DNA from: Prevotella sp.
GTDB taxonomy: Bacteria; Bacteroidota; Bacteroidia; Bacteroidales; Dysgonomonadaceae
DNA: 41,891 nucleotides
Direction of reading: 5' to 3'
Assembly: GCA_031285625.1 (NCBI GenBank)
Contig: JAITVV010000085.1
Location: 1-41,891 of the forward strand
Shown: in pieces, positions 1 to 41,891 of the stretch
How the letters are laid out: each line of letters starts with the position of its first letter
Numbering within the stretch: the first letter of the stretch is position 1
The notes under the pieces: generated by a model
Seen by the model: only the letters and a program-made list of their open reading frames with translations
Databases searched by the model: none
What the model was told of the DNA's origin: nothing
Program-made: the position numbers and the translations under genes

Positions 1-1
1 T

Positions 2-118
2 TTGGCTTTCGAACTGTTGAATAACTGTGGTGGTCCGGACAGACAAGGTTATATCGGACTGCAAGATCATGGAGATGATGTGTGGTTCCGTAATATAAAG
101 GTGAAAATCCTAGACTAA
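2..118 (+). CDS. C-terminal end of a DUF1080 (3-keto-disaccharide hydrolase-like) protein, cut by window edge
   Basis: An open frame runs from the first bases to a TAA at 116-118 and encodes the last 38 residues of a protein. The tail GYIGLQDHGDDVWFRNI is the typical final strand set of DUF1080 proteins (concanavalin-like fold), where 'GLQDHG..VWFRNI.I' closes the jelly roll. The family includes hydrolases and lyases of 3-keto-glycosides. The start lies outside the window, so signal peptide and other domains cannot be judged. It sits just before a sugar isomerase and a second DUF1080-containing gene on the same strand, which supports a shared sugar-processing role. The motif match is strong but short. 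Confidence 0.75.
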   Translation: MAFELLNNCGGPDRQGYIGLQDHGDDVWFRNIKVKILD

Positions 119-154
119 ATTTCTCAGATTTTTTTCTATTTAACTTCGGTTAGT

Positions 155-195
155 ACTCCATTGGGGAGTTCATAAACTCTCCAATGGAGTTTTTT
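155..195 (+). terminator. Rho-independent terminator after the DUF1080 gene
   Basis: ACTCCATTGGGGAGTT at 155-170 pairs with AACTCTCCAATGGAGT at 175-190, giving 16 pairs with one G-U, a four-base loop, and a run of T after it. It lies 36 bases past the DUF1080 stop codon and 26 bases before the next start, so it probably limits read-through into the isomerase gene. Confidence 0.85.
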
Positions 196-220
196 AATAT
201 TACAATTAGCAATAAATATC

Positions 221-1132
221 ATGAAAAATAGATTTTACCTGTTAGTATTATTGGTTTCATTCATAATCGTACCGCAAATACTTCTAGCACAAAAGAAAGT
301 GAATAAGAAAAAAGATATAGCAATTCAGTTATATTCGGTAAGGGATCGTATTGGCAGTTACGTAGGTCAAACCGGAGGCTATCAAAATGATTATACTACA
401 ATTTTAAAAGAACTCGCTCAAATGGGATATACTGCTGTGGAAGCAGCAGGCTATAACGAAGGTAAATTTTATAACCGTACACCGGAAGAATTTAAAAAAG
501 ACGTAGAATCTGCCGGTCTGAAAGTATTATCCTCACATTGTACCAAACCGTTGACAGATGAAGAATTGGCATCAGGCGATTTTACCGAATCATTAAAATG
601 GTGGGATATTGCTATCGCAGCACATAAGGCAGCCGGAATGACTTATATTGTTACATCATGGCTTGATGTTCCAAAAACACTAAAAGATCTTAAAACTTAC
701 TGTGATTATTATAACGAGATCGGTAAGCGTTGCAAAACAAATGGATTGAAATATGGCTATCATAACCATGCACATGAGTTTCAGAAAGTAGAAGATCAGG
801 TAATGATGGATTATATGATTGAAAATACTGATCCTGAGTACGTATTTATCGAAATGGATGTTTACTGGGTAGTTATAGGTAAAAATAGTCCAGTGGATTA
901 TTTCAACAAATATCCTGGAAGATTTACTGTATTGCACATTAAAGATCATCGCGAAATAGGACAAAGCGGTATGGTAGGTTTTGATGCTATTTTCAAAAAT
1001 GCAGAAACTGCAGGTGTAAAAAATATTGTGGTGGAAGTTGAAAAATATAGCACTACAATTGAAGAAAGTATTAAAACCAGTATAGATTATTTACTGAATG
1101 CTTCTTTTGTAAAGGCAAGCTACAGTAAATAA
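221..1132 (+). CDS. Secreted sugar phosphate isomerase/epimerase-like TIM-barrel protein
   Basis: This is a 303-residue protein with a signal peptide (hydrophobic residues 6-22, cleavage probably after LLAQ near 24). The body is an AP-endonuclease-2/xylose-isomerase-like TIM barrel. AIQLYSVRDR (34-43) is the usual first strand of secreted sugar isomerases, and metal-binding candidates follow: H181 and H183 in HNHAHEF, E211 and D213 in IEMDVYW, H239 in LHIKD, and E282/E284 in VVEVEKY. The family isomerises or epimerises sugars with a divalent metal; secreted members are often found with Gfo/Idh/MocA and DUF1080 proteins in Bacteroidota. The substrate is unknown. It lies 31 bases before a DUF1080-PHP fusion and is probably co-transcribed with it. 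The start is fixed by the signal peptide. Confidence 0.85.
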   Translation: MKNRFYLLVLLVSFIIVPQILLAQKKVNKKKDIAIQLYSVRDRIGSYVGQTGGYQNDYTTILKELAQMGYTAVEAAGYNEGKFYNRTPEEFKKDVESAGLKVLSSHCTKPLTDEELASGDFTESLKWWDIAIAAHKAAGMTYIVTSWLDVPKTLKDLKTYCDYYNEIGKRCKTNGLKYGYHNHAHEFQKVEDQVMMDYMIENTDPEYVFIEMDVYWVVIGKNSPVDYFNKYPGRFTVLHIKDHREIGQSGMVGFDAIFKNAETAGVKNIVVEVEKYSTTIEESIKTSIDYLLNASFVKASYSK

Positions 1133-1163
1133 TCTGAAAAGGTTAATATAAACTTATCAGATA

Positions 1164-2552
1164 ATGAATAAAGTAATAGCCATTATACTACTAATATTGA
1201 ATATTTTGTTGTTAAGTTCCTGTAATAAAGAGAAAAACAGCGAATTATTTAATGGTAGTAATATGAACAATTGGCAAACATCGGGGGAAGTATTTCTTAA
1301 GGATAGTATCTTGATATTGTCTGGTACTAAATCGGAGGCTGTTCTTAAGAATAACTCGTATAAAGACTTTGAGCTAAGGTTGCAGATGCGTACTGTAAGG
1401 AATGGCAAGGGCTTTATAGCTTTCCATACTGATGATACAGGGAAAGGTTACCGTGTAGCTATTAACAATGATGAGAGCGAAACCGCCTGGTGGAGAATGA
1501 CTGGTAGCTTGTTAATGGTACGAAACCTTACTAAAAGTCTTGTGAAGGATGGTGAATGGTTTGATATGGTCATTCGTGTTGAGGGGCAGTCAATCACGGT
1601 TAAAATTAATGATATACTCGTAGTGGAATATATAGAGCCCGCAAATCCTTTACGCAAATCCCCATTTGAGAAATACTTACTATCAGAAGGAACAATAATG
1701 TTGATAAATCAGGGAGAAGGAAATATTGAATTTAAAGATATTTCTATTGAAACTATAGACCGGGAAGATATTAATATTCCTGCGCAACTGGCAATTGCTA
1801 AAGATGAGGATAAGGATGATATTATAAGATTACATCAGGATGACTTCCCTGTTCTTGATTACCATGTCCATTTGAAAGGGGGATTCTCTAAAGAGGCTGC
1901 AGCAAAACAGTCTCGGAAATATGGAATCAATTATGCCATAGCACCTAACTGTGGAATAGGTTTTCCAATCACTAATGATGAAGAAATATATAACTTTCTG
2001 GATAGTATGCGTAGCCAACCATTTATACTTGCTATGCAAGGAGAAGGGAGAGAATGGGTAACCACTTTTTCAAAGGTAGCACGAAATGAGTTTGATTTCG
2101 TATTTACTGATGCTTTAACATTTACTGATCATAAAAAACGACGGGTTCGTTTATGGGTTAATGAAGAAGTGATTATCGAGGATGAACAGCAATATATGGA
2201 GATGATTGTAGACAGAACCTGTGATGTGTTAACAGAACCAGCAAATGTATTTGTAAATCCATTTTTCTTACCTGAGCAGTTGAATGATAGGTATGATGAA
2301 TTATGGACAGACAGAAGGATTGATAAAGTAATCGAAGCTATTGAAAAAAGCGGAATGGCTTTGGAGATAAACGAGCTGTACAATATTCCAAGCAAGAAAA
2401 TTATATTGAAGGCAAAGAAGGCCGGAATTAAATTTACATTTGGTTCGAACAATATTAGTCCGGAGGTCGGAAAGCTAGAATATTCCATACGGATGAAAAA
2501 GGAATGTAATATAACCCAGCAGGATATGTATAAGCCTAAAGTTAAATTATAG
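1164..2552 (+). CDS. Lipoprotein fusing a DUF1080-like domain to a PHP-like domain
   Basis: A 462-residue lipoprotein: hydrophobic residues 4-17, then LLLSSC with the lipid-bearing cysteine at 20. Residues about 27-196 look like a DUF1080/concanavalin-like domain (ELFNGSNMNNWQ start, EFKDISIE end). Residues about 228-455 look like a PHP-family metal-dependent phosphoesterase, starting with DYHVHL (232-237), the first PHP metal motif. Later PHP landmarks are present in part: QGEGREW (292-298) and LEINELYN (400-407). The usual closing GSDAH motif reads FGSNN (426-430), so the last metal ligands are changed. Both domains point to carbohydrate or phosphoester chemistry in the periplasm, but the reaction is unknown. 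The gene ends an operon that begins with the TIM-barrel isomerase; a terminator follows. Confidence 0.75.
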   Translation: MNKVIAIILLILNILLLSSCNKEKNSELFNGSNMNNWQTSGEVFLKDSILILSGTKSEAVLKNNSYKDFELRLQMRTVRNGKGFIAFHTDDTGKGYRVAINNDESETAWWRMTGSLLMVRNLTKSLVKDGEWFDMVIRVEGQSITVKINDILVVEYIEPANPLRKSPFEKYLLSEGTIMLINQGEGNIEFKDISIETIDREDINIPAQLAIAKDEDKDDIIRLHQDDFPVLDYHVHLKGGFSKEAAAKQSRKYGINYAIAPNCGIGFPITNDEEIYNFLDSMRSQPFILAMQGEGREWVTTFSKVARNEFDFVFTDALTFTDHKKRRVRLWVNEEVIIEDEQQYMEMIVDRTCDVLTEPANVFVNPFFLPEQLNDRYDELWTDRRIDKVIEAIEKSGMALEINELYNIPSKKIILKAKKAGIKFTFGSNNISPEVGKLEYSIRMKKECNITQQDMYKPKVKL

Positions 2553-2584
2553 GTAATAGAGGTAAATAAGGTTATTTTGGTTGT

Positions 2585-2625
2585 AAGTCTCTGAGTCTAT
2601 TGTATAAAACTCAGGGACTTTTTTA
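2585..2625 (+). terminator. Rho-independent terminator after the DUF1080-PHP gene
   Basis: AAGTCTCTGAGT at 2585-2596 pairs with ACTCAGGGACTT at 2609-2620 (12 pairs, one G-U), followed by a T run. It lies 33 bases past the stop codon. Confidence 0.85.
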
Positions 2626-2735
2626 TTAAGAATATTAAGCTTAAGTCGAGAAATAACTAAATATATACAAAATATAACAAAAGAATTTAACCATATTTGC
2701 AATAACTTTATGTTTTACAGATAGACAGGCTAATT

Positions 2736-3260
2736 ATGGTAATTAATAGAAGCGAAATTAAAATAAAACCTTTTCAGGACGAAGATATACTGTTGTTTTC
2801 CAAATGGTTGGATAAGGGATATATTTCCAAATGGTTATGCTCGGAAGGAAAAGATCAAAAAGCGGATTGGTTAGATGAAGTAAATGAAAGGAATGGGAGA
2901 TACAGTTTTCTAAAACATTTTATTGTTTACCATAACAATACTAAAATAGGATACTGTCTTTACGCTGATTGCTTTTTCCTGAAAGATTTGGAAGAAGAGG
3001 GACATGATTTTGAGGATTTGTATGGAGATATTGTAGAAAAAAATCATACATATGAAATTGGTTACTTAATCGGTGAGGAAATATATTTAAATAAAGGTAT
3101 TGGCAAAATAATAATTCAAATACTGGAAGAAAAAATCATTGAATTAGGTGGACATGAAATATCAGCAGACCCTTCAGAAGAAAATATTTTTTCAATAAAA
3201 GTATTATTAAGTAATGGTTTTAAGAAAAAAAAAGATGGTGATTATAGAAAAGTAATATGA
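2736..3260 (+). CDS. GNAT-family N-acetyltransferase
   Basis: A 174-residue soluble protein with the GNAT fold. The acetyl-CoA pyrophosphate loop is visible as NKGIGK (about 118-123) after the strand YEIGYLIGEEIY, and the C-terminal ADPSEENIFSIKVLLSNGF matches the conserved 'D..N..a...y...GF' motif of GNATs such as RimJ and AAC(6') relatives. It moves an acetyl group from acetyl-CoA to an amine. The acceptor may be an aminoglycoside, a peptide N-terminus or a small amine and cannot be told from sequence alone. It stands alone: a terminator precedes it and the next gene converges on it. A weak promoter-like CATATTTG lies at about 2693-2700. Confidence 0.8.
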   Translation: MVINRSEIKIKPFQDEDILLFSKWLDKGYISKWLCSEGKDQKADWLDEVNERNGRYSFLKHFIVYHNNTKIGYCLYADCFFLKDLEEEGHDFEDLYGDIVEKNHTYEIGYLIGEEIYLNKGIGKIIIQILEEKIIELGGHEISADPSEENIFSIKVLLSNGFKKKKDGDYRKVI

Positions 3261-3283
3261 TTGTTCAGAATCAATCGACCTTC

Positions 3284-3715
3284 TTATTCAATTCTATTTC
3301 CTTCCATATCTATAAAGAAAGTCTCCCCATTTAGTTTAACCTTTGCTTTGCCATCTTTGTTAAAATAGCGGGCGTCATCATATACAAATGGAATAACCTC
3401 TTTCCCAGTCTGATCCATAAAGCCACATTTACCCTCTATGCATACTGCGGCTAGTCCTGTTTTGGTAAATGACCAGGCAGGATTATAAATACATGGAATA
3501 ACCTGTTTTCCAGTTTTGTCCACATAACCCCACCAGCCGTTCAATCGGACTAATGCCAGTCCTACAGAAAATGCATGAGCATAGTCATATGTAAACGGTA
3601 CAACTTCTTCAGATGTTTCAGCATCTACAAATCCCCATTTACCGTTGTTTTCCATCGCCACTAATTTCCATGTGTCGGAAGTTGAAGGATTCTTTTTTGT
3701 TTGTTTTTTATCCAT
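3284..3715 (-). CDS. WG-repeat (KWG) protein
   Basis: A 143-residue protein made almost entirely of WG repeats, each about 32-35 residues. The repeats start near GKWGFVDAETSEEVVPF, GWWGYVDKTGKQVIPC, GKCGFMDQTGKEVIPF and a shorter fourth copy, GETFFIDMEGNRI. WG repeats form beta-sheet modules of unclear function and often appear in Bacteroidota proteins linked to the cell surface or to stress. No signal peptide is visible; the N-terminus is polar and lysine-rich (MDKKQTKKN). The gene starts 71 bases after the end of the AraC regulator on the same strand, so it may be co-transcribed with it. No enzymatic motif is seen. Confidence 0.85.
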   Translation of the reverse strand: MDKKQTKKNPSTSDTWKLVAMENNGKWGFVDAETSEEVVPFTYDYAHAFSVGLALVRLNGWWGYVDKTGKQVIPCIYNPAWSFTKTGLAAVCIEGKCGFMDQTGKEVIPFVYDDARYFNKDGKAKVKLNGETFFIDMEGNRIE

Positions 3716-3786
3716 TTCGATTCATTAAAGTGTAATTACAAAATAATATGGAAGTCTGCGAATTTAGCAAATGTTTGGAATATTTA

Positions 3787-4662
3787 TTAGCTTCCCCTAT
3801 ATTTCAAAGGGGTAACTCCTGCGTATTGTTTAAAAAAACGACCGAAAAAGGAAGGATTAGGAAAATTCAATTCTTCTGATATTTGCAGCACAGTCATATT
3901 CGATGATTTAAGCAACACTTTGGCATCAAGTATAACAGCTTCATTAATCCAGTAATTAATTGATTTTCCTGTTATTTTCTTTAAAGTTCTCGATAAATAT
4001 TGTATAGTCATACACATTTTATCAGCATAAAATAAGGCATTTCTTTCTTGCCTGTGGTATTGCATTAGTAGATCAGAAAATTCAGATACGATCTCCTCTC
4101 CTCGTGAATTTGCTTTAGTATTAATTCTAATCTCTTCTTCAACATAAAAAGAGCCAATCAAAGCTATTAAAGCACACAACAAGCTTTTAGCAACTTCTTT
4201 CCTGTAGATATGTTTTTCCTTATTACAAGCCTGAGCTATAAATGAATGGTATTCGATAAGCTCCTTCATGTTTTCGTCTGACACCTCAAGGCAGGGATGA
4301 TGTTTCATTTTATTGAAAACATCAAAATCTTTTGGTAAGGGTAGATTATTCATGAAATCGACTGAAAAGAATAAAACCTCGACGAAATAATCGTCCGATT
4401 TTTCCAATAATTCGACAATCCTATTAGGTAACACTGTAAATATAGTATTCGGTTTCAAAGCATATTCTTTAAGATCTATATTTAACCGGGATTCACCTTT
4501 CAGGCATATCCCGAACAACATGCCTTTAAGTAAGAACGGGTATTCATAAGATAAATAAGGCGCAGGAGATTCAGAGGTATTTGTTATTACATAACGATAA
4601 GAAGCCAACGTTTCTGATTCTGGGACTTCATCAAATGAAACTATAGATAATTTTTTCTCCAT
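3787..4662 (-). CDS. AraC-family transcriptional regulator
   Basis: A 291-residue one-component regulator. The C-terminal third (about 185-291) is an AraC/XylS double helix-turn-helix: the first helix pair includes NALFYADKMCMTIQYLSRTL, and the second includes ISEELNFPNPSFFGRFFKQY followed by the usual G.TP..YR end (GVTPLKYRGS). The N-terminal part (about 30-150) is cupin-like, with no strong ligand signature. It probably binds DNA near its own promoter. It is divergent from the marR-RND operon and shares a 316-base AT-rich intergenic region with it, so control of the efflux genes is possible but not shown. A WG-repeat gene follows downstream. Confidence 0.9.
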   Translation of the reverse strand: MEKKLSIVSFDEVPESETLASYRYVITNTSESPAPYLSYEYPFLLKGMLFGICLKGESRLNIDLKEYALKPNTIFTVLPNRIVELLEKSDDYFVEVLFFSVDFMNNLPLPKDFDVFNKMKHHPCLEVSDENMKELIEYHSFIAQACNKEKHIYRKEVAKSLLCALIALIGSFYVEEEIRINTKANSRGEEIVSEFSDLLMQYHRQERNALFYADKMCMTIQYLSRTLKKITGKSINYWINEAVILDAKVLLKSSNMTVLQISEELNFPNPSFFGRFFKQYAGVTPLKYRGS

Positions 4663-4978
4663 AGACTAAGGTTTATTTCTCAAAAATAAATGAATAAGAT
4701 CTATTAATCAAGTGAAATAGTCATTAAAAAGTATACTATGATAAAATATGCGTTTATCTGTTTACTATAATTTCTTTATTATATAAGTAAAGCTTATTTT
4801 ATTATTAATATGGTATGATATCGGACATAATTGGAATTAATTAGGTATTAATCTTTTCACTTAATAATTCAACCTTTGTATAAAATAATAAGATATATTC
4901 ATTTGAAATACCCTAATTATCAATATAAAATACTTTTTATAAAATAAACTTATAATAAATAATAAAATATTAAGTATT
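4663..4978. promoter_or_regulatory. AT-rich divergent regulatory region between araC-type and marR-type genes
   Basis: No gene fits in these 316 bases. The stretch is extremely AT-rich and lies between two divergent regulator genes, so it must hold the promoters for both. A near-consensus -7 box for the plus direction, AACCTTTG (TAnnTTTG with one mismatch), lies at about 4870-4877, roughly 100 bases before the marR start. No clear matching -33 box or operator palindrome could be assigned by eye. Confidence 0.45.
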
Positions 4979-5434
4979 ATGAACGACAAAGATATTCCTC
5001 AAGAATCCATGCCGATAATGGACATTCTTATGTGGCGTGTAATTAAGCTGTTTCTTAAGAATAAGAAGCAAATACTGGAAAGACTGAATCTTACATGTTC
5101 CCAGTTTGAGATACTTTCAGCCATACATTATCTACAAAAATTTAAATCCGGTATTATTCAAGCTGAACTATCTGAAAGAACAGGTATTGATCCCATGACT
5201 ACCTCTACCATTTTGCGTAATCTGGAGAAGAAAGGGTTTATAACGCGAAGCCGTAGTATTGTAAATACCCGAACAGTAGAAGTGATGCTCACTGCAAATG
5301 GAGTAGAATTGCTGGAAAAAGCATATCAGCAAATAAGATCGTCCAGCGAACTTATTTATAAGGATGTAAATAAGAAATATCTCGCATCGCAATTAGCAAA
5401 ATTATCTGATAAATTAAATAAACTAAATTATTAA
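4979..5434 (+). CDS. MarR-family transcriptional regulator of the adjacent RND efflux operon
   Basis: A 151-residue winged-helix protein. The recognition region (about 45-100) reads QFEILSAIHYL, then QAELSERTGIDPMTTSTILR and NLEKKGFITRSRSIVNTR, the usual MarR order of helix-turn-helix and wing. MarR proteins are dimers that repress nearby genes until a small aromatic or toxic ligand releases them. The stop codon is 5 bases before the efflux adaptor start, so regulator and pump are one transcript, which suggests autorepression. The ligand is unknown. Confidence 0.9.
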   Translation: MNDKDIPQESMPIMDILMWRVIKLFLKNKKQILERLNLTCSQFEILSAIHYLQKFKSGIIQAELSERTGIDPMTTSTILRNLEKKGFITRSRSIVNTRTVEVMLTANGVELLEKAYQQIRSSSELIYKDVNKKYLASQLAKLSDKLNKLNY

Positions 5435-5439
5435 AAACA

Positions 5440-6540
5440 ATGAAACTAGAGAAGATTGTATTAGGCGTAGTAGCTCTCATCGCATTCGTTTCATGTGGTA
5501 AGAAACAAGAAGCATCCCAGACAAGTGAGTTAATATATCCAACAATAGTATTGGATGAGCAAGATGCTGAGCTAAGAGCGATTTATCCCGTATCTATAAA
5601 AGGGCGGGAAGATATTGAGATTCGTCCACGCATTGATGGTTTTATAATGAACATTCATGTAGATGAGGGTTCGGTGGTAAAAAAAGGACAGATACTCTTC
5701 GAAGTCAATTCACCACAGGCCGAGCAATCCTTAACTTCTGCTCAGGCTGCATTGAAAAGCGCAGAAGCCCGTGTGAATACAGCTAAAGTAAATGTAAACA
5801 GAATAAAACCATTAGCTGAAAAAGGTATTGTAGGCAACGTACAGCTCGAAACTGCGGAAGACTCTTATCAATCGGCTTTAGCAGACTTGGAGCAAGCTAA
5901 AGCTACATTGAAAAATGCCCAGGCGACAATAGATTGGACAAAAGTAACGTCACCGGTTGACGGTCTTGTCGGACATATCCCTTACCGACAGGGAAGTTTG
6001 GTAAACTCTTCAAATGTACTAACAACTGTTGCAAATATAAGTAATGTATTTGCCTACTTTTCTTTAAATGAAAAGGATTTGCGAACGTTTATAAATAACC
6101 TTGAAGGTGACACACAAGCCGAAAAGATCAAAAATATACCAGAAGTAACGCTTACTCTTGCTGATGGAACTATTTATCCTGAAAAAGGGAAAGTAGAAAC
6201 TATTGCAGGAGTACTCAATGTGACTACAGGTTCAGCCAATTTTCGGGCAGAGTTTCCTAATAAACAAGGAGAACTAAGAAGTGGAACCAGCGGAAATGTT
6301 TCTATCCCACGTATGCTTAAAAATGTGTTTGTCATTCCTCAAAAGGCCACTTTTGCTCAACAGAACAAAACTATAATTTTTGTCGTTCAGGGTGATTCTG
6401 TAGTACAACGGATAATATCAGTTATTCCGATGCCTAATGGCCAAAATTATGCTGTAACAGAAGGCTTGAAAAAAGGAGAACGGGTAGTAACTGAAGGTAT
6501 AGTTACACTTGCTAACGGAAAGAAAATTCAGTATCAATAA
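5440..6540 (+). CDS. RND efflux periplasmic adaptor lipoprotein (AcrA/MexA type)
   Basis: A 366-residue membrane-fusion protein. The signal region ends with AFVSC, giving a lipidated Cys19. After it come the barrel-sandwich (lipoyl) half-motif RPRIDGFIMNIHVDEGSVVKK (about 65-85), a coiled-coil hairpin (about 88-165, rich in Ala, Glu and Lys), the second lipoyl half around WTKVTSPVDGLVGHI, and C-terminal beta-barrel and membrane-proximal domains. It links the inner-membrane pump to the outer-membrane factor in the periplasm. It lies between marR and the pump gene with short spacers (5 and 20 bases), the usual order for an acrAB-tolC-like operon. Length is typical for the family. Confidence 0.93.
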   Translation: MKLEKIVLGVVALIAFVSCGKKQEASQTSELIYPTIVLDEQDAELRAIYPVSIKGREDIEIRPRIDGFIMNIHVDEGSVVKKGQILFEVNSPQAEQSLTSAQAALKSAEARVNTAKVNVNRIKPLAEKGIVGNVQLETAEDSYQSALADLEQAKATLKNAQATIDWTKVTSPVDGLVGHIPYRQGSLVNSSNVLTTVANISNVFAYFSLNEKDLRTFINNLEGDTQAEKIKNIPEVTLTLADGTIYPEKGKVETIAGVLNVTTGSANFRAEFPNKQGELRSGTSGNVSIPRMLKNVFVIPQKATFAQQNKTIIFVVQGDSVVQRIISVIPMPNGQNYAVTEGLKKGERVVTEGIVTLANGKKIQYQ

Positions 6541-6560
6541 CTTTCATTAAATATATAACG

Positions 6561-9500
6561 ATGTTAAAAACATTTATAGACAGACCTGTCTTATCTACCG
6601 TAATATCAATTATTATAGTAGTATTAGGTATCATCGGAATTGCTACTTTGCCTATTGAGCAATACCCCGATATAGCACCTCCTACCGTGCAGATAGATGC
6701 GCAGTATCCGGGAGCTAATGCCGATGTGATAATGAATAGTGTGATTATTCCACTGGAAGAACAGATAAATGGGGTGGAAGGTATGACATATATGACCTCT
6801 ACTGCATCTAATACAGGCCAGGCCAGTATTTCTGTATTTTTCGAGAAAGGAATAAATCCTGATATAGCAGCTGTAAACGTACAAAATCTTGTAGCAAGAG
6901 CAACACCACAGCTTCCTGCCGAGGTAAACCAAATTGGTGTAGCAGTTCGTAAACAGCTAAGTAGCTATATCCTGATGATTTCACTTTCATCAGACAATCC
7001 TGATTATGATGGTGAATTTATTCAGAATTATGCTAATATCAATCTTATCCCTCAAATTAAACGTGTATACGGAGTAGGGGATGCTATGGTATTAGGCGCC
7101 CGCGATTATTCTATGCGGGTATGGCTAAAGCCTGATATTATGGCTTCTTATAAAATAAATCCATCAGAGGTTATTGCAGCATTACAAGACCAGAATATTG
7201 AAGCTGCTCCAGGCGAAATCGGACAAAACAGTGATCAGGCATTTCAATACACATTGAAATATACAGGCCGGCTGAAAACAGAACAGGAATTCGGAGATAT
7301 TGTTGTCCGTTCCCAAGAAGGGCATGTATTAAGATTGCGTGATGTTGCTGATGTTGAATTAGGTTCATTGTACTACAGTCTTATCAGTCGTACAAATGGT
7401 GACGAATCTGTATTTATGGCCATTAGCCAGACAGCAGGTTCTAATGCTCAGGAGCTTATTAATAACATCAAATCAGTTATCAATGAAGAGTCTAAATCTT
7501 TTCCTCCCGGATTGAAGGTAAACTACATGGTAGATATTAATGAGTTTCTTGATGCCTCTATGAATAAGCTTATGGCTACTTTTGTTGAAGCATTACTATT
7601 AGTATTTCTTGTCGTGTTCATTTTCCTGCAAGACTGGAAATCTACATTGATCCCAGCTATTGCAGTTCCGGTTGCTATTATTGGCACATTCTTTTTCCTA
7701 CAGTTACTCGGGTTCTCCATCAATATTCTTACACTATTCGCACTAGTACTCGCAATCGGTATTGTGGTCGATGATGCTATAATCGTAGTGGAGGCCGTTC
7801 ACGCCCAGATGGAAAATGGGGAAACAGATCCTAAGCAGGCTGCGCTGACTGCTATGAAAGAGATTGCTCCTGCTATTGTTGCTATCACATTGGTTATGTC
7901 TTCCGTATTTATTCCTGTCAGCTTCATTGGTGGAACCAGCGGTGTTTTCTTCAAGCAATTTGGATTGACACTAGCCATATCAATCCTTATTTCTGCAGTT
8001 AATGCTCTAACGCTTAGCCCTGCTCTCTGTGCTTTATTTTTAAAACCACATCATACAGATTCGGATAAAAAGAAAAACTTCTTGCAACGTTTCTTCTATT
8101 ATTTCAATATTGGATTCAGTGCAGGAACTAATAAGTATAAATCATCGTTACATTTCTTGGGAAAAAAGAATAATCGCTGGATAACAGTTGCTATTATTCT
8201 TATTTTTTCAGCAGTTTTGTTCGGATTGATGAAAAAGCTTCCTACCGGATTTGTGCCTTCAGAAGATAGTGGAAGTATGGTTGGCTTGATATCATTACCG
8301 CCGGGCTCTTCTATGGAGCGAACGGACTCTATAGTGCAAAAAGCATTAACAGTGATAAAAGACGTAGAAGAGATAGATCTCGTGACTGAAATCACAGGCG
8401 TAAACTTCCTTAGCGGCAGTGGTGGTATGGCTGGCTCATATAGTACACTAATGATAAAATTAAAGCATTGGAAAGAGCGTAAAACCTCTACTGCTGAAAT
8501 ATCTGCAGTTTTAACTGAAAAGATCAAAGGAATACAAGGGGCAACATTTATGTTTTTTGGTATGCCTACTCTACAGGGATTTGGTATGAGTACAGGGGTT
8601 GAATTGAAAATGCAGGATAGAACAGGCGGGGATATTCATAATTTTTATAATGTTACAAATGAATTTCTGGCTAAATTAAGCGAACGCGATGAGGTGATGA
8701 CAGCCATGACTACTTTTAATCCGAACTTTCCTCAAAGGCAGATTGACGCTAATATACCTAAAATAAAAGAGGCTGGTTTGACTCTTGGTGATATAATGAC
8801 AACCTTACAAGCCTATGTAGGTAGTATGTATGTATCTAATTTTAACTTGTTTGGAAAGCAATTCAGAGTGATGGTTCAGGCCCCGCCTCAATATAGAGAA
8901 AAACTGGAAGATATGGAGAGGATATTTGTACGTACACCATCCGGAGATATGGCACCCATTAGTGAATTCATTACTGTTACACCTGTTACAGGGCCTCAGT
9001 CTCTTACACGGTTCAATATGTTCCAGTCAATGGATGTAACTATTATACCTGACTTTACAGAAGGTTATAGTACAGGGGATGTTATTAATATAATTGGCGA
9101 AGTGTCTAAAGGTGTTTTACCTTCCGGTTATGGATACGAGTATTCGGGGATGACACGTGAAGAGACAGGACAAAGTTCGCAGGTCATCATCATTTTTGCA
9201 ATCTGTTTGATATTTGTATATCTCTTATTATCTGCATTATATGAGAGCTATATTCTGCCATTATCTGTTTTGTTCTCTCTTCCTGTAGGATTAGCCGGAG
9301 TATTTGTCTTCCTGATGATCTTTGGTGTACATAAAGGAATTGTGAATAATATATATGTACAGATATCTCTTATAATGTTAATTGGATTGTTGGCTAAAAA
9401 TGCCATACTTATTGTAGAATATGCTATTCAACGTCGCCAGCAGGGACAAAGTATAATAGAAGCTGCAGTCAATGGAGCAGTGGCCCGTCTTCGTCCTATA

Positions 9501-9716
9501 TTGATGACATCTTTTGCATTCATCTGCGGGCTTTTACCTTTGATGTTTGCAAGTGGTGCAGGAGCCACAGGTAATCAGTCAATTGGTATTAGTGCTGTGG
9601 GAGGTATGCTTATTGGTACTATGATAGGGATCTTAGTGATACCAACACTGTATATCATATTTCAGAGTTTGCAAGAGTGTCTTAGTGGTAAAGATCCGAG
9701 GTCAGGGATTGAATAA
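6561..9716 (+). CDS. RND multidrug efflux inner-membrane pump (AcrB/MexB, HAE1 type)
   Basis: A 1051-residue proton-driven pump of normal length for the HAE1 family. It opens with FIDRPVLSTVISIIIVVLG (first membrane helix), followed by a large periplasmic porter domain, six membrane helices from about 335, a second periplasmic loop and six more helices. The proton relay pair is D404-D405 in AIGIVVDDAIIVVE, and the partner lysine is in LLAKNAILIVEYA of the second half. The GVSI-like hydrophobic repeats and the RLRPILMTS helix are as in AcrB. Substrates are probably drugs, detergents or bile-like compounds; specificity cannot be read. It is co-transcribed with the adaptor and outer-membrane factor. 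Confidence 0.95.
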   Translation: MLKTFIDRPVLSTVISIIIVVLGIIGIATLPIEQYPDIAPPTVQIDAQYPGANADVIMNSVIIPLEEQINGVEGMTYMTSTASNTGQASISVFFEKGINPDIAAVNVQNLVARATPQLPAEVNQIGVAVRKQLSSYILMISLSSDNPDYDGEFIQNYANINLIPQIKRVYGVGDAMVLGARDYSMRVWLKPDIMASYKINPSEVIAALQDQNIEAAPGEIGQNSDQAFQYTLKYTGRLKTEQEFGDIVVRSQEGHVLRLRDVADVELGSLYYSLISRTNGDESVFMAISQTAGSNAQELINNIKSVINEESKSFPPGLKVNYMVDINEFLDASMNKLMATFVEALLLVFLVVFIFLQDWKSTLIPAIAVPVAIIGTFFFLQLLGFSINILTLFALVLAIGIVVDDAIIVVEAVHAQMENGETDPKQAALTAMKEIAPAIVAITLVMSSVFIPVSFIGGTSGVFFKQFGLTLAISILISAVNALTLSPALCALFLKPHHTDSDKKKNFLQRFFYYFNIGFSAGTNKYKSSLHFLGKKNNRWITVAIILIFSAVLFGLMKKLPTGFVPSEDSGSMVGLISLPPGSSMERTDSIVQKALTVIKDVEEIDLVTEITGVNFLSGSGGMAGSYSTLMIKLKHWKERKTSTAEISAVLTEKIKGIQGATFMFFGMPTLQGFGMSTGVELKMQDRTGGDIHNFYNVTNEFLAKLSERDEVMTAMTTFNPNFPQRQIDANIPKIKEAGLTLGDIMTTLQAYVGSMYVSNFNLFGKQFRVMVQAPPQYREKLEDMERIFVRTPSGDMAPISEFITVTPVTGPQSLTRFNMFQSMDVTIIPDFTEGYSTGDVINIIGEVSKGVLPSGYGYEYSGMTREETGQSSQVIIIFAICLIFVYLLLSALYESYILPLSVLFSLPVGLAGVFVFLMIFGVHKGIVNNIYVQISLIMLIGLLAKNAILIVEYAIQRRQQGQSIIEAAVNGAVARLRPILMTSFAFICGLLPLMFASGAGATGNQSIGISAVGGMLIGTMIGILVIPTLYIIFQSLQECLSGKDPRSGIE

Positions 9717-9735
9717 TCAAAATTAATAAAAAGTC

Positions 9736-11157
9736 ATGAAAGCTAAATTTATAAACAAGCTGGTACTATTGGGGGTAATAACCTCAATAGTACTAACCTC
9801 CTGTCAAGTGATGAATAAATACAAATCTCCGGAAGCAGATAGTAAAGATCTATTCAGAGATGAGACCCCGATGGATACAACTACCATAGCATCAATACCA
9901 TGGTGGGAATATTTCAATGATTCTTATTTACAGACCTATATTAAAGAAGCGCTGATAAATAACTTTGATATGCTGATAGCTACCGAGCGTATAAAACAAG
10001 CCGAGGCGGCATTAGGAATGGCCCGTGCTGCTTATTTTCCGGATGTGGCATTATCTGCTCAGGTAGAACAAACACGTTTAAGTAATGCTGACCCATTAAC
10101 CGGAATGCCTAGAAGCAAGAATAACTTGGCATATCATAAAGAGAACTATTCACTAGCTATTGTTGCTAGCTGGGAATTGAATATATGGGGAAAGCTTAAT
10201 CGTCAATCAAAAGTTAAATATGCTCAGATGTTAAATAGCTATGCTGGACGTAATCTTATACAGACATCACTTATATCCAATATGGTTAACGTGTATTCTG
10301 CTATTATGGCTTTGGATGAGCAACTGAAGGTAACAAAGGAGATGATTGCACTTATGCAAGATAATCTGATTACCACTGAGGCTCTCAAAGATGCGGGAAT
10401 GGCTAATGGTGCTGCTGTGGAACAAACAAGAGCTGCACTGTCTAGTGCGAAAACCTCTATTCCTGATCTTGAAAGTAATATAAGGCAGCTCGAAAATAGT
10501 TTGTGTATTATGCTAGGTCGAAAACCTGGGCAGATTAATCGTTCAACTATTGCACAACAAAAAATATCAGCTGAGTTAGCACATGGAATTCCAGCTCAAA
10601 TGTTGGCACTACGTCCCGATGTGAATCAGGCAGAATTGGAATTCAGGTCTGCCTTTGAACTGACAAATGCTGCAAAGGCTAGTTTTTATCCGTCGATTAA
10701 TCTAACATCTGGGATGATAGGCTTTTCAACTGTCAACGGACTGAGTGGCTTCTTTAAACCGGAAAATATATTTGCCAGTATTGCGGGAGGGCTTACACAA
10801 CCTGTTTTTGCCCGTAAACAGCTGATTACGCAATATAAAATGGCTAAATCGGAGCAGCAGATTGCATTGCTCACATTCGAGAAAACAGTATTAGCTGCCG
10901 GGCAAGAGGTTTCAGATATTCTCTATACTTATGAATCTTCATTAAAGAAGAATCTTGATAGGGAAGTACAAGTAGAATCTCTAACCAAAGCTGTTAGTTA
11001 TACTCAGGAATTACTGAAAGCAGGAGAAGCAACTTATCTTGAAGTGTTAAGTGCTCAACAAGGATTATTGGAAGCTCAATTAAATCAGGTTAGTGATAAG
11101 CTACAACAGCTACAATCAGCTTCTGATCTTTATAGAGCATTAGGAGGAGGACTCTAA
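9736..11157 (+). CDS. Outer-membrane efflux lipoprotein (TolC/OprM, NodT family)
   Basis: A 473-residue outer-membrane factor. The signal peptide ends with IVLTSC (lipidated Cys23). The two OEP repeats span about 60-250 and 280-470, with long helices such as AEAALGMARAAYFPDVALSA and the mirrored AELEFRSAFELTNAAKASFY; PGIPAQMLALRPDV-like spacing before the second repeat is typical of NodT members. It forms the trimeric exit duct that completes the RND pump encoded just upstream (19-base gap). It is the last gene of the operon. No clear T-tailed hairpin follows immediately. Confidence 0.93.
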   Translation: MKAKFINKLVLLGVITSIVLTSCQVMNKYKSPEADSKDLFRDETPMDTTTIASIPWWEYFNDSYLQTYIKEALINNFDMLIATERIKQAEAALGMARAAYFPDVALSAQVEQTRLSNADPLTGMPRSKNNLAYHKENYSLAIVASWELNIWGKLNRQSKVKYAQMLNSYAGRNLIQTSLISNMVNVYSAIMALDEQLKVTKEMIALMQDNLITTEALKDAGMANGAAVEQTRAALSSAKTSIPDLESNIRQLENSLCIMLGRKPGQINRSTIAQQKISAELAHGIPAQMLALRPDVNQAELEFRSAFELTNAAKASFYPSINLTSGMIGFSTVNGLSGFFKPENIFASIAGGLTQPVFARKQLITQYKMAKSEQQIALLTFEKTVLAAGQEVSDILYTYESSLKKNLDREVQVESLTKAVSYTQELLKAGEATYLEVLSAQQGLLEAQLNQVSDKLQQLQSASDLYRALGGGL

Positions 11158-11253
11158 TAATCTGTATCAAATAATCTAATCGTCGAGGTCAATCAGGTTT
11201 GTAATATTAATACAAAACTTTGGTTGACTTTGGTGGTATTTATTAGCAACCTG

Positions 11254-11284
11254 TTTTCTGTTAAATAAATATTATGTATCTTTG
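11254..11284 (+). promoter_or_regulatory. Bacteroidetes-type promoter for the methyltransferase gene
   Basis: TATCTTTG at 11277-11284 is a perfect TAnnTTTG -7 box. The -33 position holds only a partial match (TTTTCTG, 11254-11260). Transcription would begin about 7 bases further on, which leaves a leader of roughly 185 bases before the ATG at 11475. Confidence 0.6.
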
Positions 11285-11324
11285 CCGCATGTGTAAAACT
11301 TTAAAATCGGATTTGGTGTAGTAA

Positions 11325-11458
11325 ACAATCTGTGATTCTTATACAGATTGTCCTTTCGTTTGCTCTCGAACAATTCTTTTCGGGAAGTAATCTTATATTA
11401 TAATAATTTAGTTTTTATCCGCATACAATACTGAAAGTATTGTGCTTTCTGTGTATGC
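11325..11458 (+). other. Structured 5' leader of the methyltransferase mRNA
   Basis: Two hairpins are clear. ACAATCTGT (11325-11333) pairs perfectly with ACAGATTGT (11343-11351). Closer to the gene, ACAATACT (11425-11432) pairs with AGTATTGT (11436-11443), and this is nested in an outer stem GCAT(A)/(T)ATGC at 11421-11425 and 11454-11458. The second structure ends 16 bases before the ATG. No known riboswitch class was recognised. No other gene was found in 11158-11474. Confidence 0.5.
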
Positions 11459-11474
11459 AAAATACATTAAGATA

Positions 11475-12254
11475 ATGAGTAACGAAAATAAAACAATTCA
11501 CGAATTCGATTTTAATTTAATCTGCGATTTTTTCAAAAATATGGAACGCCAAGGACCTGGTAGTCCCGAAGCAACCCTAAAAGCCCTTAGCTTTATAGAT
11601 AATCTAAGCGATAATTCCTGCATCGCCGATCTTGGTTGTGGCACGGGTGGTCAGACAATGACGCTCGCTAAGCATGTGCAGGGAAAGATTACCGGACTAG
11701 ACCTATTTCCTGATTTTATTAATATCTTAAACCGCAATGCAATGCAGTCTGGTTTGCAAGATAGGGTGAAAGGTATTGTAGGATCAATGGATAACCTTCC
11801 TTTTGAGCATGAAGAATTAGACCTGATTTGGTCTGAAGGGGCCATTTATAATATCGGTTTTGAACGGGGCCTGAATGAATGGCGGAAATATTTGAAAACA
11901 GGAGGGTATATTGCCGTTTCTGAAAGTTCGTGGTTTACAGATGAACGCCCCGCCGAAATCAATGACTTCTGGATGGATGCCTATCCTGAAATAGATACTA
12001 TTCCCAATCAGGTGGCTAAAATACATAAAGCCGGGTATTTGCCTGTCGCAACTTTTATACTACCGGAAAATTGCTGGACAGAGCATTATTTTGCTCCGAA
12101 AGTTAAAGCTCAGGAGATCTTTCTTAATGAACATGCTGGAAATAAAGCCGCTGAGGAATTTATGAAGCTTCAACCTCATGAAGAAGATTTATACCGCAAG
12201 TATAAAGAATTTTACGGCTATGTATTCTTTATTGCAAAAAAGACGGGCCGATGA
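11475..12254 (+). CDS. Class I SAM-dependent methyltransferase
   Basis: A 259-residue soluble protein from the ATG at 11475; an upstream in-frame GTG at 11442 falls inside a hairpin and would add an unconserved tail, so it was not used. Motif I is DLGCGTGGQ (52-60), the SAM-binding glycine loop, followed by the acidic strand-2 end GLDLFPDF, then GSMDNLPF (motif II region) and [20 protein letters not shown], typical of class I small-molecule methyltransferases (Methyltransf_11/25). The acceptor is unknown. The gene is monocistronic, with its own promoter, a long structured leader and a strong hairpin after the stop. Confidence 0.88.
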
Positions 12255-12288
12255 TTGATTTGTAGAGCGAATCTCGATCTTCTATATT

Positions 12289-12329
12289 AAACAGTGTAGG
12301 TATTCTTTGAATGAATATCTACACTGTTC
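12289..12329 (+). terminator. Strong hairpin after the methyltransferase gene
   Basis: ACAGTGTAG at 12291-12299 pairs perfectly with CTACACTGT at 12319-12327, and inner bases (TATTC with GAATA) extend the stem. The tail has only a few T, so it may end transcription weakly or protect the 3' end. It lies 36 bases past the stop codon. Confidence 0.6.
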
Positions 12330-12370
12330 TGCATTGGAAATACGCTTTGTATAAACTTATTATTTCTCCT

Positions 12371-12403
12371 TTTGTTTTTTGTAATATCTATTTACTACCT
12401 TTG
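12371..12403 (+). promoter_or_regulatory. Bacteroidetes-type promoter for the lone glycosidase gene
   Basis: TTTG at 12371-12374, a 21-base spacer, then TACCTTTG at 12396-12403, a full match to TAnnTTTG. It lies about 110 bases before the start at 12513 and suggests housekeeping sigma control separate from the PUL. Confidence 0.65.
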
Positions 12404-12512
12404 AGAATATCTAGATATAGAATGCCCTATATGACAGATTTATTAAACTTTGTGGAGAAGAACATGCGACAAACTTATATGTCGTAAATATTTATAACTA
12501 AGATAAATCTAC

Positions 12513-13805
12513 ATGAAAAAACAATTCATTATTTATGCCTTTATCCTATTCTTTCTGGGATGTAAAGGTACGGCCGAGAAGAAGATAGATTCTGAGTTGG
12601 CTCAACAGATCCAACAGGATGAAAGATTAAGTACAGTAAGGTCTATGGCCGAGAATTTATTAAAAGAGGGATTAAACGCCGGAGATAGCTACAATGAAAT
12701 CTGGATTCGCGACCTTAATACTTTTATTGAGTTAGCATGTAGGGTGGGAGATGTCAGTAAAATACGGGAGTCTCTCATTACTTTCTTCAAGTTCCAGGGC
12801 AAGGATGGCAATATAGTAGATGGATATGTAGAAAAGAATGATTCGCAAATTCCATATAATTTCTATTATAGTGATTTGGCACCGGAATTTGCCGCGCATA
12901 AAAATACTGTCGAAACTGATCAGGAATCGTCACTTATTCAGGCTATTGCTAAATATATCCGCACAACAGGTGATAAGTCGATTCTTCAGGAAGCTGTTAA
13001 TGGGCGTACTGTTGAACAGAGGATGGGAGATGCCCTTAATTTTCTGATGACTGAAAGGTATAACGAGCAATACGGTTTGTTATGGGGAGCGACTACTGCC
13101 GACTGGGGTGACGTTCAGCCGGAACACGACTGGGGTGTAAATATAGATAGTACCTCTCATTTATGTTTGGATATATACGACAATGCAATGTTTATTATAG
13201 CTATCAAAGACTATCTTGAGATAGCCGAAAAAGCAGATAAGACATTGTGGAATAAAACTAGTAAGCAAATTGCCGATAATGTCAGAAAGCATCTATGGGA
13301 TTCTGATAAACAGAAGTTTATACCTCATATTTACTTAGATGGCTCTCCGTTTCCCGCCGACTTTGATGAAAATGCTATTTATTACCATGGTGGAACAACT
13401 ATTGCTATCGAAGCAGGCTTATTGACACCGGATGAAATACTTGCAGCATATAACAAAATGAAGGAGAATGTTAGGGCAGCAAAAGCTCAGACTATCGGCC
13501 TAACTATGTATCCAACCTATCCTGAAGGATTCTTTAAGAATAAAGGTATGGCTCCGTATAATTACCAGAACGGTGGAGACTGGACATGGTATGGAGGCCG
13601 GCTGGTTCAACAACTGATAGCTAATGGCTTCTATAGTGAAGCGTATGAAGCCATCTCCCCGATACTAGACAGAACCATCAAGCATAATAATTTCTATGAA
13701 TGGTGGACCCCTGAAGGGATACCTCATTGCGGAAATTTCAGAGGCTCTGCCGGAGTATTGTGGAAGGCCATCCTAATGTTTGATGATACAATAAAAAATA
13801 ATTGA
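12513..13805 (+). CDS. Six-hairpin (alpha/alpha-6) glycosidase-like lipoprotein, family not assigned
   Basis: A 430-residue lipoprotein (FLGC gives Cys17). The pattern of repeated helical pairs with YNEIWIRDLNTFIELA (60-75), ATTADWGD (193-200) and NFYEWWTPEGIPH near the end is that of six-hairpin glycosidases (GH15/GH37/GH63/GH78 superfamily). Candidate acidic residues are D67 in WIRDLN, D197/D200 in TADWGD, and the glutamate in WWTPEG; the true pair is unknown. It probably cleaves an alpha-linked glycan at the outer or inner membrane face. It has its own promoter and converges on the PUL, so it is near but not part of that operon. Confidence 0.7.
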   Translation: MKKQFIIYAFILFFLGCKGTAEKKIDSELAQQIQQDERLSTVRSMAENLLKEGLNAGDSYNEIWIRDLNTFIELACRVGDVSKIRESLITFFKFQGKDGNIVDGYVEKNDSQIPYNFYYSDLAPEFAAHKNTVETDQESSLIQAIAKYIRTTGDKSILQEAVNGRTVEQRMGDALNFLMTERYNEQYGLLWGATTADWGDVQPEHDWGVNIDSTSHLCLDIYDNAMFIIAIKDYLEIAEKADKTLWNKTSKQIADNVRKHLWDSDKQKFIPHIYLDGSPFPADFDENAIYYHGGTTIAIEAGLLTPDEILAAYNKMKENVRAAKAQTIGLTMYPTYPEGFFKNKGMAPYNYQNGGDWTWYGGRLVQQLIANGFYSEAYEAISPILDRTIKHNNFYEWWTPEGIPHCGNFRGSAGVLWKAILMFDDTIKNN

Positions 13806-13866
13806 TCTATTTGGGAAGGTATGATTTCATATTTTTACAATATTCTTATTATCATATATTTACTTT

Positions 13867-13999
13867 AAAAAGGTGACAAAAGTAACAACTTTATCTATTG
13901 TTTTGGTTGTTACTTTTTACCTTCTTGTACATTCTTCTCTCATTTCTAAAAAAGGTGACAAAAGTAACAGCTTTTAGTCTACTTATTACTGTTACTTTT
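13867..13999. repeat. Two tandem copies of a hairpin-forming repeat between convergent genes
   Basis: The same unit starts at 13867 and again near 13948: AAAAAGGTGACAAAAGTAACA. In copy one, AAAAGTAACAAC (13878-13889) pairs with GTTGTTACTTTT (13906-13917). In copy two, AAAAGTAACAG (13960-13970) pairs with CTGTTACTTTT (13989-13999). Both stems carry T runs on each strand, so they can act as bidirectional terminators for the lone glycosidase (plus) and the PUL (minus). Confidence 0.8.
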
Positions 14000-14038
14000 T
14001 CTCTTAATAAATGAAAGAACTTATTTATAATAGATAAT

Positions 14039-16267
14039 TTATTTTATTTTTAATAGTAACACACCATGTCCGGGAATCATTGACTGGAACGAAGTTTTCA
14101 TATTATCTGCAGTTGTATGTCTCCACAAATCCCTGATTTCGGATGGTGATGTAATACTTAGGTCAGACCAGTTTAAAGTCACATTTTTATCTTCCTCGTT
14201 TAGATTGAAAAATCCAATAGCTTTGCTACTGTCTTCCAGCTCTTTTACCCATACTTGTATATTCTCGGAATCATAGATACGCTTTGCCTGTTTGCCCAAT
14301 ACATCCTGATTTATACCGATTACCTCATGATTCGTCAGCAGGCTCATTGTAAAGTCGTCCAGTTGACTGATATCACAACCTATAAGAAGCGGCGAAGCCA
14401 GTAAAGCCCACAAACTGATATGAGTATATTGTTCGTCAATGGTCAAACGTGTAGAGCGTAACTGATCTCCCCAACCTACCTTTCCAACAATCAACATATC
14501 AGGATCATTCCACCTGCCGGGTTTTGCATATGGATATTGTTTATCCTGATTAAATCCGATGAATGAGAGTGACCACCATGAGTCCGTAATATCTCCTGTT
14601 GTTCTCCAGCAGTTACCATCTACGGTAGCGCCCCATTTCCATACATCATCCATTCCATACTGACACAGGCTGTAGATAATGTCCCGCTTTTGTTTACGCA
14701 GAGCCTTCTCCATTATTTGGTAAGGTTTGGCATAGCCTAATAAAGAGTAATCAGCCTCTTTGTGGAAAATTTCCATATACGAACACCAGTCGTACTTTAG
14801 ATAATCAATACCCCATTGTGCATAGGTTCTCGCATCTATTTCTTCATATCCATATGATGCCAGTTCACGGGCACAGGTTTGCGTTCCGGGAGAAGAATAT
14901 ATACCAAGTTTTAATCCGTTGCTATGTAGCCAGTCTGCCAGTCCTTTTATGTTCGGAAAATGAGGTCCCGGATATAAAATACCATCGGAAGAGCGTTGTT
15001 TCGATTGCCACGAATCATCGATGTTGATATATGTCCATCCAAAATCGATTAATCCTTTATCGATTAATGCCTGAGCCGAACTTCTTACTTTGGCTTCTGT
15101 TACGCTTGGTCCCCAGCAATTCCAACTATTCCAGCCCATAGGAGGGGTAAGAGCAAGCAGATTCCCTACTTTTATTGTGAACTCCTGTTCTGCTTTACCG
15201 TGTTTGTTTAGGGCTTCCAAAGTCATTTTATATTCACCTTCGGTATTCATATACCCTGTAATAACCCCTGTGATAGAATCAAGATATAAACCTTGAGGCA
15301 GATCTTTTACAGAATATCTTATCGGTTTTTCTCCGGATGCTGCAATTTTGTACAGGAATGGAGATTCCGGCCTTACTCCGAAAACTTTGGCACTGTTTAT
15401 CCTGGGTGTGGCGGCAACAGCAGGTGTCAGTATATATGCAGGGACAAACTCTTTCTCTTTTATTTTTTTTGTTTTCTCGTCTGTATATTTCAGGCTTACC
15501 TTTACTCTTTTGTTTACCGGATAGGTGATCCTACGGATATCTTTTTTTGAAACATCTATTCTGATATTATAAGTTATATTGGAATATTCTACTCCGTTGT
15601 AGGTATCCACAGCCTTTATTTCCAGTTTCCCTTTTTGTCCTGCAATTTTAGTATTGGATAATATGACATCGCATATTCCTTTATCTCCGGATGTAGAAAA
15701 CTCATGGCTTATATCCAACTCATCTATCAGATCGGGAATATACAGATAAGGCATCCCGTTAAATATCCCACCATTTGCGTCATCGTCATACACCTTTATG
15801 GCAATCACATTTTCTTTATCCCATAGTATTGATGGATCACTGGTCGGTATCCTGTAGTTTCTGATAACTGTCCACTGCGAGTAATATCCTCCTTCGTCAG
15901 TAGGAAATCTTCCTGTTTTACCAATAAGTTTTCCATTGAGATATATTTCGTCAGCATCGTCTATCTGTGCAAAATAGAAATTGAGCTCTTTTTTCAGAAC
16001 GGAATTGTCGAGTAAGGCTTTTGGTAAGTTAAACCTGATACGGTACCAGGCATATCCGTTATATACAGGATATCCTTGTTCTTCCCAAACTTCACTGGTT
16101 CTTATGGTCTCCCATCCTGAATCGTTCAACTCTCTTTCTTTCCACGAAATCTCATCTCCTGTTTTAAATTTTGCCTCAGGAAAAGATATTTTTTGTTGTG
16201 CTAAAACTTCGGATATTCCGGTTAGGAATAATATATTTAAAAGAAGTATGATTATTTGCTTTTTCAT
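14039..16267 (-). CDS. GH27 alpha-galactosidase with N-terminal galactose-binding and putative Ig domains
   Basis: A 742-residue secreted enzyme with a signal peptide ending near VLAQ (24). Residues about 28-185 form a beta-sandwich like those in beta-galactosidases; about 290-368 resemble a putative Ig (He_PIG) domain with LPQGLYLDSITGVITG. The GH27 barrel begins at LTPPMGWNSWNCWG (373-386). The nucleophile is D493 in LKYDWC, and the acid/base lies in the conserved RWNDPDM (585-591). A C-terminal beta domain closes the protein. GH27 removes terminal alpha-galactose with retention; some members act on alpha-GalNAc. It is the last gene of the PUL, 18 bases after GH29. Confidence 0.92.
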   Translation of the reverse strand: MKKQIIILLLNILFLTGISEVLAQQKISFPEAKFKTGDEISWKERELNDSGWETIRTSEVWEEQGYPVYNGYAWYRIRFNLPKALLDNSVLKKELNFYFAQIDDADEIYLNGKLIGKTGRFPTDEGGYYSQWTVIRNYRIPTSDPSILWDKENVIAIKVYDDDANGGIFNGMPYLYIPDLIDELDISHEFSTSGDKGICDVILSNTKIAGQKGKLEIKAVDTYNGVEYSNITYNIRIDVSKKDIRRITYPVNKRVKVSLKYTDEKTKKIKEKEFVPAYILTPAVAATPRINSAKVFGVRPESPFLYKIAASGEKPIRYSVKDLPQGLYLDSITGVITGYMNTEGEYKMTLEALNKHGKAEQEFTIKVGNLLALTPPMGWNSWNCWGPSVTEAKVRSSAQALIDKGLIDFGWTYINIDDSWQSKQRSSDGILYPGPHFPNIKGLADWLHSNGLKLGIYSSPGTQTCARELASYGYEEIDARTYAQWGIDYLKYDWCSYMEIFHKEADYSLLGYAKPYQIMEKALRKQKRDIIYSLCQYGMDDVWKWGATVDGNCWRTTGDITDSWWSLSFIGFNQDKQYPYAKPGRWNDPDMLIVGKVGWGDQLRSTRLTIDEQYTHISLWALLASPLLIGCDISQLDDFTMSLLTNHEVIGINQDVLGKQAKRIYDSENIQVWVKELEDSSKAIGFFNLNEEDKNVTLNWSDLSITSPSEIRDLWRHTTADNMKTSFQSMIPGHGVLLLKIK

Positions 16268-16285
16268 TGTTACAATTAATATTTA

Positions 16286-17668
16286 CTACTCTAAAAACAA
16301 TTCGATGACAGGTACTTCAACATTTGGTCTTTCTACAGGTAGCGAAAGTATTACATCACTGGCCTTAGACGTTTCTGTAATATGGCTTCCCGCTTCTGTA
16401 GGTGTACTAAATCTTATTTCCGATGCATCGTTAAGCAACTGGGCGTACTTAAATTTTCCTTTGTAACCCGGTAAATGTAATGATTTGAAAGGCCATTCAA
16501 GCACATGTATGTACAACCTTTTTTTCGTTGGATTATATGTAATCATACAGTTTTTAGGAATTTCAAATTCTTCCGGCGCTTGTGTACACCCATATACCGA
16601 ACGGTCGTGATATTTCATCCACTGACCTAATCCGTCTAGCCGTTCATTAGCTCGCTCATCAAATACTCCCCGGGCTGTAGGGCCTACATTCAGCAACAGA
16701 TTTCCTCCTTTACTTACTGTTTCTACAAGCATTACGATCAATTGGTGTACACTTTTCCATGAATATTCATCACGATGGTATCCCCACGAACCGGAGAAAG
16801 TCTGGCAAGTCTCCCACGGAACACGCTCACCACGTACGGTAGGCCATTCTTGTGGCATAAATTGTTCGGGAGTAACAAAATCCCAACCCCAATCTGTATG
16901 ATCAAGATCTAGCCTGTTGTCGACTAAAATATGGGGTTGTAACTCGCGTGCAAGTTTTAACAAGCCTTCCGAATCCCACTCTTTATGTCCTTTGCCGTTT
17001 TCACCGGGATACGAGAAATCCATAAACAGTTCGTCGATACGTCCATAGTTTGTCAACAATTCTCTCAACTGATCTTTCATATATTGCTGATATATTTTCA
17101 GATCTCTTTTGGCATTCTCTTTTTTCCGCTCTTCAGGATCGGTCGGTGTAGGCGGGTGAGAGTGATCGAACGTAAAATGAGGATGATGCCAGTCGATAAG
17201 CGAGAAATAGAATCCCACTCTGAGACCCTCAGCTCTCAATGCCTCTACCAAAGGGCGGATCAGATCCTTTCCATACGGGGTATTTGTTACTTTATAGTCG
17301 GTATATTTTGTATCCCACAGGCAAAATCCATCATGATGTTTTGTAGTGATTACTACATATTTCATCCCGGCCTCTTTAGCTTTCGCTGCCCATTCTTTCG
17401 GATTATAGAGATCTGGATCGAAGTGATCAAAATATTTTTTATAATCGGTTGGGGTTATCTTTTCGTACAGTTGTATCCATTCGTGCCGTGCCGGCAGAGA
17501 GTAAATACCCCAGTGGATAAACATGCCGAAACGGTCGTGGGTCCACCATTCCATCCTTTTTTCTTTCTGTTCTTTTGTCTCCTTTGCCCAGGATGGAGTA
17601 TCCTGAGCATATATCTCACTTATGGGTAATAATAATATGATGCAAATGCATTTCAATAAGTTTTTCAT
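16286..17668 (-). CDS. GH29 alpha-L-fucosidase (long form)
   Basis: A 460-residue secreted enzyme with a signal peptide ending near IYAQ (22). The GH29 barrel shows FGMFIHWGIYSLPA (47-60), the KHHDGFCLW signature (110-118), and the nucleophile D217 in ELFMDFSYPG. A C-terminal beta domain (about 370-460) is present, as is normal. GH29 removes alpha-linked fucose from glycan ends with retention. It lies 49 bases after GH35 and 18 before GH27 in the PUL. It is distinct from the shorter GH29 at 26261-27352, so the locus has two fucosidases, probably for different linkages. Confidence 0.93.
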   Translation of the reverse strand: MKNLLKCICIILLLPISEIYAQDTPSWAKETKEQKEKRMEWWTHDRFGMFIHWGIYSLPARHEWIQLYEKITPTDYKKYFDHFDPDLYNPKEWAAKAKEAGMKYVVITTKHHDGFCLWDTKYTDYKVTNTPYGKDLIRPLVEALRAEGLRVGFYFSLIDWHHPHFTFDHSHPPTPTDPEERKKENAKRDLKIYQQYMKDQLRELLTNYGRIDELFMDFSYPGENGKGHKEWDSEGLLKLARELQPHILVDNRLDLDHTDWGWDFVTPEQFMPQEWPTVRGERVPWETCQTFSGSWGYHRDEYSWKSVHQLIVMLVETVSKGGNLLLNVGPTARGVFDERANERLDGLGQWMKYHDRSVYGCTQAPEEFEIPKNCMITYNPTKKRLYIHVLEWPFKSLHLPGYKGKFKYAQLLNDASEIRFSTPTEAGSHITETSKASDVILSLPVERPNVEVPVIELFLE

Positions 17669-17717
17669 AATTGGTAAGATTTACTTGGGTATGTTAAAAT
17701 TTACTGTCTTAAATATA

Positions 17718-20054
17718 CTATTTTATCTCAAAAGAATCTTCTTTAACATACACTTTATAGTCCTTTATCAGTCCCGGACTACCTTCATCTACCCGTGGCA
17801 GGTATTGCAGCCCTTTTATACTCTCCACTCTTCCCAGATCTATTACTATCTGATGAGGATAATTTTCATTCTGAACAGTACTCCAATAAGTAGATTCCTG
17901 TAGGTCAAAAACCTTATCAGCCGAATGGTTTCCCGTCTTAATATCTTCACTGTTTGCATAAATCATTTTCCAGTTTTGGCGTGACAGTGGTTTATTATCT
18001 GCACCAGTAATATATAATTCAGCTATTGCAGCATTTGCCCCGCCATCATGAGCACTTAAGGCTTCGATACACAGATAGCGTGCTTTTATTTCTTTTGCAA
18101 AGTCAGCCCGCTTCCATCCGTTTCCGGCTGAGAATGAACCAATGAAAACAGGAGATTCATTCGTCAGGTTTAGTGCTTCTCCATTATTACGGTGGGTTAG
18201 TGGTGCTTCGGGGCGAAGCATATCCAGAATAGGATACTTTAGCCCTTTTATCAAGGTTTGTTCGGGCCCTTTCAGATCGAGAACAATGATCTCATTTTCT
18301 CCTTCTTTCAACCAGCATCCGGGCATGAATAATGTCTGTTGTGGCCCTATTTCCCAAAAACGACCGATAGATATACCGTTTACCCATACCATTCCTTTTC
18401 CCCAATCCTGCATATTGAAAAACACGTCCCCGGTCTTCTCAAGGTTGAATGTTGCATGGTAATAAGCAGGGGCGGAGAGGGGAGTGCTATTCGGAGAAAA
18501 TCGTTTATCTTTTGCAAAAGAATAATCTACAGGAAAACTGAACACTTCCCAGTTCTTCAGTTCTTTCGCTCCTTTTTTGTTTACAATTTCCACTTTCTCA
18601 GTGATACCTTTACGGTCGTGTATAGCCTCATCAAAGTTGACACGTCCCATGGCTTCCACTAAAATATCCAGTTGTGCAGTTGTTTTACTCATGGGGAGTT
18701 TTACGGTATTTTGTCCACGGCGCCTGTCCAGTCTGGCTATAAGTTTGCCATCAATAAATACCTGTGCCCAATCGTGAGCTTCGGTTATGATCAGCGATGT
18801 TTCTTCTTTTATGGCAGGTAGGGTTGTACGATATAAGATGTTTCCCCAGCCCTGATCAAATTCTTCCATAGGTTTTATATCTACGGATTTCTTCGGTTGA
18901 GGTAGGTTTTCAAACAGAAGCGCCGATTCAGAAAATTTAATCTCCGGAATTTCTATTATAGGCATCGATTGGGGTATATCGATCAATTCCTGCTCTTCGT
19001 CCAGATAGTTGGATAACAGATTGCGGAGTATATAATATTTTTCTGTTGCCCATCCGGCCTCACTGATAGGTGCATCGTAATCATAAGAACTACACATGGC
19101 AGAGTATGCCGGGCTGTTTGCTCCTCCCCAATGTCCGAATGTAGTACCGCCATGAGCCATATACAAACTGAAAGAAATATTGTTGTCCAGCATTTCTTTA
19201 ATTCCGTTTGTCATTGCAGTAGCATCACGTGTTTCATGCGCCCGTCCCCAGTGATCAAACCAACCACTCCAGAATTCACTACACATTAGCGGGGTAGTTG
19301 GCCTAGCTTCTTGCAGGCTTTTAAATTGTTCGTTTATATTTGCTCCCGTACCGAAGTTTATTGTCCATAACAGGTCGTCGAGGGCATTATTTTTAAAATT
19401 GGAACTCCAGTCGCACTGAAAAAGAGGAACATCAGTGAAGCCGGCATCTTTTACCATGTCACGGATGTTGGATACATACTCTTTATCTGTATTATAGGCG
19501 CCATATTCGTTTTCTACCTGTACCATAATCAGATTACCTCCTCTGGTGATTTGGTGAGAGGCAAGCTGCTTGCCTATTTCATTCAGATATAATTTACTTC
19601 TTTCAAGGAAATATGGGTCATTTGAACGAACTGCAAGGTCTTTCTTCTTGAGTAGCCACCACGGAAGGCCACCCATTTCCCATTCGGCACAGGCATAAGG
19701 CCCGGGACGCAGGATAACATACATTCCGTGTTTTTCAACCAAGCGACAAAATTCTGCAATATCGTTTTGTCCTGAAAAGTTGAAATTGCCGGGAGTCTGC
19801 TCATGTATATTCCAAAAGGTATATATACAGATGGTATTCATCCCTAGCGCTTTACACATTTTGATGCGATGTTCCCAATATTCGGCAGGGATACGGGCAT
19901 AATGTATTTCAGCTGCTTTTATTATAAAAGGTTTGCCATTGAGAAGGAAAGTTTTATTTCCTATCTCAAACGACTTACCTTTTTCTATACTATAGCAATT
20001 TAGTCCAAATATAAAAACGGATATAAATAAAAAAGTCTTTAATAAATTTCTCAT
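17718..20054 (-). CDS. GH35 beta-galactosidase with C-terminal F5/8-type (CBM32-like) domain
   Basis: A 778-residue secreted enzyme. The GH35 barrel starts with FLLNGKPFIIKAAEIHYARI; the acid/base is E183 in VQVENEYG, and the nucleophile is E260 in MCSEFWSGWFDHWG. Jelly-roll domains follow (about 390-630, with NGISIGRFWEIGPQQTLF), and the end (about 640-778) resembles a discoidin/CBM32 carbohydrate-binding domain (TYWSTVQNENYPHQIVIDLG). GH35 removes terminal beta-galactose, often beta-1,3, from mammalian glycans. A signal peptide covers about the first 22 residues. It lies between GH109 (26-base gap) and GH29 (49-base gap) in the PUL. Confidence 0.94.
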   Translation of the reverse strand: MRNLLKTFLFISVFIFGLNCYSIEKGKSFEIGNKTFLLNGKPFIIKAAEIHYARIPAEYWEHRIKMCKALGMNTICIYTFWNIHEQTPGNFNFSGQNDIAEFCRLVEKHGMYVILRPGPYACAEWEMGGLPWWLLKKKDLAVRSNDPYFLERSKLYLNEIGKQLASHQITRGGNLIMVQVENEYGAYNTDKEYVSNIRDMVKDAGFTDVPLFQCDWSSNFKNNALDDLLWTINFGTGANINEQFKSLQEARPTTPLMCSEFWSGWFDHWGRAHETRDATAMTNGIKEMLDNNISFSLYMAHGGTTFGHWGGANSPAYSAMCSSYDYDAPISEAGWATEKYYILRNLLSNYLDEEQELIDIPQSMPIIEIPEIKFSESALLFENLPQPKKSVDIKPMEEFDQGWGNILYRTTLPAIKEETSLIITEAHDWAQVFIDGKLIARLDRRRGQNTVKLPMSKTTAQLDILVEAMGRVNFDEAIHDRKGITEKVEIVNKKGAKELKNWEVFSFPVDYSFAKDKRFSPNSTPLSAPAYYHATFNLEKTGDVFFNMQDWGKGMVWVNGISIGRFWEIGPQQTLFMPGCWLKEGENEIIVLDLKGPEQTLIKGLKYPILDMLRPEAPLTHRNNGEALNLTNESPVFIGSFSAGNGWKRADFAKEIKARYLCIEALSAHDGGANAAIAELYITGADNKPLSRQNWKMIYANSEDIKTGNHSADKVFDLQESTYWSTVQNENYPHQIVIDLGRVESIKGLQYLPRVDEGSPGLIKDYKVYVKEDSFEIK

Positions 20055-20080
20055 ACAATCTTCACTTCTTTTTATTGATA

Positions 20081-21499
20081 TTAAGGCTGTTTCAGTACTC
20101 CGGTGTCACCTCCACCTCTCAGTGTAAGGTCGACGGGTAAGTTGTTTTTCCAGGAACCTCCGGTAAAATCAGGAACGTCAATAGAATTTGAACGATTTGC
20201 CACCGACCATATACTCAATGGAGTAATGCAAGACCATGTTGCAGCATCATATACATCCATATCGAGAGGCAAACCGTTTCGCAGACAATCTATCATTCTC
20301 CAGTCCATAATGAAATCCATACCTCCGTGTCCACCAACGGCTTTAGCTACGTCTGATATATGTTTTACCATTTCGGGTGTATATTCGGTTTCAAGTTCTC
20401 TCATTTTATCATCGCTGATAAATTCATGTCCGAAAGCAATTTTTCCCGGTTCAGGAAATTTTTGGGCAAAAGCTTTTGTTCCGCTCAGTTTATGTAGGCG
20501 ATCGTAGGGGCGGGGGCTGGTAACATCATGTTGTAGCATAATCGTTTTTCCCTTATTGGTGCGGATAATAGATGTATTCATATTTCCTCTGTATTTCATT
20601 TTGGCCATAGGCTTGTAATAGTCGTTTTTTGAAGCCAGTTCTTCGGCTTTAGCTTTCATCATGAAATCATCGCAGGACATAGATGTCAGATATTCCATTT
20701 TATCTCCACGATTTACGTTCATGGCCCAGCACACAGGCCCTAAGCCATGGGTAGGGTAGGGATTACCGCTTTTGTGGTTATCGTCCCATCTCCATCCGGG
20801 ATAGTCCGGCTCTCCGAATATACCACTTAGTAAGTCGTGTATATATGCGCCTTCACCATGCATGATTTCTCCAAAAAGTCCTTTTTGAACCATGTTTACA
20901 GTAAGTATTTCAAAGAAATCGTAACAACAATTTTCCAACTGCATACAGTGCTTACGTGTACGCTCGGATGTTTCCACCAGTTTCCAGCAATCCTCCATTG
21001 TTATTGCTGCGGGTACTTCAATAGCAACATGTTTGCCACATTCCATTGCGTATAATGCTATCGGAACATGCCATCTCCATGAGGTAGCAATATATACAAG
21101 GTCGATATCATCCTGTTCACATAATTTCTTCCATGAGGTTTCGTTTCCATAATATTCCTTAGCTGGTTGCTTGCCAAATGTTTTGAGTGTATTCTGACTG
21201 TTTTTTACAGCACCTTCTTTTATATCACAAAGGGCTGTAACTTCTATATCTTTGATATTCTGCATGCGATTGACGGCCCAGCCACCTCTTGCGCCAAGTC
21301 CAACATAGCCAATTCTGACAACCGGGATTTTAGGTGCAGCATATCCGCACATGTTGAATAATTGCTTCCGCTTTTTTGCATAGCTAATATTCTTTTTTAT
21401 GGATTCTTCTACTTCATTGAAAGAGGTGGCTCCCGCAAAAACGGACATCATAGCCCCAGAACTAAGTAAAGATCCCTTCAGAAAATTTCGACGATTCAT
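20081..21499 (-). CDS. GH109-type Gfo/Idh/MocA glycosidase (probable alpha-N-acetylgalactosaminidase)
   Basis: A 472-residue protein with a Tat-like or Sec start (MNRRNFLKGSLLSSGAMMS). The Rossmann NAD loop is GYVGLGARG (64-72), with CDIKEG at the second acidic strand end. The GH109-like features are the conserved EVPAAIT in place of the usual EKP, YPTHGLGPV (248-256) and GGHGGMDF in the C-terminal half. GH109 enzymes keep NAD bound and cleave alpha-GalNAc (blood group A type) by an oxidation-elimination cycle. Length and motif order fit this subgroup better than general dehydrogenases. Two neighbours (GH123, GH35) also act on GalNAc/Gal glycans. Confidence 0.85.
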   Translation of the reverse strand: MNRRNFLKGSLLSSGAMMSVFAGATSFNEVEESIKKNISYAKKRKQLFNMCGYAAPKIPVVRIGYVGLGARGGWAVNRMQNIKDIEVTALCDIKEGAVKNSQNTLKTFGKQPAKEYYGNETSWKKLCEQDDIDLVYIATSWRWHVPIALYAMECGKHVAIEVPAAITMEDCWKLVETSERTRKHCMQLENCCYDFFEILTVNMVQKGLFGEIMHGEGAYIHDLLSGIFGEPDYPGWRWDDNHKSGNPYPTHGLGPVCWAMNVNRGDKMEYLTSMSCDDFMMKAKAEELASKNDYYKPMAKMKYRGNMNTSIIRTNKGKTIMLQHDVTSPRPYDRLHKLSGTKAFAQKFPEPGKIAFGHEFISDDKMRELETEYTPEMVKHISDVAKAVGGHGGMDFIMDWRMIDCLRNGLPLDMDVYDAATWSCITPLSIWSVANRSNSIDVPDFTGGSWKNNLPVDLTLRGGGDTGVLKQP

Positions 21500-21538
21500 T
21501 TTATAATATTTTAGTGATTGATTTTTGACTTTAATGGG

Positions 21539-21568
21539 TTATATCCGGATATAATTATCCGGATATAA
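21539..21568 (-). other. Intercistronic hairpin between GH123 and GH109 genes
   Basis: TTATATCCGGATA at 21539-21551 pairs perfectly with TATCCGGATATAA at 21556-21568, a 13-base stem with a four-base loop. In the direction of transcription no T run follows, so it is more likely a processing, stability or attenuation element than a terminator. It sits in a 116-base gap in an operon whose other enzyme gaps are mostly under 50 bases. Confidence 0.75.
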
Positions 21569-21615
21569 CTCCATCAGAGAGTGATTGACTGCTAATTTCA
21601 ACCTTTAACCAAATT

Positions 21616-23367
21616 TTACCTGCTTAACTCTTCAAGCATAATTTTAGCATTGTCAATCATTTCACGACATGGTGTCGTTGGTTCACCCTGTATTTTAAAT
21701 CGGGCAACCTCTTTGTTTAGGGCATTTAATTTATCAAGATTGTTCTCTTCTCTAAATTTATTTCTTAGAATTCTTATTTTTTCGGCATCCTGTATGCCTT
21801 CTCTTAGTCGTTCGAATCGGATAGAACTACGTCCTCCTGGATAGATAATATAAGTGTCGCCTGCCGACCAGGTCTTGTAACGAGAGTCGGTCAATGGATT
21901 TTCCGGCCAGGAATTATAGGCCCAGCGTAGAAACCCATCAAGATCATAAGCAACTGAATACCATGAAATATAAACAGCCTCAGTAGGGTCTGAGAATGTA
22001 AATACATTTGGAAACTTAGTAGCACAATATGTATAATAAGTACTAATCAGATTATTATCTTTCCGGTATTTAAGATCGGCTTCGTCAAAACTGGCTCCAT
22101 ATTCTACACATATATCTTTCAGATACGGGTATTGCTTGTAGCTTTTGTGATTATCAGCCAATGATATTCCTAGTTCCGGAGCAACGTCTTTTAGCAAATC
22201 TAAAGTTGCTTTCATAATTTCGGGAGATCTTTCGTCCATAGCTATATTGGTAATATTAAGCCATCCTTTTTCGTTCAGGTGTTTTTTGAAATCTTTAAGG
22301 AACGGAGACCATAGATATTTAAATTCCTTCGAACCCGGTTTAGCACTTATGTTTATTTGTTTACCTTGCTTTTCATCATAATAATGAAGTTCATTATTCC
22401 ATGGAGCCATCGAATAACAATTGATCATTTTATTGATTCCCAGTTTCATCATCATTTCTACCCAGCGGTCGAAGATAGCATAATCGTAAGACCATGAATT
22501 ATCTTTATTTTTTGTCCATTTTATCATATCATCATACGGATAATATGTCTGAACGTTCCAAGGATCTTTATTCAGCGTGGTAGTAATCACTTTTTGTCCT
22601 GCAGAAGCTAACATTTCCATAGGAGTTTCTAATAATTTCCAATGCTCTTTCGACCATAATTCGACTCCATGTGCATGAGCTACGGATGAAGGATGCTGCC
22701 ATAAATCAAGATGAAATACCCAATCTTTTGGTTCCGGTAATGTTTGAGGAAGTACCTCTAATGAAATATCCAGCTTGGTTGTTTTTTGTCCTTTAGCATA
22801 TACGTTCAGGGTACCAGTATATGTACCTGGCATTGCATTGGTCGGTATATCGAAGCTCAGCCATACAGGACGTGTTGTTTTTGCTTCCATATCGAAGCAC
22901 TTCAGCGTATCGAGGCCATCAGCCACAAGGGAAGGAGCTAAATTGTCGCGAGGGGCACAGCCATTGCCAAATGAGTCTGTAATGACGTAGCGCATAAAGC
23001 GTGCTTTGGCTACAGATGCGTCTAGAATAGCGCCTTCAGGGCCCTTGAATGATGAAAATTCACATTCAATTTGTTTTATATCATTAGGCGACCATAATAC
23101 AAGCATGGCTGCTATCCGTTCTCCTTTCCATCCAGCACCTTTCCATTTTTCAGAAAGTGGGAGAGTGGGTACCTGAGCTTTCGCATAATGCTCGTTAATG
23201 CTTCCAAATGATATATTCAATCCTTTTACCTGCTCCCAGTCTGCACTATAGTCGGTAGTATCAGGGTCTGCAGCTTCGGCATAAGTATCACAACTTAATG
23301 TTTTACGGGAACCTTCGCATGAGGTAAATATAAAAAGCAGGGAGAATAAATAAATTAAATTCTTCAT
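21616..23367 (-). CDS. GH123-like beta-N-acetylgalactosaminidase lipoprotein (DUF4091)
   Basis: A 583-residue lipoprotein (IFTSC, Cys17). An N-terminal beta-sandwich (about 40-205) precedes a TIM barrel with NITNIAMDER (371-380); the adjacent D378-E379 pair matches the catalytic Asp-Glu of GH123, which works by substrate-assisted catalysis using the N-acetyl group. The C-terminal DUF4091 region includes SWYSVAYDLDGFLRWAYNSW (about 484-503). Length is typical. GH123 removes beta-linked GalNAc, including from glycosphingolipid glycans. It lies 8 bases after GH89 in the PUL. A general DUF4091 glycosidase of other specificity is the alternative. Confidence 0.8.
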   Translation of the reverse strand: MKNLIYLFSLLFIFTSCEGSRKTLSCDTYAEAADPDTTDYSADWEQVKGLNISFGSINEHYAKAQVPTLPLSEKWKGAGWKGERIAAMLVLWSPNDIKQIECEFSSFKGPEGAILDASVAKARFMRYVITDSFGNGCAPRDNLAPSLVADGLDTLKCFDMEAKTTRPVWLSFDIPTNAMPGTYTGTLNVYAKGQKTTKLDISLEVLPQTLPEPKDWVFHLDLWQHPSSVAHAHGVELWSKEHWKLLETPMEMLASAGQKVITTTLNKDPWNVQTYYPYDDMIKWTKNKDNSWSYDYAIFDRWVEMMMKLGINKMINCYSMAPWNNELHYYDEKQGKQINISAKPGSKEFKYLWSPFLKDFKKHLNEKGWLNITNIAMDERSPEIMKATLDLLKDVAPELGISLADNHKSYKQYPYLKDICVEYGASFDEADLKYRKDNNLISTYYTYCATKFPNVFTFSDPTEAVYISWYSVAYDLDGFLRWAYNSWPENPLTDSRYKTWSAGDTYIIYPGGRSSIRFERLREGIQDAEKIRILRNKFREENNLDKLNALNKEVARFKIQGEPTTPCREMIDNAKIMLEELSR

Positions 23368-23375
23368 TCTTTTGT

Positions 23376-25538
23376 TTATTTGTTAGATATATACTTATAG
23401 TACAGATGTTTTGCACGGTCAACCGGATCACTTTGGGCTTTATCCGGATATAAGTTCCTTTCATTAGTCCATTTCTCAGAGATAGTATAGAAATCTATTT
23501 CTGTTGGGTTTTCTCCATCCATTTTGGCTTCGAGATAGTTAAAGAAAGCATTCCAACGTGCATAATAATAATCTTTTAGTATGCCTGACCATTCTTTATA
23601 TGCATAATCATTTAATCCTGTTTCGGCACTGATACGTGATCCCCAAACAGTGATTTGCGTGCGGGCATTCCATTCATATAGTTTCTTCTCCTCTTCTGTC
23701 CTACCTATTTTCTTAGCCTGGTTGATCCATGATCCTACCATAAATTCAGGACGGGTTTCAAGCAAACTGTCTTGTACTAGGATAAGTGTCAGAAAATCGT
23801 CTTTTAGCCTTTTAAATTCAGCCTTTTTATTCTCTTTAAATGCTTTAGTTACATCTTTTTGGAGATAATAAGCCTTATTAGCTATTGTCTGACGGACTAC
23901 ATCGATGAGGTCATACTCAAAATTGTTGTTTCCTTTATATTGGTCTGCAACAGAAAGCATTTTATCAGCTGCCAGCTTCACCGAATCTGTATTGTAGAAC
24001 GGATGCGTAGCAGAGCAACAAGATACTTTTGTAATATCCAGTTGTGGACATGCTGCGAAAACACTTTCGGTAGTGCCTTCCTGTACGGATTCTTTAGGTG
24101 CAGCGTAGACCGTATTGCTCAGTATTTGCCAGGCTTCATCAATTATAGAATCGGATTTACTATAGCGTGATTTTGTATATTCTTTCAACCATGTATATTT
24201 GTCGAATCGCTGATTGCGCCATGGTAGCTCGTATAATAGTTCATACATCACAGGATTGTTTTCTATGGCTTCCATAGTTGTTCCCACACCTTGCAGGGTT
24301 TGTCCACTATGGTGCGATTGGGCATCATAATATCCGTTTATGATATGTTCCATTTTTCCATATAGTCCGGTTCTTCCTCCGAAGTTTAGAAGCATACAAT
24401 ATACCCATTCATGTTTTCCATAACCTTGTTCTCTATACCATAAAGACCACTTTGGCCCCCACATAGGGCGACAATCGCTAAATAGATCCAGTATAAGTAA
24501 ATCTCCTTTGTTCAGATTGTCGATCATTGCCGGACGAGGATTAGTCTGCCATGCCTGAGCTACCCATGTTGATTCGGGATTTGCTTTTTTCATTGCATCC
24601 ATAATGGCTTTTCCGGCCATTTCCAGATTTACACCTTCTACACTTCCTCCTTCGTGGAAAGGGTCAATAGCATAATATTTTGCCTTGCCAAAGAGTTTTT
24701 CCAGTTCAGAATAATATAATCCTGCGATTTCAGAAAAACGAGGGTCTGTCGGTTGTAAGAAAGCAGGGCGTTTAAATTCTCCCCAAAATCCGGGATCAGA
24801 TACATTCAGTCCTAGTTTTTCTTTAGCATTGCTTGGCAACATACCTGCGTATCCGGGATATACAGGTTCTATACCATATTCTTTTACCCTTTTTAATATT
24901 TTCTTTTGCAGGCCAATTTGTTGCTTATACCATTGATCAGTATTAGGACCACCCCATCCTTCAATGTTGTTCATCTGCCACCAGGCAAGAAAACCGGAAC
25001 CGGCAATAAATTTATTAATCTCTTCTTTGTTGTATCCCAGTTTGTCAAGAACATTTGCCCATACAGCCTCAGTCCCTGTGATAGACAAAGCTAAATTGAT
25101 GCCATGAAGAGCCATCCAGTCTATTTCCTTTTGCCATCGCTCCCAATCCCAAAAGGCCATGGAGTAAGAGAAAGTGCAATAGTTCAGATAATAACGTATC
25201 TGATGTTTTGTTTCATGCCTTTCCTTTTGCTTTACTTCAGGAAGCTTAGCTGGTAATTTAGCAGACATACCATTCCATGATAAATGTATGTTTGCATAAT
25301 ATTTGAAATACCAATTGATTCCCGTTGCAATACTTACATAGTTATTTCCACGTATTACAATTTTGTCTCTATCCTGATCGAGTTCAAAGAAGTCTGTTCC
25401 ATCTGAGGATGATACTATTTCGGTCTTTATTTTTTTTGAAGTACCTTTCTCTATCCGCTCAAGCAAACCATCTATCGGATTGGCTATAACAATACTACAG
25501 ATCACGAATAAGGATAATAAGAGGCAAATTCTTTTCAT
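23376..25538 (-). CDS. GH89 alpha-N-acetylglucosaminidase (NAGLU family)
   Basis: A 720-residue secreted enzyme with a signal peptide ending near VIAN (20). The family landmarks are clear: YYLNYCTFSYSMAFWDWERW (about 116-135), MALHGINLALSITGTEAVW (142-160), the catalytic E296 in IDPFHEGGS, and E423 in GTTMEAIENNPVMYEL, aligned with the two catalytic glutamates of human NAGLU and clostridial GH89. It removes terminal alpha-GlcNAc, found in heparan sulfate and on alpha-1,4-GlcNAc-capped gastric mucin. It lies 2 bases after DUF1080 and 8 before GH123, so tight co-translation is likely. Confidence 0.95.
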   Translation of the reverse strand: MKRICLLLSLFVICSIVIANPIDGLLERIEKGTSKKIKTEIVSSSDGTDFFELDQDRDKIVIRGNNYVSIATGINWYFKYYANIHLSWNGMSAKLPAKLPEVKQKERHETKHQIRYYLNYCTFSYSMAFWDWERWQKEIDWMALHGINLALSITGTEAVWANVLDKLGYNKEEINKFIAGSGFLAWWQMNNIEGWGGPNTDQWYKQQIGLQKKILKRVKEYGIEPVYPGYAGMLPSNAKEKLGLNVSDPGFWGEFKRPAFLQPTDPRFSEIAGLYYSELEKLFGKAKYYAIDPFHEGGSVEGVNLEMAGKAIMDAMKKANPESTWVAQAWQTNPRPAMIDNLNKGDLLILDLFSDCRPMWGPKWSLWYREQGYGKHEWVYCMLLNFGGRTGLYGKMEHIINGYYDAQSHHSGQTLQGVGTTMEAIENNPVMYELLYELPWRNQRFDKYTWLKEYTKSRYSKSDSIIDEAWQILSNTVYAAPKESVQEGTTESVFAACPQLDITKVSCCSATHPFYNTDSVKLAADKMLSVADQYKGNNNFEYDLIDVVRQTIANKAYYLQKDVTKAFKENKKAEFKRLKDDFLTLILVQDSLLETRPEFMVGSWINQAKKIGRTEEEKKLYEWNARTQITVWGSRISAETGLNDYAYKEWSGILKDYYYARWNAFFNYLEAKMDGENPTEIDFYTISEKWTNERNLYPDKAQSDPVDRAKHLYYKYISNK

Positions 25539-25540
25539 CT

Positions 25541-26233
25541 TTATTTTAATTCTTTAATTCTTATGTTTCTGAATTTTACAACCGAACCATGTCCCAGAAA
25601 AGCAAGGTGCCCTGTTTTATTAAATATGGTCTGATCTACTTTATCTGCAGGTAAATCTTTAGTTGCTTCACGAAGATTTCCATCGAGTATAACTGTTCCG
25701 TTGATTGATATCTTGATATTATCACCATTAGCTATCACCTCCTGAGTATTCCATTCACCAACTGGCTTTTGGAATCCTCTTTTTGCTGGTATATATCCAT
25801 ATACGGAGCCGTGATATTGCCAAGGCTTCAAGTCTTTGTACACAGGAGCTTCATTATCGAGTATCTGAAGTTCCATTCCGGAATATCCCCGGTCTACAAT
25901 TGTATGTCGGATACCAAGGCCATTGTTGCCTTCAGGTGTAAGCAGAAATTCAAATCTTAGTATAAAATTATCATATTCGTTTTTTGAATATAGGTTTCCT
26001 CCCATTTCCTGAGCCGGTTTCATGACTATGCATCCATCTTCGAGGACATATTCTTCAGTATTTCCTACCCATTCAGACATGGATGTACCATCGAATAATA
26101 TTTTATATCCTTCTTTCTTTTCTTCTTTGGTTAGTTTATATGGTTTTACTTTTTCAGGTTTTCCATCTTTCGTTTGGAAAGCACATAGGCAGCTTCCTAA
26201 TATGATTATGATTAGTGTTATATATTTTTTCAT
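25541..26233 (-). CDS. DUF1080 (3-keto-disaccharide hydrolase-like) protein
   Basis: A 230-residue exported protein; ILGSC suggests a lipidated Cys15. The DUF1080 fold is plain: GYKILFDGTSMSEWVG at the start, DNFILRFEFLLTPEGNNGLG in the middle, MELQILDNE, and GHLAFLGHGSVVKFRNIRI at the end. Characterised relatives hydrolyse or lyse 3-keto-glycosides made by Gfo/Idh/MocA oxidoreductases. Here a Gfo/Idh gene lies two genes upstream in the same operon, which supports a shared oxidation-based cleavage step. It is 27 bases after the short GH29 and 2 bases before GH89. Confidence 0.88.
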   Translation of the reverse strand: MKKYITLIIIILGSCLCAFQTKDGKPEKVKPYKLTKEEKKEGYKILFDGTSMSEWVGNTEEYVLEDGCIVMKPAQEMGGNLYSKNEYDNFILRFEFLLTPEGNNGLGIRHTIVDRGYSGMELQILDNEAPVYKDLKPWQYHGSVYGYIPAKRGFQKPVGEWNTQEVIANGDNIKISINGTVILDGNLREATKDLPADKVDQTIFNKTGHLAFLGHGSVVKFRNIRIKELK

Positions 26234-26260
26234 TGTTTATATATTTTACGATTTTACTTT

Positions 26261-27352
26261 TTAAAGTTTTAGCCGTTCCTTTAATGCAACTAATATTTCT
26301 ATATCTTTATCACGCATCTTTCCCTCTCTGTTAGGAGGTGCATTGAGTATCAGAATATTATCCTGTGCTGTTGCAATATTATACAGATCAATTAACTCAT
26401 CAATAGACTTATACGTCGTATCTTCTGTATGATAAAACCATTTTCCACTCATGCATACAGTAGATTCCCATGGCATGTAGTATGTTTTACCTTCATATGT
26501 GAATAACTTAGGATCAGGATTTGCCGGCAAATACGGATCTCCTAAACGAAAATCACTAGGGAAATACCTGATCGGGTCATTTTCTTTCTGCTTTTCGGGA
26601 TATATTTGTTCCTTGTTAAATGTCCAATCTTTATCGTCCGGGCTATCAGGTTTTCCAATACTCCAGTTTATGCCGATCTGACATTGTGGCTCACGGGATT
26701 TTATTGTTTTATATATCTCCTGAAATGGCCACCTATAGCCAGGCTTCGCCCAACTGCCATCAAACCAGAATTCAACTACCTTTGTATATTTACTTGTTAT
26801 ATCCATTAGTTCATTCAGATGATTGATCATGTATTGATTATAAGCCGAATCTAGGGATACATTTTTCACATCAGGATTTTGCTTTCGATCCCATAATGAA
26901 TAGTATAATCCTAAACTGATACCCTGCTTTTGACATTCTTTAGCTACAGCTTCTACGACATTGGTTTTGTTTGGAGAACTTGCTACATCATACTCTGTGT
27001 ACTTACTGTCCCATAGGCAAAAACCTTCATGGTGTTTAGAAACAAGAATTATATATTTCATCCCTGCATTCTTTGCTGTTTCCACCCATTGTTTTGCATC
27101 AATGGTAGTTGGATTGTAAGATGATACGGGCAGGGAACCATCAGTCCATTCTTCATTATGGAATGTATTGATTCCAAAATGAATAAACATTCCATATTTT
27201 CTGTCAATCTGCTCTTTTTGATACTTACTTGGAACCTTAGAGGGTGCAGGTTCACTTAAGTTCGCCATCTGTTTTGTAGCTGAGCTACATGCAAATAGGA
27301 AAAAGATGCAGACTATATTTATTAATAACAATCTAATAGATAGTATATTCAT
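26261..27352 (-). CDS. GH29 alpha-L-fucosidase (short form, lipoprotein)
   Basis: A 363-residue lipoprotein (FLFAC, Cys22). The barrel motifs are KYGMFIHFGINTFHNEEW (about 52-69), KHHEGFCLW (106-114) and the nucleophile D198 in EFWFDGSW. The chain ends soon after NILILNAPPNREG, so the C-terminal beta domain seen in the other PUL fucosidase is missing; such short forms exist in GH29 and often have narrow linkage specificity (alpha-1,3/1,4). Expected action is removal of alpha-fucose at the outer surface or in the periplasm. It lies 8 bases after the Gfo/Idh gene. Confidence 0.9.
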   Translation of the reverse strand: MNILSIRLLLINIVCIFFLFACSSATKQMANLSEPAPSKVPSKYQKEQIDRKYGMFIHFGINTFHNEEWTDGSLPVSSYNPTTIDAKQWVETAKNAGMKYIILVSKHHEGFCLWDSKYTEYDVASSPNKTNVVEAVAKECQKQGISLGLYYSLWDRKQNPDVKNVSLDSAYNQYMINHLNELMDITSKYTKVVEFWFDGSWAKPGYRWPFQEIYKTIKSREPQCQIGINWSIGKPDSPDDKDWTFNKEQIYPEKQKENDPIRYFPSDFRLGDPYLPANPDPKLFTYEGKTYYMPWESTVCMSGKWFYHTEDTTYKSIDELIDLYNIATAQDNILILNAPPNREGKMRDKDIEILVALKERLKL

Positions 27353-27360
27353 ACGGTTTT

Positions 27361-28680
27361 TTATTTAATCTTCATCTTTTCAGCATCCCAATATATTGGA
27401 GCATCTTTTTCGTAGCTTTCATAGCTTAACAGAGCTACGGCAGCACAACGTACACCGTAAAGGGTATCTGCAATAAGTGGATTGTTACCTCTGATCTTTT
27501 GGAAGAAATTGTAGAAATGTTCATAATGGGCACCTCTATATCCGTCTTTTACACTGAATATACATTCGCGGGAAGAGACCATCTTAGGCTCTTGCAACCG
27601 ATCTTGTATTTCTTGTAATGCATTAAATTGAGAGGTATCTATATCTCCGGTTGTTTTTAATGTTACCTTATCCCAGGTTACATTCATAACTCCTTTTTCA
27701 CCAATAATATTAAAATCTGTGCTACCCCATTTATTGGAAATCCCATCCACCATATTTGCACCTAACGACATAGTAAATGCACCTAATCCGTTTTTGTCGG
27801 GATAATCAAAATATCCGAGCATTACATCTGGCGTATTTTGATATCCGGCATTATAGTGTCGTATTCCCCCTGTTGTATAAATCTTTTCAGGACCGTTTGT
27901 ATTCATTATATAGTGAATGCTGGATATAACATGTACGAATAGATCCCCAGCCAGACCTGTTCCGTATTCTTTCCAGTTTCTCCAGTAGAAAAAGTGCTGA
28001 GGGGTAAATCCAATTTTAGGAGCCTTCCCTAGAAATTGATCCCACCAAATGGTTTTTTCATTGGCATCTGAAGGAATGGGATAATTATCTATCTGTCCCG
28101 GTGCTGCTGTAAATTGTCCGTCTATATAATTTACCTTTCCCAGTATTCCTGCCTGAATGATCAACCTGGCTATATTGTTCCCTAAGGAGGTCATTCCCTG
28201 ACTTCCTGTTTGAAATATTTTTCCTGTCTTTTTCTGTGCTTCGATGAGAGCGGCACCTTCATTTATTTTATGGATTACAGGCTTTTCACAGTAAACATGT
28301 TTACCTGCATTCATGGCTTCAATTGCAATTGGCTGATGCCAGTGGTCAGGTGTACCTATTAATACTGCATCTACATTCTTTAGCTTCAGTATTTCCTTAT
28401 AATCTTTTGTAGTGAATATATCCTGCCCCCAGTTTTGTTTTGCTTTTTCCAGACGGACATCATATAAGTCACAGGCAGCAATGAGCTTAACTCCGTCTAC
28501 CGAAACAGCAGTGTGAGCATCTGCTGTACCCATACCACCTGCTCCTATCAGGGCTATTTTAATTATATCTTTATTTTCTGTTATATTTTTATCCCGACTC
28601 AAGACCAGTTGGGGAAAAGCAGCCAATGCTGTTCCACTAACCAGAAATTTTTTAATAAAGTGTCTTCTGTTATTTTTCAT
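27361..28680 (-). CDS. Secreted Gfo/Idh/MocA-family oxidoreductase
   Basis: A 439-residue protein with a Tat-like start (MKNNRRHFIKKFLVSGTALA). The NAD(P) loop is ALIGAGGMGTAD (43-54), and the conserved EKP motif is at 132-134 (VYCEKPV), which marks a typical dehydrogenase rather than GH109. The rest matches the large secreted subgroup of Bacteroidota that oxidises sugar units, often at C3. With the DUF1080 protein two genes downstream it could make and break 3-keto-glycosides. It is the first enzyme gene after the surface-binding module and follows a 116-base gap with a hairpin. Confidence 0.88.
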   Translation of the reverse strand: MKNNRRHFIKKFLVSGTALAAFPQLVLSRDKNITENKDIIKIALIGAGGMGTADAHTAVSVDGVKLIAACDLYDVRLEKAKQNWGQDIFTTKDYKEILKLKNVDAVLIGTPDHWHQPIAIEAMNAGKHVYCEKPVIHKINEGAALIEAQKKTGKIFQTGSQGMTSLGNNIARLIIQAGILGKVNYIDGQFTAAPGQIDNYPIPSDANEKTIWWDQFLGKAPKIGFTPQHFFYWRNWKEYGTGLAGDLFVHVISSIHYIMNTNGPEKIYTTGGIRHYNAGYQNTPDVMLGYFDYPDKNGLGAFTMSLGANMVDGISNKWGSTDFNIIGEKGVMNVTWDKVTLKTTGDIDTSQFNALQEIQDRLQEPKMVSSRECIFSVKDGYRGAHYEHFYNFFQKIRGNNPLIADTLYGVRCAAVALLSYESYEKDAPIYWDAEKMKIK

Positions 28681-28735
28681 TTATTCGGTATTGAAAGATG
28701 AATATTTATTCAATATGAGACAAGAGAGGTTAAAT

Positions 28736-28769
28736 ATCCGGCCGTTATATATAATGCTAACGACCGGAT
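28736..28769 (-). other. Intercistronic hairpin between the binding module and the enzyme module
   Basis: ATCCGGCCGTTA (28736-28747) pairs with TAACGACCGGAT (28758-28769), 11 of 12 positions paired, with a ten-base loop. No T run follows in the minus direction. It lies in the 116-base gap after the DUF1735 gene and could set lower expression of the enzyme genes than of susCD by processing or attenuation. Confidence 0.65.
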
Positions 28770-28796
28770 TACTTAAAACTATTTATGACATGGGCA

Positions 28797-30185
28797 TTAT
28801 TCCAATTCTAATCCTTTTACATAGATTTCTGCAATAGAAATATGAGGAGGATTATTACTTTCAGTTACAATACATTTCAGATAGCGGGCTTTGGTTGTTT
28901 TAATATTACTATTCTTAGAAAGTTCAGTATTAGATATAGGGCCAAAATCGATAGTAGTAGCCGGTTGATAAGTTTGATTGTCCAGACTTAATTCCATTAC
29001 CATTTTTCGGGTCGCAGTATTGGCCGCACCGGTTTCCCAATTAGTTCTTCTAATAACTTCCAGAGCCATTACATCATATTCTTTTTTCATATCTATGATG
29101 ATATGATGAGGTAAGTCAGGAATACCGTTTCCATCGTCTCTCCATTGGCTATGCCAGTAAGTCTCTGTATCTCCATCCAATACGGCTCCCTTTCCTCCAC
29201 CATCATCAGGTTGTTCGGAAGAACATTCAATTATCTCCCAACCAGTTCTGTCTAGGTTCTCAGGTAAGAATGAAACACGTATCAAGTACAAATCGGCATC
29301 AGGATTTATCTTATTCTGAGAAACAGATGTAATCCGTAACGGTAGTAGATATTCCCCAAAGAGATTTGTATCGCCATCAACCAGACCTTGTTTCAGTATT
29401 TCATATTGGAAAGACCCTTCGTTCAGGTTTTCTTTAATGACTTTTGTTTCTGATATTAATTTATAAGCGGCTTCAGGCAATAGCTTGTAAGCTGTTCCAT
29501 TCTCATTATTATATTTCTCTACTGCTGGTGCATCAACTACTATCTCAAAATCTAAGTTCCATTTATTATTATATGTTGTTATCACTTTGGTTGCAAACTG
29601 CAATACATCCGGAGAGTCAGGGTTTAATGCATGCACATTAATTGATATGCCCGGATCTTTAAACTGGAAGTAAGGTTGATAAACAACAGGTGCTATCAGG
29701 GAGAATAACCTTTCATCTTCAGCTGCTATAGATTCGTTTGCAACTTCTGCCCTGATAGGAATTACATACTCTGCATTACCTTCCCCTTGTAATAGAGCAA
29801 TACCATCAGCATTGAACTCAATGGGGAATAAAGCCCTGTAATCTTTTGAAGACAATGTCATCTGTGTTGTCTTCATGGTATAAAGGTCTGCAGGCATGAG
29901 TTTATAAGCAGTTCCGTTTTCTAGATTATAACTTGTCAGATATGACTCATCAACAATGAGCTTTACATCAGACGATTGTTGCCCTACACCGCTTTTGATA
30001 ACTTCAAAGGAATAGGTAAATCCCTCCCAGTTGAATACTTTTACCTCGTTATAACTCGGTTTAAGTACATATATTGAGTCGTCTACCATATTGTGCATCC
30101 TATTATCTATACAGGCTGTATGAATAAAAAGTAACAACAAGGTGAAAACTACTATTTTTAAATGTGATTTCATATTATTTATCAT
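28797..30185 (-). CDS. Surface lipoprotein with DUF1735 repeats and C-terminal F5/8-type domain (SusE-position glycan binder)
   Basis: A 462-residue lipoprotein (IHTAC, Cys25 from this start; a second Met at residue 5 is an equally good start). Two DUF1735 (BT_3987-like) repeats span about 35-165 and 175-305, each with the ENGTAYKLLP-type motif (92-101 and 230-239 area). The end (about 320-460) is a discoidin/F5-8C-like domain with TYWHSQWRDD and DLPHHIIIDM. Proteins at this place in PULs bind glycan at the cell surface beside SusC/SusD. No catalytic motif is seen. The gene starts 10 bases after susD. Confidence 0.85.
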   Translation of the reverse strand: MINNMKSHLKIVVFTLLLLFIHTACIDNRMHNMVDDSIYVLKPSYNEVKVFNWEGFTYSFEVIKSGVGQQSSDVKLIVDESYLTSYNLENGTAYKLMPADLYTMKTTQMTLSSKDYRALFPIEFNADGIALLQGEGNAEYVIPIRAEVANESIAAEDERLFSLIAPVVYQPYFQFKDPGISINVHALNPDSPDVLQFATKVITTYNNKWNLDFEIVVDAPAVEKYNNENGTAYKLLPEAAYKLISETKVIKENLNEGSFQYEILKQGLVDGDTNLFGEYLLPLRITSVSQNKINPDADLYLIRVSFLPENLDRTGWEIIECSSEQPDDGGGKGAVLDGDTETYWHSQWRDDGNGIPDLPHHIIIDMKKEYDVMALEVIRRTNWETGAANTATRKMVMELSLDNQTYQPATTIDFGPISNTELSKNSNIKTTKARYLKCIVTESNNPPHISIAEIYVKGLELE

Positions 30186-30195
30186 GCTTTAAATG

Positions 30196-32031
30196 TTACC
30201 ATCCGTAATTCTGTGTAAAATTCACCATCTCTGCCTGTTGTTCCTGATGAATAGGGAAAAAGTAGTGTCTGTCCTTGAAAACCATATCTTGGTTGAACAC
30301 AGCATCTGTTCTAGCCCATGAATCTTCGTAATTGTATGCCATCACATTTCTACCGAAACGTCTTCCGTTAAATTCTTTCGGAGCAGTCATACAGGTTCGG
30401 ATATCATAATAACGTTGATTTTCAAAAGCAAGCTCTACCATGCGTTCTTTGGCTATAAGTTCTCTTAACAGGTTTTGGTTGCCTTTTACTTCCGGATATG
30501 CTTCCTCTAGTTTATTAAGGTTTACTCTGGCTCTGATCAGATTTACATATTTAAGAGCTTCTGCTTCATCACGGTTAGGCTTTTCATTACACGCCTCGGC
30601 ATAGTTCAGATAGATCTCAGCCAGCCGTGCCAGAGGTTGTACGTATGTACCCCATTTGTTATCTTCGTGATTATTTGTAGGATCACTCATTCTCCGCCAC
30701 AGGTAACCTACTTTGACACAATCTCCTGCACCTGTATAAGTTGAGGTACCTCCATTAAAGAAAGTTATAAGTTTATCACCTTTGTACCTGTTGATCCAGT
30801 ACATACCGCTTGATAATACGGATGCATAAAAACGTGCATCACGTCCAACTACACTGTTATGTGCTTTAATCGAAGCATATGATTCTATAGGGTGTGTCCA
30901 TGGTTCTGTAAATCCTTCGTCTGTATAACCCGAAAGCGGATCGATAATAGGGGCTCCATTATTTTGATATCCGGTTACAGGGAATCTTCCGGATTTTGCC
31001 ATAGGATAAGTATCTACCAGTTTGATGGAAGGGCAATAACCTCCATAACCTTCTAATACAGCACGTGGAGGTGCAGCTCTGACAGCATAATCCCATGCAC
31101 TACTTCTATGTCTACCCCAGATGATTTCATCATTCCACTGTTCAAAAAGTATTCCCATATAGGATCTGATGCCTTTGAGGAAAGGATCTGTTTCTTTTGT
31201 ATCCTGATATAGTGAATATCTTCCAAGATCGATTACATCTTTTGCTGCTTTTGCTGCTGCTTCCCATTTTTGTGGATCGGGTGACTGAGGGAATAAGTAT
31301 TCACCATCTTTGTTTGTAAGTCCTTTGTACAGATCGCATCCATTGAAAAGAGGACGTGCAGCATAAAGCATCAGTCGCGATTTAATTGCCATTACGGCGC
31401 CTTTAGTAACACGCCCGTACCATGCTTCATCGGTAATCTCATCAGGCAAAACTTCTATGGCTTTATTAAATTCATCTAGTATAAAGTTATAATTTACATC
31501 AAAAGAGTGCCTGTCTATATCTTCACCTTTAGTAGTATCATCTGATTCTTCGTCTCCCCATACATATACAGGACCATATTTACGAAGCATCATAAAATAA
31601 AGATATGCTCTTAAAAAACGAGCTTCAGCTTGCATTACATTGCGTGTGTTTTCATCGAGCTCCTTACACAAATGGACATTATTTATAAATATGGAGGATT
31701 GTTTGATCCCTTGGTAATTAAATACCCATGTTTTATATTGCCAGTGGGCTGTACCCCATGTTCCATTATTCAGGTCCACATAATCCAATGAGAGCCACGA
31801 AAAAGAGCCTTCATCACTGCGTGCTACGACACTTCCTTCGTTATCATGAGGCAACCAGTCATGAGGCAAATATGAATAGACATTCGCCAGGTAATTTTCT
31901 GTAGTTTCTCTTTTGCTGAAAGTTTCTTCTAATGTTAATGCTTGTTTTAAATCAACACTTAGGTAATCCTCACATGAAGAAAAGCCTAAAACAAGCAATA
32001 AAATCATTAAATATATTCTTACGTTTTTCAT
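30196..32031 (-). CDS. SusD/RagB-family outer-membrane glycan-binding lipoprotein
   Basis: A 611-residue lipoprotein (LGFSSC, Cys20). The N-terminal tetratricopeptide-like helices include MQAEARFLRAYLYFMMLRKY, the usual SusD signature, and the C-terminal region has LAEIYLNYAEACNE and LIAKERMVELAFENQRYYDI, both conserved in the RagB/SusD family. It forms the lid on the SusC barrel and captures glycan. It begins 12 bases after susC, the normal pairing. Binding specificity cannot be read from the sequence; downstream enzymes point to Gal/GalNAc/GlcNAc/Fuc glycans. Confidence 0.95.
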   Translation of the reverse strand: MKNVRIYLMILLLVLGFSSCEDYLSVDLKQALTLEETFSKRETTENYLANVYSYLPHDWLPHDNEGSVVARSDEGSFSWLSLDYVDLNNGTWGTAHWQYKTWVFNYQGIKQSSIFINNVHLCKELDENTRNVMQAEARFLRAYLYFMMLRKYGPVYVWGDEESDDTTKGEDIDRHSFDVNYNFILDEFNKAIEVLPDEITDEAWYGRVTKGAVMAIKSRLMLYAARPLFNGCDLYKGLTNKDGEYLFPQSPDPQKWEAAAKAAKDVIDLGRYSLYQDTKETDPFLKGIRSYMGILFEQWNDEIIWGRHRSSAWDYAVRAAPPRAVLEGYGGYCPSIKLVDTYPMAKSGRFPVTGYQNNGAPIIDPLSGYTDEGFTEPWTHPIESYASIKAHNSVVGRDARFYASVLSSGMYWINRYKGDKLITFFNGGTSTYTGAGDCVKVGYLWRRMSDPTNNHEDNKWGTYVQPLARLAEIYLNYAEACNEKPNRDEAEALKYVNLIRARVNLNKLEEAYPEVKGNQNLLRELIAKERMVELAFENQRYYDIRTCMTAPKEFNGRRFGRNVMAYNYEDSWARTDAVFNQDMVFKDRHYFFPIHQEQQAEMVNFTQNYGW

Positions 32032-32043
32032 TGTATGGTATTG

Positions 32044-35000
32044 TTAGAAATTAATATTCATTCCAAAATTTATCGTTTTCATATTCGGATATCGGTTTCC
32101 ACTGTCTGTATCCAGTTCAGGATCCCATAGTTTAAATTTAGAGAAAGTAAATAGGTTTACTCCCTGCATATAAACTCTGACAGTAGACATTCCGAATTTC
32201 TTCGTAATAGCACGTGGTATGGTATATCCAAAGTCTATGTTTTTCAAACGCATAAGACTAACATCTCTTTGATTCATTGTTGAGTTTTGCATGTTGTTAG
32301 AACTAATAGCCATTGCCATACGTGGATATTTAGCGTTTGGATTGGGATTATTCAAAGACCATCTACCTTCTGCTACTTCTGCATAAATCTGTCCTAGCCC
32401 TATTTTATTATTAACCGTTCCATGGAAGTTAGATCCGGAAACAAAGCGTGTAGCTTTAGCATTTCCCTGGAAGAAAACAGATAAATCGAAATTTTTCCAC
32501 CCGGCAGATACGCCGAATCCATAAGTGATTTGTGGAACACTATGATAGCCAATTGCGATCATGTCTTTGTTATCAACAACGCCATCTCCGTTTATATCTT
32601 TATATTTCACATCTCCCGGACGAACATCCCCATATAGCTGTTTCGGACTGTTATCTATATCCTCTTGCGATTCGAATAAGCCAAGAGCAACAAGTCCCCT
32701 TTGTTGTCCCCAGACCATCCCTACCTCTTCTTGGTACGGCCATACCGGAGTTGGTTTATCATCATAAAGTTTGGTGTTTACGTTATATGTAAGATTACCG
32801 CGTGCAGAAAGAAACAGGTCCTTATTAACTTGCTGGTTATATTCTAAAGACATATCGAAACCTTCATTTTTCATTTTCCCTATATTAAGCTGCCTTTGAA
32901 CATTGAGACCAACAACAGAAGGAATACTTTGCTGTTCAATATATATACCAGTCCTTTTTTCATAGAAATAATCTGCATGGAGAGTTACTTTATCAAAAAA
33001 TCCCAGTTCTATTCCCAGATTGGTTTTATCTGCTTCTTCCCAAGTTACTCCGTCATTTCCTTTACGCCCTGTGGCCAATCCTCTCAGCCAGTTTTGCCCG
33101 GCATTACCAAAGGTAAATCCACGCTCATCACTCCATGCCATTTCTGTATAGAAAGCAAAGCGTCTTTCGTCATTACTACTACGATCGCCTATTACATCAT
33201 TTCCGATCTTACCGCGTGAAGCTTTTAATTTGAGTAAAGAGACTATGGGTCTTATTTTCTCAAAATAACTCTCGTTACTTACCAAATATCCAACAGCAAG
33301 AGATGGGAAAAAACCAAATTTTTTACCAGGAGAGAAATTTTCTGATCCATTATATCCGAAGTTACCTTCTATAAAGTAAGTATCTTTGAAAGAGTAGGTG
33401 AGACGACCTGCTATACCTTGGTTACGATAAGGAAAGGATTTGGTCAGGTTTGCCGGAAGATTCAAGTTTCGTTCACGCATATTAAAGAGAAACATTCCAC
33501 CAACGCGATGTTTTTCATCAAATATATTGTTGTATGTTATCGAACCTTCAAAGTCCATACTTCGTTCATTACTTGAACCATTCCACGTCTCGGAAGTCAT
33601 ATAATCGTTACCTATGCTGTTTTGCTTAAATATTAAATTTCCGTCTTTATCTCTGCCTGTTGCATAATAAGTGGATGGTGCTTTTTTTCTTAAAACAGCA
33701 GCACTATTTTTTGCATCCCATGCAAATTTCAGGTTTAATTCGAGTCCTTTTGTAACAAGGTCTGAGAGATCTTGCGAAACACTGAATAGCGTTTGAGTAC
33801 TATTCCAGAAATCCTGAACATATCCTGTTTGATTGAGCGTCATCCATGGGTTGGAACCAAGTGGAGGAGTAGCATATGTTCCATCCGAGTAGATTGTCGG
33901 TGTAGCTATATTCGGTACAGTAAGCATGTATGCCCACATATCTCCGTTTGGTCTGTTTTTTGTTTCATACATATTTGCTAAACTTACACTCAGAACGGTA
34001 GACGGAGTCAGGTTTACATCAAAATTCGAACGGAAATTATAGCGTTTGTAATTTAATGTAGGATTATAACTTTTCCCTTTTTTTGCATTAAATATTCCAT
34101 TCTCAAAATATAATGAACCGGCTACATAATAACGTAAAATCTTACTACCTCCTGATACATTGAAATTAACCCGTTGTAAGTCTGTCGATTCTTTAAATAT
34201 TTCATCTACCCAATCCACATTCGGATATAAATCAGGATCATATCCTGTAAGATATCTTCTTTTGTCTTCCTCTGTGTAGGCAAGGTTTCCTGAGGATTCT
34301 AAACTAATATCATTGTAATAGTCAATCCATTGTCCGGCGCTTGCCAGTTTGGGTTTTCTTACAGGGGCAGTAATTCCATATTCTATTCTGGTATTGATTT
34401 GTAGTTTTCCTTCTTTTCCTCTTTTGGTAGTAATTAATACTACACCATTGGCACCTCTTACTCCATATACAGCGGTAGCTGTAGCATCTTTGAGAATGGA
34501 AAAAGATTCTATATCTTCCGGATCTACCAAGTCCAGAGATCTTTCAATACCATCTACCAGAACAAGAGGAGAGCCTCCATTTCCGAAAGTACTGATACCC
34601 CTGATCCAAAAATCGGCTCCTGCTCCTGGCTCTCCTGAACGCTGTACTCCTACAACTCCTGCTATCTGACCTGCCAGACTGGTACTTATTTTTCCAACAG
34701 GTTTTTTTAGATTATCAACAGAAACTGTAGAAATAGAACCTATAACGCTTTCTTTCTTTTGTTTACCAAAAGCAACCACCTGCACTTCTGCAAGTTCATC
34801 AACTTTAGGCTCCATCTTTATAAAGACCTCTTGCTGTGAGCCTACAGTAATGGTTTGGTCTTGGTAACCAAGAAATGTGAATTTGATTTTATCGGTGCTC
34901 TTCACTTCAATTTCAAATGATCCGTCAACATCTGTCAGAACACCACGTGTACTTCCTACAACTACAATTGTAACTCCAGGCATAGGATCCCCATTCTCAT

Positions 35001-35436
35001 CAACTACTTTACCTTTTATCTTACCTGCTTGTTTAACTTCTTCTCGGGCTTTTACAGCAGGGGGAGCGATAGTAGGGATATTTCTTTGTGTGATTATTAT
35101 CTGTCTGTCATCAATCTCATAAGATAGATTTGTTCCCGCAAATAACTTATCTAATATTTTATCAATAGTCTGATTTTTTATGTCAATAAAAACTTTTTGC
35201 TTGTGATTTATTAGATTGTCATAATAAAGAAAAACAAATTCACTTTTGCTTTCAATTTCCGCAAAGACCTCTTTAAAGGTTTTGTTCTCAGCCTTAATTG
35301 TCAGGGTTTTTACTTGGGCATAGGGTGAATTTCCTGTCGTGGCATACACAACAGACCCTACAAAAAGGCACATAATTAACAATAGTTTTCTCTTAATGGA
35401 TAGGCATACCCATTTGGCATTAGAAAGGTTTTTCAT
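32044..35436 (-). CDS. SusC/RagA-family TonB-dependent transporter with STN signalling domain
   Basis: A 1130-residue outer-membrane transporter. After the signal region (about 17-33) comes an STN domain (about 43-117, KTLTIKAENKTFKEVFAEI), then a carboxypeptidase-regulatory-like domain (about 138-210, GKVVDENGDPMPGVTI), a TonB-box area near 216-224 (EVQVVAFGK) and the plug (about 225-340) with VLVDGIERSLDLVDPEDIES and SILKDATATAVYGVRGANG, both diagnostic of SusC. The 22-strand barrel fills the rest. The STN domain contacts FecR-type anti-sigma proteins, and a fecR/ECF pair lies directly upstream. It imports oligosaccharides with TonB-derived energy. Confidence 0.96.
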   Translation of the reverse strand: MKNLSNAKWVCLSIKRKLLLIMCLFVGSVVYATTGNSPYAQVKTLTIKAENKTFKEVFAEIESKSEFVFLYYDNLINHKQKVFIDIKNQTIDKILDKLFAGTNLSYEIDDRQIIITQRNIPTIAPPAVKAREEVKQAGKIKGKVVDENGDPMPGVTIVVVGSTRGVLTDVDGSFEIEVKSTDKIKFTFLGYQDQTITVGSQQEVFIKMEPKVDELAEVQVVAFGKQKKESVIGSISTVSVDNLKKPVGKISTSLAGQIAGVVGVQRSGEPGAGADFWIRGISTFGNGGSPLVLVDGIERSLDLVDPEDIESFSILKDATATAVYGVRGANGVVLITTKRGKEGKLQINTRIEYGITAPVRKPKLASAGQWIDYYNDISLESSGNLAYTEEDKRRYLTGYDPDLYPNVDWVDEIFKESTDLQRVNFNVSGGSKILRYYVAGSLYFENGIFNAKKGKSYNPTLNYKRYNFRSNFDVNLTPSTVLSVSLANMYETKNRPNGDMWAYMLTVPNIATPTIYSDGTYATPPLGSNPWMTLNQTGYVQDFWNSTQTLFSVSQDLSDLVTKGLELNLKFAWDAKNSAAVLRKKAPSTYYATGRDKDGNLIFKQNSIGNDYMTSETWNGSSNERSMDFEGSITYNNIFDEKHRVGGMFLFNMRERNLNLPANLTKSFPYRNQGIAGRLTYSFKDTYFIEGNFGYNGSENFSPGKKFGFFPSLAVGYLVSNESYFEKIRPIVSLLKLKASRGKIGNDVIGDRSSNDERRFAFYTEMAWSDERGFTFGNAGQNWLRGLATGRKGNDGVTWEEADKTNLGIELGFFDKVTLHADYFYEKRTGIYIEQQSIPSVVGLNVQRQLNIGKMKNEGFDMSLEYNQQVNKDLFLSARGNLTYNVNTKLYDDKPTPVWPYQEEVGMVWGQQRGLVALGLFESQEDIDNSPKQLYGDVRPGDVKYKDINGDGVVDNKDMIAIGYHSVPQITYGFGVSAGWKNFDLSVFFQGNAKATRFVSGSNFHGTVNNKIGLGQIYAEVAEGRWSLNNPNPNAKYPRMAMAISSNNMQNSTMNQRDVSLMRLKNIDFGYTIPRAITKKFGMSTVRVYMQGVNLFTFSKFKLWDPELDTDSGNRYPNMKTINFGMNINF

Positions 35437-35492
35437 ACATTTGTAATGATTTTTTTAATTATACATCTAGAAATTAGTTGAAAAAATCGATT

Positions 35493-35519
35493 CCGGATAA
35501 TAGTACCAGTATTATCCGG
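35493..35519 (-). terminator. Hairpin between the anti-sigma gene and susC
   Basis: CCGGATAATA (35493-35502) pairs perfectly with TATTATCCGG (35510-35519), loop of seven. In the minus direction the stem is followed after five bases by TTTTTT; on the plus strand it is also followed by a T run. It probably ends or weakens the sigma/anti-sigma transcript. Only about 57 bases remain for a susC promoter, which should be read by the cognate ECF sigma. Nothing else was seen in 35437-35597. Confidence 0.7.
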
Positions 35520-35597
35520 TCTTTTTTATAGGCATTTTAATTCATAAAAAAGTGTTTTTCTGGGTTATACATTCATGTTCCGGGACTTATACTAGTA

Positions 35598-36659
35598 TTA
35601 TTTCTCTTTAATTACGATCTTGTTATTATCTTTATAATATGTAATTGGCGCTGTTTTTGATATTGATTTTATTATATCTTCTATATTATCTTTAAGGTCG
35701 AGTTTACCAGATAAAGGCATATTTTTTACAGATTCTTCGAGATCAAAATTTATGTCATAGTACAGATGTAATTTTTCGAAAACTTCGTTCAGGGGCTGAG
35801 ATTTTAGCACGAGTAAATTGTTAATCCAACCTGTATATTCGTAAGTATCGACAGTTTTTTTCTCTCCAAGTCCGTTTTCATCAATAACAATCCTTTGACT
35901 GGGTTTTAATTCGGATTTTTTCCCTTTATAGTCTTTTACATCTACAAGGCCATTGACCAGTACAACGGAAGATTCCATGCTCTTATAAGTGCATATATTG
36001 AATGATGTACCTAAAACCTGAACATCAAATTGGTTTGTTTTAACAATAAATGGGACTTTCTTATTATGTTTTACTTCAAGGTAAACTTCCCCATCTACAA
36101 AGATCTCTCTTTTCTTTTCTGTGAAATTGCGGGGATATACAACTTTAGTTCCTGAATTAACCCATAGTTTGGATTCATCGGACAATATTACTTGTATACG
36201 TTTTCCTTTGGGCACTATTATTTGATTATACTCTATTTCATCTGCTTTTTGCTTTTCGGTATTAGTTTTATAGGTTTCCGATTGAAGTGATATGGTACCA
36301 CTCTTGGAATATGTAACAATAGAGTCAGATTTAATATTGATTTGTTCATCATCAGATAGCACTAAAAGAATATCTTCGGTCTCTGTAGATATAGAATTTG
36401 CTATATTCTTTATATGATCAACCTGAGGAACAAATAATTTATCTTTTCCAATCCAGATTATACTAAATATTATAGCAGCAGATGCAGCGGCAGTAATTAT
36501 AAATCTGAGTCGCCGTGATTTTTTATCAACTTTTACTTTGTGTTCTATCTCATGCCAGAGATCGTCTTTTTCCTGCTGGCTGGCAATTCTTTCTTTTTCT
36601 CGGAAAAAGTTAATTAGGCGTCGGGCAACTTTATCTATATTTGTTTTTTCTTCTTTCAT
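35598..36659 (-). CDS. FecR-family anti-sigma factor
   Basis: A 353-residue single-pass membrane protein. The cytoplasmic N-terminus (1-50) binds the sigma factor; the membrane helix is about 51-71 (FIITAAASAAIIFSIIWIG). In the periplasm, a FecR domain (about 140-245) shows IIVPKGKRIQVILSDESKLW and VNSGTKVVYPRNF with GEVYLEVKHNKKVPFIV, and a C-terminal DUF4974 domain follows (about 280-350, LNEVFEKLHLYYDINFD). It holds the ECF sigma inactive until the STN domain of SusC signals substrate binding. It starts 53 bases after the sigma gene. Confidence 0.94.
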   Translation of the reverse strand: MKEEKTNIDKVARRLINFFREKERIASQQEKDDLWHEIEHKVKVDKKSRRLRFIITAAASAAIIFSIIWIGKDKLFVPQVDHIKNIANSISTETEDILLVLSDDEQINIKSDSIVTYSKSGTISLQSETYKTNTEKQKADEIEYNQIIVPKGKRIQVILSDESKLWVNSGTKVVYPRNFTEKKREIFVDGEVYLEVKHNKKVPFIVKTNQFDVQVLGTSFNICTYKSMESSVVLVNGLVDVKDYKGKKSELKPSQRIVIDENGLGEKKTVDTYEYTGWINNLLVLKSQPLNEVFEKLHLYYDINFDLEESVKNMPLSGKLDLKDNIEDIIKSISKTAPITYYKDNNKIVIKEK

Positions 36660-36712
36660 TCCAGTGTGTTTCTATATATAGTACGGATGAAAGAAAAAAA
36701 GCTACTCATTTT

Positions 36713-37288
36713 TTAAATAAAAAATATTATGAATTTTGAAATTTGTTCTCTTATTGAGGCTAATGCCCTTTGAGTCAGATTCATAGAAGATTGTACTTTA
36801 ATATCCATTATTTCTGCTATCTCTTTGTGAGAAAGTCCTTTTATATAGCGTAAGTAGATGATCATTTTTTGATTTTTTGGCAGGGCTTGATATGTAGTTA
36901 ATATTTGTTTACTAAGACGGATATCTGTATCATTTTTTTCAAATAGTTGAGTCAAAGACTCATCATCTATTGATATATCCAGAGGCTCATCTTCTAGACT
37001 TACCTTTCTTTGATTTCGAAGTAATTTATCAAAAATTATATTTTTTAAGGCTTTCAATAAGTATGCTTTGACATAAGTTGTGGATTTTAATTGGTTACTC
37101 TTGTATATTTTTACGAAGAGATCTTGTATCGAATCTTTTACAATTTCTTCATCATGGTAGCATTTCAATCCGTAGTTGAAGAGTAAGTCATAATAACGCC
37201 TATAGAATATTTCTATAATATCCTTTTGCCCCTGCACCAAAAGTTGCCATAGTTCGTAGTCGTCTAGGTTTTTATTGAAGTTATTCAT
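36713..37288 (-). CDS. ECF (sigma-70 family) RNA polymerase sigma factor
   Basis: A 191-residue protein with the two-domain ECF layout. Region 2 is around LFNYGLKCYHDEEIVKDSIQ and DLFVKIYKS (about 50-80); region 4 is around LPKNQKMIIYLRYIKGLSHK and EIAEIMDIKVQSSMNLTQRA (about 137-175). This is the Bacteroidota group of sigmas partnered with FecR-like proteins and STN-containing SusC transporters. It should direct RNA polymerase to the susC promoter region. It heads the PUL and is preceded by a housekeeping-type promoter on the minus strand. Confidence 0.94.
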   Translation of the reverse strand: MNNFNKNLDDYELWQLLVQGQKDIIEIFYRRYYDLLFNYGLKCYHDEEIVKDSIQDLFVKIYKSNQLKSTTYVKAYLLKALKNIIFDKLLRNQRKVSLEDEPLDISIDDESLTQLFEKNDTDIRLSKQILTTYQALPKNQKMIIYLRYIKGLSHKEIAEIMDIKVQSSMNLTQRALASIREQISKFIIFFI

Positions 37289-37356
37289 AGTATTATTCAG
37301 ATATTGTACAGCAGGTTAATCTGTTCAAAATATCAGCCATTTTTCAAAGATCATAA

Positions 37357-37385
37357 CAAATATAACTAACTTTTCTAAAAATCAA
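37357..37385 (-). promoter_or_regulatory. Bacteroidetes-type promoter for the sigma/anti-sigma genes
   Basis: Read on the minus strand: TTG at 37385-37383, an 18-base spacer, then TATATTTG at 37364-37357, a full TAnnTTTG match. It lies about 70 bases before the sigma start codon, so basal expression of the regulators can come from the housekeeping sigma. Confidence 0.6.
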
Positions 37386-37815
37386 TATTGTTGAATAATA
37401 AAAGAATTATTTGTTATATGTATTTTGTTATATTTTAGATTTTCACCGGTTTGACTTAACCGATTGAAGAATAAACTTTTAGACAAGTTTTCAGAATTTA
37501 GAGGTAACGAGTTAGTAACCGTGCGGATTTCAGCGTTTTGCGGTGCTATACTGTCAAATAACTCACGCCAAAAGTACGCATTATTTTTGAAACCAACATA
37601 TATTTTCCCCCTTTCTTTTTCCGATAAAATTCATTTCAGCCTTGACGTTTCGTTCTTGGAGCATACCTTTGTGTTCGGATAAAGAAAGGTCAAGGATCTG
37701 TATATTTTCTATCTTACTCCCTGCTATAAATATTGCAATCATTGGGCAGTAATACAACTCCCCAACTTCTATGCCCAATTGTTAATCGGCATTGTAATAT
37801 GCTTAGTAATATCTT
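37386..37815. other. 430 bases without a confident gene
   Basis: This lies between the PUL promoter and the restriction-enzyme remnant. A 65-codon minus-strand frame (37778-37581, MGIEVGELYYCPM start) is present, with no recognisable domain. A minus-strand TACTTTTG (37576-37569) resembles a -7 box, but its -33 partner is weak. Nothing further can be supported; it may be a remnant of an earlier insertion. Confidence 0.3.
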
Positions 37816-38413
37816 CTAAGATTCCGCCAACCAATTCAGCGCTTCGTTTGTGATTTCGTTATACCAAACTTTTTCGTCTGCACTTGTTGCTGCGATTTCA
37901 TTGGAGCGTTCAAAGAAACGCTTTACATGCTTCGGTTGCGGTATGTATGAGGCTTTATAGGAGTCTTCTACCATTTTTTGAAATATGCTCAATGGTAATG
38001 GAACTATTGTAGAAATGCCACCATAGTAGCTGATATTCATTTTGTGCAGAGCGTAAAAGTGAGCAATGCAAGCCTCGTTGATTTCAGGTGCAACGAAAAG
38101 GCAGTAAGACGGTTTGCCTGTTTCTTTTTTCAACTTGGCAAGGTGGCGGGTTACAGGTTCACCTTCAGTTTCGTATTGACGCTGTCCTGACTGCATGGTA
38201 ACTTCTACGGTAAGCCCAAAGTCGCCGTAATCACATACAATATCTGCCATGTTACCCTGTGCGGTGTTCATTGGGTTGCCAAAGTCGTCAAATTTCAGGT
38301 TGGCTAATACCGTACCACCATCAAGCATGGTCATTGCCCGCCAAGTATTCCATTCAAGCATCAACGGAGCATCGTAAAGAGATTTTCCCGCTATTTGTTT
38401 GAATACAATACTA
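37816..38413 (-). pseudogene. C-terminal fragment of an AlwI-family type II restriction endonuclease
   Basis: About 198 residues of a restriction enzyme remain, ending at 37816. The fragment has LMLEWNTWRAMTMLDGG (about 26-42 counted from the ATG at 38439), NMADIVCDYGDFGLTVEVT (63-81) and QRQYETEGEPVTRHL (86-100), the conserved order of the AlwI family; D66 and E79 fit a PD-(D/E)xK nuclease core. The N-terminal part is missing: upstream sequence is an IS5-type element, and the apparent ATG at 38439 lies inside the IS end. No matching complete methyltransferase is present. The fragment is probably non-functional. Confidence 0.7.
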
Positions 38414-39177
38414 AGTTCTGTTAGCACTATTTGATGCATCCATAATTAACGCTATCAGCAGGAATGTCCAAAACATTCTGTCGAGTTTCTCGTAATGTGT
38501 AAAGACCATCCGAAAACGTTTTATCCGTCGAAACAACCGCTCCACCTCGTTGCGACGCTTGTAAAGTTCTTTGTCGTATTCCCACGGCTCATGTCTGTTC
38601 CGTTTTGGCGAAACCACAGGCGAGAACCCTTGCTTTACCGCCAATGCCCGGGTCTTGTCGTCTTCGTATGCCCTGTCCATAAGTAAACTACATGACACAT
38701 TAGCTTCTAATTGTTCGATAAGTTTTCTACCTTCGGGGGCATCGTGCCGTTGCCCCGCAGAGAGAGAAAAGGCTATCGCAGTCCGGTCACTCGCGGCAAC
38801 CAGATGAATTTTGGTATTGTGTCCGCCGCGCGATTGGCCGATCGATTGCGGCCCGTGTTTTTTAAAGCACCCGTACCGTCCGGATGCACCTTGACACTGG
38901 TGCTGTCCAACGAAAGGACGTCACTCACCGCAAGTATCTGATGCTGTTGAAGTGTGGCAAAAACACGATCAAGCACGCCCGCTTTCGACCACCGACTCAT
39001 ACGGGTGTAAATCGTGTGCCAGTTGCCGAAGTCGGCAGGCAGGCTGCGCCACTTGCAACCGTTTTCGGCCACATACAGTATGGCATTCAAGACCGACAGG
39101 TTGTCAAGGCCGACATTACCACGCTGACGCGGGAAGCAATCGGCAATACGCTGATATTGACTATAACTCAACTCCAT
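38411..39177 (-). CDS. IS5-family DDE transposase, two frames joined by a predicted -1 frameshift
   Basis: Frame A (39177 to 38773) encodes 134 residues: an N-terminal DUF4096-type domain with NGCKWRSLPADFGNWHTIYT and the first catalytic Asp (D91 in SLDSTSVK). Frame B supplies the rest: IGQSRGGHNTKIHLVAA, the second Asp in LMDRAYEDD, and the Glu in NEVERLFRRIKRFRM. Joining the frames by -1 slippage at TTTAAAA (38866-38860) gives one protein of 255 residues with the continuous family motif KKHGPQSIGQSRGG. Without the shift, frame A ends at 38773 and makes a shortened protein. The stop codon uses the last base or two outside the IS. Length is normal for the IS427 group. Confidence 0.85.
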
Positions 39178-39230
39178 GACACAAAATTACAGAAAATATC
39201 TAACCTATGAAAATTTGAGTTAACAGGCCT
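38414..39230 (-). mobile_element. IS5-family insertion sequence (IS427-like), about 817 bp
   Basis: The element carries a two-frame DDE transposase and ends in short imperfect inverted repeats: AGTTCTGTTAG at 38414 (plus) and, read inward on the minus strand from 39230, AGGCCTGTTAA. A TA lies on both sides (38412-38413 and 39231-39232), which fits the 2-base target duplication of IS427-type elements, though TA could match by chance. It separates a truncated TcmP gene from a truncated AlwI-like gene. Confidence 0.75.
38860..38866 (-). other. Programmed -1 frameshift site of the transposase
   Basis: On the minus strand the frame-0 codons are GCT TTA AAA AAC. The bases T TTA AAA form a canonical X XXY YYZ slippery heptamer. 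After slipping back one base the reading continues as AAA CAC GGG, which restores the conserved KKHGPQSIG motif. No downstream pseudoknot was checked. Confidence 0.75.
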
Positions 39231-39464
39231 TAATAACGATGATGTGTCGTTTGCCTTTTCTTGATCGTTACCATTCCTTTTCAAATCGCCGCTTCCTGCG
39301 AAACCATCAAAATACAGGGTCTTCCAACCCCATTTATTTTTGTGGGCTTCCATAATGGTCAGGTACGTATTCACATACTTTTTGAAAGCGTCCAGCTTTT
39401 CAATCGTCCATTTGTTGCCCCAAGTGGACGATTTTGGTTTTGAGATTAAGCGAGTTGTTGCCAT
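39231..39464 (-). pseudogene. Truncated TcmP (three-Cys-motif partner protein), N-terminal part only
   Basis: The gene starts at 39464 and keeps about 78 residues before the IS. STWGNKWTIEKLDAFKKYVN (13-32) and KTLYFDGFAGSGDL (48-61) match the N-terminus of TcmP-family proteins, where FAGSG resembles a nucleotide- or SAM-binding loop. TcmP proteins are much longer and often occur with defence or mobile genes; their role is not settled. The remaining reading frame runs into IS sequence. It still has a good promoter. Removing the IS and one TA does not give a continuous frame with the AlwI remnant, so more than a simple insertion happened here. Confidence 0.65.
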
Positions 39465-39486
39465 AACAATGGTCGTTTTAACACCT

Positions 39487-39517
39487 CAAAGGTACGAAAA
39501 CACTCTCAATAATTCAA
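39487..39517 (-). promoter_or_regulatory. Bacteroidetes-type promoter for the truncated TcmP gene
   Basis: On the minus strand TTG at 39517-39515, a 20-base spacer, then TACCTTTG at 39494-39487, a full TAnnTTTG match. It lies 23 bases before the start codon. Confidence 0.65.
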
Positions 39518-39626
39518 CTCTGTACCGTAATTTGTCGCATTCCAGAGATGTGTTAGAGTAGAGGCTGGCGTAATGATGTCTTCTGAACATAGTGGCTACA
39601 CCCCAATTCGGAACGCGCCTCGCTCC

Positions 39627-39653
39627 AAATCGTCCGGTGCCAACGGGCGATTT
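39627..39653. other. Hairpin in the intergenic junction region
   Basis: AAATCGTCCG (39627-39636) pairs with CGGGCGATTT (39644-39653), ten pairs with one G-U and a seven-base loop. There is no long T run on either side, so its role is unclear. The stretch 39518-39686 holds no recognisable gene. Confidence 0.5.
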
Positions 39654-39686
39654 GAGAAATAAGGCATGGGAAAAAGTGTCTCTGGA

Positions 39687-39716
39687 TTTGTGGAATGGAT
39701 TTTATTTGTATATTTG
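39687..39716 (+). promoter_or_regulatory. Orphan Bacteroidetes-type promoter
   Basis: TTTG at 39687-39690, an 18-base spacer, then TATATTTG at 39709-39716, a full match. Only a tiny frame of about a dozen codons follows the ATG at 39719, so the gene it served appears to be lost. Confidence 0.55.
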
Positions 39717-39737
39717 CGATGTTGGAATTAGGAATAT

Positions 39738-39841
39738 TCGTAACCGTATTTCCTTAAAAAATAGCTCATTGAGTTAAATCGTAACCAAGAGAGGAGATGT
39801 TGCGGCAGTTTGCGACAAAGTTTCGTAACCAGTTCGTAACC
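39738..39841 (+). repeat. Four short direct repeats of (T/A)TCGTAACC
   Basis: TTCGTAACC occurs at 39738-39746, 39822-39830 and 39833-39841, and ATCGTAACC at 39778-39786. Four same-orientation copies of a nine-base word in about 100 bases is far above chance. Such repeats are typical of protein-binding sites, for example arm sites of a tyrosine recombinase, but no recombinase gene is present in the window. Confidence 0.7.
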
Positions 39842-39981
39842 GAACCCAAATCCCCAACTCGACCAGTTCATCTTACACCTACGGCAAAGGGATCCAGCAA
39901 TACGTCAATATCAACGGCTCGGTGTATTACAGTTACGAGTCTACCGGCGCTTTTTTAGTGCGTTGCGTCCGTAACGAGTGA
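39829..39981 (+). pseudogene. 3' remnant of a surface protein gene (FISUMP/fimbrillin-like tail)
   Basis: An open frame without a start codon runs to the TGA at 39979-39981 and encodes about 50 residues. Its tail, GSVYYSYESTGAFLVRCVRN, resembles the C-terminal 'F.VRCVR' ending of Fibrobacter-type paralogous (FISUMP) or fimbrillin-associated lipoproteins common in Bacteroidota. The upstream part is lost at the repeat region, where a TAA lies at 39826-39828. It marks a broken gene right at the composition change. Confidence 0.45.
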
Positions 39982-40072
39982 GCGATTTGCCATCGGTTTT
40001 ACCCGGTATTGTTTTTGCAGGCGCACTGTTAAAAAATTCACAGAAATACTTTTTAAGTCCGGATAAAAGGCG

Positions 40073-40080
40073 TACTTTTG
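40073..40080 (+). promoter_or_regulatory. -7 box of the gcvH promoter
   Basis: TACTTTTG is a full TAnnTTTG match 50 bases before the gcvH start; the -33 box is only weakly matched (TTTT at 40051-40054). The intergenic stretch 39982-40130 holds nothing else recognisable. Confidence 0.55.
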
Positions 40081-40130
40081 GCGAATTATTAGCACACGCG
40101 CAACGTAAATAACTCTAAAAACCTAAGATA

Positions 40131-40508
40131 ATGAACATTCCCTCGGAACTCCTTTATTCCAAAGACCACGAATGGATGCGCATCGAAGGCGACACCGCGG
40201 TGGTGGGCATCACCGATTTCGCGCAGAGCCAGTTGGGTGACATCGTTTTCCTGGACATTCCCTCGGTGGGCGAAACCCTCGCGCAGAACGACGTATTCGG
40301 CTCGATCGAGGCCGTGAAGACCGTTTCGGACGCTTTCCTGCCCATGGGCGGCCAGGTGCTGGAACTCAACCCCGATCTGGACAGCGATCCCGCACTGATT
40401 AACAGCGATCCCTACGGCAAGGGCTGGATCATCAAAGTGAAAATAGCTAACCCGGCCGAAGCGGACTCGCTGCTTAAGGCCGCGGATTACGAAAAATTAA
40501 TAGGATAA
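40131..40508 (+). CDS. gcvH: Glycine cleavage system H protein
   Basis: A 125-residue protein of normal length. [20 protein letters not shown] (9-28) and [14 protein letters not shown] (35-48) are standard H-protein sequence, and the lipoylated lysine is K63 in [12 protein letters not shown]. It carries the aminomethyl group between the P, T and L proteins of glycine cleavage in the cytoplasm. It is followed by mdh after 5 bases. The gene is GC-rich with many C/G third positions, quite unlike the AT-rich genes to the left, so it belongs to a different genomic background. Confidence 0.96.
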
Positions 40509-40513
40509 ACAAG

Positions 40514-41455
40514 ATGGCAAAAGTAACAGTAGTAGGTGCGGGCAACGTAGGCGCCACCTGCGCGAATGTATTGGCAACCCGCGAGATCGCTTCGGAGCTC
40601 GTTCTGATCGATATCAAAGAGGGCTTCGCCGAAGGCAAGATCCTCGACATTTTCCAGACCGCCGGCCTGATGGACTTCGACACCAACATGACGGGCGTAA
40701 CGGGCGACTACTCGAAAACCGCCGGTTCGGACGTGGTTGTAGTAACCTCGGGCGTGCCCCGCAAGCCGGGCATGACGCGCGAAGAACTGATCGGTGTGAA
40801 CGCCGGTATCGTAAAAAGCGTGGTGACCGAAGTGTTGAAATACTCGCCCGACGCCATCCTGGTCATGGTAGCCAACCCGATGGACACGATGACCTACCTG
40901 ACGCACAAGGCCACCGGCCTGCCCAAAAACCGGATCATCGGTATGGGCGGCGCACTGGACAGCGCGCGTTTCCGCTGCTACATATCCAAGGCCCTCGGCT
41001 GCAACAGCAACGAAGTGCAGGGTATGGTAGTGGGCGGCCACGGCGACACGACGATGGTGCCCCTGCTCTCGATGTGCTACTACAAGGGCGCTCCCGTAGC
41101 CCGGTTCGCCTCGGAAGAAGTCCTCAAGAAAGCCGTCGCCGACACGATGGTGGGCGGCGCCACGCTGACCGCCCTGTTGGGCACCTCGGCATGGTACGCT
41201 CCCGGCGCTGCCGCCGCTTACGTGGTGGAAGCGATCGTGCGCGACCAGAAAAAGGTCATCCCCTCGTGCGTGATGCTCGACGGTGAATATGGGCAGAAAG
41301 ACATCTGCATCGGCGTTCCCACCGTGATCGGTAAGGGCGGCGCTGAAAAAATCCTCGACTATACGTTCTCGGCCGACGAAGCTGCTGCTTTCGCCAAGAG
41401 CGCGGACGCTGTGCGCGCCACCAATGCCGTGCTCAAAGAGATCGGCGCGCTCTAA
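40514..41455 (+). CDS. mdh: Malate dehydrogenase (NAD-dependent, LDH-like type)
   Basis: A 313-residue cytoplasmic enzyme that interconverts malate and oxaloacetate. The NAD loop is VVGAGNVGA (6-14). Substrate-binding and catalytic residues are R83 and R89 in VPRKPGMTREEL, N121 in ANPMDTMTY, D149 and R152 in ALDSARFR, and H176 in GGHGDTT. The arginine at 83 rather than glutamine marks malate over lactate specificity. It forms a two-gene operon with gcvH (5-base gap) and ends in a clear terminator. Codon use is GC-rich as in gcvH. The long reverse-strand frame over this gene is a composition artefact. Confidence 0.96.
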   Translation: MAKVTVVGAGNVGATCANVLATREIASELVLIDIKEGFAEGKILDIFQTAGLMDFDTNMTGVTGDYSKTAGSDVVVVTSGVPRKPGMTREELIGVNAGIVKSVVTEVLKYSPDAILVMVANPMDTMTYLTHKATGLPKNRIIGMGGALDSARFRCYISKALGCNSNEVQGMVVGGHGDTTMVPLLSMCYYKGAPVARFASEEVLKKAVADTMVGGATLTALLGTSAWYAPGAAAAYVVEAIVRDQKKVIPSCVMLDGEYGQKDICIGVPTVIGKGGAEKILDYTFSADEAAAFAKSADAVRATNAVLKEIGAL

Positions 41456-41478
41456 ACCGCAACCTACCCTTTTGGAAT

Positions 41479-41515
41479 AATCCCGGAAAGCAACAGTTTT
41501 CCGGGATTCTTTTTC
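41479..41515 (+). terminator. Rho-independent terminator after mdh
   Basis: AATCCCGGAAA (41479-41489) pairs perfectly with TTTCCGGGATT (41498-41508), followed by CTTTTTC. It lies 23 bases past the mdh stop codon. Confidence 0.9.
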
Positions 41516-41552
41516 AGGGCCGTAGCCATATAACAAACCGGCTCACAGCCTG

Positions 41553-41583
41553 TTGCAACAGTGCGGGAATTTAGGTATGTTTG
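41553..41583 (+). promoter_or_regulatory. Bacteroidetes-type promoter for the HdeD-like gene
   Basis: TTG at 41553-41555, a 20-base spacer, then TATGTTTG at 41576-41583, a full TAnnTTTG match, 47 bases before the ATG at 41630. Confidence 0.65.
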
Positions 41584-41629
41584 TTGTATATAGACCATAA
41601 GAGTTATTAACCTCCTAAATTGATAGATT

Positions 41630-41891
41630 ATGAGAAATTTCATTTCCGAAGACATGCGGGCCGCCGTAAAAAACTGGTGGGTTTCGCTCATCATCGGCAT
41701 CCTGTTCCTGGTCATGGGCCTGTGGATGCTTTTCGCACCCGGCGTGACGTTCGCCGCGCTGGTCATCTTCTTTAGCGTATTCATGTTCGTGAGCGGTATT
41801 TTCGAGATCGTTTTCTCGCTGAGCAACACCAGGATGCACGGTTGGGGATGGTATCTGGCCGTGGGTATCGTCGACCTGCTGGTGGGCCTGC
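41630..41891 (+). CDS. HdeD-family (DUF308) membrane protein, 5' part, cut by window edge
   Basis: The first 87 residues are present from the ATG at 41630. After a short polar N-terminus come WWVSLIIGILFLVMGLWML (helix one), FAALVIFFSVFMFVSGIFEI (helix two) and a third hydrophobic stretch starting at WYLAVGIVDLLVGL. The alternating G-rich helices are typical of the six-helix HdeD/DUF308 family, linked to acid resistance in enterobacteria and of unknown function in Bacteroidota. The gene is GC-rich, in line with gcvH and mdh. Confidence 0.8.
   Translation, partial: MRNFISEDMRAAVKNWWVSLIIGILFLVMGLWMLFAPGVTFAALVIFFSVFMFVSGIFEIVFSLSNTRMHGWGWYLAVGIVDLLVGL

Follow-up and report, generated by a model that had tools for sequence, protein, structure and literature searches.

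A SusC/D polysaccharide utilization locus in which exo-glycosidases are joined by a candidate oxidative 3-keto-glycoside pair

Annotation of polysaccharide utilization loci (PULs) usually tallies CAZymes, and if redox pairs work inside PULs, substrate prediction from glycoside hydrolases (GHs) overlooks chemistry, including that for glycosidase-resistant linkages. The locus described here, from a genome of the Dysgonomonadaceae, raises this question directly. It lies in the window, by which we mean the whole 41,891-nucleotide stretch of DNA that was analysed, and a sequence-only reading had taken it for a sigma/anti-sigma-controlled PUL built only of exo-enzymes for animal-type glycans. Is hydrolysis the whole of its chemistry? 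The answer we propose, with a probability of roughly 0.6, is that a set of exo-hydrolases and a parallel oxidative arm would work side by side within one SusC/D PUL.

Layout and hydrolytic content of the locus

The PUL spans positions 14039-37288 and comprises 14 ORFs, all on the minus strand in the ORF listing of the window (Table 1), in the order ECF-FecR-SusC-SusD-binding protein-Gfo-GH29-PF06439-GH89-GH123-GH109-GH35-GH29-GH27, with intergenic gaps of 2-161 bp. SusC and SusD are adjacent and the glycan enzymes share their strand, which identifies a SusC/D PUL, while the ECF sigma and FecR genes together with an STN-bearing SusC (all recognised by Pfam) identify it as ECF-type regulated. 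What the sequence itself establishes is gene content, gene order, family membership and conserved residues. The locus is a single operon-like PUL by its spacing and may be co-transcribed; the hairpin 3' of the last gene is possibly a terminator, and the internal hairpins before the dehydrogenase and before GH109 may tune relative expression. Pfam also detects part of a restriction enzyme and part of a transposase upstream of the sigma gene.

Table 1. Genes and hairpins of the PUL, listed from the sigma factor towards the 3' end.
Feature	Coordinates	Strand	Evidence
ECF sigma factor	36713..37288	-	Pfam Sigma70_r2, r4_2, Sigma70_ECF
FecR anti-sigma factor	35598..36659	-	Pfam FecR, FecR_C
SusC-like TonB receptor with STN signalling domain	32044..35436	-	Pfam STN, CarbopepD_reg_2, Plug
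SusD-like protein	30196..32031	-	Pfam SusD_RagB 156.9 bits
Putative surface glycan-binding protein, DUF1735 + F5/8C (CBM32-like)	28797..30185	-	Pfam BT_3987-like_N, F5_F8_type_C
Hairpin, binding protein/dehydrogenase intergenic	28681..28796	-	RNA fold z -3.13, 2/200 shuffles as good
Gfo/Idh/MocA dehydrogenase, candidate glycoside 3-dehydrogenase	27361..28680	-	Pfam PF01408 75.8 bits, cut-off 24
Short GH29	26261..27352	-	Pfam 169.6 bits
PF06439 3-keto-glycoside hydrolase/lyase family protein	25541..26233	-	Pfam 135.4 bits, cut-off 26.8
GH89 alpha-N-acetylglucosaminidase	23376..25538	-	Pfam three NAGLU domains; 2vc9 458 bits
GH123 beta-N-acetylgalactosaminidase	21616..23367	-	Pfam; 5l7r 454 bits
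Hairpin, intergenic upstream of GH109	21500..21615	-	RNA fold z -5.25, 0/200 shuffles as good
GH109 NAD-dependent alpha-N-acetylgalactosaminidase	20081..21499	-	Pfam GH109_C 127.4 bits; 6t2b 300 bits
GH35 beta-galactosidase + F5/8C	17718..20054	-	Pfam 406.3 bits
Long GH29	16286..17668	-	Pfam 303 bits
GH27 with N-terminal extension + He_PIG	14039..16267	-	Pfam Melibiase_2 183.7 bits; 4nzj 370 bits
Hairpin 3' of last gene (GH27), candidate terminator	13890..14038	-	RNA fold z -4.78, 0/200 shuffles as good

Much of the sequence-only reading holds at this level. Its coordinates and single strand are borne out by the 14 ORFs, the regulatory, transport and GH families it named all score above their Pfam cut-offs, and the endo-GH, sialidase, sulfatase and GH20 families that it had reported missing have no Pfam match in any of the 14 genes. 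For sulfatases and sialidases this absence applies to the 14 genes of the PUL; GH20 was searched genome-wide and occurs in two places, both on other contigs. A sigma/anti-sigma-controlled PUL for glycans of Gal, GalNAc, GlcNAc and Fuc is thus well supported by gene content.

That catalytic residues are visible in most of the enzymes also proved right when these were aligned with known structures. The DE pair of GH123 aligns with 5l7r, two Glu of GH89 with 2vc9, the EVP and GGHGG motifs of GH109 with 6t2b (2ixa is also matched) and the KYD and NDPD motifs of GH27 with 4nzj, and we take these aligned residues to be the catalytic ones. GH27, both GH29 proteins, GH35, GH89 and GH123 are assigned by Pfam family scores above cut-off, and GH109 by its C-terminal domain together with the GGHGG loop. 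The two GH29 proteins are of different types: the long one matches 6gn6 (386 bits) and 2wvv (179.6 bits, against 83.5 for 3ues), its nearest structures presumably belonging to GH29 subfamily A, and the short one is closer to alpha-1,3/4-fucosidase structures (137.8 bits for 3ues against 106 for 2wvv). GH27 matches 4nzj and 4ogz, each named a putative alpha-galactosidase; at the position that we take to separate alpha-Gal from alpha-GalNAc enzymes it has a Gln, which fits neither class, so the enzyme is predicted to act on alpha-Gal or alpha-GalNAc.

The cell locations of the PUL proteins are predicted ones. A crude lipobox pattern matches the PF06439 protein only, and other N-terminal Cys residues, including the one near the N-terminus of the binding protein, were noted by eye. 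The F5/8C module of the binding protein matches F5/8C modules in the PDB, but its match to the CBM32 of a GH89 enzyme reaches no better than E 0.006, and for this reason we assign it no ligand.

A dehydrogenase and a PF06439 protein among the hydrolases

The notion of a locus made only of exo-enzymes fails, because a redox pair is present in the PUL. The seven GHs of the earlier enzyme list are correct, but two genes had been overlooked, for a Gfo/Idh/MocA protein (27361-28680) and a PF06439 protein (25541-26233), making nine enzyme genes in all. The first has a Rossmann domain, an EKP lysine and a DxxxH motif, the latter two of which we take to be dehydrogenase motifs in Gfo/Idh/MocA proteins, and an N-terminal twin-Arg motif. 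In an alignment of sequences from 17 of 24 loci, K133 (EKP), D246 and H250 (DxxxH), and R5 and R6 are invariant in 17/17; the corresponding PF06439 alignment covers 12 loci. The best PDB sequence matches of the dehydrogenase are 8tdf/8tdh. For the PF06439 protein, whose Pfam family is named "3-keto-disaccharide hydrolase", the PDB matches are headed by 4jqt and include 8tda and 8rr2. AlphaFold single-sequence models of the two proteins had a mean pLDDT of 30.6 each and were left unused.

These are the families of the BT2158/BT2157 oxidation/elimination route, and from homology and gene order an oxidative function of the pair is probable. The BT2156-BT2159 cluster of B. thetaiotaomicron resembles our PUL in combining a periplasmic dehydrogenase with a PF06439 protein, with families shared and chemistry extended by homology, whereas only two of its four gene types are found in the PUL of the window; the B. 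thetaiotaomicron cluster presumably has neither SusC/D nor GHs. Against the NCBIfam equivalog for BT_2158 (NF058561) the dehydrogenase scores 135.4 bits, with a cut-off of 750. It is therefore a relative of BT_2158 and not a member of the equivalog, and with a score so far under the cut-off its substrate may differ. Excerpted text of the relevant papers describes BT2158 as a periplasmic glycoside 3-dehydrogenase (PMC11300592), names BT2157 a 3-ketotrehalose hydrolase and ties DUF1080 to 3'-ketolactose (PMC9007349), and has BT2157 and BT2158 deletion mutants growing normally on raffinose-family sugars (PMC11501099), the last of which counts against our proposal.

Since the Gfo/Idh domain is common to this protein and GH109, and both begin with a twin-Arg motif, one might instead regard it as an NAD-dependent GH109-like glycosidase that does not feed PF06439. 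We think this improbable: the sequence has the EKP lysine and DxxxH and no GGHGG, and PF06439 adjoins the dehydrogenase in 13/20 other family loci and 17/23 loci outside the family. With EVP and GGHGG in GH109 and EKP in the dehydrogenase, the two Gfo/Idh proteins of the PUL differ in kind.

Relatives of the hydrolase set and distribution of the pair

The sequence-only reading was aware of no described PUL with exactly this hydrolase set; we find near-relatives of it in two places, so that a unique GH set was rejected as a reading. D. hofstadii DSM 104969 (L021, L075) has, like the window, ECF-FecR-SusC-SusD-binding protein-GH89-GH123-GH109-GH35, with identities of shared proteins between 40% (binding protein) and 82% (GH109) and with the long GH29 upstream on the opposite strand, 89% identical to that of the window. 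Its SusC/D is the nearest to that of the window; the two SusC proteins are 58% identical and form a clade with support 98/99; the SusD tree does not settle this grouping. Unlike the window, the D. hofstadii genome is without a dehydrogenase relative at 1e-60 and without a short GH29 relative at 1e-80, and PF06439 and GH27 are unmatched within the 50 kb of contig examined. The window's genome (4.84 Mb) shares its genus with the D. hofstadii genome and is therefore that of a Dysgonomonas. On contig C56 of the window's own genome, profiles made in this analysis recognise ECF-FecR-SusC-SusD-GH89-GH35-GH109.

Because the GH core of D. hofstadii exists without the pair, the window locus is by gene content a hybrid hydrolytic/oxidative PUL. 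The same fact could be turned against our proposal, in that the locus might be an ordinary host-glycan (mucin-like) PUL that carries the genes for the dehydrogenase and the PF06439 protein as mere passengers without a role in glycan use, a reading also favoured by trees that do not link the pair to the window's SusC/D type and by the restriction-enzyme and transposase fragments upstream of the sigma gene. We consider passengers unlikely, given that both ORFs are intact and the dehydrogenase motifs conserved, that the genes from dehydrogenase to GH89 are spaced by 2-27 bp (with a 116-bp gap ahead of the dehydrogenase), and that the dehydrogenase sits within SusC/D runs in 9/20 other family loci.

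Relatives of the dehydrogenase occur in 20/101 genomes of the family at 1e-60, in 4/393 genomes of the order at 1e-120 and in 21/395 genomes of the phylum at 1e-100, the window's genome being included in each. The 20 other family loci come from 19 genomes, and in 7 of them PF06439 does not adjoin. SusC or SusD lies in the same-strand run of the dehydrogenase in 9/20 of these loci against 1/23 outside the family, a rough contrast since the E-value limits differ (1e-60, 1e-120, 1e-100); the Fisher p of 0.0027 (0.0013 with the window added) is too small, the loci being related. SusC, SusD and other labels in the locus runs come from profiles made from those same loci, and for the one SusC/D locus found outside the family (L103) a label of this kind is the sole basis. 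As many family loci end at a contig or slice edge, SusC/D may be undercounted among them.

The contexts in which the pair is found are varied. No ORF of at least 100 aa separates dehydrogenase and PF06439 in 12 of 13 family pairs, and the window is alone in having a GH29 between the two. The window's SusC/D type recurs in L057 and L064, followed by the binding protein and then the pair. Four runs (L055, L056, L057 and L070) have no recognised glycan enzyme besides the oxidative pair; those of L056, which includes two transposase genes, and L057, with an additional PF06439 piece downstream, stop at a slice or contig end. L055 and L060 contain TIG/NHL and Big_2 proteins, and L060, L061 and L064 have extra downstream ORFs that are partly annotated, one of them an esterase fragment (L064). 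Elsewhere the dehydrogenase accompanies GH2, GH123 and sulfatase genes with PF06439 not adjoining (L058, L062) or PF06439 and GH109 (L066), and in a locus of the same genus (L074) sulfatase and GH78-like genes, as well as SusC/D, accompany the dehydrogenase and PF06439 in one run.

The window's genome has a second PUL with the arrangement SusC-SusD-Gfo-PF06439-6PGL-ROK-MFS-GH16, whose Gfo and PF06439 proteins are 32% and 26% identical to those described here. Among 13 of the genome's 15 PF06439 places (two 69-base contig-end matches were omitted), 5 lie no more than 4 kb from a Gfo/Idh gene, and for 2 of the 5 there is also a SusD within 8 kb; this count used 21 of 22 Gfo/Idh places, one below cut-off being omitted.

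These observations lead us to suggest, tentatively and at somewhat less than even odds, that Dysgonomonadaceae have recruited the dehydrogenase/PF06439 pair into SusC/D systems, giving hybrid PULs and pair-only PULs (L055, L056, L057 and L070, possibly also L060, L061 and L064). Such recruitment would mean that import of glycans or glycosides by SusC/D can couple to non-hydrolytic cleavage, and PULs that apparently have the pair alone would offer a clean route to natural substrates of the 3-keto route. Inheritance of SusC/D and pair as a single unit was considered, and we do not take it as established: neither the dehydrogenase nor the PF06439 protein of the window groups with its L057/L064 counterpart, and the dehydrogenase tree separates the window from these loci. 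The one-change figure for the group of window, L057 and L064 is a comparison against the other labelled group only, and on the PF06439 tree the three need 3 changes.

What is notable here is the hybrid make-up and the recurrence of the pair in SusC/D runs, the kind of PUL itself being already known. Among the open-access matches listed, GH89, GH123 and GH109 are mentioned together with polysaccharide utilization loci, and GH29, fucosidase and DUF1080 together in work on planctomycetes. Joint mention of DUF1080, PF06439 or '3-keto-disaccharide hydrolase' with PULs was absent from the open-access literature searched (a paper of 2024 in Nature that deals with the 3-keto route may mention PULs), as was that of DUF1080, polysaccharide utilization loci and SusD among the open-access matches listed.

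Proposed working and likely target

Under the hybrid reading, glycan binding would lead the STN domain of SusC to signal via FecR to the ECF sigma factor, and SusC/D would import the glycan. The hydrolytic arm follows from the enzyme families, and its predicted targets are alpha-Gal or alpha-GalNAc (GH27, GH109), fucose (the two GH29 types), alpha-GlcNAc (GH89), beta-GalNAc (GH123) and beta-Gal (GH35). Parallel to it, and supplied by the same import, an oxidative arm would begin with the dehydrogenase, exported by the Tat route with NAD carried along, which would oxidise the C3-OH of a glycoside; the PF06439 protein would then split this activated 3-keto-glycoside, either by elimination or by hydrolysis, and the cofactor would presumably be reset by reduction of a 3-keto sugar. 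The oxidative arm could in this way handle linkages or aglycones beyond the reach of the hydrolases.

GH89, GH123, GH109 and two GH29 types make an animal-type host glycan a plausible target, the likeliest type being an O-glycan or glycolipid that is neutral and fucosylated. That the target is no vertebrate glycan but a heteroglycan of insects, fungi or bacteria with Gal, GalNAc, GlcNAc and Fuc is a possibility of about one in three. In its favour, the operon is without sialidase or sulfatase, and the GH123 relatives include several from MAGs labelled Dysgonamonadaceae, Bacteroidales or Tannerella, which we take to be termite-gut assemblies; the genus Dysgonomonas includes termite-gut members. 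Against such a target, the combination of GH89, GH109 and GH123 is typical of mucin and glycolipid degraders, and D. hofstadii is a clinical isolate.

For a host-glycan target, the BT4240-50 PUL of B. thetaiotaomicron for mucin O-glycoprotein is a natural comparison. Excerpts of its description (PMC11992087) give it, like the window, SusC/D and a surface protein of CBM32 type, together with GH109 and a beta-galactosidase for GalNAc/Gal glycans. Unlike the window it has GH2 instead of GH35, and it adds a GalNAc kinase and an M60-like peptidase; GH89 is brought in solely for a CBM comparison, GH123 is unmentioned, and '3-keto' and 'oxidoreductase' are absent from the main text (PMC11992087). The window's own SusC/D type also occurs in G008, G063 and G035: in G008 it is followed by a DUF4855/GDPD protein and no host-glycan enzymes, a misfit for alpha-Gal/GalNAc glycans, and in G063 it stands with GH109 and GH36, which fits them. 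A single close relative of the short GH29 turns up among the 101 genomes; it belongs to G044 and forms part of a GH95-GH29-GDSL-ApbE-Gfo/Idh run.

PULs in the same genome

Two further loci of the window's own genome belong here. One is a second PUL, ordered ECF-FecR-SusC-SusD-GH89-GH35-GH109 (gene labels from profiles built in the present analysis), in which GH109 is split across two overlapping ORFs. The other, ordered FecR-SusC-SusD-Gfo-PF06439-6PGL-like-ROK-MFS-GH16, is a second SusC/D locus carrying a redox pair (Gfo/Idh/MocA dehydrogenase and PF06439 protein).

Coordinates of the loci and flanking features
Feature	Contig	Position	Strand
Second PUL (L133)	C56	1136-13518	
Locus with redox pair (L090)	C95	2065-14444	
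AlwI fragment and transposase piece	window	37816-39177	
GH94/MGH1-like gene	window	12513-13805	+
AP_endonuc_2 and PF06439 genes	window	221-2552	

Loci in other genomes

Across the 101 genomes searched, the sole close relative of the window's short GH29 lies in a GH95-GH29-GDSL-ApbE-Gfo/Idh run (L107, contig C219 of genome G044). At another family locus, L056, two transposase genes sit inside the PUL, and the redox pair are the only glycan enzymes recognised.

Surroundings of the window PUL

Upstream of the sigma factor gene lie an AlwI restriction-endonuclease C-terminal fragment (positions 301-439 of the 441 in the Pfam profile) and an IS4/5 transposase piece; GC content is 0.46 in 38001-40000, against 0.32-0.42 in the rest of the window. 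Convergent with the GH27 gene is a 430-aa GH94/MGH1-like gene, its match falling slightly under the Pfam cut-off.

Near the contig start, an AP_endonuc_2 TIM-barrel gene followed by a PF06439 gene (462 aa) constitutes a second 3-keto-type pair on this contig. The window's bases 1-119 are the same as the first 119 of contig C50 of this genome, where they are followed by a TIM-barrel gene, 65% identical.
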